Shown here one piece after another: positions 1 to 64,000 of a DNA stretch of 64,000 nt (the stretch's first letter is position 1; every line of letters starts with the position of its first letter). Made by a program: the position numbers and the translations under genes. This DNA is from Ascidia mentula (lineage: Eukaryota > Chordata > Ascidiacea > Phlebobranchia > Ascidiidae). Location: the NCBI GenBank assembly GCA_947561715.1, contig OX387198.1:13516001-13580000 (forward strand). The letters run 5' to 3'. The notes under the pieces are model-generated. The model worked only from the letters and a program-made list of their open reading frames with translations, was not told the origin of the DNA and ran no database searches.

Positions 1-1198
1 GTACAAGATGGAAGTGAATTCAATACAGGAATGGCAAATTGTTAACACCTCCCCTTCTCTCGGGCATCCGATTCATATTCACGTCAATCATTTCCAAGTA
101 TGACGCAAGTAACTGTTCGTTACAGCGAAATATGTGTATAGTGTCACGTTTTTCATAAACGGCAAAAGTTAATTCAACACATTTCCCTTCAAAGATTATC
201 AACTTCCAATCGTACACGGGCCCAATAGGAGCGTTTGATATTTTTACTTTGGATTGGAAATTGTATAACCGAGAAAAGGAAACTTGTTTTTATCAACACT
301 CGAATTACGATCGTAAGTATCCTTGTTACCACGGCAACAACGGTGTGCCAATAACATGGCGCGTTGTTCAGCAACCCACTATATCCCGTATCCGGAACAA
401 CAATTTGATGGTCATCATGAACGCTGGCTGGCAGGAGGAAGCGGGACAATTGGTTACGCAGAAGCAGGGGAATTTCGTGACGTAGTTTGGGTGCCTCCCC
501 TATCTAACATTACAGTTAGTCATTCTACACCAAGCAAAATCATTATTACCATACCAAACATTGTTTTATGGTTTCCAGATAAGATTTTTTCCTCACAAAT
601 TTCTTGGTACAGTTGTAATGCATTGTCATATACTAAGTCACGAAGACGCCGGTATGATGTTGACTGCAGAAATTGTTCCACAAGGTATAGCCTATAGACT
701 CAACATTTTTTGTAGTTTGTAATTTTGTGTACATTTTCAAAGAGATGAATTGTAATTACCTTTTTTAATACAGGAGCTGATCTGGAAGCTGCGATCGCGT
801 CAGGGAATTCATACCCAACCACTTGCGATGAATGTGATACATATCCTTACATTGACATGCCTGACCCTTGCCCTGCATCAAATACAACATCCACGGTTTC
901 TGTGACAGATGTTCCAGCGTCTGATAAAACAACAAGTAAAGCAAACAGCCATGCTCGAAACAGGTAATGTAGGTATTTCGTTTCTGTTTAAAGAATAACA
1001 GTTGGCGAGCAAAATATCTTCTTCAAAACTTAAAATGAAGCCACCCATTTCTTGGATAAACTTTATTAGTCCTCATTACTGTATTTACAAGACTTTGTTT
1101 ATCTGTTTTTGTCCCAAAAACGTGACACCAAGATTCATTCGTTGTTTAGGTCTCTTCTTGCCATCATTTTGTGCTTGATAGTGGCCTATCGCCGATGA
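1..1198 (+). CDS. membrane-anchored multicopper oxidase, C-terminal part (5' end outside window)
   Basis: C-terminal cupredoxin domain of a multicopper oxidase, enzymes that oxidise phenols or metal ions and reduce O2 to water. Exons read as 2-about 99 (open at the left edge), about 372-514, 579-684, 774-963 and 1150-1198. The first ends in the copper-binding HPIHIHVNHFQ; the 514/579 join (a 64-bp intron) gives GEFRDVVWVP...IRFF and then HCHILSHEDAGMM, which supplies the type 1/type 3 copper ligands (HCH, H and the axial Met). About 60 Thr/Ser-rich residues follow. The last short exon encodes one hydrophobic helix (SLLAIILCLIVAYRR) and stops at 1196-1198, so the enzyme should be a type I membrane protein with a three-residue tail. 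The phase of the 99/372 junction does not fit a simple splice; a small exon may be missing. Family call is firm; substrate is unknown. Confidence 0.85.
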
Positions 1199-2211
1199 TG
1201 TCATAATGATGAAAAACCATCTATAAATAACATTTTTCAATTGTATTTTCCTGTCGGATATTTATGCCCGCATCAGCATAAATGTCACGGGGTAATCATA
1301 TAAGATCATACTATTTGCACCACCTAATCTCAACATAATTCTGGATTCTGGATTCTGGATACGGGGATGAACCATACTGAATACAGAACTGGTATCACCG
1401 GATCATGCATGAATATACTCGGAGATCATGTATCGAAATAAGGCAAAATCCTTTGCTCCAAAAACGGAACAATTTAATAAGCGGCAATTATTCCCAACAG
1501 ATACCCCAAAATTATTTACTAAACACTCAACAAATCAAATTGTTTGTTCACCAGGGTCGATTTATGTTTGTGTCGAAAAGGCAATGTGTTATTGAAAAGA
1601 ACGCGGCCGCTCGATGCTCGTGTGCGTTTTTTTTTTTACCAGACCGGGATCTAATCCTTGGAAAACCTGGCTTCGAATCCCGTTCAGTTTTTCTTCATGA
1701 TATGATTTTTTACTTGTGGTTGTAAATAAATGGGCTTCTTGTGGTCAAAATGTACTTGTGCGAAATAACAAATTCAACCCGGTTTGCATCGCACTGACTG
1801 CCCACGTGCTGAACGAATACATTTAAAAATGCGACCAGAAAATTTGGCGGGACCACAGACGCAGAGATAAAATGCAGACGCACTTTGAGATTTGAGATAT
1901 GCAAAGACTTCAACTATATACAAGACGAAATCATGAATGTAAAAATCACATTTTTATTGGCGTTTTTACAATATGATCTTGTCCAAAAATTTGTGCTGGG
2001 AATTATTAAACTTTTCTTAGGGCAGTTACTTGTAAAGATTATATTTCACTGAGAAAAGAATAAACAAAAGTTTCCCAGTGTACAAAGGTTAAATGTTAAA
2101 TTATGGGGTGTAGTGCAGTGCAGAATTGCACTCAACTGTATTATGATCACAAATAAACCAGGTTGTGTCATGTTTTGTGTTCATTGGTAGTAAATCCATA
2201 ACTTTGGGAAG
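1199..2211. other. intergenic spacer between the oxidase and the RNF17-like gene
   Basis: No gene seen. A poly-T tract near 1629 is followed about 40 bp later by a tRNA B-box-like GGCTTCGAATCCCG (about 1669-1682), which may be a worn SINE. The last 200 bases before 2212 should hold the promoter of the next gene; I see no clear TATA box. Confidence 0.4.
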
Positions 2212-5200
2212 ATGGATAATGTAAAATGCCCGAAGTGTTGTCGAAAATATGCACTTCCAAAGACTGGTTCAGACATTTTGTTTGCACCTGCTGTGCCAAT
2301 ACTATTAAGATGCGGACACACATTTTGTGAGAAGTGTGTAGTGCGAGACTCTGGTGTGGAAAAAATATTTAAATGTCCAAGTTGCAAGAAGAAAACAAAA
2401 TGTGAATATGACAAAATGAAGGTTAAAGATCTCTTTCCCAACGTTGCTGTGCTAGGAATGCTGAATATGCCTTCAAATTCTCTGGACCTGATGAACCTGA
2501 AGACCTTGGTGCAAGTGATTGAAAAGAGGAAAGGACATGGCAACAAAACTGTCAGGCAAAAGTGCTCAGAGTGTGTAAAGGACGATGCTGTGATGAGTTG
2601 CTTGCAGTGTGGAGTAAGCTTTTGTGCACACTGCTTTGAGATCACACATCGTAGTCCTCGGCCTCTGCGGTTGCATCAGGGAATTCCATTCCATCACAGT
2701 GAGCAAGACCTGTCATCCCTGAACTGTGTCAAACACAATTCCTTGATGGAGCATTACTGTGTGGAAGATGAGAAGTTGATTTGTAGAAAGTGCATTGGTG
2801 CAGAGCACGCTGAGCACAAGGTCTGGTTAAGATTTATATATCTTTAATATTTCTTGTAAAATTGCAATTTCTCTGTGTATATATACTATAATTGGGATAA
2901 AATATTTGCTGTCTTGGTTGCATTAGTAAAATGTCAAAACATTTATTTCATTCTTATTCCATTGATGCATATACATTTAAACTCTTAAAATACCCAACCA
3001 TACCGCAATTTTTTTTTATGGCGTGTGTTTTTAACAGATAATCTCCCTTCGTGAAAAGTCTGGAGAAATGACAGAAGATTTATTGGAGGCTGTTCAGTTT
3101 GCTGCACCAGTTATGAACCAACTGAAACAGTTCATGACACAAATCGATGAGGAAGTGGCAGAAACAAAACTGGAAGCACAGGAAAAAGCAGAAAATCTGA
3201 TAAAACGATTTTTATACATAGTTGGATCTGTGCAGGTTCCATTATGTTATTAATAATAACTATGGTTGGCATATTATTACCTTACATGAAAAAGTGCCAA
3301 AAATGTGTAAAACACATGGGAGGTTATAAATTCTTTACATACACAAATAAACTAGGTAAGTAAGATACGTATATATATTGCGAAAAATATTTTTAACAAA
3401 GATTAAAAGTTATGAATATTAGAACAATGACAAAGTTAACTTACAATTTAACATTACTTCATGACAAATTTACATTCTAACATATTTTTTTTTTTTTTGT
3501 AGGCAACGTTTCTGTACCTAATGGTGGAGGTGGATAGAATATCTGCTAGTCATGTCAAGAAGCTTCTTACATACCGCGATGCAGCATCAAATAACCTTCT
3601 AAGAGTCCAAAATTCACTTTCTGATGCCAATATGGTTTGATTATTGGTTTTGTTGAAATTTATTTGGGCTTGTAATCTGAACATAGCAAGGTTTGGTTAT
3701 AATTGGATTAACATGATGACTGGATAGAACCAGATGTCAATCATGTCTAGGAATGGGTCCATATTCCACTGGACTTACCCAAACAATCATACAGTGATAA
3801 AATAGGTTTTGTACAAAGTGACCACAATTGGCGCAGAGATCCTGGGGCCCAGAGGCATCCCCATGTTTTTTATGTCAGGGGCCAGCCCCCATCATTTGTA
3901 TACCTGTGCTCTTCCCACAGTACATAAAAGTTTCGTTTATGAATTAATTCAATAGCGTGAAACATCGCGGGATGCAAAATGACCAACATCGCTTTATGAA
4001 TCCTTTAAATTTCCTCGTAAATATATCACCAATTATCCTTTTTTGCATAGTTTTTAAATAAGTTTTGTGCCTCAGTCAGTGAGTAAATTTCGCAAACTAA
4101 AGTGGGATTTAATGCTAAACTGAACAGTTTTCGAAACCTAATTCTTGTGTATGTCCAGTTTGTGTGTTTTGTTCCATTCTGTTATAAATTTTCATAGCAA
4201 GGTTATAAAGTGAGCACACTTTTTTGAATACATCTACCCCACCAAATTGGCATATGCTCGCTTTTGTGATGTCACATTACATTTGGGGCATCACAACAGT
4301 TTGGCCCATTACACTTTTGAGCAAAATCTCCAAGTTAACAATAATGGTTGAGGGGTATATAATATAAGTTACTAATAAGCTTGCAAAATTTGAAATTATT
4401 TGAGAAATCATCTTCAGTTGTGCACTACTCTGGCATTGTTGCAGATCATAAATGTGGAAAATGCCCCAGAACCTGTGGTGATTGATCCTTTCAAAACCCT
4501 CTCAGAGCTGAAGGAAGTGTACAAAATACCATGCGTTCTTAACAAAGTCCCTATCAAAAGTGATGAGAGTGAGACATCAGCCAACAAAGATTCGGAAGCA
4601 AGTGTTTGTGTTGTCGATGAAAGCAGGTTTGTCTGCATTGCGAAGAACAAACACTACAAGTTGGTCTATACATGTGTTTAAAGCTTATTAGACCTTTTAG
4701 GTCAAAACCCTGTCTGTAGCTCACTATAAAAAAAACGTATTTGCTATATTTCTGAAACACAATATAGCATTTCAAAGTAGAATTACAGGCAAGATATTGA
4801 AAAATAATGTGGTAAAATCTGGACATGCAAAAGCATGGTATTACTTCTGCGTTGTCTGATTATGGTGGTGGAGATCTTCTACGCATGTGAAGGTCGCCTG
4901 ACAAGTTGTGCGCTTGTGCACCAGTGTACCTTGGCCACAATATACCCTGTGAAGCCATTGAGCTCCTGTAGCTCAGTTGGTAGAGCGTTGGGCCTGGTTA
5001 GCGTAGGGTCGCCTCACTGGGAGCTTGATTTTTCAAATCTTGCTCCGACTTGTCGGGAAAAGTGGCTGATCCAGCTTGGCTGCAATGCATTGGCTGCGAA
5101 GCCTGTGAACCTTAAAATCTGGTGCATGTAGATTTACATAGTATAGTGAATTTAGATTTATTCTGCAATTCCATGATGACTCGATTGATGCATCCAAGAA

Positions 5201-8200
5201 CTGGGGATCAATTGATGATACGTGCAACTTCAAATATTCTATCACTTGTCCCAATGAGGAGGAGCTTAAACTCACCTGCAGTAAAGATGAAACTAACAGT
5301 GTTTCTGACACCAGCTCTGTTTTGTCAGAAAATCTTATTCAGGTTACTGTGTACTGATTAATTACTGAAATGGTATTTATTTTTAAAATCCATGTGTACA
5401 CACAGAAAATTTACATGACCTATTCAAAATACAGGCAGACTTGTATGAACCAAATAAAACTTCTTTATCAAAAAACTTACTACTGCAACTGGTATCAGGT
5501 TTTTTTTCTGAAAAGAATTTTTTTTTAGAACAGGATTTTAACTGAGCACTTATTTTGTAAATTTTCTTTAGAGATTTGCTTTTTAATATTGGGAGAATTA
5601 CTGGATTTTATTCAGATTGATGTTGGGATGAAGCAGAAGATCCGAATTATCCAGGTTCCCCCAGCTCACAACCAGGAGCTTGTATTTGTAAGGTGGATTA
5701 AAAACCCTGGTGAATTTTATGTGCAACGAGCACATGATGGAAAACAAGTTTCCCTTATTGAAAGAACTCTCAAAGTAAGTAATTTGTGTGTGATTTATTT
5801 TTTATTTGATTGGAACATTTATTATGTAGAGGAAATACTGCAGTATCCCCAGCTATATTTTGTCTAATGCTAACAATACATAAGCCTGAATACACAGTGA
5901 CACTTACAAATAAAATGTATGTGACAATTGTATTTAATATTACAGTATACATATTTATTTTTTTTAATGCTTTACGTACAGGTGTTTAGTGTACGGCCCC
6001 CCCACCATGATGAGTTGCCAACAAGTCTAAGGGTTGGTGAGCTCTGCGTTGGTTGTTTTAAGTGCAAGTGGTATCGTGCCAGAGTTGTAAAAGTTTTTCG
6101 AAATTCCTTATGCCATGACGACACAGAAATATTGTTCGACCCACTTACAGCTGGAGTGGATGACGAAGTTGAGATCCACTACATTGACTATGGCAACAAC
6201 GAACGTACTAAGGTTCACTTTTTTACAATAAAACAAAAACTGCTTGCCTGAAATTATGGTTAATTGTAAGTTTTCTATCATTATAAGCCTTATTCTGTTT
6301 GTGATACCTGTACATGATTTGTTTTATGCTGCTCTTACTCTACCATGATAGTATAACTTACAAAACTAATTTAACAATAAATTACTGCAGTTTTTTGTGT
6401 TCATAATTTTTTGTATATACCTTAACAAAATGCAGTTTTTATTGCTAATTCCCTGTGGTTACATTGTAAGAAAGCTTGGTCAGCATCAAGCAGCAGATAT
6501 TTCCTTTTTCTACACAAAATTTTAAGGATTGTTTTTTAGTGATTTTATTATCTTTCGATGGTTCTCTGTATCTATGAATGGTCATTTTCAAGAAGTCTTA
6601 TGTCAATTATTACCCCAGAAACTATCAATAATTACCCCAAATGTCATTAAAAATCAATCAATTTGTACAAACAAAAACAGTGGTTGCCTTTGTGGTTTTC
6701 AGGTTTCTTGCCTTCGTTGGTTGCCACGCACCCTTCATCGAATCCCATCACTTGCAATTCTTTGCACGTTGGGAGGAATTTGTCCTGCTGATGGCAGTGA
6801 TTGGTCGCATGAAGCTCACAACAACTTCTTCAGAATGATTAGAGATCGTCCTGTGCTTATGACCACTTTTGCCAGAGAAGCCGGCAGAAGGTTTGTGGAT
6901 CTGCATAAACCAGCTCCGGAGGAAATAGACAAGGATGTTCCTGTCTCTGTTCGGGATGCTCTTCTTTTTTTGAATTTAGCCAAGTAAGTATATGGTAGTG
7001 GTGGTGACAAGCTTAAACAGTATTTTTTCCTTAGGCCAGAAGATAAAACGAGAAAAACTGCCCAAAAAAATATGTATAAATATATAATTTATGTTTTTAT
7101 ACCATGATACATTAAATCTCAATTAATGCTTTCGTGCTCTGTTCTGGGATATCCAATGATTTTGTGCATAAAAATTGCTTTTCATATCCTTCCCTGTCAA
7201 ACAAAAACATGTTACTCTTTCCGCAGATACAGCACAGAGCAAGTGCCTGTGTCTGATGTACAACTTTCTAATGCGAAGTCAGTCAGAGCAAGAGAGTATT
7301 TGCAACCAACTGTTCTCATGCCTCGATCCTACATCAATGTTACACTGAGTGATTTTCGCTCCATCGACAGGTGTGACAATGTATTAAGAATGACAAAATG
7401 TCACTTTTTTCCAAATTTATGTTGTGAACTGTTATTCTTATATTCATAAACAAGGCATAGTTTATAACCAAAAAATGTCAGGGTAGGGTGACAACTTGCA
7501 TACTTAATGTAAAAATTTCACTGGGTATGTTTTTTCTGCACAAAATGTTTTCTGACGTAGTTGTAGAAACACATCACAGCAAAGCATAAAAAGTTTGGTG
7601 GTACTATTGGTTGAGCTTTGCTTGGCCATAGTGTTTCCACCTTGTTTTCACTGTAAGGTTGCACCTAGTTTGGACCCCAACGGATAACGGTGATTGTATA
7701 GTCACCACAAAGTGGAAGTCTTTGCTTGGCCGTTTGGTCAGCAAAGTCGTCTGAAAGTCACACCAGCTGCACTGATGAGACATTTTAGGTCGAAACAGTG
7801 GCCATCTGTCTGCAGCTTATACACAATTCATAAAAAGTTAGTTTGTGCATTTATTTTTTTGTAGGTTTTTTGTGCAACAACTAGACAGCCACGCTGAATA
7901 TCTTGAATCCCTTACCAACAAAATCCAAGATTTTGCCAACAAAAAGGCCAGGGCAAAGTTGGATCCATCTGCTCCATTTACAGTCATGTTTCCTTATGAA
8001 GGAATGCTTTGTCTGGCGAGATATGCCCCTTGCAAAGCATGGTACCGAGCCACAGTCATGAAAGTGTGGAAGGAAGAACAAAAGGTATATATATATATAA
8101 GATGTGATGTAGATTTTGGCAAATCACACTCTGAGAGTTTGTCTTGTGTTAACAACATTTCCCTAATTGTTTTGTTTGGGACTGGCTGAGTTTTTCAATA

Positions 8201-11200
8201 TGTCCAATAAAAACTGCAAAAACTATTCTGTAAAAAAATGTGTATAATAGTCATGCAAACAATGTAAAATATTGACCATATTATTGGTTTGTAGGTGAAA
8301 GTGCTGTTTGTTGACTACGGAAATGATGACATTGTAAAGCTGATTGATACATTAAAGATACCTGATGAGTTTTTAAAGCTCCCTCGACAGGTATGTTGTG
8401 ATTAGGAACATTTTTTAAACAAAAATATGTGTTGAAAACATCATTATTGGATTTACTCAAAATCCTGCGAACAAAAAAGCTGGCCTGTATTGCAGAAACA
8501 CAGGATATGTCTTACTAAGAGTGAGAGACAAACACTTATACCATCATTATTTCAATAAAATGTTGTGGCTGTTCTTGCTCCACAATTACTGACAGCTTAC
8601 TTGGATGACATCACAGATAGTTAGTTGATATTGCTCTTGTGAGGGGTGATGTCATTTATTGGTGAAATCCGCCAACCACCCATTTTAATATTTTCTGCAA
8701 CATGGGCCAGTTGATTTCTTCTGAAAAAATATACGCACTTTCAAAAATAAGCAAAATATGTAAATGAAAGCAGAGTTTTGAAAATTTAATATGGACTGAT
8801 TCAACCAAACCTCAGCAGTATCTTACGTACTTCAGCATAAAATAATGCACAAAAAATACTATCGTGCACAAATAGTAATATTATGTCCTCAGGCATTGGA
8901 ATGCAAGTTGGCTGACATTCATCCTTTTGGGGGTGAAAATGAGTGGACGAGGGAAGCAAATGAAAGATTCATTGATCTTGCAGCTGATGACCGTTCTTTA
9001 TTGATGTATGTAAGGTAAGAGGTACAGAGGATTACAATACAAACTAATGTATTCTTTAAATTCTACATATTTAAATTAAACGCAGTAATATTACATGCAA
9101 TTGCATGACAGGCAGGATCGCCCCACCCGATACGGTGGTAGAGATCCCCTATGTATATGTGACGGTTGCCTGGCAAGTTGTGCACACCAGTGTACATCAA
9201 TATTACCCCTGAAACTACTGAGCTCCTGTCAGTAGCTCAGTTGGTAGAGCGTTGGGCCTGGTTAGCCCAGGGTCATAAGTTCAAACCTCACCGGGAGCTT
9301 GATTTTTTCAAATCTTGCTCCGACTTGTCAGGAAAAAGTGGCTGATCCAGCTTGGCTGCAATGCCTTGGCTGCGAAGCCCGAAAACCTCGTAATGTATTT
9401 AAGTTAAATGTTTATCTTTAGATCTATGAGGGATGATTGTTACTTCGTGGAGCTGTTCGACTCTTCGGACTATCAGGAGAAGAGCGAAAATGTTCTTTCC
9501 ATCAATGAGAGACTGGTTTATGAAGGCCTTGCTGTTGGTCTCACTGTGCGAAACATTACACAGTTTGGGACCAATCATACACATGCTGTTGGTATGCTTT
9601 CATTTTCTGAAACAAAGTATTGAGTTATGTTAAAAATTGGCCCATCCTTACTGGGGTTCACCTTGTGTGCATCACAACTTGATGAAATTGTTAAACACAT
9701 AAAATGAGAAGTATTTTTAGGTGTTAGTATCTTTATATATGAGAAAATTGTGACCTGAAGAAGGAAAACTGATTTTTTTCAATGCTAAAATTCTAATTTC
9801 CTTGCACATGCTTAGACAACACTGGTCTTTGCATAACTACAAATCACTTGGTTTTCTACATGCTCTTTATGATTTTCTCTTTAAAACTGAAGAAATTATA
9901 AGCAAGATTTCACATTTGCCAGCCACAGAAGATGAAAGCAAAGTTGTGTCCGACGCCTCGTGCTTGCTTTCAACACCAGGCCAATCGCCTCAAACTAATT
10001 CACTGCAGGAAAATGAAGATGACAAAGTATTTGTGACTGTCACATATGCTGACTCACCGTCTTGTATTTATGTCCAAACAATGGAACAGTGGACAGAGTG
10101 TAATCGTCTGGTTCGAGATTTGCACCAACACTTGACAATTTTAAAGGTAGGTGTAAAAATGCATGTCTGTGTAATAAGATGAATGTCTATATTCTTGATA
10201 TTCTCAAGTTAGCATTGCAGGCACTACTGAGACTATTGCAATCATCTAATAAACAGTTTATAGCTTTGATTTATTTGTAAATTTTTTGTGCTATGGCTTA
10301 TATGTTATATTTACACATATAAATCTTCCCATTTTCACAAGGTGATTCTAAAATTATCAATAAAAAGTTGTTTGAAAGAAGAATCAACTGTTATGCTACT
10401 ATTGGTGTTGTTATTTGGCAATTAAAGAATGATCTGTCCGAAGAAATGATTTGGGAATGTGGGGATGTTTGTGCCATTTACTCAAGTACAGAGAAAAGAT
10501 GGTGCAGAGGGAAGATTGAAAATAAATTCCATAAAAATGTATGACCTGTGTGCATTCCCACTGTTTTCAGTACATCTCTATAGAGTAGATTTTAATTTTC
10601 AGAATTTTGAAGTGAAGCTACTAGATTTTGGCAGCAAGGAGATAGTGGAAACAAAGTGTGTTAAGCCAATTCCTGATGAGTATCGTTGCACCGACCCAAT
10701 GACGACTCCGTGCACTTTAAAGTATATTTACCCGGCAGGGGGAAGTGAACATTGGACAACAACTGCTTGTGAGGTTTTGCAGGTATATTTACAGAAAATA
10801 TGTTTGGTTGGCAATGTGGAAAGTATGTTTGTTAACTGGGTGAATGGTCAATTACATTTTTTTTGGAGGTTGAAATAAAATTACATCCAAGTACAAAATA
10901 TTATAAATAATCCTGAGTAGTCTGTCTGTTAAAGTTTCTCTGACATATATATTTCGCCTGTGTTTGCAGGCATCATCAGTATCGCATATTCAAATAGAAC
11001 CTCCTAATACAATGATAATTTGTTGTGTTTTGTACTAAAGGGAAATGAAATATGTGAATCGATAGATGGCTCTTGCAGTCAGCAACTTTGCTAACCCTTA
11101 AAATGTAATGTTATCGATCTATCTCTACCTATAAGGTACTTTAACGTGAACTTTAGACTTAAACTGACCCATACAAATGGTAACATGCTTTGCAGCCCTC

Positions 11201-14167
11201 GATAAAGAGCTTTTGGGAAGTACTGTGCTATACTTACTGAGTGTGAGGCATGTCTCTTTCTTGATATCTCAAATTCTGTATCTAATTTGTTGCAGAACCT
11301 AATTGTTGGCAAAGAATGCCAAATGCTGTGTAATGAGGACGACTTAAATAAACACCCAGTACCTGTTGATCTGTTTGTTGTTGATGGTGAAATGAAAACA
11401 AATGTCAACAAGGAATTGGTTATGAATGGAGTTGCTTTGCCTTGCAAGACTGGAATGTTTAAATGGTAGTTGAATTGTATATCCATATCATTAATATAAA
11501 TATAGGATTGATTAAGCATCGTGCTTATTTACTAGTTAATTTCTTGCCAATTTACACATATTGTTGTTAAGGAATGCCATACTGCTGTTGATTGTTTATT
11601 TTTGTTGTTGTAAGTTTGCCTATAATAGCTCAACGCAGGGGCGTATCCAGGAATTTTTAATGGGGGGGTCCAAATTTTTTATGGAATTCCCCGATTTTCA
11701 GGTATAAACTAAGGTTAATTGTGGGCGAGAATCGCAAAATACGAACGCCGGTGTTCGCGCCAATCGTCATATAAACGGTGGCTTTCTGGCTTGCGCAATT
11801 GTGTAACGCTATGGGACACTCGATGCGAGGTTTTGCCGTATAGTGCTTGCGCCGTAGTGTTCTTACTACTGCTTTCAAAGTTTAACAACTAAACTAATTG
11901 ACTTTCACGCAAGTAAACCGCTTCCGCTTGTCATTGCAACGTGGCCACTGAAAAACGACGTTTCGTCCGTAAACTGACGAAAAATGACCTTTGTTTCGTA
12001 ACAATGCAACATGTTTGGTAACAATGCCAAGTTTTCTGTAACAATGCTCCCTGTTTGGAAACAATGGCGAATGCAAGCACGATGCGGTTTTCAGGTCAAC
12101 GTCAAAGAAAATTTCTGGTTTTCACGCGGATTTTGACAAAAAAATACAGTGGCGTTTGTTTAGTTATCAAAAAAGACCAAAATATTTCACAAAAGGGTGG
12201 GGTCCGGACCCCTCGCACCCCCCCCCCCCCTGGATACGCCCATGGCTCAACGAATGACGGACTGACCTAATGGTTTTACCATATTGTCCCATGCCCAGAA
12301 TGTACTTGTGTGGTCAACATAAGAATAGCCAAGATGTTAATATTGATAAAAATTTCCATGTTTATGAATCATGCCATCATGAAATCATGTGTTTGATTAA
12401 ATGACATATGCATTTTTCTTATTATACTGAAATTTGCCTTCTGAATATTTTACTGTTGGTTTGCCTCATGTTTTTTTTTCTCAGTGTGACAAACCAAACT
12501 TTCCAATTGGCCGAAAATTCAAACAACAACAAATCCGAATTCGAGACCATCAACTTGAAATCTTCTTCCCGCAAATCAACCTTGAAACCAGGGTTTCTTC
12601 GAGAAACTCACCACTCAGAGCCTTTAACCCCTAAAAAAGCGTCAAAATTAAAGAAACCTTGCATAAGCGATCTTATGGACCCAAGCACTCGCTACGGAAC
12701 CACTGACAATGATGAAAAATTTGATTTTCCGCTTGCTTCCACACCTGATGATAATTCCCTGGAGATTCAGGAAATTGTTGCACAAGAAAGTGGATTAAAC
12801 GTGGATGACTGTGCAGAAAGTCCTTTAAACAGATCCCTCAATGCAAAAGTAATGGAGCCAGTGGATGACGGAGATGTGTCTGATAAGTCTTTAGAATCAT
12901 CTCCTTTGGAAGCGGAAAGTTTTGAAAATGGTATATTTGATGATGCCGAACTGCACGAGGAAGTTGAGGTTGACTCTGAAAATGACTCGCATGTGGGAGA
13001 GACAATTTCTATTCATAATAATAATATGTGCAAGGAGCCGTTGCTCAGCCGACCTTCTTCTGCCAGCACAGCTAGCAACGAGCAGTGCAACATCCAGGAA
13101 ATTGAAACGAAAAATCACCCTAAACTTACGTCATCAACTGACGAGGAAGCATCTTCATCCATGAGCACACAACACAGTACACCAGACCCGCCAGAGTGTC
13201 CTTCAGCAAAAATCGACGCCGAACAAATTTCCCAGTCTGCTGCACCTAAATACAAAATCCTCAAGCCGAAATCGAGGATAGGAAAGACTCGTATTCCGAA
13301 ACCAGGCAGCCGTTTCCAATGCATCGTGACACATATTGAGAACTACAATATTTTGTATGTACGTCCAACTCCCGTTGAGGAACTGTGCCCAAGCGAGAAA
13401 GAGATATTGCGTCTCAAACAGTTGGAGGATTTCCGTCCAGGCACTCCGTGCGCCGCGCAGTTTACGGACGACGATCGTTGGTACAGAGCTGAGATAAGGA
13501 AATACTATCAGAGCCAGGGGCTCGCCAAGGTAAGCAATTTTGTGCATTATTATATACTTTTTACAACGAAAGTACTGAAACCTGGGGTAAAAGTATTTAA
13601 TTGTTTGTGATCGTGACCTTAATGAAATCTTGTGGCATGGGTGACAAAATTAAACGTTTATATTTTTTACCAGAAGGTTACAGTTCCTGGTAGTTGACGT
13701 TTTGAAACTGGCTTTTTCGTTAAAATCAAAATGTGTGCATGTCCTTCGGCGTGAGACAAATTTATTCTGCGCCGTTAAGTCAATTCAAGCAGTTGTGGAG
13801 ACAATCCACCATTTCTTCTAAAATTTTATTTGAGAAATGTTCAATTTAGGTAATATACGTCGATTACGGCGCCTGTGAAGTCGTGTCCGTCCAAGAACGT
13901 ATTCGAGTCCTCACTGCCGAACATCGAGAGCCCAGAGCACAAGCATTGAAATGTGTTCTGAGCGACATGCCCCATCCTGAAGAGATATACCTTCCAGAAA
14001 CGGCCGTCATTAATACACTGATAGCCCTCATCGGCCCCCAAGTGTTAACTTGTTCCGTCAAGTCTGTTCGGGGTGAAGACGTTTGCATTAAACTGTATTC
14101 GAACAACGATGGGAAACCTTGTCCCATTGTTGCACAGCTACTAACGGCTCTACATGTTACAGAGTAA
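2212..14167 (+). CDS. RNF17: RING finger, B-box and multi-Tudor protein, RNF17/TDRD4-like
   Basis: Nineteen exons: 2212-2820, 3038-3235, 3503-3634, 4445-4626, 5156-5342, 5616-5774, 5982-6212, 6703-6983, 7227-7370, 7865-8084, 8295-8390, 8893-9014, 9422-9591, 9893-10146, 10428-10538, 10603-10782, 11296-11465, 12485-13529, 13850-14167. They stay in frame for about 1602 residues, close to mammalian RNF17. Order: RING (CPKC...CGHTFCEKC...CPSC), two B-box-like zinc modules (CSEC...CLQCGVSFCAHC; CVKHNSLMEHYCVEDEKLIC), a coiled coil, then at least four extended Tudor repeats marked by IDYGNNE, VDYGNDD, LLDFGS and VDYGAC. Exon 18 holds a long acidic/Ser-rich linker. Family members work in germ granules, bind methyl-arginine tails of Piwi proteins and shape piRNA production. 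The start is the first ATG before the RING. The exon-14 acceptor (9893) was chosen because it alone keeps frame; an alternative near 9816 does not. Introns hold SINEs, a hammerhead repeat and a MITE. Confidence 0.9.
4685..4728 (+). repeat. degenerate hammerhead-repeat fragment in RNF17 intron 4
   Basis: Keeps stem II of the hammerhead core (GACCT-TTT-AGGTC) and the cleavage-side sequence CTGTCTGTAGCTC, but CTGATGA has become TTATTA and GAAA has become AAAA. Related to the intact copies at 7766 and 17412; predicted inactive. Confidence 0.6.
4851..5120 (+). repeat. tRNA-derived SINE, copy 1 (RNF17 intron 4)
   Basis: The tRNA-like head starts near 4964 (GAGCTCCTGTAGCTCAGTT), followed by the family tail ending in TGGCTGCAATGCATTGGC. 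The anticodon arm and T arm are damaged compared with the copy at 9218. The 110 bp upstream (GGTGGTGGAGATC... CACCAGTGTAC) match the upstream part of copy 2, so the element is larger than the tRNA-like part. It ends about 40 bp before RNF17 exon 5. Confidence 0.75.
7600..7822 (+). repeat. hammerhead-bearing dispersed repeat, copy in RNF17 intron 9
   Basis: About 220 bp. Shares with 17255-17510 the blocks TTGGCCATAGTG, CCTAGTTTGG, ACCACAAAGTGGAA and a complete 3' hammerhead core. 5'-truncated relative to that copy. It lies in the same orientation as the host gene. Confidence 0.75.
7766..7816 (+). ncRNA. hammerhead ribozyme (type I), sense in RNF17 intron 9
   Basis: Stem I GCTGCA (7766-7771) pairs with TGCAGC (7811-7816). 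Core CTGATGA is 7772-7778, stem II GAC/GTC closes an ATTTTAG loop (7779-7791), and GAAA starts at 7792. Stem III ACAG/CTGT encloses TGGCCAT. The site CTGTC ends at 7810, so cleavage would fall between 7810 and 7811. All invariant core bases of the family are present; stem II is short (3 bp). The 3' end is 48 nt from the acceptor of exon 10. Confidence 0.75.
9095..9395 (+). repeat. tRNA-derived SINE, best copy (RNF17 intron 12)
   Basis: Head at about 9218-9300 folds as a tRNA: acceptor strands AGCTCC/GGGAGCT, A box TAGCTCAGTTGG, anticodon stem TGGGC/GCCCA with loop CTGGTTA (anticodon GGT, Thr-like), and B box GTTCAAACCTC. The unrelated tail is shared with copies at 4964 and 55566. The 5' flank (GCAGGATCGCCCCAC, about 9113-9127) recurs inverted 3' of the 55.6-kb copy, so SINE and flanks form one composite element. 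It ends about 30 bp before exon 13. Confidence 0.85.
10938..10997 (-). repeat. short dispersed repeat with hammerhead-like half core
   Basis: On the minus strand it reads CTATTTGAATA...CTGATGATGCC...GGCGAAATATAT, matching 18939-19006 (+) and in part 17840-17880 (-). Lies in RNF17 intron 16, antisense to the gene. No convincing stem I here. Confidence 0.5.
11628..12252. mobile_element. hAT-type MITE with intact 8-bp target duplication (RNF17 intron 17)
   Basis: The element is 11636-12244 (609 bp). Its ends CAGGGGCGTATCCAGG and CCTGGATACGCCCATG are inverted repeats with one mismatch, flanked by the direct repeat GCTCAACG (11628-11635 and 12245-12252). An 8-bp duplication is the hAT hallmark. 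It has no coding capacity; G and C runs sit just inside the ends. Confidence 0.9.
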
Positions 14168-14461
14168 CGCAGCAACAACAAATTGATAGTCAAAGTGTTT
14201 ATTTGTCCAATGTTCCATTCCCTTTGTTTTCAGTTTCACACAATTATGTTGATCTGCACGTGTCATCTGTGCTGTGATATTTGTGGTTTTCTCTTCGATT
14301 CGTTCTTGTTTTTTCTTTCTGTTTACACAACCGTGGTGGTCGTCGAATACATTCCTGCAAATTTGTGTGGCGCTGTTTTGTGAGACTTTTATTCCTTGCC
14401 GATAGTACATATTTCATCTTAACTGCTATTATAGCCTTTTAACCGAAGCAGGGTCGTTTAT

Positions 14462-14515
14462 AGTCGCACCAAGCTACACTGATAAAAACAGTGGCCATCT
14501 GTATGCAGCTCAGAG
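14462..14515 (+). repeat. hammerhead-repeat fragment lacking stem II
   Basis: Downstream of RNF17. AGCTACACTGATA runs straight into AAACAGTGGCCATCTGT and ATGCAGCTC: stem I, stem III and the site region remain, but the stem II arm is deleted and the site is TGTA, not GTC. Predicted inactive. Confidence 0.6.
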
Positions 14516-14882
14516 ATTAAATCAGGGGCGTCCCACCTGTTTTGGCTAACATGAAAGTAAGGATGTTGCAAAACAAAATTACTCTGAATTTAAATCCTAA
14601 TAATTGCCTTTGGGTATTCAGTCAAATCAAAATATTTGTGACGTCAAAGCCGCGATCATAGTCTAGTTGATGAAACTCTCACAAACCAAACGAGTCGAAG
14701 TCAATAATTACTTTTGCAATTCCACAACCATGGTAACTATAGCAAACTTAAATAAGTTAATGCACACGTAGAAAGTAATTGGCGACGAAAAAGAATTTGC
14801 AGCACAGTTGGTAAAAAAAAACATTGTTGGCTTGCATGCAAATCAAACCCCAGTCGGATCAACGCTTGTGAAATTTTATGTG

Positions 14883-15510
14883 TTAAGGAAAAAAAATACT
14901 CTCGCAAAAAAAGACCGATATTCTAATTATCTGGTATGTACACCTACGTATAAACGCCTGGACACCATTCATAGCACCAGATATAGATGCTTCCCCATCA
15001 TAATCTTGACCTCTTAATGCACCTAAATCAACGCGCCAAGAAGCCAGTGGCTGGAGAATGGTGTTTCTAAGATCTCGGGCTGTCAAATCTGTAACGTTGA
15101 CAAAGCCTAAAAAGTCATCTCTCAGAATGGGAACATCGGCTGTATCGTCCACATACAGGGCACTAATAAACATTTGCTCGTTGTCGGAGATACAAGTGAC
15201 CTCATCTGATCTGCCAATACCGAAAAAAACCTGCATTGTATTTCCCCTCAACAACGATTACAGACCTGAGCATTTCCCTAATAATATTCACTAATTCATT
15301 TTGTATTAAACCACTGGTATACATGGCATTAAGCTCCCATTTCCAGATGCTGCCTGAGGTCATCGTCATCAGAGTCCGCTCGAAATTGCAGTAATGTACA
15401 AAAGTTTCTTTCATTGCGAAAGGTTTTGCATCTACAAAAAAAAACACTGAAGCACTTTGTCGGCACCCACACGCTAAACGAGAGCAAGCTTGGTGCTGTC
15501 CGCCAACCAA
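14883..15510 (-). pseudogene. hAT-family (DUF4371/ZMYM1-like) transposase relic
   Basis: Two overlapping minus-strand reading frames recover the middle of a DUF4371-type hAT transposase. One has NAMYTSGLIQNELVNIIREM (15300s). The other has SDNEQMFISALYVDD...FLGFVNVTDLTARDL and then LRGQDYDGEASISGAMNGVQ, matching the family block (L)RGQGYDGA.NMSG...GVQA. A frameshift near 15235 separates them and both ends are missing, so it is a dead fragment. No terminal inverted repeats were identified. Confidence 0.75.
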
Positions 15511-16700
15511 CGGCTATTCAATAATCAGCACGCCAACATGGAATGGGTCAGAGTTGGAGTTGACTGTTGTCTGGCCACAGCTGTTCGGACGTTCTTTTCA
15601 ACAGCGAGGCTTTGCATTGCCAACAAAAAATGTGGTCAGTCGTGACTGTTTGGTGGGCAGTTCGGAATTGCTTATCCCTCATGGTATTTTTTGTTTGCAA
15701 ATTTACCTTGCGGGTACTACGTTGTGTTGTTGGCAAAAAAAACATTACAATCGTCTGTCATTGTGACTTGTCTATTATTTGCTAACAAATGGCTCTCTTT
15801 TTTTGTTGCAGAATATAAAGTCGCGTGCCAATTTTTGTGTGCTGAATATGGTGTAGCCTACAATTAAGTTCTTTATACGATTCTTCGTAAAATCAAGTCG
15901 AGCCCTTTCCTTTAAAATAAAAGCAAGTGCAACAAATATGTTGTTTATCTGACGCACTTGTTTTGTTTGGAAACGTAACACAACGTGAACCTCACTTCAT
16001 TCGAACACAGCACATATAAGGATGTGCGTCGTCAGCTCTGGTACAACTGATATATCATTTTATCGAATTATTATAGTAAAAACAAAAACAGGAAATACTC
16101 GAACAAATATTGAACCCTCTTTTTCCTGGATACGCCAATGTACTCAACAAAATTATTCGAATGAATTTAATTGACCAAAAATTACAAGAAGCAATGGTAC
16201 AACAAGATACGCCAGTGAATTTGTTACCCCACAAAATAAGCTCAGCAATAAAGCTCTGACAATAAACATCAGTTGTTCAACTGGGATTTGTAGGCCTAAA
16301 TAATAACGAACATTTAAATTCAGTACAGTTTAATAGTTTTTTCGAAAGTAACATTAGGGTCTGCTATAGCTAAAAAAGTTATGCAGGCTTCTGCTATAAC
16401 ACTGTGCTATTGCAGTCAAGCATTCAGCTAATTAGGTCAAAACTTGATCCAAAGCATAATGGTTTGCAATATAGAATCAATTGTGTAATGAATTGAGGTA
16501 GTACCACCGCCTTTAACCCTATACCATCAAAAGAATTTAAAGGTAGCCAACATTTCCAGAAACAGTATGGTTTCTGCAACATCAATTGTCATCCAGCATT
16601 TAGCCATGAATATTTGTGTAGTAAATACGTGACACACTCTTCTTTACAAACTTGGCACTGGACTTTTTCGTGGAATATCAGTTTAATTACAGTCATGTGA
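15511..16700. other. intergenic, nothing recognised
   Basis: AT-rich spacer between the transposase relic and the 3' end of NFS1. Only short reading frames without recognisable motifs are present. Confidence 0.4.
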
Positions 16701-19700
16701 TCAGTGCTGTGTCCACTGGATCTTGGAGAGATCGATTCCCTCCTGTTCCATCTCCCAGAGTGGACTTATAGCTCTCAGTTTGTTAACTTCGTCGATCACG
16801 CGATCAACTGTGAAGTCCACTTCTTCCTCTGTGGTAAAACGCCCGATGCCAAATCTGAATAAAAAACAATAAGAATTTAGCTAAGCAGGAATATCGTGAT
16901 ACATTTTTCTAGTTATGGTAAGACTTCATGTTTTGAGTTGACCATTTTTGCCACAGTATCTTTTAATAAGTGGTAAATTAACTATTGTTTTCCACTGCTA
17001 TCCTTATCAAAAAATTAAATCAACAAGCTTATGATGAAAGGTAAAGTAAAATCAATCATGCTTTGTTAAAGCTACCAACAATATTCCATGTAACTACGAT
17101 ATGTCCAAATCATATTATATGCGCAAAAGAGCCATAATAATCAATGAGAGCTGCAGACAGGGTGTATACATGCAGCTCTCATTGATTATTATGGCTCTTT
17201 TGCGCATATAATATGATTTGGGTGAAAGCCGAGCCGATAGCGCTATTGGGTCCCTAACAGTTGTTTTGGCCATAGTGCGCTCCACGTGGTTCGTCTGTGT
17301 TGATTGATACCTAGTTTGGTACCCAACATATCGACGATTGTCCGAAAGGTACCACAAAGTGGAAATCTGTGTGCCTGCTAGTCTACCAGCTAGCACAGTG
17401 CCACATCAACAGCTGCACTGATGAGACCTTACAGGTCGAAACAGTGCGTGTATACACCCTGTCTGCAGCTCTCATTGATTATTATGGCTCTTTTGCGCAT
17501 ATAAAGGGCGTTTGCATTATGACGACCGACCTGATAGATGAGTGGGCAAGGACATCATCTGATCCAATTGCTCTTAACACATAAGAAGGTTCGAGTGATG
17601 CTGAAGTGCAGGCACTGCCCGATGAAAGTGCAACTTGCTTTAATGCCATCAACAAACTTTCACCTTCAATGTGAGAAAATGAGAGGTTGATGCAACCTAA
17701 ACAAAGAGAAAATGGAAGACTTTGCTGTGCATGATTAGATTATGCAATAATTTTGATCAGTTTCGGAAACTAAACAAGAGTAACATATGATCAGCGTCAA
17801 TATATGTCATCTTTTATCAAACAGAAATATTAATTTTACCTATTGGCATCATCGGTTACTGTCATATTCAAATAGATTCTATTTTGAAAAAAGACCTCAT
17901 ATACTGACACTCAGTGGGGATCTAGGGGGTGTGTTTTGGTGTCAGAACATGCACAAACACCAACTAAAAGGTCTTGTGTTTCACGGAAGTTGTTCGATAT
18001 TTCTCCCAACTATTATAATGTGCTACCTGTTTTTTAAAGCTGAATTTGCATGCTAACGGTTTCATTAATTAGGTACCGAAACCGAACATCTCCCTTAAAT
18101 TTTTTCTAGAACTGCCGCTGCTAACACTGATTTTTTGTTACTCTTTTCTGGGTTCTCTGAATACATGATACACTAAAAGACAGATCCGTTGAACAATAAC
18201 ATACTACTCAGGCTGATTCCTGAAGTCATTTCCTCTTGTATTTGAGATCAGGGTAAGTTAAAAAATTTCTGTATTGCAGCTTGAAAGTACTTTGATAAAC
18301 TAAAAGTGTGGCTTGCAGTGCAAAACATGGAAGACTACAGGAAGAATGGTTTTTAAAGAACTTGGAAAAATCCAATTCTACAGAACAACAAATCCCAAAA
18401 AAAGGAAACAGACAGTCTGAGAAAGGAGAACTGTTTGGATTTTTTATGTGATCTGCAAATGTAGATATAACATAGAATATCAGAGATAGGAAATTGAAGC
18501 CAACAAACTTCGCCCCTACAGACCATTGAATACTAACCTGGGTAAGTAGAGTCATCATCACCGTTCCATATGACCCCAGAAAGAGCACTTTGGATTTTGT
18601 CCCTTAATCGATGTGATAGATGGTCGATGTGCACTCTGTCAAACTCCATGTCATTTTCACATATTCTACATGCTTCTCCCAATCCAATTATCAAGGGTGC
18701 TGGTGCCGTTCCACTCCGCAATCCTCTCTGCATTCAAAATTACATTTATCGGTTTATGTAAACGAATTATGTTGGTGAAGGTCACAGACATGTTGCTGAT
18801 GTACAAAAGGGGCTCTTTTAGCAGTAAACATATTCATTGTCATGCCGTCACACAGCTTTGTCACTATACAGCAAATGTTAAAATAAAAATAAAACATTAA
18901 AATAGGTGATTAGTAAATCAAATCTGGATCAAGTGCGCTCTATTTGAATAAGTTTTGGTAAATGGAGAAACTGATGATGCCGTTTTAGGCGAAATATATT
19001 TTTCTCTAAATAAGTCGATCTGAGCTGTCTGAAGATCGCTGTGTTTGGATTTTAATACATTATACATTAAAATAGGATGTTTTTTACACGTTTTTCTTCA
19101 TATTTGGGCATTACTGGCACAAGTAACCACAGACTAGAAATGGCTAGCAAGCATGACCCAGGCTTTGGTAAGAAAATGCACATAAACACTCTGTGTAACA
19201 GATTGCAAACTACATGAAAAAAATAGTTTATAATTGAGTGCCAAACATCTAATCAGACATGTTTGTTTCAATTCCTACTTTTCATCTCCTATCATATTTA
19301 TTTTATTCAGCACTCTTGGTTTTCCCAGTTGTTCTTTTCACATTAAAATTCATGTCCTTTTTATCACCTCTTGTCCTCCACCGCTCTGCAAAGGTTCCAA
19401 TCGGACTCGAGGTCTTCGTCTGACATACAATGCACCAATTCCTTTAGGTCCATAGATTTTGTGTCCGCTGATCGACATCAGGTCTATCTTCATTTCATTT
19501 ACATCTATTGGAATTTTGCCAACGGCCTGAAACATTGTAATGGTTACAGTTTAAAAAACTGTTTTGTATGCTAAGCATTGTTTCACTAGCCATGAGGCAA
19601 TTTCACCCCCAATATTGTGTACACTGTGCAGGCTCACCTGTGCAGCATCAGTATGTAGAAACACTTTCCTTTCTCTGCACATTGCCCCGATATCAGCAAT

Positions 19701-21013
19701 TCGTTGTTTTACGCCTATCTCATTGTTGACAAACATTATTGAAACTAAAGATGTATCATCTTGAAAGGCGTTTTCCAAGTCTTTGAGGTCAATCAATCCA
19801 TTGCTCTGTTAATGCAAAACACATTACCATTTCATTGCTTTCTTGCCCCAAAAACAAAAGCTGTCCACGTTTAAATTTGGTCAACAGCTTTAAACAGACC
19901 TTGACAGGAAGATATGTGACTTTAAATCCCTCGTTTTCCATAGCTCTGCATGAATCAAGGACACATTTGTGTTCAATTTGTGATGTAATGATATGGCGCT
20001 TTCTTGATCTGCATTTTAACAATGTTAGTGGTGCTTTTGCCCATGTGGCTTATGTAGAATGTTAATATCTTACGCATAAAATCTTGACACCCCTTTCACT
20101 GCCAGATTGTTAGACTCTGTAGCACCACTTGTAAAAATAATTTCTCGTGAATCAGCCTGCAATTATAAAATTCACTTTGTTTATGATTTTTTTGCAGTGT
20201 GAGTGCCTAAAAAGACAACCTAATGGATTAACGTAATTGCCCATGATACACATTAAACACAAAGCTGCACAAGAAAAGGATACCAGTTATTGAAATAATG
20301 CCTTACTGCAATTATTTCCTATGCAATGAAAGAGGTCAGCCAACAAAACATACAAATAAGAATGTAATACCACATAAAAATGTAACGTCAATGGCACCTT
20401 TACTAAACTTGCAACTTGTTCTCTAGCAACATCCATGGCATGTTCTGCTTGCCAGCCATAAGCATGTGTTCTGCTGTGTGGGTTTCCATAATAACTTACA
20501 AGATACGGTAACATTTTGTCAAGAACTCTAGGGTCCATCGGTGTGGTGGCCTAAAACAATCATTCAGAGTTCTGGGATTTGTCCAAAAGAAAGGAAATTA
20601 TGTAAATAAATGTTGAAACCCACAATAGGTTGGCAAAGTTTTTCCAATGCAACAAATGTTCCAAACCGTAAACTACATTCCAATATGGCTACAACTACAA
20701 GGATATAACCAATACCTGAATTTCAGTATTTAACTGGAGCATTTAAAAATGATTTAACCATTGCAGCACAATTGATGCTCTATAGATGGTAGTTTATTTG
20801 TTATTATCTCATTTAAACTTAAATTGTAGCAAGGGTAGATATTTAAACCTGTGCATCCAAATATATGGGTCTGATGTTTTCATTCCATTCTGTATGTCCC
20901 TTGTCGATCGTTGCTTGAGCAACACTCTTGCTATTATTTCTCACTGAGGGAATTGTCCAGTCTCGACAATTTCGATTTAAAAAGCTGCATGCATTCTTAA
21001 GCAACTTTGTCAT
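16701..21013 (-). CDS. NFS1: mitochondrial cysteine desulfurase
   Basis: PLP enzyme that takes sulfur from cysteine for iron-sulfur cluster assembly, working with ISD11, acyl-carrier protein and ISCU in mitochondria. Nine exons (descending): 21013-20849, 20550-20398, 20156-20074, 20008-19900, 19805-19638, 19526-19368, 18727-18538, 17696-17531, 16854-16701; all phases agree and give 448 residues (human NFS1 is similar). Visible: a basic, Ser/Asn-rich N-terminal presequence, [44 protein letters not shown], the PLP lysine in [10 protein letters not shown], the catalytic cysteine in [17 protein letters not shown], and the C-terminal [21 protein letters not shown] chose [10 protein letters not shown] as start; an in-frame upstream Met at 21073 would add 20 residues. 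Intron 8 contains the hammerhead repeat in antisense. The exon-8 donor (GTCGGT) is non-consensus but is confirmed by the HSSIR/FGIGRF join. Confidence 0.95.
17104..17222. repeat. near-perfect 51-bp inverted repeat (foldback) in NFS1 intron 8
   Basis: The left arm ends GAGAGCTGCA, a 15-nt spacer (GACAGGGTGTATACA) follows, and the right arm begins TGCAGCTCTCATTG. The arms continue through GGCTCTTTTGCGCATATAAT without mismatch that I can see. The right arm begins at the base that is 3' of the hammerhead cleavage site in the copy 290 bp downstream. Confidence 0.9.
17173..17510 (+). repeat. full-length hammerhead-bounded repeat unit (about 291 bp) plus start of a second
   Basis: TGCAGCTCTCATTGATTATT...GCGCATATAA occurs at 17173 and again at 17464, 291 bp apart. 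The body between has the same blocks as the 7.6-kb copy. Each unit therefore starts just after a hammerhead cleavage site, as expected of ribozyme-delimited retroelement or satellite units. No coding capacity. Confidence 0.8.
17412..17469 (+). ncRNA. hammerhead ribozyme (type I), best copy
   Basis: Stem I GCTGCA (17412-17417) pairs with TGCAGC (17464-17469). CTGATGA is 17418-17424. Stem II GACCT/AGGTC (17425-17437) is a perfect 5-bp stem with loop TAC, and GAA is 17438-17440. Stem III starts ACAG and closes with CTGT, with an inner GTGT/ACAC helix. The site GTC ends at 17463. All core positions of the hammerhead consensus are intact. Antisense to NFS1. Confidence 0.85.
17840..17880 (-). repeat. 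fragment of the CTATTTGAATA/GATGATGCC repeat
   Basis: The minus strand reads CTATTTGAATATGACAGTAA then CCGATGATGCC. Partial match to the repeats at 10938 and 18939; in NFS1 intron 7. Confidence 0.4.
18939..19010 (+). repeat. repeat with second hammerhead-like core
   Basis: GAGAAA (18965-18970) could pair as stem I with TTTCTC (19001-19006). Between lie CTGATGA (18971), GCC-GTTTTA-GGC as stem II, and GAAA (18991). One extra T sits between the core and stem II, and stem III would be a single pair, so activity is doubtful. Confidence 0.4.
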
Positions 21014-22002
21014 TGTGCTATAAATTTTGTTATGTAACGTTAAATCTGCAAAAAGACTATCCGCAATCACCATTAATTGAAAATTAATTTAACAAAAAAG
21101 TTGCCCATTCATGGTTCCAACTTTGCATCAATTCAATATATTTTTCTCGTCTCATTACCAAATACAATTTAATGTAATTTTTGCACAAAATTAACGAGAA
21201 CCGACCAGCTAAGAACCAAAAGCGGTTGTGAAAACGCTGTCTGGAGAAAGTGGATGAATTAAATTAAATTCTGAAGGAATACATGTTGAGAAAGAAGAAA
21301 TCGTGATTGTTGTGGTGGAAGGTAACGAAAGCAGTAAAAAAGTTAACACACACAAAATCAAACCAAAAAAAGCATTGATGCATCATCAATGTGTTTGCAT
21401 ACGTTTAGGTAAAGCAGAAATTATCGAAAAATGTAGGTAGCCTACCTAAATGCGAAAAACTTGGGAGTGAATTAATCTGATCATAACTGCGCATGCGCGC
21501 GTCTTGCTGCAACTCAATCTGAATTACCACTAATGATGAACGCAGTTGTGTTCGAAAGTCAGCTCAATGAGCATAATAGCTTTGGCATTTATGTTCGGAA
21601 TAGTAAGTACCAATCACAAAAAAATTTTCCCACTAACGAAATTACCGCGGCGCTCACGCGTTTTGTTAAATAACTCCTTTTGTAAACCGATGCATTTTTT
21701 CAGTTAATCTTTACCTGCAGCATTTTGACGTGAAACCCATTGATGACGCGAAGTCGGAACTACGAATAGTTGCAATGACATCGTGCAAAGTTCCAATAAA
21801 TACCAGACGATATTTTCAGAAAGCGAACCATTGACAAGCACAAAAACAACATGACATGCAAACGAACAAAAATATCACGTGGTAGAAATAAAAAACAATG
21901 ACCATAGAATTTTAAAAAAGTTTTTAAAGTGGCAATGGGGGTGTTTTAAATCTATTTTTTGTCAAAAAGGATTTCAGCGGTAGGTAAAACACTTTGGTTA
22001 CA

Positions 22003-22945
22003 TGTTACTTATACATTAATCCTCGCTACCATCTTTAAATTTACGAATTTTTAGTCTGCTGGGTGGCGGTCTCTGTTGGGTAAAGGGGTGTGTTCGGTTT
22101 CCTGTTTATTTTTTAAAAAATAGCCCTTCCATATGACTCCATATATGCTTATTAGCCTAATCTTGTTCAGCTAGCCATCGTCGCACAATAAACGCATGCA
22201 AATCACACTTGTTTTTATAGGATGATAAATACTGTAAATAAAGCGCAAATAAATAGATAGTTAAAATACAGTGTGTATAAACAATTAACTTAACTGTTAA
22301 ATGGCACCAAATGGCACCAATTTACATTGACTCCTTGCGGGTCAAATATAAAGACCCAAATGGCCAGATTAGGTGTACCCATGTCATTATCATTTGTATA
22401 TCTTTGGAAATCTAATAGTTGAAATTCACTTTTTAACAAAGAAATTTCAACAAAATGCCCATAAATATGTGTAAACACCAAACACCTAATAAAATGACTT
22501 ATTTGTTCCAATGTGCCTTCACACATCGTGACATACAACAAGTGCAACAGTCAAAATTACACGATTTATTCGGCTTTACTCTCAAGTACATATAGTCTCC
22601 CTATGTATATAAAAGGACATTTGAAGTGAGGTATTGCAAGGGGGTCATGCAGAGAGATTTGCATTGCACTCTTTCGCTCAGATAATTGAAAGATGAAAGA
22701 CAAGGTAAGGAAGCAAAGTCGGTTACTTATACATTAAGCTTGCTACCATCCTTAAATTTACGAATTTCGAAATGATTGATAGCATTCTCTGTTGGTTAAA
22801 GGAGTGCGGTAATCGGTTTCTTATTTAATTTGTTAAAAAATAGCCCTTTTTTGTAACTTCATATATGCTTATTAGCCTAATCTTGTTCAGCTAGCCATTG
22901 TCGAACAATAAACGTATCCAAATCACACTTGTTTTTATAGGAGAT
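22003..22945. repeat. pair of 220-bp direct repeats flanking a dispersed repeat
   Basis: 22003-22222 and 22720-22942 are direct copies (shared TTACTTATACATTAA, CTTAAATTTACGAATTT, ATATATGCTTATTAGCC, TCTTGTTCAGCTAGCCAT). Between them, 22264-22720 matches 25990-26445. The layout resembles an LTR pair around an insert, but no TG...CA ends, primer site or coding region were found. Confidence 0.6.
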
Positions 22946-23412
22946 AGCCTGTGGTGCACGGAAGACTTGGTTTAGCATTGGCTTGTTGCAGTGTTCAAGT
23001 GCGTCAGCCAATATAGGTCAATAATGTCAGCGGTCCATTCAAACAGGCGCATTGATGAGTGTTTTTGATAATTATTAATAAAGTGCTCGTAAATACTCAA
23101 CAGACAAGTGGAATTCAAACGTTTTATGTGACACCGATCGAGCGGCCATTTTTTGTATGGTCAGATTTCTAATTTGCAACATTATAGGAAGTGGCTTGCA
23201 TGGGTTGATTTTAGTATTATTTAATTTTTAGACCCATTTTTTTGTTCTACCGCGCCGGGCATTGGAGCCAGGTTATTCTGGTCAGACTTGGTATATTTTG
23301 GTCAGGCGCCTTTGGGCTTATTGCGAATATGGTTGAAGTGTTTTCTGCTCAGTATTTTGTGTTTGTCCGTAGAATACACTTAGGTATACAGCAACAAGCT
23401 GTGACCTGAAAG

Positions 23413-23913
23413 ATGGCCACCGTTTTCTACTTTGCATATATGAGCAATATGTCACCAAAGCGCGTTTTGCAATCCTGTCCCAGTGCCAAAGTTAAAGGTA
23501 TCGGCAAGCTTCCCAACTACAAGCTTGTTTTCATTGGCTACAAGGAAGAATGGAAGGGAGCTTGTGCCAACTGCGTTCCAGCAGAATGCCAGGAGCTGTG
23601 GGGCGTTATATGGGAAGTTGCCAAGAGTGAGCTGGAAGATTTGGAAGGCACAGAAAAAGGGGCTAGCATTGATTTTTCTGTACCCACTGTCGAGATTGTG
23701 AGTCAAGAAAATGAGACATACAGTTGCTTGTTGTTTAAACGGCCATGTGTTATTGAAGTGGATGCCCAACTTCCATCTCCACAGTATTTGCAGCTGGGAA
23801 TACAGGGGGCTGTTCGCAACCATTTACCGCAGAAGTATGTGGACTTTTTAAAGTCATTTCCAACAAATGGCAACACAATTATTACCGACGGAATGAAAAA
23901 TGCTTTGGAGTAA
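23413..23913 (+). CDS. GGCT: gamma-glutamylcyclotransferase
   Basis: Single-exon, 166 residues. The enzyme releases 5-oxoproline from gamma-glutamyl dipeptides in the cytosolic glutathione cycle. Visible: N-terminal VFYFAYMSNM, WGVIWEV, the acidic LEGTEKG where E81 aligns with the catalytic Glu98 of human GGCT, the SPQYLQLGIQGA segment and a C-terminal helix. Length is near the family norm (human 188, with a longer N-terminus). Odd point: the usual YGSN of the substrate loop reads YMSN. The ATG has a good context (AAGATGG). The stop codon runs into AATAAA (23913-23918), implying a very short 3' UTR if this hexamer is used. Absence of introns beside intron-rich neighbours leaves retroposition open, but the frame is intact. 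Confidence 0.88.
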   Translation: MATVFYFAYMSNMSPKRVLQSCPSAKVKGIGKLPNYKLVFIGYKEEWKGACANCVPAECQELWGVIWEVAKSELEDLEGTEKGASIDFSVPTVEIVSQENETYSCLLFKRPCVIEVDAQLPSPQYLQLGIQGAVRNHLPQKYVDFLKSFPTNGNTIITDGMKNALE

Positions 23914-25695
23914 ATAAAAACACATCTCAAAACCTGAGTGTTTTTCATATTTGTAATCGAGGTGTGAAAGGTTGGCACAAAAGTTTCAGAACACCCGTTT
24001 TGCGACCGATCAGCAGTGATCTATCCATGTTTAGTGCAGTGGCGACGCATAAACAGACACCATTGAACCGCTGCACCCCCAATTCCTATTTAATATTGAT
24101 GATAACATTTAGCTTAAAAGGGCTATAAGTAGTGATTCTTTCTGTGGGCCTATATATAAAGTACTTATAATCGTTTTTTTTTATTTTGGACTTCTTAATT
24201 GTGTGCAATTGGCATATCAGCACTTGTGACTGTGCGGAACAAAAAAAAATCGACTGTGCTCGACTTATCTAAGATATTTTCGAGGCTTTTTATGGGGACT
24301 TTTAACAAGTTTTGGCGAAAAAGTAGCTTGATACGGCCACAGGTTTCTGGGAGCAGATTAAGTCACGTTTGATTCTTTGCGAACGTGATCGTGTGAAAAC
24401 GAGATAATTGTTGCGTGACCTCATAGGAGGCGTTTTTCGTAGTCGTACGAGAGCTGCCAGCGAGGCTTATGCGAAACAATAAAAAACGTTGCTTTAGTAG
24501 CCTTGCGTTAATGAGGAGCTCATCAACAAACGGATTTTGATTATTTATTGGGCTGCAGACAGATGGCCACGGTTTCGACGTTTTGATTGCCAACTACATT
24601 CATAAATTTTTCAAAAACACGATCAAGACAAGTCGTTATTGGTTTATTTATGGAATTAGTATTTATTATAGTATGCGTTGCCAAATCAGATCGCCGGTAA
24701 AAAACGATTAAACTAAGATAATAATGGAACACAGTAATCAAGTCATAGCACTATACTTTCTGGCAGTAGCGTATAACCAATGGGTCCGCGTTACATCATA
24801 AGTGATGCGATTAATTAGAACCGCCGAATAATCGGTTTCAGTCATAATAACCTGGTTAAACTATGTGGTACTTCATTAGTTATTGTTCAAGTTTATTTTT
24901 ACTTTTAATTCCGCCACAATCAACCACCAACGTATTTTGCGCAAATTTATTTCGTCAAGGAATGTTAGAAACGTCAGATAACGTCACCACAAAGGTATAG
25001 GTTTAAAGTTATGGCATCACCCAAAGAAGATACGTCAAGTGATTTCACTGAACCATCCCGGTCTTATTAAAGTACAGAGTAATGTTATTATTGCTGCTGT
25101 ACCTTTTGGTTTGCCGATTATCACAGACTATAATAAGCCGTTGTAATAATCAATTGGTTTGTGATGACACAGTTATGTTTTTGTGTACTATTGCCCTTTG
25201 GTATACGTTGGAATACCTTTCTCTTCCGTGCAGTTTTATGATGTCTGCTGCGTAACTAAGCTAACATTAGGAGGCGATAACATACGTCACACACGTAGGC
25301 TGTGGAACCGCTGTTTTGTGACATTGTTCGTTGGCCTGCTCTGCCGAACAAATACTATTCGTTGCTAGTGTTTAATGACAGTCGAGGAACTATTTCCATA
25401 TTTGGTTTGTTCTCAAAACAGGACTAAAATTTTTTCTGTGCTGTGGAAAATGCTTTATGTTTTAAACTACAAAATTAGTGAGCCACATATGTGCCCATAG
25501 TTTCCTACCTAACTTTATAAACTGTACAGTATGTTATAAACGTCGGCTAATCATTCTGAACTCAGCTAAACACTAACCCAGTAATGAGCCACTGGAAAAA
25601 TGCACGCAGCAAGTAAAATAAAATAAATAGAAAATTTTGATAATAAAACTGGATTGGCAAAAATCGACTTCAGACACCATGTGTTAGAAATTGTG
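23914..25695. other. intergenic; one hammerhead-repeat fragment, otherwise nothing
   Basis: Contains the degenerate minus-strand hammerhead fragment at 24546-24592. The rest shows no reading frame or motif I recognise. Confidence 0.4.
24546..24592 (-). repeat. hammerhead-repeat 3' fragment
   Basis: The minus strand reads GTCGAAACCGTGGCCATCTG then TCTGCAGCCC: the GAAA arm, stem III, the CTGTC site and half of stem I. The CTGATGA half is lost. Confidence 0.6.
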
Positions 25696-28600
25696 TTAAG
25701 GCAGCCATCCCTGTTCTTGTAAAAAGGCAGATATCTTTCGTCGCTGGGATTTGTCAATAACAGTAGAATACCTTGGCTTCATTTGGAGACCACAGTGTTT
25801 TAATGAGGCATCCTGAAAAACACATGATAACAACAATTATATTATTTTGGTTACTGTAATGATTTACTGGAGGGCTGTGGATTGTTATGGATCACAAGAG
25901 CAAAAGTGGACAAACAGTATTACACTATAGTTAATATAATAACCTGTTTACAATGATCAATATTGTAAATGCAGCGCCGCAAAAATAGTGACGATAAAAT
26001 GTATAAACAATTATCTTAAATAGAACCAATTCGCATTAACCTCTGGCGGTTCATATACAAAGACCCAAACGGTCAGATTTGGCCCACCCATGTCATAATC
26101 ATTTGTGTATCTGTTCTGTGGTAATCAAATAGTTAAAATTCACATTTTAACAAATAAATTTTTAAAAATGCCCATAAGTATGTGTAAAAACCAAACCCCT
26201 AATGGAAGAACCTATTGTTCCAATGTGCCTTCACACATCATGGCATAAAATAAGTGTAACAGGCAAAATTACACAGGCTTTACTCTGAAGTACACGCCTC
26301 CCTGTGTATTTAAGGACATACCTTTATGATAAGGGCTTTTGAAGTGAGGTATTGCGAGGGGGTCATGCTGAGAGAATTGCATTGCATTCTTTCACTGTTG
26401 CTCAGATAATTGAAATATGGAAGACAAGACAAGGAACCAAAGTCATTGTCACCATCTGCTTCTAAAAGTACATAAATTATGTGTAAAACTTTTTAAATAG
26501 CTTTAAATAGCCAAAGCTAATATGCTAATATATCTTTAGCAAATGTTTCAAACATGACTGTGCTCATCATAAGTGCTATAACTAACTAAGTTTTAAAGAC
26601 AAATTTGTGCCCAAAGCAGCAGGCAGACCGGCATACTATATTTTGGCTTTCTTATATAAGTTATTAACTGCAAGCTTTTCCCACCTCATAGGATAGCAAA
26701 GACAACATATTTATAATGTACTGTTAGCAGATTGAAGGTCATGTGCTTACCAGCGATTAGATTAAGTGCCAGACTGTTTTCATTCAGGTCAGGTGGTTTA
26801 GGGACATTTTCTTTCTGCTTGATTCGTTTAAAACAGGCAGCTTCAAATTCTGTACCACCTGAAATAAAATCCATTAATTTTATGGACATTTGAACATGGA
26901 ATATAATTTCTATGTGAGTGGTCAACTTACCATCAAGCTTTGTTATCCCATTTTTCCTGTAATTTTTTAGTTTCTTTATTCTGTGTTTTAACTTCCTTTC
27001 TTTGCTAATTCCCTCCATGAGTTTGCACATTTGTTCACTTTTCATGAATTGGGAGCAAAACTTGATGTTTGAGTGAATTTCTCTGCAACAAAAAGAGCAA
27101 ATAGATTGAACCACCCAGGTTTGCACCATTTAAATCCTCTGTATATTGAACTTGTGATTGTTAACATTACAGAAAAAACTATGGAGTACCCAAACTCAAA
27201 GTAACAAATCATTTAGAACACATCTACAAACCGTTCAAACTTTGTCATGTCACCATCATTTTCTGTGGCAAAAAACCTTTCAACGAGTTTGTACTCCCTA
27301 GCAATGTCTTTCCTTCTCTGTCGTTCTTTAAGTCTCATGTGATACGTTTCCACTTTGGCCAATTTCAAAGCTGAAACGAAAATGCACTTTCAACTTTTAT
27401 CCCAGCAGGCTTATTGGATTGTTAACAGGTCGCCCAACTATGACTATGAGTTAAGACATAACAAAGGTTTGAACCAATGTTTGACTTGCTTCCTGGAACG
27501 TACGCACATACACAGTATCAAAATTTTGCAATGAAAGTTATGGAACCTCAAATAGAACAATGGAACAGCAATCATGGCATATATAACATACCAAGTCAAT
27601 AATATTAATCATAATTGAACAATTACATGGTATTGCGCACAAAAATGTTGATATGTAAAGTCTTATACTTTTGCAAAATTTATAACCTGATACAGTACAT
27701 ATAAAATGCTGCTGACCCCTGGTGCTGGTTTAGTCAGTTTAGTTAAAGAATGAACATTGTAAATCCATATTGTACTAAAAAGATATATAAAAATGAAAAA
27801 GGTACTAAAAGAAAGAAGTGCATGACTCCCCCCAAAAAATAAATGCTGCACAAAGCTAAATAAATGATAAGTACCTTTGTCCAGTTCATCATCATCAGGG
27901 TTCATGAAGATTGAACTAACCAAACTCTCTGCTTCATTGTCATATTCGTACTCGAAGTCGTCTCTGTTCGGCATATAAGCCAGCTCCATCTGGTGGTTTT
28001 TACTGACATTCACTTGTGGAAGCTGAACAGAATCTACAACAAAAAGTGAAATATTGAAATAAAATCAAGAGCAATGTAATTTTGAATACATATATACATA
28101 AATATATATATAATCTATATTCTAACAGAACACAATTAATCCCAACCCAAAGCAAGTAGACCAGAGGTGACCACCAGTGGTGCATTGCATAATTAAAAGT
28201 AGCACACTTTTTCCCAGACACAAGAAAAAAATTGCCTGATTGTAAAAGTGAAAAAAGTATTTTCAGAGAAAAGTACATTTGAAGTTTAAATTATATTTAT
28301 GGCGAGAAGTGAGTTTACTACAATTCAATATAAACCAAATTAACATACTTTAAAAGAGAAAAAAGCACAATTTATACCAACCAAAAAGTAAGCAAAGTAG
28401 ACCAGAAATTTATACCAATATTGTGTCGAATTTTCTAAGTTTATTATATAACATGTTCAACATAAAGTTTTTTGAAAGACAGGAGGCAAATCAATTAGTA
28501 AAGTCAGCCTTCTACAACTAAAAATTGTAATCACATTGCGTGCGGCAATTCTTTCAGAGTGCTTCACAAAAGATAAAGTTTGAGAACCACAGGTTTGAAC

Positions 28601-29511
28601 AAATATTGTCATTTGGTTGCATTTTAATCTGACAATTTTGTGTTTAGTGTCTTTCTTACTACTTAAACAAAAAACTATATATACATTATACAATTTTAAC
28701 CCCAGCAGGCTGTACCATGAATTGATGGTGTGTGGTCAGTCATCCTATTAGGAATATCATGTGGTACAGTGAACCTTCCGAGATGATTGTCAATATACAC
28801 ATTCATGTAATGCTCCTCCACTTCTTTCGCACTTTTGCTTCCAATGTTTTCAGCCACATCTTCCCAATTTCCCAAGCCAAATTGTTCCACACTATCAATC
28901 AATCTTTTTTCTTCCAGTGCAGACCATTCAGGTTCAAAGAGTGAAAATGTTCCATTGTCCTGAGAAGAAACATCATTAAATCACCACCATTCACAAAAAA
29001 AATACAAATTGTTTGAGTATTTTTATCAAGAAGTTATATTCAATAAAATAGTACAAAAAAATCCCAGTTGGGCATTATTACAGTAATACCTTTTAGTAAC
29101 ACACAACATTACACTTTAGATTATCAAAAACAAACTAAACAAACTGAATATATTTACATGCTACTACATTGCTATGCACAATAAATATAAACACTCACGC
29201 AAAACTTGTATTTGTGCGTTCTTTGATGTCCATCAAACTCCACGCCCGAAGCAAAACACTACAATAAGACATTTTTAAACACATTTCATGTGTAAATTAT
29301 ATGTACAACTGCCTTAACCAAGTTTAATCAAGCTTTCTTAAAAAATAGACAAAGTGTATACAAAAGGCCTTAAACAATGCAAAATGGGAACTTTACAAAC
29401 CTGCGCACATAACCGCACATTTTGGCATTCGACACACTTTATGTAGAGCTGCGAAATGTCAGAGTTGCAATTGGAGCAATTTACTTTGATAAATTTTGGA
29501 GAATCGCCCAT
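25696..29511 (-). CDS. TADA2B: transcriptional adaptor ADA2, TADA2B type (one inner exon unresolved)
   Basis: Subunit of the SAGA histone acetyltransferase module. Exons (descending): 29511-29401, 29258-29199, 28959-28716, 28033-27875, 27370-27232, 27082-26931, 26858-26751, then 25812-25696. Order: ZZ zinc finger (CSNCNSD...CVECQNVRLCAQCFASG...H), SANT/Myb (SALEEKRLIDSVEQFGLGNW), ADA2 motifs NRMTDHT, LAYMPNRDDFEYEYDNEAE, MRLKERQRRKDIAREY and NYRKNGITKLDG, and a C-terminal SWIRM end (SQRRKISAFLQEQGWLP). LAYMPNRDDFE and NGITK resemble TADA2B more than TADA2A. The exon ending at 26751 is phase 1 while the last exon reads in phase 0, so a 3n+2 exon carrying the first SWIRM helices should lie within 25813-26750; I could not see it. 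That interval is largely filled by a dispersed repeat. Confidence 0.88.
25990..26445. repeat. dispersed repeat (second copy of 22264-22720) in the last TADA2B intron
   Basis: Shares long blocks with 22264-22720: GTATAAACAATTA, AAAGACCCAAA, TGTTCCAATGTGCCTTCACA, TTTGAAGTGAGGTATTGC, CTCAGATAATTGAAA. Same orientation. A TATA-like TATATAAAAGG precedes GGGGGTCATGC in the first copy. Function unknown; could be a MITE or a small-RNA-derived repeat. Confidence 0.65.
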
Positions 29512-31101
29512 GTTAAGGACGCTGTAACCAACAGTGAAAAACCGTAAATAAATCACAGCTGATATTGATCGAATGCCCGAACCGGAGTCACTGAACTGTT
29601 ACAAAAGTTACGCGTGACTTCACAGGCAATTAGGCGTCATTACACCGATTAAACCAAAGCCTAAAAATGCCGTCATTTACAATTTTTCTAGCAATGCAAA
29701 AATTTTCCAAACAAATCTTGACGAACATACAGAGTCCGAATTTTATGCACCAGAAGTGTAGCCCACCATAATTCTTGCGTTTTTCAATATAAATGGTCGT
29801 ATGTCGTGTGTTACGTTTTGTTAAGTGATGAATTGTAGTTTAGTATCTTCTAGTATGCACGCATCAATAGCAAACATGTTTTCACAGAATAGTTCAAAGA
29901 TCAGACATTGTTAACATTTTCTTGAGTCATTATTTACGCTTGTCTGATTAAATTCGTTGTTTTGTGATGACGAAATAGAGGCCTGGGAACGCCGCCTTGC
30001 CGTTAACAGCACACGCGGGTGTTTGAGAAATTAATTTTCCTTTTCTCTCGCTTAAAGTTGTCACGAGGAGGTTTTCTGCGCTTATAAATATGGCTGTTTC
30101 ATACATGTGTTAAACTGAACAGGATACGCGTGGAACGACGAAAGGCAGTTGTATAAGTGTTGAAAACCATTTTCTGTCAGGTTTTGTTAAATAGACTATC
30201 TGCCAGTTTGTTACATCAAGAAACTACCCAGGAGTAAACACACGTTCGTGTAAACAACGTGGATTTTACGTCCGAACTAAACGTCGAAACTTAGGTTAAT
30301 ACTTGGTCGAAGGTGCAATACGATAAAACGTAATTAGCTCGACGTATAAATAACGTAAAGAACATCAATATATTGCTTTAACTTTGTTGGCACACAGGCT
30401 ACAACACCAGTTTAAACTTCGACGGCGACAAACAACAAACAACAGCTATATACGTGAAGCAGTGTTGAAGTGAATGTTTGTAGAGCAGTCGCAAAGTAAA
30501 TGCAGGTAGATGTTTAAAGATTTCATGTGTTTTTCATGTTTTGTGATAGCCAACAGCGCATAATACGACAGGAATAACTTGAATATTGTAGAACTATTGA
30601 TTTACGCAAATTGGAACACTACTTTTGTACAAAACAACTGCACGGAAGAATAAAAATTATTTTGCTTAAGAAAAGGCAAATCGATGAATGCACCTGTCTG
30701 CAGCTCTCATTGATTATTATGGGGATATAAAACCTACATTGTATTCCTAGTTATGTTTGAAATTCCACGAAATGCCGTGTATCAATTACTACCAACATTA
30801 TTTTCTTTGTGCGCAGACAATCGTCTGGTCAGCGTGTTTTTATCTCATTGACTTTAGTAGAACATATGTTGAAACACGTTTTCTTTTGTGCATATTTAGT
30901 GATGTTTAGTATACATTCGGGAGGTCAGTGCGACGCTGGTAAATATTGACATAACATGTTGCTTAAATACTCCTTTTCGTACCGCAGCCTCTACTTCATA
31001 TTGAGCGTTGTCAGTTGTGTCAAGCACAAAAGACACGTAACTATTGCATTGTTTGCAGCGTAGAACGTATATGTGGTATTGTCTAGGGAACAAAAAATAA
31101 A
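29512..31101. other. intergenic; divergent promoter region and one ribozyme-repeat end
   Basis: Separates minus-strand TADA2B from the plus-strand gene at 31102, so both promoters should lie here. At 30690-30722, CTGTCTGCAGCTCTCATTG then ATTATTATGG is the 3' end of the hammerhead repeat. No other feature seen. Confidence 0.4.
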
Positions 31102-31545
31102 ATGAGCAGTGATGAGTGGGTTTGTTATGAGGGTGAGGTAATACATCAAGTTACATTCTCCAAGCTTTGGCACCGCAACGGCAGTCGCGCAATCACTATG
31201 GAAACGGGAGATAAGAGACCTTGGGCCATCTGGAAATCAACGACCGGTGGTGAAGTGATCTTGGGTGTTCACGAGGGCCCGAAGACGTTGTACTTGGGAA
31301 AGACTCAAAAGCGGTCCGGAACCGCCCTGAAAGACATTGCGGGGATTGCGGTTGGCAGTACGCCGTCCAAAGACACTCCAACAGATGATGATCGGTGTTT
31401 CAACTATGTGAGAAGCACTCTAGAACCTTCCAAATCGGTTCTGAGGCATGTTGTATCCGGTATGTTCCTGTGCAGGAACGAAAAGGGGAAATTGTGCTTC
31501 AAAGACCGCGAGGTGCTTGCTGACGACTGGCTAATCAAGATTTGA
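31102..31545 (+). CDS. leaderless beta-trefoil protein, type I, copy 1
   Basis: 147 residues, single exon as read, no signal peptide or membrane segment. The C-terminus VLRHVVSGMFLCRNEKGKLC...DDWLIK is a typical trefoil strand-loop-strand repeat (SGxxLCxNxKGKL is very FGF-like), but the FGF signature Cys and Glu are absent. Upstream RPWAIWKSTTGGEVILGV and KTLYLGKTQKRSG suggest the other repeats. It aligns along its length with the gene at 33772 (DEWVCYEGEV...KLWHRN against GGWQVSCAEL...KLWPRF). It could be an FGF-like or IL-1-like ligand, a fascin-like actin binder, or a lectin; sequence alone does not say. First ATG chosen, where the homology with the neighbour begins. Confidence 0.65.
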   Translation: MSSDEWVCYEGEVIHQVTFSKLWHRNGSRAITMETGDKRPWAIWKSTTGGEVILGVHEGPKTLYLGKTQKRSGTALKDIAGIAVGSTPSKDTPTDDDRCFNYVRSTLEPSKSVLRHVVSGMFLCRNEKGKLCFKDREVLADDWLIKI

Positions 31546-33771
31546 CGCTTCTGCGGGTACCCTGGGTTCACACCTAGGGCAAAGACCATCTGCAAAATTG
31601 TGCCAAGTAGTGAAGAAGTTTGCGCTTGCTTTTGCTCGTAGTGCTTTATGCGTAGCCATACACTTCGCCACGTTAAATGTCTATACGGTGTCAAAAAATG
31701 TTCGCACACAACTGACATGTATTCGTGAAACCACCAACCAAGACATATTTGGTTTTGCCTGAAGAGCGACTATCAGCCATCAAGTCAGCATCGACTCAAA
31801 TAACAATAAAATGTTGGTATACGTTCGCATGCGAAAAAAGAGGCTCGCATATACTGCTTAAAGCCTAACTTACGTCTACATATTTTTAAACGGATGAAAG
31901 TCATTGGTTAATTTCCCTCTCACTGTTGTTAGGTAGAAATACAAAGTCGCAAAGAGAGTTGCGATTTTAACTGCGACCAGATTGAGTACTCTTATACGAA
32001 TATGTACGATTATTTTTCATGTGATAAACCTACACCAGGAGAGCACAGTTGAAACCTTCGCGTACCAATGTGGTTTCCAGGCCATAATGTCATCTGGTTT
32101 CTTGCACGTAATTTTAACATGAGAGAATGTGTGCGGCATTTTTAGGGGGGTAATGTTTTCCAATACAGGAATGTCAAACAAAACATGTTGGCAAAAGAAG
32201 AAATGCTTGCATTTTTAACCTTGTTGGGGCTAAGACAATATAAAAATAAACACGTCCAGTCAAAAATAAGACATTTCGTCAGAGCTATAAACACAATATT
32301 ATTTTATAAATCATTGCAAAGGACCTATTGGCAAATTTGGTTATGTACAGAGTTGCCATAACGTTTTAAAGGTCGACGCCTTTGAAAGTACGAGCTTCCT
32401 TAATTATAAGATTTTTCCTCATTTGTGACTATTAGCGCCACATTAAGCTGTCTACCATCACACGTCCTCATATTCAATATGTTTTGGTTCAATAAAGATA
32501 AATGATGCGACTAAAAGTAAAATATTTCATCATGTTGAAGTTTCTTTATTATGTAAAAACTTGGGAGATAATAATTCGTATATATTCCTTTCCGCCGACA
32601 TTATTTTGAGATCGACATCGAAGGCGGTCACGGCTACATGCGTGTCATTTTGAAAGCAATTTCGTGCCACATTAGGTACCATCGCCCCATGCGGTGGCGT
32701 TGAAGCCTGCCCAATATTTTAGGGATTTAGGCAGAGTTTGTGGCTCAATACATCGCCACTACGAAGCTGAATACCGAGGTGTGTTTTAGGACAAATTATA
32801 TTTATAAAAACTATGCTTTATTTTAAATATTAAAATAAACTAACTTGCAAATTTGGAAGGAGCCAGGGTCTCTTTGACCCCTTTACCTTAAGTTTGATGG
32901 TAATGTGCTTATTTAGAACGCCGGCGGAACGTTTGTTATTATCAAGAAAAGTCTATTAATGCAGGTTATCAATAATTTATATCCTAAAAAGTAATGTCTG
33001 TCAAGTTGGGTCGCGACCCCGTTTTTGCGATTAATTTGATTTTGTTCGCTTTTGTGTCGCCACAATGCAAAACGTTTCCCTGGTTCGGGAGTTTGAAACT
33101 GCATTACCTTGATGGATCTGCGTCGATTTTATCAATTATTCATATTGAGAAGCGTAGTAGGCTGGCATCACGTCCTCGTGGATCGCAAAGCCCTAATTCC
33201 CTTCCCGTGGGAGTTACGCGAAATTCTAAACAAACATGGCCGGCCCCGCTGTGCAACACAGCGGTCGCATTTAACTGTTGAAATCAACAGTTAGCACTGA
33301 TAACTGCAGGGCGAGGCTCCTGTTCGCAGCATTTCGTTGCGCTTTCCTATTTTTCGTTTAACACCGACGTGTAATCAGCAGCCTGAATGTTTTATCAGAT
33401 TATAGTAGGGCGAACATTTGGCAGCTGTATAGACTGCAAGAATGAAAGACTTTGTGTACAGCAACTGGTCAAATCAGACGGCTCGTTTAAAAGTAGGCAT
33501 TTCAGTTTAGGTAAAACATGAACCTGTTTTTGGTGCTGCACATTTTGATTAATGTCAACAGGCGAGATGTGCAACAGATTTTGCATCAACAGAAGAACTG
33601 TAATAACTTGGATAGCGTAGGAGAACTGTAACAACACATTTTAAGAAGAACTTATTTTTAGATTTAGAGCTAAAACTGTGAAGTTATAAACTGTGATTTA
33701 TGGTGTAAAACGTGTTTTTGTACAAGTATTCTTACTCTGGTGATCATTTTCCGGTGGAGAGCGGTTATAAC
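31546..33771. other. intergenic between the two type I beta-trefoil genes
   Basis: No gene recognised. Near 33010 a GGGTCGCGACCC palindrome resembles inner sequence of hAT MITEs, but ends were not found. AATAAA at 31804 could serve the upstream gene. Confidence 0.35.
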
Positions 33772-35044
33772 ATGGGTGACAATACGTCGAGTGAAACTTG
33801 TTGCCCAAATCCCGAAAGTTTGGAAAGAGGAGGTTGGCAGGTAATGGTGACAAATATATTATTGTAAAAACCCGATGCTTGCCCGAATTCTTATTGAAAC
33901 TACCAAATAACGTATATAAAATACATATATGTATGGGGCGCAGTGTAGACCAGTAACTGCCATGCGTTTACGTCTCGCATCTGGTGTTGGACAAAAGGTT
34001 TATCTTAACAATGACTTTCGTTCAACTTTACCATGCTTTGTCTTGCGCACGCATGGCTATCTAATACTCATTTAAGGACAAAAATCGCTATTAGCACCTC
34101 ACGTTGTGTTTTAAATAAGTACGTACAATAACTTATGCCATAATCCGTGCAATATACACCTCAGTTAAATACCAGTATTTACCGATAATGCACGCAAAAA
34201 ATAGCTAATGCATTAACATGCGAAAAACTTTACGGTCGTCCGCGCAATCAACGAACGCTAAAAAAATATCCTCTGCGCAACTAACAAACTTTCCAACCTG
34301 GGAACTGACCTCACGTTACAGTTCGTAGATAAGGCTCGCGTGAGTGATGACGTCACATATCATCAATATCAGTCAAACACAGTAAAAGAGCGCAAATCAC
34401 AACAAATAAACATCAAACAGAAATAGTGAAGCGGATTTTGTGTCCCCATTAAATTTGTGGTTATGCTCCATGCGGGCCGGTATCTTTGTCTTCAGAATTA
34501 GGAGTAAATCCTGTACATTGTCTTGTCTCATTGTTAGTGTTATACGTTAGGTGCTGTTCAGTATGTTTATACATTATTATTGGTTTTAATTTTTCCATAG
34601 GTGTCATGCGCCGAGCTTTCTCACGCTGCAACCGCGCGAAAACTCTGGCCTCGGTTCATACGGAAGAAGTCACGTGTGACGGCTGAATTCTACAACGAGA
34701 CGCGACAATGGACAGTGTGGGAGAACTCGAACGGCGACTACGTCTTCGCCGTGTCGGTGTGCAAATGTACGAACAGAAAGCTCTACTTGAGAACGAGAAA
34801 GAGTCGCCTGGATCGACGGATTCGTCTCGTCATAGGCAAAGGTAAAGTACCCAGCGAGGGCACCACGGAGCGGGACAAGCGTGTTTTCCAATTTCAAGTT
34901 TCCGCGCTTGATAACCAGTTCAAAATCAAGCATGCCCGCTCGGGAAAGTACCTGTATTGCGACAAGAAGGGTAACTTGCGCTTGGGAAAAAAAGAACAGG
35001 GCGCAGACTCATGGGATATCAGTAGGCTGGTTGAAGTTGAATAA
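33772..35044 (+). CDS. leaderless beta-trefoil protein, type I, copy 2
   Basis: Two exons, 33772-33840 and 34601-35044, joined in phase 0 (GGWQ/VSCAELSH), give 170 residues. The donor is GTAATG and the acceptor TTCCATAG. Homologous to the gene at 31102 over the whole length. Trefoil-like repeats: RQWTVWENSNGDYVFAV, RKLYLRTRK, and the clear C-terminal repeat FKIKHARSGKYLYCDKKGNL...GADSWDI. Rich in Arg/Lys (RTRKSRLDRR), which could bind heparin or nucleic acid. No signal peptide: the N-terminus is MGDNTSSETCCPNPESLE. Together with 31102 it heads the array of related genes to the right, but on the other strand and with an intron. Confidence 0.65.
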
Positions 35045-36539
35045 TCCACTGACCCGTGACGGTTATTCCGAAATATAACACGTCGGTTTTGTTTATCTTT
35101 TTTTCATATATTTGGAAAACTTACAACAACAACAAACAATGGCAAAAGTTGATGAACCTAAATTTCTTTTTGTATGTTAGAGATATTGCTGTGTGTTTTG
35201 ATTACCAATTGCATATACTTGCCTAATGGGGTTGTACATGGGTTACTTATTCCGATTTTGTTCGACTTCTGTACATGTGGCTTCAAGAAAGCCTGCCTTT
35301 TGCGTTCTGTTACAATTCTGCAATTAGCGCTTTCATCTAGTATTGCATCTTTTGTGTTGTTTTCCACTAAGCCTTTGCTTTTGTGTTCATCTTTTCTTCA
35401 AAGCTTGGTGGTTATGTTCAGGAAAAAGGCAATAAAGTTTACAAGCAGTCGGCTGGTTCATTCGTACTGTAAATAAGGGTCTCAGAGATATTTAACAGTG
35501 TCTCAATGGCTTGAGAGCGATTTGAGTCTCTTCGATTGTTAAACCTGCTTCTACCCCGTCCTATAAAGCACCCAGAACTAGGATATCTTCCCGAATAATT
35601 GTATTCATTTCTGTTATCTGCTTCATTACGACGGTACATTACAACTTTTCAATACAACGTTATTAGAATGTCAGCGTATAGAATGGTGAAGACTAGACTG
35701 AATTTATGGGTACAAACTGGGCTCTTTAACGCTCTCCATTATGAGAGCTGATTGGTCAATAATGTCACGTGATATCACCAAACGATCGAAGCAATATAAT
35801 ACAAGAGCATAAAATACAGTACACATCGAAATTTTCTGTGAGAGCGGATAAATGATTCAAGCGTGCTGCGTTAGGAGTCAACTGGTTCACCGTTCTGGTG
35901 TTCACTATCGGAAGAAGTTGTTCCTGCTTTTATTATCTGGGACGCATTGAAATGGTTAGTGTAATACAAGAGTTTGTATCTTGTTTTGTATGGTAAACAG
36001 GATATTGAATGACTCGCTTTACTCGAGAACATTCGATGAGTTTATCATATGGGTCGCAGTATGGGATTTTGCAAAACTTGTGCATTGCTGCACACAGAAC
36101 TTTACGAAATATAAACACTGATTTCTGTGACGTATGTTACAGTACATTCCACAACATTAGGCAAATCAGCTATGGTACTTAGTTGCATAATTGTTGCGTA
36201 ACACAGAATATCAATTCTTTGAAAGTTGGTGCAAAATTTTACCAACAGAAATATGATACGTTGAAAATGCAAATGTACATTAAAAAACGATTTGTCAAAA
36301 AAAGGTCAGGACCGTCACGCTGTTGCCATTCACGCTTTCAGTTGACGACAAAGTTAAACCGTTTAAGCATGCCAAAAACATGGACGTCAATAATGCAGAC
36401 CTCTATTTTCTGACTAACAGATCAGTGAAAATGTATCTTTATTTGCAAAACGTTTCCTTCGTTGAGTAAAGAAAATGTTTGCGTTTTTGTTCTGTAGTTT
36501 GTGTTGGTTTTACTACATTTGAAAAGTCCCGCCAACCAG
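35045..36539. other. intergenic, no gene recognised
   Basis: An inverted CCAAT (GATTGGTCA, 35749) and a palindromic TCACGTGA (35764) lie close together and might mark a promoter, but no reading frame follows on either strand. Confidence 0.35.
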
Positions 36540-37124
36540 TTAGTGATGCTCAAACCGCAAGGGGTATCCATTTGTGTTGTTTACAAGTCCCACCATATTC
36601 CAATTTACTGCAGCAAAGTACATCTCGCTGCTGACATGCATCACAGACACACTATGATCCATATTGTCGATCTTCAGCTGGAAAAGATAGGGTCGAGAAT
36701 TTGAATTCCAAGTGCGTCTCATGGCCAGTTTACCCTTCGGCGGGTTTGCGTGGATACATTTTGAAGTCTGCTTGTCTTTGAAGTATCCTATTTTTTTAAC
36801 TCGATCAGTGAAACAAAACTTCCATCGTTTCGAAGAGTTGTAATGATCCAAGTACAAACGTCGACTAAAGCCGTGTGGCCAGCAGTACTTGCCGGTTGAA
36901 ACTTGACGAAGGCTTATTTCCTCTGAATTGCCAAACAAGCTAGAGAAGAATGACTGAATTCTTTCGTGCCAGGAAAGATGTCTAAAAGGCTCTGGTTCTT
37001 CGGGCGTAGGGCCAAATGGTTCACTGACTGTGTCAAATCCATGGCGTTGTTCTGTTTCCGAGTCAGCGTCGTCACTCTCACGGTAAGAACTGATTTGAAC
37101 AGTTTGATCTACGCAGTCGTTCAT
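36540..37124 (-). CDS. leaderless beta-trefoil protein, type II (alpha-like, divergent)
   Basis: 194 residues, one exon, ATG at 37124. N-part: short Cys-containing tip (MNDCVDQ), acidic stretch (ESDDADSETEQ) with FDTVSEP where relatives have FDTVDGP, Pro/Glu segment, amphipathic helix (LSWHERIQSFFSSLFG). C-part from about residue 72: three trefoil repeats, LRQVSTGKYCWP...WKFCF, FKDKQTSKCIHANPPKGKLA...YLFQLK and VMHVSSEMYFAAVN...LRFEHH. No signal peptide. Core promoter at 37201-37222. It is the most divergent of the alpha set and the only alpha/beta copy lacking Asp at the fourth position of the DTVD site. Function unknown. Confidence 0.7.
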   Translation of the reverse strand: MNDCVDQTVQISSYRESDDADSETEQRHGFDTVSEPFGPTPEEPEPFRHLSWHERIQSFFSSLFGNSEEISLRQVSTGKYCWPHGFSRRLYLDHYNSSKRWKFCFTDRVKKIGYFKDKQTSKCIHANPPKGKLAMRRTWNSNSRPYLFQLKIDNMDHSVSVMHVSSEMYFAAVNWNMVGLVNNTNGYPLRFEHH

Positions 37125-37200
37125 AACGTTATACTCTCTTCCAGTGCAGAATTGCGGCCTATAAACTCACGCAGTACGCGTTAACAAACGGCTCTGGACC

Positions 37201-37222
37201 TGTGTAAAAAGGTGATGACGTT
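37201..37222 (-). promoter_or_regulatory. CRE-like + TATA-like core promoter of the gene at 36540
   Basis: The minus strand reads AACGTCATCACC then TTTTTACACA, 80 bp before the ATG; same layout as the paralogues. Confidence 0.55.
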
Positions 37223-37989
37223 AAATTTGCTTATTTTATACATTGCTACATACGACAGGTACAAAGCGAACGACGCGGAAAATCCACACAAGTCAACTTG
37301 CTGTGAGTCGCTGTGATATACGCTGACATACAAAAACACCGTCGCCAGTTTTACTTCATGGCAACTTTTTGCACAATACATAGGTCTTGTTCGGTGTGCC
37401 GTATGTCTGTTCTGTGAGCCACTTTTAGATGTCTGTCAGAAACGAAATTGGAACTGATGTAAACCGTGACCTGAAAGTCTTACTTGTTCGGTCCTTTAAA
37501 GCACATTTGAAACCACGAATACATGACAAAAATAACACATCCCTGCGTAGCTTACGGGATTTAATAATATATGTGGTTTCGGTTAGCCGAAGAACCAAAA
37601 ATTAATTTTCCCTCCAGTCTAATCGGAAATTTCCCCATGCTTTAAGTTCACGTGCCTGAAGTCATCAAACATGCATGGAAACGTCCAGTCACGTTTTCTG
37701 GTAGAACTACTGCAGTTTTACGCGTAACCTGGCAAACGAACAAACAATGCGTAATTTCCCTACAGGGAATTTCCTGTGAATGCAAACCAAGCAAAAGGCG
37801 TTAAACATATACGATCTTGCGAAATACCAACCGTTCTTATGATCCCTTGACTTCTTCCAAACCTTTGAATTTCCAACTTTTCTGAGGATACCTTCCGCCG
37901 AACACGCAGTGAAATTCATTATGTTCATCAGTTTATTTTCCAGTCCCTGGGATTTTTTGAGTGACCACCTTCCTAAAGTCGACCTGTGT

Positions 37990-39010
37990 TTTTGGTTTAG
38001 TGGGATTTGCTTTCAACCAAGCACACACGATTTTTCTGATGCTTTGCCTGAGCACGTGGAGTTCGTACACCTCATAGCGAGTGACCGACCTGTGCATTGC
38101 CGCGTCTGGCTCCTCTTGCCTGAAAAGTTACTGTTAGCTCAAGCTTTAGTTACGAAAGATGCTTAATTTGGGCAATATGCGCCTATCAGCAAGTTCTGGA
38201 TCATCCCCTCACTACATGGTAAGAAAAGTCTACCGGTGGTTGGCGTCCCTGTGGTGATTATCGTTGTCTTGGCGACGTCACGCAGGCCGAACGCTATTGC
38301 ATACCAGATATGCATGATTGTCTCGTTTTTTCTTTCCAAGATGGACTAAGTACGTGGTTATCACCAGGTTCATGTTTCTGAAGTCGACTTGCAATGCGTA
38401 TCTTGCCTGCGCGCTCTTCCTCCTTTGTTGTGGTCAAAGGTATTTTTCGACAATGTTCTGTCGCTTCACCTAATGGCCGGGAGTAATGCCAATCGACGAC
38501 GTCGCACAATGATATTAATTTTTTCCGTTTACCATTGGATTGCAAGGTTCGGGATTCCCAGTCACGTGTCGTCAGACCGTGACCCTCAGTTGACGTCCGA
38601 ACCGTGGACTACCATAGGCAAACTATACTGAGCAATCGTTTTCACCGCAAGACGGCTTTTCACCCACAAGCGAACGCCGTCTGGTGGGGTGTTACCATCG
38701 CCATTTAAAGAGCGCATTAATGACTGGTCTATAATAGACTTGAATTGCCGGACGAATTACCTTGGGTGATACTTGTTCGGATCGCCCCCAAAGATATCCT
38801 GCAAGCTTTTTCTGTCTAGCATGTGTATACGGTACCGCTTTAACCCGTGCGGGTACAGGTTAAGTTCCTAGCGATTTTGACTTTGAAGGTATACTCCTCT
38901 GTTAAGATCACAGCTGTTCGCACGTGGATCGAATCGTGCCTTTTTCTGGTGTCGAGGTTGCCGATTTAGTATTTTGTAATTCTCGCCCGATTTAGGACCG
39001 CGCTTTCTTT
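37990..39010 (+). pseudogene. Ty3/gypsy-type retrotransposon pol relic (RT start and integrase fragments)
   Basis: Broken plus-strand frames match gypsy-type pol in order. Residues resembling the pre-RT segment (HLIASDRPVHCR...LPEKLLLAQA, 38075-38150) are followed by the RT opening WRPCGDYR...IPDMHDC (38244-38320). Then integrase-like GIPSHVSSDRDPQLTSEPW (38548-38610), FHPQAN (38657) and an integrase-end-like stretch to about 39000. Frame changes and stops occur throughout, and most of RT, RNase H and the integrase front are deleted. No LTRs seen. Old and inactive. Confidence 0.75.
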
Positions 39011-39835
39011 CAATAAAGTATCATTACGCCTATCTCTCCTACACAATGGCACCATGGTGGAAACTGACCGCCATAGACACGAGCAGAAGTCGGCACACGC
39101 GATGTTTACATTACAGGAGTATTTAGGAACACGCAAGTTCCAAGTAAACGTAAACCAATTATCATACCTACTTCGTTAATTGTCGATGCGTAATTTTTAA
39201 TTGAGCCCGCGACTCTAGTACCTTTCATGCAGTCTCAGTACACTATTGCTGTAATGTGTGCTAAACCGTGCTTGATGTTTTGACAATAAATTAATTAGCA
39301 GTAGTGTGCATGTACATAAACACTCCACAACATTAAGCGAATCAGCTATATTTTGAGTATTACAAAACTTTCCCAAGCGTTGTGTTAGTAGAGAACAGTA
39401 AGGTTAAGTTGAAGGCAAATTACAGCATTATATCTAACAATTTTGTAGGTATGGTGCTTAGTTGCATAATTATAACATTACACAGAATATCGGAACTTAA
39501 AAGAAGCTATAACATTTAACGAACGGAAATATTAAATGCTAAAAATTTAAACGTACATCAAATGACGACTTGTCTCAAAAGTTCAGGGGCGATACGCTGT
39601 TGTCATTCACGCTTTCGATTTGTCGACATAAGATAATCGTTCAAGCATGACAAAAACATAGATCACACAAGCCGCTATTTTCGGACAAGCAGATTGGTGA
39701 AAAGGTACCTGTAGTTACAAAGTGTTACTCGTGTAGATTTTCGTAGGGTGTTAAAAAGTAGAAAATGTTTGCGCTTTCTCCGATGTGTGGTGGTTTTACT
39801 TCTGCATTTCTGCACAGGGAAGTCCCGCCAACCAG

Positions 39836-40411
39836 TCACAGGGGCTGAAACCGCAGGGGATTTACATTTTCGTTCACAAGTCCCACCTTATACCTTTCGT
39901 CTGCACCAAAGAACATCCCGCTGCTTGCATGCATCACAAGTACAGTATGATTTCTAATGTCGGTCTTGATTTGGAAAATATAGGGGTGAGAATTTGGAAA
40001 CCTTGTCGTTCTCATGTGCAGTTTACCCCTCCGCGGTTTTGCGTAGATGTATTTAGATGTGTGGCTATCTTTGAAGTACCCCTTACTCGTCCCGGTATAA
40101 TGAAACTTCCACAGTTTCGGAGTGTTGTAATGATCCAAGTACAGATATCGGCCACTGTCGCGTGGCCAGCAATACTTGCCGGTGCCAACTTGGCGAAGAC
40201 TTATTTTCTCTGAATAGCCAAACAAGTTAGAGAAGAACAACTGAATTCTTTCGTGCCAGGAAAGTTGTGTAAAAGACTCTGGTTCTTCAGGTGAAGCGCC
40301 GATTGGGCCATCGACTGTGTCAAATCCATGGTTCTGTTCTCTTTCTGAATCAGCGTCGTCACTCTTACAATAACAACTGTTTTGAACAGTTTGATCTGCG
40401 CAGTCATCCAT
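39836..40411 (-). CDS. leaderless beta-trefoil protein, type II alpha-0
   Basis: 191 residues, one exon, ATG at 40411. Close to the copies at 46495 and 52201 (roughly 85 per cent by eye). N-part MDDCADQTVQNSCYC, SDDADSEREQ, FDTVDGPIG, helix LSWHERIQLFFSNLFG. Trefoil repeats SLRQVGTGKYCWP, GYFKDSHTSKYIYAKPRRGK and VMHASSGMFFGAD...LRFQPL. The flanking DNA (39180-41170) is also homologous to 45840-47800 and 51550-53500, so this is an older copy of the same duplicated block. Promoter at 40491-40508. Confidence 0.72.
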   Translation of the reverse strand: MDDCADQTVQNSCYCKSDDADSEREQNHGFDTVDGPIGASPEEPESFTQLSWHERIQLFFSNLFGYSEKISLRQVGTGKYCWPRDSGRYLYLDHYNTPKLWKFHYTGTSKGYFKDSHTSKYIYAKPRRGKLHMRTTRFPNSHPYIFQIKTDIRNHTVLVMHASSGMFFGADERYKVGLVNENVNPLRFQPL

Positions 40412-40490
40412 TGTAAGTGCGGTACTCTCTTTCAGTGAAGAATTGGCCTAAATTATCCCAGTACGGATTAACAAACGGCTATGGCGCTGT

Positions 40491-40508
40491 GTAAAAAGTA
40501 ATGACGTC
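40491..40508 (-). promoter_or_regulatory. CRE-like + TATA-like core promoter of the gene at 39836
   Basis: The minus strand reads CGACGTCATTA then CTTTTTACACAGC, about 80 bp upstream of the ATG. Confidence 0.55.
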
Positions 40509-41604
40509 GAGTTAGTTTATTTTGTATATTGCTACGTACATAACATAAAGTGAACCACGCGGAAAATCCACGCATGCCAATTTGCTTCAACTTGATGTGA
40601 GTCACTGTGATGTACGCTGACAAACACAACACAGTACCAACTTTACTTCATGACAACTTTTTTCCACAGGGCTTCATAGGCACAGTCTTTACTTGATTAA
40701 GTTGCGTGGATACTTTGGTTATTAGATAACAATTAACACAAGGGGCTCGTTTGAGGTGCTCTAAGCCTGTTCTATCAGTCACTTTACATGTTTATGTCTG
40801 TTGCTATCGACCAAATTGAACTAATTTAAACCGTTACACACCCTTGTTCGGTTATATCCTGTGCCTCTACCAGACAGACATTCCTCATACTGTATATACG
40901 GTGATTCCATTTGTAAAGTACCACCATTCTATTACCTTAGGTACTTTCCAGAAAAAATTCCCGTGATGTTGCGTGGGTTAAATCACTGAAGTGGATATGT
41001 CGCGAGACTTGCTTGAGGGAAACTTTGTTGTTGCAAGCTCCTATGTGCTGTTGTATACGACTGCGGCAGGCAAATATAATCACTTTAATCTAGTTGTTGT
41101 AAATGTACACTTCAAAACACAAACGTATCGCCCAGTGATGGCAGGAACTTAAGGTCGGTTTACACGGGTTCGTCACACCTACTTGTTTTTTGTCAGCGCG
41201 TATTTGGAACGTCCGTCATACCGGTACCTTTGACGCGTGCATGACTACGTTTTGTAAGGAACCAAAATGTCTATTATTGCGTCACAGTGAGTTTTGGATA
41301 GTACCCGCCCACCACAGTGGAAATTACTGGCTATGGTCCTGGTGTAGGTACTCTATTACTCTTGCAACAGCAATTTCAACAGCAGCACGTTTGTCTTTAT
41401 AAAAACTACGACATTTTAACAATATGGCTTTCATGATGCAAGCCTTGTATTTGCAAAAGTAATTTCGGTAGAAAAGCGAGTGATTACACGTACTGATTAA
41501 CCAATTAGTTGGGAAACAATACATCCTGTTTTTTAAATAACTGTGCAGACACAGATATTCGTACATTTTGTTATATTGTCGTTGACATTGACTTTGCCAA
41601 ACAA

Positions 41605-41765
41605 CGTTGAAGTTCTGTGTTCAAATCTGCGTCGCCACTCTCACAACAGCATAAGCATCGCACAGTCCATTGTACAAGCTTTGTACTCTTTTTTATGGCC
41701 TAACTTCGCGCAGTACGTGTTGACAAGTGTCTATGCGCTGTATAAAAAGGTGATGACGTCAGGTT
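41605..41765 (-). pseudogene. relic of a beta-type gene: promoter and first about 20 codons
   Basis: The minus strand carries TGACGTCATCACC, TTTTTATACAGC, the 5' UTR and the start region of the beta genes (CTTATGCTGTTGTGAGAGTG). After about 60 coding bases homology ends. Equivalent relics lie at 47806-47870 and about 53758-53910, each at the edge of a duplicated block. Confidence 0.65.
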
Positions 41766-42220
41766 TGGAAAATATTACAAATTACTACATGGAGATACAC
41801 AATAAACCACCCGGAAAACAGTAACTCATCCGAATTGATTCGAAAGACGCGGTAATGTTGCTGTGCACAACGTACCAACTTTTTCTTAATTGAACCTTTT
41901 GCTATTTGTACGCGACACAGTGCTTCACTACTATGATTAAATCTCAAGGTAAACAAAATTGCTTAAGTCTAATACAATGACGTTGTCAAAGGGGAAATTA
42001 ATTTTCAGTGCGTGCTGTTAGTTGCATCTTTGAAACTTTAACCCTACACTATTTCGTCCCAAGTGCAATATTCATATTTTACTTTTAATCGACACAAGAT
42101 CTTAGGCAACCTACACTATATACGCCGAACAATCATTCAAATTTATATCCCAACCCGTTGGTCTTTTGAGATGCAACCTAACAAAGGAATTTTACAACCA
42201 GGTAAATACCCCCAGAAATG

Positions 42221-42599
42221 TACCGTATTTTACGGACCATAAAGCGCACCCGATTATAAGGCGCACTGTCAATAAATTGCTTTGATTAGTTTTTGTTCAT
42301 ACATAAGGCGCACCGGGCTATAGAACGCAACGTATTTTAAGGAGTACGGGTTACCGTATAAAGCTAATATATGTAAGCAAGTCACAATAGTATGAATATC
42401 ACAGTTGCTAGTTGCTTTTACCGTAGTTTATTGTGTAAGACGGTGGTTTATTTATAATAGTATCGGTACTGGTTTTGAGTGTAGGCAATAAAACACTACT
42501 TGATCCATACATTAGGCGCACCGGCTTATAAGGCGCACGATCAATTTATGAGGAAAAAAAAGGATTTAAGTTGCGCCTTATGGTCCGTAAAATACGGTA
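42221..42599. mobile_element. MITE with TA target duplication, absent from the paralogous blocks
   Basis: Ends CCGTATTTTACGGACCATAA and TTATGGTCCGTAAAATACGG are perfect inverted repeats, flanked by TA. Inside are repeated GGCGCAC motifs. The four paralogous sites (near 44159, 48333, 49889, 54338) have the uninterrupted AATG(T/C)TCTATT, so the site before insertion is known. TA duplication suggests a Tc1/mariner-type parent. No coding capacity. Confidence 0.9.
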
Positions 42600-43119
42600 C
42601 TATTCTTACGACACAAAGTAAGTGGAAAGTCAATGAGGTGTCACTGTACGGTGCAATACATAGATTCTCAACCTTGTTTCTTAGCTGTTGACGTTGACTT
42701 TGCCAAACAACTTTAAAGTTCAATGTATATACAAACGTCAACCTGTTTCTCTTCAAACAGACGAAAGAAAACCGTTCAAGCATAACAAACCGTTGTGACT
42801 AAGACATAATGGACCCCAATGTGCTCGGGTGAGTTTCAGCAGTACAGAATTTTTATGCAGTAATAGGCAAGACCGTATGAGCCGGTTTAACGCCCTGATC
42901 TAACCACAATTCAAAACATCACTACAAAAATTTACATGCAGCACAATGAAACAAAAACTAAGGCTAAGAAAGAAGGCAAAATTTACTCTTGGTCATCTTC
43001 AGATTTAAACAGTTTGACCCAAACAACGCATCAGTGGTGATTCTGCAGAGCCCGTCCCTTGATCCACATAAACACGTGAACATTTGTGGCCTACACACGA
43101 CATCAGGTTAAACCTTGGT

Positions 43120-43686
43120 TCACTGGTGTTTAAATTGCACAGGAGGTTCATTATCCCCCACAAGTTCCACCACTCCTGCCCTGACACCAAAGTGCATCCC
43201 GCTATGGACATGCTTCACGACCACAGCATCACTTCTGTTGATGTCAAGCTTGATTTGAAAAAGATACCGACAAGTATTAGGATGCCACGTGTGTTTCATA
43301 CGCAATTTGCCCTTCGTCGGGTTGGTAAAGATATATTTCGCAGTAGCCACGTCTTTAAGGTATCCTTTTCTCGCCGCGACATCCGTTAAATAAAACTTCC
43401 ACCTACTTGGAGTGTTGTGATGCTCCAAGTACAAAATTCGATCGTTTTTGCGCGGCAAGCAATGTTTACCAGTGTCCAATTCTTCCAGGGATATTTCTTC
43501 ATTGTCCCGAATTAAGTTTTCGATGAACGCAAAAAGCCTTTGGGGCAAAGAATTGTGTTCCATCGTTTCTGGCTCGTCAGATAACAGACCTAGTGGGCCA
43601 TCAACTGTGTCAAATGCTTGGCCTTGTTCCCTGTCCGAATCTGCGTCGCCACTCCCACAAAAGCATAGGCATCGCACAGCGTCCAT
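43120..43686 (-). CDS. leaderless beta-trefoil protein, type II beta-1
   Basis: 188 residues, one exon, ATG at 43686. N-tip MDAVRCLCFCGS (three Cys), GDADSDREQ, FDTVDGPLG, helix LPQRLFAFIENLIRDN. Trefoil: SLEELDTGKHCLP...WKFYL, GYLKDVATAKYIFTNPTKGK, VKHVHSGMHFGV...VQFKHQ. About half identical to the alpha proteins by eye. Differs from beta-2 (48855) at 15 bases of 567, 12 of them amino-acid changing. Core promoter at 43761-43782. Function unknown; cytosolic or released without a signal peptide. Confidence 0.72.
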   Translation of the reverse strand: MDAVRCLCFCGSGDADSDREQGQAFDTVDGPLGLLSDEPETMEHNSLPQRLFAFIENLIRDNEEISLEELDTGKHCLPRKNDRILYLEHHNTPSRWKFYLTDVAARKGYLKDVATAKYIFTNPTKGKLRMKHTWHPNTCRYLFQIKLDINRSDAVVVKHVHSGMHFGVRAGVVELVGDNEPPVQFKHQ

Positions 43687-43760
43687 TGTTAAAGCTTTTT
43701 ACTCTTTTCTATGGCCTATACTTTCGCGTATAGTACGTGTTAACAAATGGTCTATGAGCT

Positions 43761-43782
43761 GTATAAAAAGGTGATGATGTCA
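43761..43782 (-). promoter_or_regulatory. CRE-like + TATA box of beta-1
   Basis: The minus strand reads TGACATCATCACC then TTTTTATAC, 76-96 bp before the ATG. One change from the TGACGTCA of the relic promoters at 41741 and 53888. Confidence 0.6.
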
Positions 43783-44266
43783 GGTTTGAATAATATTACA
43801 AATTACTACATGGAGATACACAATAAGCCACCCGGAAAACAGTAACTCATCCAAATTGATTCGAAAGACGCGGTAATGTTGCTGTGCACAACATACCAAC
43901 TTTTCCTTAATTGAACCCTTTGCTATTTGTACGCGACACAGTGCTTCACTACTATGATTAAGTCTCAAGGTAAACAAAAAACTTTCACCCTACACTAATT
44001 CGTCCAAAATGCATTATTCAAATTTTATTAATCAACCCTAAGCTATTGGAAACCTACACTATACGCCCGAACGATCATTTCGATTCATCTCCCAACCGTG
44101 CGTCCATCGAGATGCCACCTAGCATAGGAATTACAACCAGGTAAATACCCTGGGGGAATGCTCTATTCTTACGACACAAAGTAAGTGAAAAGTCAATGAG
44201 GTGTCACTGTACGAGTGCAATACATAGATTCTTAACCTTTTTCTTTTGAAACGACAGGTTTTGAAG

Positions 44267-44530
44267 ATGCAGTGTTTCTACCGGTTTCTGGCAATAATGT
44301 TAAGTTACAATGTCTTTCTTACTGCATGTGCATTACATTGTAAAACGAATTTGGGCCAAATTACACCAATGATTCTTCGACAACCAGAAAAATTTGCAAA
44401 TTTTTGCTTGCTGCAACTCCCAAGAGTAACTTCCTGTTCCAGAAACCCCCACTCAAAGAGCTGTGTATGTGACAAACGTCCTGCTCAATCAGAAACATTG
44501 CTTCACGCAAACAACTTTGGTTTAGTTTAA
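44267..44530 (+). CDS. possible small secreted protein (copy 1)
   Basis: 87 codons from ATG. The N-terminus MQCFYRFLAIMLSYNVFLTA looks like a signal peptide; about 65 residues follow with Cys at HCK, NFC, SCS, SCVC. Identical in the duplicate at 49997 and broken in the third copy at 54439. It could also be an exon of a longer gene, as an acceptor-like CAG/G precedes the ATG. Opposite strand to the trefoil genes. Not recognised; may be chance. Confidence 0.3.
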   Translation: MQCFYRFLAIMLSYNVFLTACALHCKTNLGQITPMILRQPEKFANFCLLQLPRVTSCSRNPHSKSCVCDKRPAQSETLLHANNFGLV

Positions 44531-46494
44531 AACTAATGCCAAGGGAAGGTTAAGTGCGCATGCCTTGTGACTGTTGCAAATAAACCACCATCAACTCTTA
44601 CACCTTAGCTATCTCGACAAAGTTTGTATAGACATGCAATCAAACAAAAAGACTGGATAAATTTCCTACAATATTATAAAACGTTTGCTAGCACAGCAAG
44701 GTACAGCGCAATAAAACGGGAAAAAAAGTTTGCTGAACTGCGGAAGCCAAATGCAGAGAAAGAAGACTTTGTAAACATTGAACAACTTTGATTGACGTGT
44801 GCTGTCGAGCGAGACTGAGGTTCTTTAGAATGTATGTGAGCTTTTGTGTTGAGTCCGGTATCACGTGATGTTATTGAATACAAATCCGGTACTGAAATGT
44901 CCTGAAGTGTCCCGAAGTCAACCATAAAACCAAGACGCTTATTGCGGGAAATAGTGAACACGTATTGTAAACATGTCCCTGATAAAATGTGGCTGTTACT
45001 CCTTATTTCAGCAAGTTTTCAGACGATTGATTCATTGATTCACTGAAAAATACATTCGGCTGCTAACGTTGCTTCACGTATGAAGCATTCGCGTATGCAA
45101 CGTTTATTGCCCTTTTCTACTTTTTTATGCGTTTTATGCAATGTAACCCTGATTTCGCTTGCCTTCATATTTATGATTCAACATAAATTCATAAATCGAG
45201 TTTTTTTATCATTTTATGTCGTACACTGTTGGTTAATTTGTCGTTCGTAAAGTTTGTGGGGCTTCTTTTCTGGCAATTAGGCCTACTTTAAAATCGTTTA
45301 TCGTTATTACAAAGCAATAGTCAAATAAAAATTAATTAGTGCAAAAGCTTTGGTGAAATGTTAATAAAATAGGAGACTATTGTGTTGCATTCAGCAATTT
45401 AACACAAAAAACGCTACATGCAGCTTAGACTGCTATAGCACAGTTTGGAGGAAACCTTTGCCTGGCGGTTGCTGTCTCATTACAAGTCTCCAGTAGAAAT
45501 TGACTGGCTGTATATCAGGCAACTGCCTGTTCTGGGCGAGTTCTCCAAACCTTGCTTAGCTCTCCAGAATATCATGGACAACAGGTATAACTCTAAGTAT
45601 TGTAATCATACAAACCCGAAGGTTGGCAACAATCTTCTGATTTGTTATACTTCGTTTCAGTAAACAGTAGCATTCAATGGCGTATCAAACTGGAATTTGT
45701 TGGAGACAGAGATATGGTCGCTTTTGAGAGAGGCATACGAACGCGATTAGTTGAAACTGGTCACGCATGATCGACACCAGGAGTTGTTTTCAAAATGTCG
45801 CAACTGGCGTTTCAGCAGCGATATATACAACGATATATGCGTCGATGCGTCGATGCGTAATTTATAATTGAGCCCGCGACTCCAATACCTTTCATGCAGT
45901 ATCTATGCACTATTGCTGTTATGTGTGCTGAAGTGTGCTTGCTTTTTGGCAATAAAATTAAATAGCATTAGTGTGTATGTATATAAACACTCCACAACAT
46001 TAAGCGAATCAGCTATATTTTGAGTATTACCAAACTTTCCCAACCGTTGTGTTAGTAGAGATCAGTAAGGTTAAGTTGAAGGCAAATTACAGCACTGTAT
46101 TTAACCATTTTGTGGTAATATTCTATGGTGCGTAGTTGCATAAATATCGGTACTTAAAAGAAGCTGTAACATCTAAAGAAAATGTTTAATGATAAAAATC
46201 CAAGTGTACATCAAACGACGATTTGTCTCAGAGGGGTCGGGTACGGAACGCTGTTGTCATTCACGCTTTCGATTTGCCGACAAAAGATAATCGTTCAAGC
46301 ATGACGAAAACATAGACCACACAAGCCGCTATTTTCTGATAGGCAGATTGGTGAAAAGGTACCTGTAGTTACAAAGTGTTACTCTTGTACATTTTCGTAT
46401 AGTGTTGAAGGGTTAGAAAGCACAGAAAATGTTTGCCCTTTCTCCTGTGTGTGGTGGTTTTACTTTTGTGGTAGGGCAGTCCCCCCTTCTATAG

Positions 46495-47070
46495 TCACTG
46501 AAGCTGAAACAGCAAGGGATTTTCATTTTCGTTCACAAGTCCCACCATATTCTTTTCGTATGCACCAAAGTACATCCCGCTGTTGACATGCATCACATGC
46601 AAAGTATTATTTCTAATGTCGGTCTTGATTTGGAAAATATAGGGTCGAGAATTTGGAAACCGTGTCCTTCTCATGTGCAGTTTACCCCTCCGCGGCCTTG
46701 CGCAGATGTATTTAGATGTGTGGCTGTCTTTAAAGTACCCCTTACTCGTCCCGGTATAATGAAACTTCCATCGTTTCGGAGTGTTGTAATGATCCAAGTA
46801 CAGATCTTGGCTATTCTCGTGTGGCCAGCAATACTTGCCGGTGCCAACTTGGCGCAGAGATCTTTCCTCTGAATAGCCAAACAAGTTAGAGAAGAACAAC
46901 TGGATTCTTTCGTGCCAGGAAAGCTGTGTAAAAGGCTCTGGTTCTTCAGGTGAAGCGCCGATTGGGCCATCGACTGTGTCAAATCCATGGTTCTGTTCTC
47001 TTTCTGAATCAGCGTCGTCACTCTTACAATAACAACTGTTTTGAACAGTTTGATTTGCGCAGTAGTCCAT
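46495..47070 (-). CDS. leaderless beta-trefoil protein, type II alpha-1
   Basis: 191 residues, one exon, ATG at 47070. N-tip MDYCANQTVQNSCYC, SDDADSEREQ, D31-T-V-D34/G35 within FDTVDGPIG, helix LSWHERIQLFFSNLFG at about 50-65. Trefoil from about 71: SLRQVGTGKYCWP...WKFHYT, GYFKDSHTSKYICARPRRGK...YIFQIK, VMHVNSGMYFGAY...LLFQLQ. Differs from alpha-2 (52201) at 4 bases, one changing an amino acid. Promoter at 47149-47167. Confidence 0.73.
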   Translation of the reverse strand: MDYCANQTVQNSCYCKSDDADSEREQNHGFDTVDGPIGASPEEPEPFTQLSWHERIQLFFSNLFGYSEERSLRQVGTGKYCWPHENSQDLYLDHYNTPKRWKFHYTGTSKGYFKDSHTSKYICARPRRGKLHMRRTRFPNSRPYIFQIKTDIRNNTLHVMHVNSGMYFGAYEKNMVGLVNENENPLLFQLQ

Positions 47071-47148
47071 TGTTAGTGCAGTACTCTCTTTCAGTGAAGA
47101 ATTGGCCTAAATTATCCCAGTACGGATTAACAAACGGCTCTGGCGCTG

Positions 47149-47167
47149 TGTAAAAAGTGATGACGTC
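47149..47167 (-). promoter_or_regulatory. CRE-like + TATA-like core promoter of alpha-1
   Basis: The minus strand reads GACGTCATCAC then TTTTTACACAGC, about 80 bp before the ATG. Confidence 0.58.
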
Positions 47168-47805
47168 GGGTTAATTGATTTTGTACATTGCTACGTACAC
47201 AATATAGGGTGCACCACCAGGAAAACCCACAAAATCCTGTGAGTCACTGTGATGTATGCTGATAAACACAACACAGTGCCAACTTTATTTCATGACAACT
47301 TGTTTGCACAGGACTTCATGGGCACAGTCTTGACCTGACTTTGCGTGGATACTTTGGTTATTGGGTAACAATTAACACAAGGGACTCGTTTGCTGTACTC
47401 TAAGCCTGTTCTATCAGTCACTTTTACATGACTCTGTCTCTTGCTAACGACCAAATCAAACTGATTTAAACCGTTGCACATCCTTGTTCGGTCCTAATCT
47501 ATCCTGTACCTCTACCAGATACACATTTCCCATACATACCATACACACTGTGCTTCCATTTGTAAAGCACCATTCTATTACCAGGTACTTTCCACACAAA
47601 AAATCCCGTGATGTTGCACGGGAGAAAAGTGGGTATAGCGTCAGACTTGCTCAAGCAAAAATTTTGTTGTTGTAAGCCCCTGTGTGCTGCTTTGTATCAC
47701 TCACTTTAATCTAGTTGTTGTAAATGTACACTTCAAAACACAATCAAATCATCCAGTGATGGCAGGAACTTAAGGTCGGTTTACACGAGTTCATCACGAA
47801 AGTGT

Positions 47806-47870
47806 CCGAAACTGCGTCGCCACTCTCACAACAGAATAGGCATCGCACAGCGTCCATTGTTAAAGCTTTG
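47806..47870 (-). pseudogene. relic of a beta-type gene start
   Basis: The minus strand contains TTTAACAATGGACGCTGTG and the next 40 bases of the beta coding start, then unrelated DNA. The promoter half is missing. Marks the join between duplication units. Confidence 0.6.
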
Positions 47871-48854
47871 AATCAGGTTTGAATAATATTACTAATTACT
47901 ACATGGAGATACACAACAAACCACTTGGAAAACAGTAAATCATTCAAATTGATTCGAAAGACGCGGTAATGTTGCTGTGCACAACGTACCAACTTTTCCT
48001 TAATTGAACCTTTTGCTATTTGTACGCGACACAGTGCTTCACTACTATGACTAAGTCTCAAGGTAAACAAAATTGCTTAAGTCAAATACAATGACGTTGT
48101 CAAAGGGGAAATTAATTTTCAGTGCGTTCTGTCAGTTGCATCTTTGAAACTTTAACCCTATACAAATTCGTCCAAAGTGCATTATTCAGATTTTACTTTT
48201 TATCGACACAAGACCATAGGAAACCTACACTATACGACCGAACAATCATTCAATTTTATCTCCCAACCTTTGGTCTTTTGAGATGCAACTTAACAAAGGA
48301 ATTTTACAACCAGGTAAATACCCCGAGGAATGTTCTATTCTTACGACACAAAGTAAGTGGAAAGTCAATGAGGTGTCACTGTACGGTGCAATACATAGAT
48401 TCTCAACCTTGTTTCCTAGCTGTTGACATTGACTTTGCCAAACAACTTTAAAGTTCGATGTATATACAAACGGCAACCAGTTTCTCTTCAAACAGACGAA
48501 AGAAAACCGTTCAAGCATAACAAACCGTTGTGACTAAGACATAATGGACCCCAATGTGCTCGGGTGAGTTTCAGCAGTACAGAATTTTTATGCAGTAATA
48601 GGCAAGACCGTATGAGCCGGTTTAACGCCCTGATCTAACCACAATTCAAAACATCACTACAAAAATTTCCATGCAGCACAATGAAACAAAAACTAAGGCT
48701 AAGAAAGAAGGCAAAATTTACTCTTGTACATCTTCAGATTTAAACAGTTTATCCCAAACAACGCATCAGTGGTGATTCTGCAGAGTCCGTCCCTTGATCC
48801 ACATAAGCACGTGGACATTTGTGGCCTACCCACGACATCAGGTTAAACCTTGGT

Positions 48855-49421
48855 TCACTGGTGTTTAAATTGCACAGGAGGTTCATTATCCCCCACAAGT
48901 CCCACCACTCCTGCCGTGACACCAAAGTGCATCCCGCTATGGACATGCTTCACGACCACAGCATCACTTCTGTTGATGTCAAGCTTGATTTGAAAAAGAT
49001 ACCGACGAGTATTAGGATGCCGCGTGTGTTTCATACGCAATTTGCCTTTCGATGGGTTGGTAAAGATATATTTCGCAGTAGCCACGTCTTTAAGGTATCC
49101 TTTTCTCGCCGCGACATCCGTTAAATAAAACTTCCACCTCCTTGGAGTGTTGTGATGCTCCAAGTACAAAATTCGGTCGTTTTTGTGCGGCAAGCAATGT
49201 TTACCAGTGTCCAATTCTTCCAGGGATATTTCTTCATTGTCCCGAATTAAGTTTTCGATGAACGTAAAAAGCCTTTGGGGCAAAGAATTGTGTTCCATCG
49301 TTTCTGGCTCTTCAGATAACAGACCTAGTGGGCCATCAACTGTGTCAAATGCTTGGCCTTGTTCCCTGTCCGAATCTGCGTCGCCACTCTTACAACAGCA
49401 TAGGCATCGCACAGCGTCCAT
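48855..49421 (-). CDS. leaderless beta-trefoil protein, type II beta-2
   Basis: 188 residues, one exon, ATG at 49421. Same layout as beta-1. N-tip MDAVRCLCCCKSGDADSD has four Cys in a CLCCC run, which could be S-acylated. FDTVDGPLG is kept. Trefoil repeats TGKHCLP, AKYIFTNPSKGKLRM and VKHVHSGMHFGV. Changes against beta-1 sit in the N-tip, the helix (FTF for FAF) and exposed trefoil loops (PRR for PSR, TRHPNTRR for TWHPNTCR, VTAGVVG for VRAGVVE). Promoter at 49492-49513. Confidence 0.72.
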   Translation of the reverse strand: MDAVRCLCCCKSGDADSDREQGQAFDTVDGPLGLLSEEPETMEHNSLPQRLFTFIENLIRDNEEISLEELDTGKHCLPHKNDRILYLEHHNTPRRWKFYLTDVAARKGYLKDVATAKYIFTNPSKGKLRMKHTRHPNTRRYLFQIKLDINRSDAVVVKHVHSGMHFGVTAGVVGLVGDNEPPVQFKHQ

Positions 49422-49491
49422 TGTTAAAGCGTTTTACTCTTTTTTACGGCCTACTTTCGCGTAGTACGTGTTAACAAAAGGCCTATGAGCT

Positions 49492-49513
49492 GTATAAAAA
49501 GGTGATGATGTCA
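49492..49513 (-). promoter_or_regulatory. CRE-like + TATA box of beta-2
   Basis: The minus strand reads TGACATCATCACC then TTTTTATACAGC; same as beta-1. Confidence 0.6.
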
Positions 49514-49996
49514 GGTTTGAATAATATTACAAATTACTACATGGAGATACACAATAAGCCACCCGGAAAACAGTAACTCATCCAAATTGATTCGAAAGAC
49601 GCGGTAATGTTGCTGTGCACAACATACCAACTTTTACTTACCTAAACCCTTTGCTATTTGTACGCGACACAGTGCTTCACTACTATGATTAAGTCTCAAG
49701 GTAAACAAAAAACTTTCACCCTACACTAATTCGTCCAAAATGCATTATTCAAATTTTATTAATCAACCCTAAGCTATTGGAAACCTACACTATACGCCTG
49801 AACGATCATTTCGATTCATCTCCCAACCGTGCATCGATCGAGATGCAACCTAGCATAGGAATTACAACCAGGTAAATACCCTGGGGAATGCTCTATTCTT
49901 ACGACACAAAGTAAGTGAAAAGTCAATGAGGTGTCACTGTACGAGTGCAATACATAGATTCTTAACCTTTTTCTTTTGAAACGACAGGTTTTGAAG

Positions 49997-50260
49997 ATGC
50001 AGTGTTTCTACCGGTTTCTGGCAATAATGTTAAGTTACAATGTCTTTCTTACTGCATGTGCATTACATTGTAAAACGAATTTGGGCCAAATTACACCAAT
50101 GATTCTTCGACAACCAGAAAAATTTGCAAATTTTTGCTTGCTGCAACTCCCAAGAGTAACTTCCTGTTCCAGAAACCCCCACTCAAAGAGCTGTGTATGT
50201 GACAAACGTCCTGCTCAATCAGAAACATTGCTTCACGCAAACAACTTTGGTTTAGTTTAA
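49997..50260 (+). CDS. possible small secreted protein (copy 2)
   Basis: Identical in every residue to the frame at 44267, with the same candidate signal peptide and Cys pattern. Identity reflects the recent duplication and does not by itself show coding function. Confidence 0.3.
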   Translation: MQCFYRFLAIMLSYNVFLTACALHCKTNLGQITPMILRQPEKFANFCLLQLPRVTSCSRNPHSKSCVCDKRPAQSETLLHANNFGLV

Positions 50261-52200
50261 AACTAATGCCAAGGGAAGGTTAAGTGCGCATGCCTTGTGA
50301 CTGTTGCAAATAAACCACCATCAACTCTTACACCTTAGCTATCTCGACAAAGTTTGTATAGACATGCAATCAAACAAAAAGACTGGATAAATTTCCTACA
50401 ATATTATAAAACGTTTGCTAGCACAGCAAGGTACAGCGCAATAAAACGGGAAAAAAAGTTTGCTGAACTGGAAGCCAAATGCAGAGAAAGAAGACTTTGT
50501 AAACATTGAACAACTTTGATTGACGTGTGCTGTCGAGCGAGACTGAGGTTCTTTAGAATTTATGTGAGCTTTTGTGTTGAGTCCGGTGTCACGTGATGTT
50601 ATTGAATACAAATCCGGTACTGAAATGTCCTGAAGTGTCCCGAAGTCAACCATAAAACCAAGACGCTTATTGCGGGAAACTGTAGTGAACACGTATTGTA
50701 AACATGTCCCTGATAAAATGTGGCTGTTACTCCTTATTTCAGCAAGTTTTCAGACGATTGATTCATTGATTCACTGAAAAATACATTCGGCTGCTAACGT
50801 TGCTTCACGTATGCAACGTTTATTGCCCTTTTCTACTTTTTTATGCGTTTTATGCAATGTAACCCTGATTTCGCTTGCCTTCATATTTATGATTCAACAT
50901 AAATTCATAAATCGAGTTTTTTTTATCATTTTATGTCGTACACTGTTGGTTAATTTGTCGTTCGTAAAGTTTGTGGGGCTTCTTTTCTGGCAATTAGGCC
51001 TACTTTAAAATCGTTTATAGTTATTACAAAGCAATAGTCAAATAAAAATTAATTAGTGCAAAAGCTTTGGTGAAATGTTAATAAAATAGGAGACTATTGT
51101 GTTGCATTCAGCAATTTAACACAAAAAACGCTACATGCAGCTTAGGCAGCTATAGCACAGTTTGGAGGAAACCTTTGCCTGGCGGTTGCTGTCTCATTAC
51201 AAGTCTCCAGTAGAAATTGACTGGCTGTATATCAGGCAACTGCCTGTTCTGGGCGAGTTCTCCAAACCTTGCTTAGCTCTCCAGAATATCATGGACAACA
51301 GGTATAACTCTAAGTATTGTAATCACACAAACCCGAAGGTTGGCAACAATCTTCTGATTTGTTATACTTCGTTTCAGTAAACAGTAGCATTCAATGGAGT
51401 ATCAAACTGGAATTTGTTGGAGACAGAGATATGGTCGCTTTTGAGAGAGGCATACGAACGCGATTAGTTGAAACTGGTCACGCATGATCGACACCAGGAG
51501 TTGTTCTCAAAATGTCGCAACTGGCGTTTCAGCAGCGATATATACAACGATATATGCGTCGATGCGTAATTTATAATTGAGCCCGCGACTCCAATACCTT
51601 TCATGCAGTATCTATGCACTATTGCTGTTATGTGTGCTGAAGTGTGCTTGCTTTTTGGCAATAAAATTAAATAGCATTAGTGTGTATGTATATAAACACT
51701 CCACAACATTAAGCGAATCAGCTATATTTTGAGTATTACCAAACTTTCCCAACCGTTGTGTTAGTAGAGAACAGTAAGGTTAAGTTGAAGGCAAATTACA
51801 GCACTATATTTAACCATTTTGTGGTAATATTCTATGGTGCGTAGTTGCATAAATATCGGTACTTAAAAGAAGCTGTAACATCTAAAGAAAATGTTTAATG
51901 ATAAAAATGCAAGTGTACATCAAACGACGATTTGTCTCAGAGGGGTCGGGTACGGAACGCTGTCATTCACGCTTTCGATTTGCCGACATAAGATAATCGT
52001 TCAAGCATGACAATAACATAGACCACACAAGCCGTTATTTTCTGATAGGCAGATTGGTGAAAAGGTACCTGTAGTTACAAAGTGTTACTCTTGTACATTT
52101 TCGTATAGTGTTAAAGGGTTAGAAAGCACAGAAAATGTTTGCCCTTTCTCCTGTGTGTGGTGGTTTTACTTTTGTGGTAGGGCAGTCCCACCTTCTATAG

Positions 52201-52776
52201 TCACTGAAGCTGAAACAGCAAGGGATTTTCATTTTCGTTCACAAGTCCCACCATATTCTTTTCGTATGCACCAAAGTACATTCCGCTGTTGACATGCATC
52301 ACATGCAAAGTATTATTTCTAATGTCGGTCTTGATTTGGAAAATATAGGGTCGAGAATTTGGAAACCTTGTCCTTCTCATGTGCAGTTTACCCCTCCGCG
52401 GCCTTGCGCAGATGTATTTAGATGTGTGGCTGTCTTTAAAGTACCCCTTACTCGTCCCGGTATAATGAAACTTCCATCGTTTGGGAGTGTTGTAATGATC
52501 CAAGTACAGATCTTGGCTATTCTCGTGTGGCCAGCAATACTTGCCGGTGCCAACTTGGCGCAGAGATCTTTCCTCTGAATAGCCAAACAAGTTAGAGAAG
52601 AACAACTGGATTCTTTCGTGCCAGGAAAGCTGTGTAAAAGGCTCTGGTTCTTCAGGTGAAGCGCCGATTGGGCCATCGACTGTGTCAAATCCATGGGTCT
52701 GTTCTCTTTCTGAATCAGCGTCGTCACTCTTACAATAACAACTGTTTTGAACAGTTTGATTTGCGCAGTAGTCCAT
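52201..52776 (-). CDS. leaderless beta-trefoil protein, type II alpha-2
   Basis: 191 residues, one exon, ATG at 52776. Near-identical to alpha-1; the only replacement seen is Asn to Thr in the acidic segment (EREQTHG). Same DTVD/G site, amphipathic helix and trefoil repeats. Promoter at 52855-52873, where the TATA-like box reads TTTTTAGACAGC. Confidence 0.73.
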   Translation of the reverse strand: MDYCANQTVQNSCYCKSDDADSEREQTHGFDTVDGPIGASPEEPEPFTQLSWHERIQLFFSNLFGYSEERSLRQVGTGKYCWPHENSQDLYLDHYNTPKRWKFHYTGTSKGYFKDSHTSKYICARPRRGKLHMRRTRFPNSRPYIFQIKTDIRNNTLHVMHVNSGMYFGAYEKNMVGLVNENENPLLFQLQ

Positions 52777-52854
52777 TGTTAGTGCAGTACTCTCTTTCAG
52801 TGAAGAATTGGCCTAAATTATCCCAGTACGGATTAATAAACGGTTCTGGCGCTG

Positions 52855-52873
52855 TCTAAAAAGTGATGACGTC
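52855..52873 (-). promoter_or_regulatory. CRE-like + TATA-like core promoter of alpha-2
   Basis: The minus strand reads GACGTCATCAC then TTTTTAGACAGC, about 80 bp before the ATG. Confidence 0.55.
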
Positions 52874-53574
52874 GGGTTAATTGATTTTGTACATTGCTAC
52901 GTACATAATATAGGCTGCACCACCTGGAAAACCCACAAAATCCTGTGAGTCACTGTGATGTATGCTGATAAACACAACACAGTACCAACTTTACTTCATG
53001 ACAACTTGTTTGCACAGGACTTCATGGGCACAGTCTTTACCTGAATTTGCGTGGATACTTTGGTTATTAGATAACAATTAACACAAGGGGCTCGTTTGCT
53101 GTACTCTAAGCCTGTTCTATCAGTCACTTTCAAATGATTCTGTCTCTTGCTAACGACCAAATCGAATTGATTTAAACCGTTGCACATCCTTGTTCGGTCC
53201 TAATCTATCCTGTGCCTCTAACAGATACACATTTCCCATATATACCATACATACTGTGCTTCCATTTGTAAAGCACCATTCTATTACCAGGTACTTTCCA
53301 CAAAAAAATCCCGTGATGTTGCGCGGGATAAAAGTGGATATAGCGTCAGACTTGCTCAAGCGGAAATTTTGTTGTTGTTAGCCCCTGTGTGCTGCTTTGT
53401 ATCACTCACTTTAATGTAGTTGTTGTACATATACACTTCAAAACACAATCAAATCATCCAGTGAGGGCAGGAACTTAAGGTAGGTTTACACGAGTTCATC
53501 ACACCTACTTTTTTATTATAGCAAACATTTTGTGGCTAATCCAGTCCTGGTAACACCCGCGTCATCAGTTAAGG

Positions 53575-53910
53575 CCTTAGTTCACTGGTGTTTAAATTGT
53601 ACAGGAGTTTCATTATCCCCCACAAGTCCCACCACTCCTGCCGTGACATCAAAGTGCATCCCGCTGTAGACATGCTTCACGACAACAGCATCAGTCATAT
53701 TGATATCAAGCTTGATTTGAAGAAGATACCTTGATCAGTGATATTGATATCAAGCCTTGATCTGTGTCCAAATCTGCGTCGCCACTCTCACAACAGCATA
53801 GGCATTGCACAGCGTCCATTGTTACAGCTTTGTACACTTCTATGGCCTACTTTCCTGTAGTACGTGTTTACAAAGTGTCTATGCGCTGTACAAAAAGGTG
53901 ATGACGTCAG
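53575..53910 (-). pseudogene. beta-type gene with internal deletion (beta-3 relic)
   Basis: From the right: CRE-like TGACGTCATCACC, a damaged TATA-like box (TTTTTGTAC), then the beta start (ATGGACGCTGTG..., near 53820) with about 17 codons. The sequence then jumps to the last trefoil repeat (53580-53735), with a short repeated ATTGATATCAAGC at the junction. The helix, the DTVD site and two trefoil repeats are missing. Confidence 0.75.
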
Positions 53911-54438
53911 GTTTGGATAATATTACAAATTACTACATGGAGATACACAATAAACCACCCGGAAAACCTTAACTCATCAAAATTGCTTCGAAAGACGCGG
54001 TTATGATGCTGTGCACAACATTGCCAACTTTTACTTACCTAAACCCTTTGCGACACAGTGCTTCACTACTTTGATTAAGTATTGCTTAAGTCCAATACAA
54101 TGACATTGTCAACATGGAAATGAATTTTCAGTTCGTTCTGTCAGTTGCATCTTTGCAAACTTTCACCTAAACTAGTTTGTCCAAAGTTCAATATGCAGAG
54201 TTTATTAATCGAACCAAGGCCATTGGAAACCTACACCATACGCTTGAGCGATCATTTCAATCATCTCTCAACCGCATGTCTATCGAGATGCACCCTAACA
54301 AAGGAATTACAACCAGGTGAATACCCCGGGGAATGCTCTATTTTTACGACACAAAGTAAGGGGAAAGTCAACGAGGTTTCACTGTACGGTGTAATACATA
54401 GATTCTTAACCTTTTTCTTTTGAAACGACAGGTTTTGA

Positions 54439-54690
54439 AGATGCAGTGCTTCTACGGGTTTCTGGCAATAATGTTAAATTACAATGTTTTTCATACTGCA
54501 TGTGCGTTACATTGCAAAACGAATTTGGGCCAAATTACACCAATGATTCTTCATCAACCAGAAAATTTTTTTTTTTTTTGACTTGCTGCTACTCCCAAGA
54601 GTAACTTCATGTTCCAGAAACCCCCATTCGAAGAGCTGTGTATGTGACAAACGTCCTGCTCGAGCAGAAAAATTGCTTTACGCAAACAGC
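54439..54690 (+). pseudogene. broken copy of the small secreted-protein frame
   Basis: Matches 44267-44530; an expanded T run near 54570 shifts the frame and later bases differ. Signal-like N-terminus still readable. Confidence 0.4.
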
Positions 54691-55049
54691 TTGGATTGAC
54701 GTGTGCAGTTTAGAATTTACGTGAGCTTTTGTGTTGAGGCCGGTATCACGTGATGTTATTGAATACAAATCCTGTCCTGAAGTGTCCCGAAGTCAACCTG
54801 TAAACCAAGACGCTTATTGCGGGAAACTGTAGTGAACACGTGAAACCATTATTGTAAACATGTCCCTGATAAAATGTGACTGCTGTTACTCCTTATTTCA
54901 GCAACTTTTCAGACAATTACGAATGTTACAACACAATTGAGCGATAAAACTTCCGACATCCAATGTCAATACCAGTTGATGCATCAAAGTAGTATTGCGT
55001 TTCGATCCAACGAAGTTGCTATTCAACATTTTTGTGCTTGTTCAAGTTC

Positions 55050-55330
55050 ACCAGGGCTACATTTGTTGAAACTCCAATGGGTTTCTGTCTTTGGTAATCA
55101 GCACTACTTTTTATCTTTAGTCGATTCCAAAATATTGACCACTGTGAACATGCTTCACCAACAGAGCGCAGATGGTCATGCTGGATATCATCGATATAAG
55201 GAGGGGAATTCGGTGTGGCTGTCTTCCCCAGGGTAAGAACCTGCCTTACTGGAAAGGCATAGATGTATTGTGATGTGCTTGGATCTATAAAGTTGAATTG
55301 GCATTATACCAACTGTTCCTCCATCGGAAA
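55050..55330 (-). pseudogene. type II beta-trefoil relic
   Basis: Minus-strand fragments RNSWYNANS, STSQYIYAFPVRQVLTL...TPNSPPYI and VKHVHSGQYFGID with frame changes: trefoil repeats 1-3 of an alpha/beta-like gene. Its nearest relative is the relic at 60300-60520. Confidence 0.65.
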
Positions 55331-55565
55331 TTAGTCGAGATCAAAAACCTTTTCCGGTTCCGCTTTAGCGGACATTTCGACCTTCCAGGACGCAATCTTG
55401 AGTGCCAGGGTTTACTGAAAGCTCGATTAAGTATTGAAAATCCTGGTCTTGAATATCTAGATTTCTTGCTCAACCGAATTGCTTTTTACAAAAAAAAAAC
55501 AGTGATATACACAATTTTGTATAACGTTACTAAACTATTTGCGACATATATACGTGAAACCACTG

Positions 55566-55801
55566 AGCTCCTGTAGCTCAGTTGGTAGAGCATTGGGCCT
55601 AGTTAGCCCAGGGTCGTGAGTCCAAACCTCACCGTGAGCTGATTTTTCAAATCTTGCTCCGACTTGTCAGGACAAAGTTGCTGATCCAGCTAGGCTGCAA
55701 TGCCTGGGCTGCCAAGCCTGCAAACCTAATGATCGCGATACGATAGCTGTGATCGCCAAGCAAAGACCTGCGCAGTGGGGCGATCCTGCCAATCATGCCA
55801 T
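55566..55801 (+). repeat. tRNA-derived SINE, copy 3, with inverted element end
   Basis: Head 55566-55640 has a perfect T stem (GTGAG/CTCAC) and the same Thr-like anticodon loop (CTAGTTA here). After the common tail, 55774-55801 is the reverse complement of the 5' flank of the 9.2-kb copy (GGGGCGATCCTGCC...CATGAAATATTACTGCA), so the composite element has inverted ends. Confidence 0.8.
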
Positions 55802-56310
55802 TGCATGAAATATTACTGCATATATAGTTAGTCGTGCAAACCCTCGCTGGGATGTGTAACAATAGGGCTTTGTAACCGGTGTGGCGCAGCGCAAGTAGCA
55901 TCAAATAATATCATCGATTCGTTTGCTTGCCTCAAGTTGTAAGTTCGTTTCAAGCACATGACGCTTAACAGTTTATTGGCACCAGGAATTATTTGTAATC
56001 CGTGCGCAAGCACGTGTTGCATGATGCATAAAAATATTCAGTTGAGACGATTTTACCGACATTCTATCTCGTCATTGTGTTGTTAGTGTCTATGTCAACG
56101 TTCCAACGTATTTCAATGATACAAAGGAATGTACTTTTCTACAAAAGCTTCCAATGATCAATACGTTAGTATGAGCTGATTTGCAAATTCCGTGAGAGGA
56201 TTTGCATTGACCTTTTTTGCTGAGCACACCTCATGGTCGTACAACGATATAATGACGCTGACAACACTCATGACCACTGTAAACAATTTTGCACAAAACG
56301 AGGTCAAAAG

Positions 56311-56387
56311 TCAATGAACGAAACGCAACGATTTGATTTCTTCCTGAACCAACACAACATTTTGGCGATCTTTACCGACACCAAAAT
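56311..56387 (-). pseudogene. relic: last 25 codons of a gamma-type beta-trefoil gene
   Basis: The minus strand encodes FGVGKDRQNVVLVQEEIKSL and the same C-terminal end and stop as the intact gene at 62157. The rest of the gene is absent. Confidence 0.65.
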
Positions 56388-56876
56388 GCAGAAACGAAGT
56401 CCCTTCATACATTGTGACGTGGTGCTTCCGCGCGATTAAAGTTCTTTCGAATAATGCTGCTTTCAACTATACAGTTTTGATACAATAAATCATCTTTGCA
56501 GACTATGGAACGCTAGAAGCACGATTTAACAAAGTAAGGAACATTTTGAAACGTAAACTCCATATGCGCACTTCATGTATTGAAAACTCCAAAAACTCCA
56601 TAAACTCAGGGGTTCCGAAAGTTTACGTTGACTGTCATAAATGAACAAAGTTAATTACATTACATATAATACCTACTCGCACGCAAATTTTATTCTGCTT
56701 GTCTTTTCAGTTCACCAACTTTACGTGCAACTTGCGATCGAAGCCGAAATACAAAACGCTGCTAACTTGCTTCACGTCTGAAGTGTTATCGACGACATCA
56801 AATCCGATTTTGACGACCAGTCGCACCAGTTGATCGACGTTTTATTTTACACGCGATGTAACTGACGTTTGGTTTT

Positions 56877-58680
56877 TTAACATGTTTCCATCGATACTGG
56901 ATCCTCTATTCCCGTTTCAGATAGTTGTGATGAAGGTTCACCTTTTTCACACGGTTTAGTACGGTTGCTTTCTGAGTCTCTTTTGTGTCGTTTTGCTCCG
57001 TTTTTTTTCTTGTTTTCTTGTGAGCCCGTATGAGTTCGTTTGTTGTTTCTTTGAGGAATAAGAGATCCATCACTTTTTATCCAACCCCAATTTTCGGCTT
57101 TAAGTACATTAAGATTCAATTTTTTCCACTGACAAACCTGTAAAACAGACACTTAATTGCTGGCATGTTATTTTCAAAAACCACACATTTAAGGTGCAAA
57201 ATGAAATTTACTGAGAAATTATAGATGTATTCATGCCAGATTACCTGCAAGTGCACTCTGTATGAATGATAGCGATAATCTTTTGTCGTTGGCGGTAATT
57301 TCTTGAAATCGACAACGGAAGGCGACTTTAGCATTTCCTTGTACCTACTTCGACGCAGCCCGTCCAGAGAACTAATTGATCCTGGTGCCCCAAAACTGTA
57401 TCCAACGATAATGGATCATTATCTAAGGTTATAGGTGCAAAAAGATCACTCATATTTACGCTTAGATTAGCTTTGTTTTTTTAAACTGACCTTGCCAACA
57501 TGATTTCTTCACCTGCTTTGGCTATTTCATCTTGTGAGACTTCAGTTTGTCCGAACTTGTCAGCAAGCTTTTGAATGTTTCTGTCTTTTAGGTTTTCCAA
57601 CACCTTATTTTTGCCTATGATATAAATTTGAATATTGTATTAATAATAGGGAAATTTATGGGGCGTCGTCGGCTCAGTCGTCAGGTTTTCATTACAACAC
57701 TTTGACTGACGCTTATAGGCATATGCATAAAAATGGCTCTCTGGTAATACTCCCGGGTATTTACGACATTTTGGTTGCCATGCAACAACCATGAAGGTTT
57801 TTTGAACCTTAGACCATGTCATAGTCCATTACATTCCTTGTCAGTGGTAAAAATTATAATTGATTCAAAAAGAAAACTGTTGTAAATAACTTAATTGCTT
57901 AAATCGAAAAATTAAATCACACTCATTAATCTTACCTTCACCATACGTTGCAGAAGTTGTGTCACATCCGCTCCAAGCATGAGCAAACAGCAAGTTCTTA
58001 GCTGATGGGGATTTATTTAATTGTTTAACAATATTACCTATCTCCCAAGTCTTCTGTATGTTTTGTTGTTTACATTGAAAGTAAATTGTTTTCCTTCTCA
58101 TATTTGCAGCATTACAATGATGACATAAAAGAACCAGGATATCTACATCTTCAGTAACCACGGCAACTTTTTTATGTATTGATTTTTCCAAGGTCATGTT
58201 TACTAAACTGGTATCTGCATCACTTTCGGCGCAATATACAGAAAAACCTTTTTCCTCAAACTTTTTACTTAACATTGCTTTAATCTCCTCTTTTCTACTT
58301 TTGTCACTCTTAAAATTGATGCCCCAGCAGGGGTCATCGTCCTTTTTTGTTGCAGTTTCATAGCGTCTCCTTTGTTCATGGTCTTTCGTTGAATTTGTGG
58401 CAGAATATCCATCGAATACAAATGTTATGTTTTTTCCATCGTATTGCTTATCAATCAAGGTATCAACGTATTTTTCGCCATCCACCTTTGATTTTAGCTG
58501 TTTGTACTTGTGTACCAATGGACCACCATCTATCACGTATTCGTTAATATCAACAATCGTTTCGGGGCCGTGCAATTGTAAAATAAATTTTCTCAGCTTT
58601 GTTTTCGGTGTGTTTCTCATCCATTCGCCGGAAAACAATGAGTTGTCTTCTGCCACTTCGTCCTCGCCGAGAACTTCCAT
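56877..58680 (-). CDS. FEN/XPG-like (PIN-fold) nuclease-family protein, repeat-type
   Basis: Four exons, 58680-57936, 57614-57491, 57395-57245, 57137-56877, join in frame (TYGE-G/GKNKVL; MLA-S/FGAPG; HLQ/VCQW) for 426 residues. Acidic motifs in FEN/XPG order: IDGGPLVHKY, FVFDGYSATNSTKDHEQ, ESDADTSLV, TEDVDILVLL, then SGCDTTSATYGEGK, matching the GCD...G.G hairpin of FEN1. The C-part has KLPPTTKDYRYHSYRVHLQV and ENWGWIKSDGSLIP, then a Lys/Ser-rich tail. Proteins of this type occur in many copies in invertebrate genomes, which suggests a link with a mobile element; none has a function I can name. The frame is open upstream to about 58755 without an ATG, so an N-terminal exon may be missing. It lies inside the trefoil array. 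Confidence 0.7.
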
Positions 58681-58707
58681 TACAACCGTTCTAGTGTACA
58701 ATTCCAA

Positions 58708-59485
58708 AGTTTGACGGTTTCTTTTTACAATAGTGGCGCTCGATATTAAATGCAGTAGTTAAACCACATGCAAACTGTTTGGACGAAAGAATCTTTGCAA
58801 TAATGTATAAGAACTGCAATGCTAGTAAAAACATTGAAAGAAGCTTGATTAAAATTGGAGTAAAACTCATAATGTAAAATTGCGTAAAATGACATGCAAA
58901 GGATAAAATTCAAAACCCGCAAAAAAAAGACTTGCAGAAATGTTTCGCGTAACGGCCGCAATCTGCCTTCGGTCTTCAGGTCAATGATTACCAACTACAT
59001 CGACAACAGAAATTTGCCCCTATAGGACTGCATTATTGTACTGACTTATAGGTGGTGCTTCAGGAAGTAAACAAGTATCCAATGCTACCAGTGCGACAAT
59101 TGCTGCTGTTGCGTTTGGACGACTTATTTTAGCCTCTGTGTTTGCTACAGTCATGTAAAAAAGCTCCATGTAGAATCATATTTCCAAACGTACGGCGCTA
59201 CTAAACGTGACAAAAAGTTTGCTGAACTGGTGGCCAAATACAGTCTTTATAAACATTGTAAAACGTGGATCGTCCTGTGCTGCCTCGTGCGACTGACGTT
59301 CTTTAGAATTTACGGAAGCTTTTGTGTCGAGGCTGGTGTCACGTATTATTATTGAAAACAAATCCAGAAGTGTCCTGAAGTAAACCGTAATACTAAGACG
59401 CCTAATGTGCGAAAATGTAGTGAACGCTTGTTATACCATTATGGTTATAAACATGTCTCGGAAAAAAGTAGCTGCAACCAGTTTC
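58708..59485. other. spacer with eroded copy of array DNA
   Basis: 59170-59420 matches 44680-44960 and 54700-54870 (CAAAAAGTTTGCTGAACTG, ACGTTCTTTAGAATTTACG). No gene seen. Confidence 0.45.
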
Positions 59486-59812
59486 CATTCGTACCCCACG
59501 GTAACTCAATAGGGGCGTGTAAAATGAAAAATTACAGAAAAAGGGTGAATTTTAAAAAGTAAAGGTTGTAAAATTCCACTTCGGGGTGGATAAGTCAACA
59601 TAGTCTTATACAATGACATACTAAATTTTTAGGGTGGAAAAAAGGTGGTCATTACGATGATAGCTAGGAATTTTCCAACCTATGTTAACTTTTCCACCCC
59701 GAAGTGGAATTTTTCAACCTTTACTTGTTAAATTCCACCCCTTTTCTGTAGTTTTCCATCTTACAAATTTTGGCGTGTCGGGGCACGCCCATATTGAATT
59801 GGGGTACGAATG
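59486..59812. mobile_element. foldback (long inverted repeat) element
   Basis: Both ends read CATTCGTACCCCA inward. The arms of about 130 bp share ATTACAGAAAA, AGTAAAGGTTG, ATTCCACTTCGGGGTGG. A loop of roughly 70 bp. No coding capacity; target duplication not resolved. Confidence 0.75.
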
Positions 59813-60299
59813 CGTTTCGGGCCTTGCACCCAAACAGATGGATTGTTGTCTCGATAGCAACTCAGCCTCGTAGGTAACTTTCCTTCTCCATCTTGAGGTT
59901 ACTATTGGAGTTAAATAACTCCTTTACACAAGTCTGTGCGTCTTCTAAGTAGTCTATCTCCCGACTAAACACATACGTCCACCCAGCTTCAAACCAAAAC
60001 TATTCACAAATCCATTTAGCCTATTATCGATGATCCAATAAAGTGATACAATACACCGCACAGAAGTTTATTGAAAACATGGGCATAGTACTAAAGCAGA
60101 ACCAACAGCCTAGACCCTTACACAGCAACAGTAAAAACACACTGATTGGCAGACGCTGGTCGCTCTGCTTATATAGTTGGATATTTCGCAACATCCGACC
60201 CTAGCCAAAACATAATCCCAATCTGTCTCGCGCGACTGACGTACTTTAAAATGTACGTGGTGTCACGTATTGTTATTAAAAAACAATTCCAGAACTGTT

Positions 60300-60520
60300 T
60301 TGAAGTCAACTTAAAAACCGACACGTATCAAATATATAATGTGAGGAATTCGGTGTGGCTGTCTTCCTCAGGGTAAGAACCTGCCTTACAGGGAGGGAAT
60401 AGATGTATTTTGATGTGCTTGGATCTATAAAGTTGCCACTGTTTTTTTCTTTTTTTATCGAGTTGGCATAATACCAACTTTTCCTCCCGCGGAAACGAGT
60501 CGTGATCAAAACCTTTTCTC
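60300..60520 (-). pseudogene. type II beta-trefoil relic
   Basis: The minus strand encodes RGRKSWYYANSI and then GNFIDPSTSKYIYSLPVRQV and TPNSSHYIFDTC, matching trefoil repeats 1-2 of the alpha genes. The start and third repeat are lost. Confidence 0.6.
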
Positions 60521-62156
60521 AGTTGCGCTTTGGCGGACAATTCGACCTTCCAGTACGCAATCTTGAGTGCCAAGGATGTTCTAAAACCTCAATCAAGTAT
60601 TGATAATTACGGTCTTGCACAGTGATTTGGAAATAAAACTTTAGATATCGTTCGTTCATGGGTTTTTTTCTGCTTAAGCCTTGTATACGTCCAGCAAACC
60701 TTCAATTACATGTTAGATTCTTGCTCAACCGAATTGCTTTCTACAAAAAAGCTTCCTAAACCTTCACTCGCACTCACCTCGATTGATTAAAATTTTTCCC
60801 TTTATGTTTAGCAGTTATCTAGTTTATAGATATTTTATTGAAACTTTTTCTGCAGATGCAGTTTGTGAGTGATTTCACAATTTTCTATTTTGTATAACGT
60901 TACTAATCTATTTGCGACCTATATAGTTAGTCGTGCAAACCCTCGCTGGGCTGTGTAACAATAGGGCTTTGTAACCGGTGTGGCGCTGCGCAAGTAGCAT
61001 AGAATAATATCATCGAACGCCTTCGTTTGCTTGCCTCAAGTTGTAAGTTCGTCTCAAGCGCGAATGACGCTTTACAGTCCATTTGCACAAGGAATTATTT
61101 GTAATCCGTGCGCAAGCACGTGTTGCATGATGCATAAAAATATTCAGTTGAGACCAAAATACATACCGCTGCTAACGTGCTTCGCGTATGCAACGTTTAT
61201 TGCCCTTTTCTACTTTTTTATGCGTTTTATACAATGTGAGCCTGATTTCACTTGCCTTCATATTTATGATTCAAAGTTTTTTACCATTTTATGCCGTACA
61301 CTGTTGGTTAATCTGTCGTTCGTAAAGTTTGTAGGGCTTCTTTTCTGGCAATTAGGCCTACTTCAAAAATCGTTTTACGTTATTACAAAGCAATAGTAAA
61401 AAAAAAATTAATTAGTGCAAAACCTTTGGTGAAATGTTAATAACATAGGAGACTACTTGTGTTGCATTCAGCAATTTAATACAAAAAAAGTAACATTCAG
61501 CTTAGGCAGCTATAGCACAGTTTGGAGGAAACCTCTGCCTGGTTGCTGTCTCATTACAAGTCTCCAGTAGAAATTGACTGGCTGTATATCAGGCGACTGC
61601 CTATTCTGAACGAGTTTTCCAAACCTTTACTTAGCTTTCCGGAACGTCATGGACAACAGGTATAACTCTGAGTATTGTAATCACACAAACCCGAAGGTTG
61701 GCAACAATCTTGTGATTTGTTATACTTCGTTTCAGTAAACAGTAGCATTCAATGGCGTATCAGACTGGAAATAGTTGGAGATAGAGATACAGTCACTTTT
61801 GAGAGAGGCCTACGAACGTGATTCGTTGAAACTGGTCACGCATGATCGACACCAGGAGTTGTCCCCAAAATGTCGTAACTGACGTTTCAGTGGCGATATA
61901 TACAACGAAATAATACGAGGAAAACGCGGAATATGGAATGTATGCAAACGGTTACTTTGCGCAGAAAATAATTATTTTTAAAGTGAATTGTTATCGTACA
62001 CGTTAGTATGAGCTGATGTGCGAATTCCATGAGAGGATTTGTATTGACCGTTTTTGCTGAGCACACACCTTATGGTCGTACAAAGATATACACGTGAATG
62101 ACGCTGACAACACTCATGACCACTGCAAACAATTTTGCACAAAACGAGACCTAAAG
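60521..62156. other. eroded duplicate of array spacer
   Basis: 60915-61145 matches 55828-56060; 61190-61390 matches 45098-45310 and 50810-51030; 61400-61900 matches 45330-45850. No intact gene. Confidence 0.5.
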
Positions 62157-62741
62157 TCAATGAACGAAACGCAACGATTTGATTTCTTCCTCAACCAACA
62201 CAACTTTTTTGCGATCTTTACCGACACCAAAATAGTACAGCTTGCTATTTTCCCTGTAGATCACCTGAAATGTGTCTTTGATGTTGTTGTACCTTAACTC
62301 GAAGGTAAACCTTTCTGGCTTTTTATCAGGTTTTTGTTTTGTCATGCGAAGAGCATTTGTCTTTGCGTCTGCGACGACGTATTTTTCCTTTGCCCTTGTG
62401 TCACGCGTGTAGAAAAAACCTCTATTCCCGGTCCTGTCTGTTGCAGAAAAGTTCCACCACATTTTTTCATTTTGAGCCTCCAAATATATCCACTTTCTTT
62501 TTGGCCAACAATATTCACCTGTAACGCTGTCACACAGATGTATTTTCAGATCATGTCTCGACGAGCTGACCCCTGACGTTTGTTGTTTCGCTCGTTTATG
62601 TTCTATTGTTGTTGAACTTTCTCCAGCCGCCTCTTCCCTTTTTTGAGTAGTTGCCCTGTCAGATTGACGGGTATTATAGGCCCTTGCAGATTTGAACTCA
62701 CTTCGGTTCTCCTGTGGATTGTCGCCAACATTTTTCTCCAT
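62157..62741 (-). CDS. leaderless beta-trefoil protein, type II gamma
   Basis: 194 residues from the ATG at 62741 (MEKNVGDNPQENRSEF). The frame is open to another ATG at 62915 (252 residues), but a TATA-like sequence (GGTATATGG, about 62930) lies only about 15 bp beyond it, and the shorter form matches the 188-194-residue paralogues. The N-part is polar and lacks the DTVD site and helix. Trefoil: SVTGEYCWPKRKWIYLE...WWNFSATD, RAKEKYVVADAKTNALRM...FTFELR, NSKLYYFGVGKDRKKVVLV...LRFVH. About a quarter to a third identical to the alpha proteins by eye. Oldest member in this window. Confidence 0.65.
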   Translation of the reverse strand: MEKNVGDNPQENRSEFKSARAYNTRQSDRATTQKREEAAGESSTTIEHKRAKQQTSGVSSSRHDLKIHLCDSVTGEYCWPKRKWIYLEAQNEKMWWNFSATDRTGNRGFFYTRDTRAKEKYVVADAKTNALRMTKQKPDKKPERFTFELRYNNIKDTFQVIYRENSKLYYFGVGKDRKKVVLVEEEIKSLRFVH

Positions 62742-64000
62742 GTTACGTTGAAAGATTTTACCAAAATACGGGTAAAATTGTTTATTGTTCAACTGCAATC
62801 TTCTGCGTTCCTTGCCAACCTTGGAAAGGTTGTCTGACACAACGTTGGGAGTTGGCCAATAAGTGTTATACAATCTAGAAAGACAGAAGTGTCTTGCGCT
62901 TCTGGTGTGTATCATATCCCTGCGTTACCATATACCTTTAAATCTGTGCAGTTAAATTGTTTGTCTTACAAACAATTGTCAAGAAAATAATTCGTTTTCT
63001 AAACATCAATATGAAGCTGCCTGTTTGAAATGAACAGTTGCTAAGTGTTGGTCAGGGTTTAAATTAGGCGCTTTTTTGTTGGTGTGAAGTTTCAACAGGG
63101 AATTTAAACAATAGATTCAGCGAGAGTGAGTGATGTGGTAACAAAGGTTGGCGGTTGGTAGTCAATAATGGGCTGGTGGAAGCGCATTTTTCTCTCAACG
63201 ATTAAATTGGAACTATATAATTTCGTTCAACAAGGATTTTAATATTCTACAAATGTCTTCATATGAGGCAAAAATAAAATTGTTTTGTTGCCCAAACATT
63301 TCACAAGCTTATCTTTTTGGATAAAGTGCTGGTGACAAGTTTCGATTTTTTTTAAAAAAGTTTGGTAATTTGTTAAGGTGTAGCCAGTAATTGAAAAAAA
63401 TACCAGCATTATTTTGTATACTTTAGTCGCAATAGTCGGTTGTTATTTTGGCAACAGATGCCGCGTAACGAAAGGTGGCGGTTGGTATTCAAAAGATGTA
63501 AGAACCCGACTTTCGTGGAAGGGATTTTCCAAACTCGTCAACGCTTTTCATTGTATGCGCAGAATCCATTCAGTCACATACAATAACAACCTCATCAAAA
63601 CATTTCGAACGGTTTGACACTTCTGAATATTATGTTGGTCCACATCAAGATATTATAGCAGCGATGAACTGTAAAGATTGAATCGTGTGTCACGCACGTG
63701 TTTAGCGGCTAATTTGTAATAAAACTTGATAAATAGACTTAACTGGTTGCCAAATACAGACAAAAAATCTCTACAACCAGTGTGACGGGCTGCCGCGCGC
63801 GACCGTCGTTCTTTTAAATTTACGTGAGTTTTTGTTTATGCCTGTGCCCAGTGCTGTTATTGAATAGAAACACACAATTTTCTGCTGCTGAAATTTCTTA
63901 AATGATTCAAATCCAATGTTGCTTTTAAATATACAGTCCTAATGGAATAAATTATCTTTGCTGGCTATGGAACGCTAGAAGCACGATTTAACAAACTTGG
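62742..64000. other. right edge: start of another eroded array block
   Basis: 63740-63870 and 63920-64000 match 59230-59350 and 56455-56535 (GGCTATGGAACGCTAGAAGC against GACTATGGAACGCTAGAAGC). The array therefore continues past the window. No gene seen. Confidence 0.45.

Follow-up and report, generated by a model that had tools for sequence, protein, structure and literature searches.

A family of small, predicted beta-trefoil proteins encoded in tandem arrays on chromosome 2 of the tunicate Ascidia mentula

A 64,000-nucleotide stretch of chromosome 2 of the tunicate Ascidia mentula (the window) encodes members of a gene family that, in the reading we tentatively favour, is unnamed, fast-evolving and specific to tunicates, its small products each having a single beta-trefoil domain and being perhaps ligand- or alarmin-like. 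The original prediction of nine intact genes, two of type I on the plus strand and seven of type II on the minus strand, is borne out by the open reading frames and a splice model (Table 1). The type II genes are intronless, while the better-conserved type I gene of the window (33772) consists of two exons joined across a phase-0 intron; this splice model is supported because an orthologue from Phallusia mammillata aligns to both exons. A tblastn search with 24 family queries (E<=0.01) recovered six type II relics, all on the minus strand, matching the predicted number of at least six.

Table 1. Genes, relics and duplication of the family in the window
Feature	Coordinates	Strand	Basis and remarks
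Type I gene, 147 aa, leaderless	31102..31545	+	One-exon ORF; 31% identity to the second type I gene of the window
Type I gene, exon 1, 23 aa, CCP motif	33772..33840	+	GT donor after 33840; resembles N-terminus of Phallusia P0002
Type I gene, exon 2, entire predicted trefoil domain	34601..35044	+	CCATAG acceptor ends at 34600; spliced protein 170 aa
Type II gene, 194 aa	36540..37124	-	ORF
Type II gene, 191 aa	39836..40411	-	ORF
Type II gene, 188 aa, CLCFC close to N-terminus	43120..43686	-	ORF
Type II gene, 191 aa, chief search query	46495..47070	-	ORF
Type II gene, 188 aa	48855..49421	-	ORF; 94% identity to 43120
Type II gene, 191 aa	52201..52776	-	ORF; 99% identity to 46495
Divergent type II gene, 252 aa (194 aa if the ATG is at 62741)	62157..62915	-	ORF; near-identical copy in the second array
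Type II relic	53585..53819	-	tblastn
Type II relic	55060..55291	-	tblastn
Type II relic, resembles 62157	56314..56421	-	tblastn
Type II relic, resembles gene at chr2:13580377	56710..56937	-	tblastn; internal stops
Type II relic	60327..60566	-	tblastn
Short type II relic, only 17 codons	61147..61197	-	tblastn, E 1e-4
Tandem duplication, copies 42597-47797 and 48332-53502	42597..53502		Self-blastn of the window; 97.4% identity over 5205 columns

Genome-wide, no fewer than 18 type II genes are intact; they make up two chromosome 2 arrays, separated by about 0.2 Mb, and one gene elsewhere. The five type I genes are all on chromosome 2. Both arrays are headed by type I genes, and the array of the window extends beyond its end, to about chr2:13583140. 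The region is multicopy, relic-rich and carries repeats, as might be expected if its genes came from mobile elements or viruses and not from the host. Such an origin is, nevertheless, highly improbable: the copies are not dispersed, the tandem and inverted duplications take their flanks along, no transposon or viral family matched the family above the cut-off, and the type I orthologue is present in Phallusia. Values of dN/dS were 0.32 and 0.36 in the two pairs that have diverged furthest while keeping a usable dS, which speaks for real genes. None of 20 Fisher tests detected a non-synonymous excess (lowest p 0.29).

Judged by their sequences, types I and II are homologous across the whole domain: 117 columns of the two profiles were aligned with a score of 47.0, the maximum in 200 column shuffles being 19.6. 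The 23 proteins (18 of type II and five of type I) are 147-263 aa long with a single domain each, and consist of a variable N-terminal segment, often acidic or cysteine-bearing, followed by one predicted trefoil of about 125 residues, the core of which lies within one exon in both types.

The Phallusia orthologue of type I (P0002, 'Uncharacterized protein LOC100187199') shares 62% identity with exon 2 of the 33772 gene, 97% of which is aligned, and matches exon 1 too; it is itself uncharacterised, and no paper in the literature searched carries the name LOC100187199. For type II, no relative was found among 5.8 billion proteins either at E<=0.01 (1038 candidates) or at E<=0.1 (2593 candidates), in a search that requires shared 5-residue words and may therefore miss distant relatives. 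The predicted lineage-specific expansion is supported for type II by its genomic copies and the lack of outside relatives found for it; type I is present in Phallusia too. No usable match to Pfam, NCBIfam or PDB was obtained with the type II proteins, and in the searches made of Pfam, NCBIfam and PDB sequences the family corresponds to no named one, as the original prediction had it; any cytokine function is accordingly putative. No paper on such genes was found in a literature search that did not extend to most subscription journals.

The proteins of the family likely adopt a beta-trefoil fold, as suggested by several individually weak lines of sequence and modelling evidence (sub-threshold Pfam matches, PDB profiles and low-confidence models). 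AlphaFold models of one type I and one type II protein, both of low confidence, match trefoils in VIA-align, the sole source of the structural matches. For the type I model (31102), IL-18 tops the matches by about one Z unit, and those of the type II model include, among many others, IL-1b and IL-33 at 3.8; fascin, hisactophilin, SeviL, CBM42 and a Marasmius lectin were also matched. The profile searches of the spliced type I gene gave mostly trefoils, but none above the cut-off: in Pfam, its exon 2 (exon 34613) matched Fascin, FGF, RicinB_lectin_2 and Beta-tre_PLH30. The best PDB profile matches, local to H-x-x-SGKYL, were RyR2 (E 0.007) and IP3R3 (E 0.11), whose MIR trefoils belong to giant channels; Sarol-1 was also among the profile matches. 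The first type I profile, built from five sequences, gave seven PDB matches (five RyR2/IP3 receptors and two DNA polymerase III tau), and P0002 alone matched Mitsuba-1 (E 0.03) and three unrelated chains.

Some other matches were rejected. Botulinum neurotoxin light chain, an unrelated fold and the only PDB match of the type II profile (E 0.07-0.37), and WD40 proteins, matched by 31102 (E 0.03-0.43), were attributed to chance, and the matches to DUF, PH, GyrI, MRH, glycosyltransferase, tet_protect and similar families were sub-threshold and scattered.

The three internal repeats noted by eye in the original prediction lack statistical significance. In hhalign comparisons, the R1-R3 pair was equalled by 1 of 100 shuffles, R2-R3 by 23 and R1-R2 by 80, and in a global profile test z was -0.23, as 149 of 300 shuffles scored no lower than the unshuffled profile. 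In many true trefoils, too, the three-fold repeat goes undetected at the sequence level.

The weak Pfam matches to trefoil families of the ricin and ulvan-lyase types, together with SeviL, CBM42 and the Marasmius lectin in the structural comparison and Sarol-1 in the profile search, would be consistent with sugar-binding trefoils, intracellular or released, acting as lectin- or toxin-like defence proteins. Defence would also fit the expansion and fast change of the family, but no lectin family was matched above threshold, and this explanation seems unlikely.

The FGF family (FGF1, FGF8, FGF18) has a single trefoil, as predicted for the proteins described here, and shows weak local similarity around IKHxxSGKYL. 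The present family might be a runaway lineage of a true FGF gene, multiplied after the loss of its introns and leader, given the sub-threshold matches to Pfam FGF (PF00167) of exon 34613 (best 18.1 bits vs a cut-off of 24, E 0.0028) and of P0002 (E 0.12), and the appearance of FGF1 and FGF8 in PDB searches. However, in the FGF genes of the same genome the matches run from exon to exon through a core split by introns, whereas the type I and II cores are intronless. The FGF signature pattern is absent from all 23 proteins, and the trefoils of IL-18, RyR and fascin match equally well or better, leaving descent from FGF with a low probability.

The predicted absence of signal peptides was confirmed for the window genes by N-terminal hydropathy calculated from the chosen ATGs. 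The highest 12-residue value is 0.29 and 0.72 for the two type I proteins of the window and at most 1.07 among the 18 type II proteins, all of them devoid of a hydrophobic leader; a clear one (2.64) is present in one type I paralogue outside the window. Of the 18 type II genes, the seven in the window were checked for upstream in-frame stops, and all have them 12-45 nt before the ATG. Many members carry cysteine clusters ahead of the predicted trefoil: CYC, CLCFC, CCPC, CFFCCC and, in one of the type I paralogues, CCLC.

These clusters, next to basic and aromatic residues, could, if acylated, attach the proteins to membranes as intracellular trefoils that bind actin or lipids, like the intracellular trefoil proteins hisactophilin and fascin. 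Absence of a leader would agree with this, as would Fascin being the best weak Pfam match of exon 34613 (20.7 vs a cut-off of 23.1 bits, E 5e-4) and the presence of both fascin and hisactophilin among the structural matches. On the other hand, fascin consists of four tandem trefoils and these proteins of one predicted trefoil, no known actin site is present in the family, several subfamilies have no cysteine clusters, and one paralogue has a leader. Fast turnover and relics would also be odd for cytoskeletal genes. Altogether, this explanation is less probable than the favoured reading, while deserving some weight.

The IL-1 superfamily (IL-18, IL-36, IL-38, IL-33, IL-1Ra) is among the closest known systems. 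It shares with all 18 type II and both window type I proteins the absence of a leader, one type I paralogue having one, and with the family an N-terminal segment, which may act as a pro-segment. It is conceivable, but improbable, that types I and II are invertebrate IL-1-type leaderless trefoil cytokines, some of them cut by caspase near DTVDG and read by Ig-TIR receptors. The DxxDG motif is found in seven of the 18 type II proteins (five DTVDG and two DEEDG), perhaps by chance; eight TIR matches were found in the genome. No family member matched Pfam IL1 (PF00340) at E<=1, the IL-1 signature pattern was found in none of the 23 proteins, and an IL1 Pfam search of the genome gave no match, though no control was detected either.

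Under the favoured reading of small, perhaps ligand- or alarmin-like trefoil proteins, type II, which shares an ancestor with type I, would have multiplied by tandem and inverted duplication, genes often dying. As the likeliest mode of action, the predicted trefoil would be kept in the cytosol or at the membrane, serving as a binding or signalling module, and would be released upon cell damage or once the N-terminal segment is cut, by analogy with leaderless trefoil ligands such as those of the IL-1 type and FGF1/2. Both release and binding are uncertain. Rapid sequence change would be the mark of defence or other conflict.

Since the host is a tunicate, a member of the sister group of vertebrates, the IL-1 question becomes sharper. 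If the IL-1-type reading were true, the IL-1-like activities that have been reported in tunicates would find their molecular counterpart in these proteins, and such ligands would predate, or have arisen beside, vertebrate IL-1. The leaderless trefoil-like family and its Phallusia orthologue provide concrete genes for testing, and even if its members are not ligands, they make up a family that changes fast and has no name, in the lineage nearest to vertebrates.

According to the profile comparison, the type I and type II proteins are one family. In genome searches with single proteins, queries of either type did not retrieve the other, and the relationship emerges from the profiles, which aligned over 117 columns, nearly the entire domain (probability 93, with E 2.9e-7 calculated for a single comparison; probability 89 and E 2.3e-6 when a smaller type I set was used). 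The score of 47.0 compares with a mean of 11.0 and a maximum of 19.6 for 200 column-shuffled profiles, and with 16.4 for a reversed profile. In a 25-row tree, with the midpoint root used for drawing only and long branches flagged by the program, the two types stood apart with 100/99 support.

The window (chr2:13516001-13580000) carries two type I genes on its plus strand; its seven intact type II ORFs all lie on the minus strand. The original prediction of this gene set with at least six relics was sound, six relics being recovered by tblastn with 24 family queries; the three sequence repeats that it had described were not upheld. The two exons of type I gene 33772, spliced in phase 0, encode 170 aa, and the model gains support from P0002 of Phallusia mammillata, a protein with matches to both of them. 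A 5.2 kb unit is present as a tandem duplicate (97.4% identical). Within the array there is also a tRNA match of 46 bits (55567-55640, plus strand), which may represent either a tRNA gene or a repeat derived from a tRNA, and a 297-residue open frame (57865-58758, minus strand) whose match to NYN_YacP is weak (E 0.003, short of the cut-off) and which has no relation to the family. The left half of the window carries ordinary nuclear genes, including an AIG2-like gene, a Myb/SANT exon, and RING, B-box and Tudor exons, presumably RNF17-like from their domain order.

Features of the family and its surroundings in the Ascidia mentula genome
Feature	Position	Strand	Remarks
Type I gene 33772, exon 1	window 33772-33840	+	ends in GGTTGGCAG, then GTAATG donor
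Type I gene 33772, exon 2	window 34601-35044	+	preceded by CATAG acceptor
RING, B-box and Tudor exons	window 2194-14167	+	
Two tandem type I-like genes	L070 1078-1836 and 2324-3103 (chr2:13.298 Mb)		cysteine-rich stretches CCLCLLVCPWKP, CCLFIFACPWKP at about residues 26-41
Second array, nine intact type II genes	chr2:13.309-13.347 Mb		
Single type II gene off chromosome 2	C71:5.017 Mb		
Inverted duplication arms	chr2:13343086-13348734 and 13581913-13576326	inverted	second arm = window 60326-64000 and beyond

Searches of the genome (195.8 Mb in 79 contigs) give counts that are lower bounds, with at least 22 matches at E<=0.1 for the 46495 protein. Intact type II genes number at least 18: seven in the window, one just beyond its end, nine in the second array and one on contig C71; one more copy is interrupted by two stops, and searches with the type II loci L014 and L019 yielded further relics and no extra intact type II gene. 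Five type I genes were found: one at chr2:7.88 Mb, two in the window and two as tandem ORFs directly preceding the second array. Plus-strand type I genes head both arrays. The far ends of the arrays are joined by a 5.67 kb inverted duplication, its arms 97.5% identical and about 228 kb apart, through which inversion or gene conversion between the arrays could occur. Elsewhere on C71 (10013454-10029367), three open frames in tandem, 995-996 aa long, each have a TIR match. On the mitochondrial contig (C79, 19,461 bp) the COX1 frame yields the canonical protein when AGR is read as glycine, as in the ascidian code. The published genome note on Ascidia mentula, in its available part, reports 197.0 Mb, nine chromosomes (2, 3, 5 and 7 being 19.88, 23.17, 22.35 and 19.87 Mb), 95 scaffolds and a 19.46 kb mitochondrion (PMC11109543).

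Read from the chosen ATG, the 18 type II proteins all begin without a hydrophobic stretch. In six of the seven window type II genes, an in-frame stop separates the ATG from an acceptor-like site 68-75 nt upstream, and the seventh (62157) lacks such a site and has an in-frame stop 12 nt upstream, which makes a hidden leader exon unlikely in these seven. A conserved GACRTCATCAC-like stretch, recognised by eye, lies 68-110 nt upstream of the ATG in six type II genes (36540 to 52201), with the core ACGTCA in four and ACATCA in two, directly followed by an acceptor-like TTTTTAnACAG. The N-terminal segments are variable: DTVDG occurs in five members, CFFCCC in L014, and in four members WYKRCCPC comes after a segment rich in Gln and Glu. 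Caspase sites of the type DxxD|G resemble DTVDG; 36540 (DTVSE at that place) and the majority of the other subfamilies lack it, which counts against a role common to the whole family. Among type I genes, the one at chr2:7.88 Mb encodes a hydrophobic leader (MALLLCKFMLLLLSCRLAESA), much like the start of the database protein P0001, and the product of the first L070 gene has, at residue 28, a stretch that is hydrophobic and rich in cysteine; the cysteine-rich stretches of both L070 genes are possibly acylated. Candidate intracellular trefoils, bound to membrane or actin, would be a rather improbable reading, ranked next after a ligand or alarmin role.

Nei-Gojobori dN/dS, computed for 14 pairs of which two gave no usable ratio, was 0.08 for 46495/52201 and 0.32 and 0.36 in the two most diverged pairs; the other nine, which are less diverged, ranged over 0.48-1.18. 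In three paralogues of the second array (array B) substitution is faster in the trefoil than in the N-terminus (for instance, dN 0.145 vs 0.014 for L016/L018), with no significant excess of non-synonymous over synonymous change.

Among 5.8 billion proteins, no type II relative was found, and type I had two at E<=0.1: P0001, with the source 'lgn', and P0002, annotated as uncharacterised LOC100187199, of which the literature searched held no mention. The predicted beta-trefoil fold is likely, and those defining sequence features that could be tested lend no support to IL-1, FGF or fascin membership. In the available part of one review, no IL-1 orthologues are found outside vertebrates, though receptors are present, and IL-1-like activities are reported from tunicates (PMC9020223). 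Multiple origins of the trefoil are argued to be possible in the accessible text of another paper (PMC12225799), weakening any step from fold to function. IL-18 and IL-33 have been argued, in the portion available, to have evolved apart from the IL-1 group (PMC5861070), which would be a precedent for a separate tunicate origin. A putative role as ligand or alarmin is the reading that we tentatively favour for this family.
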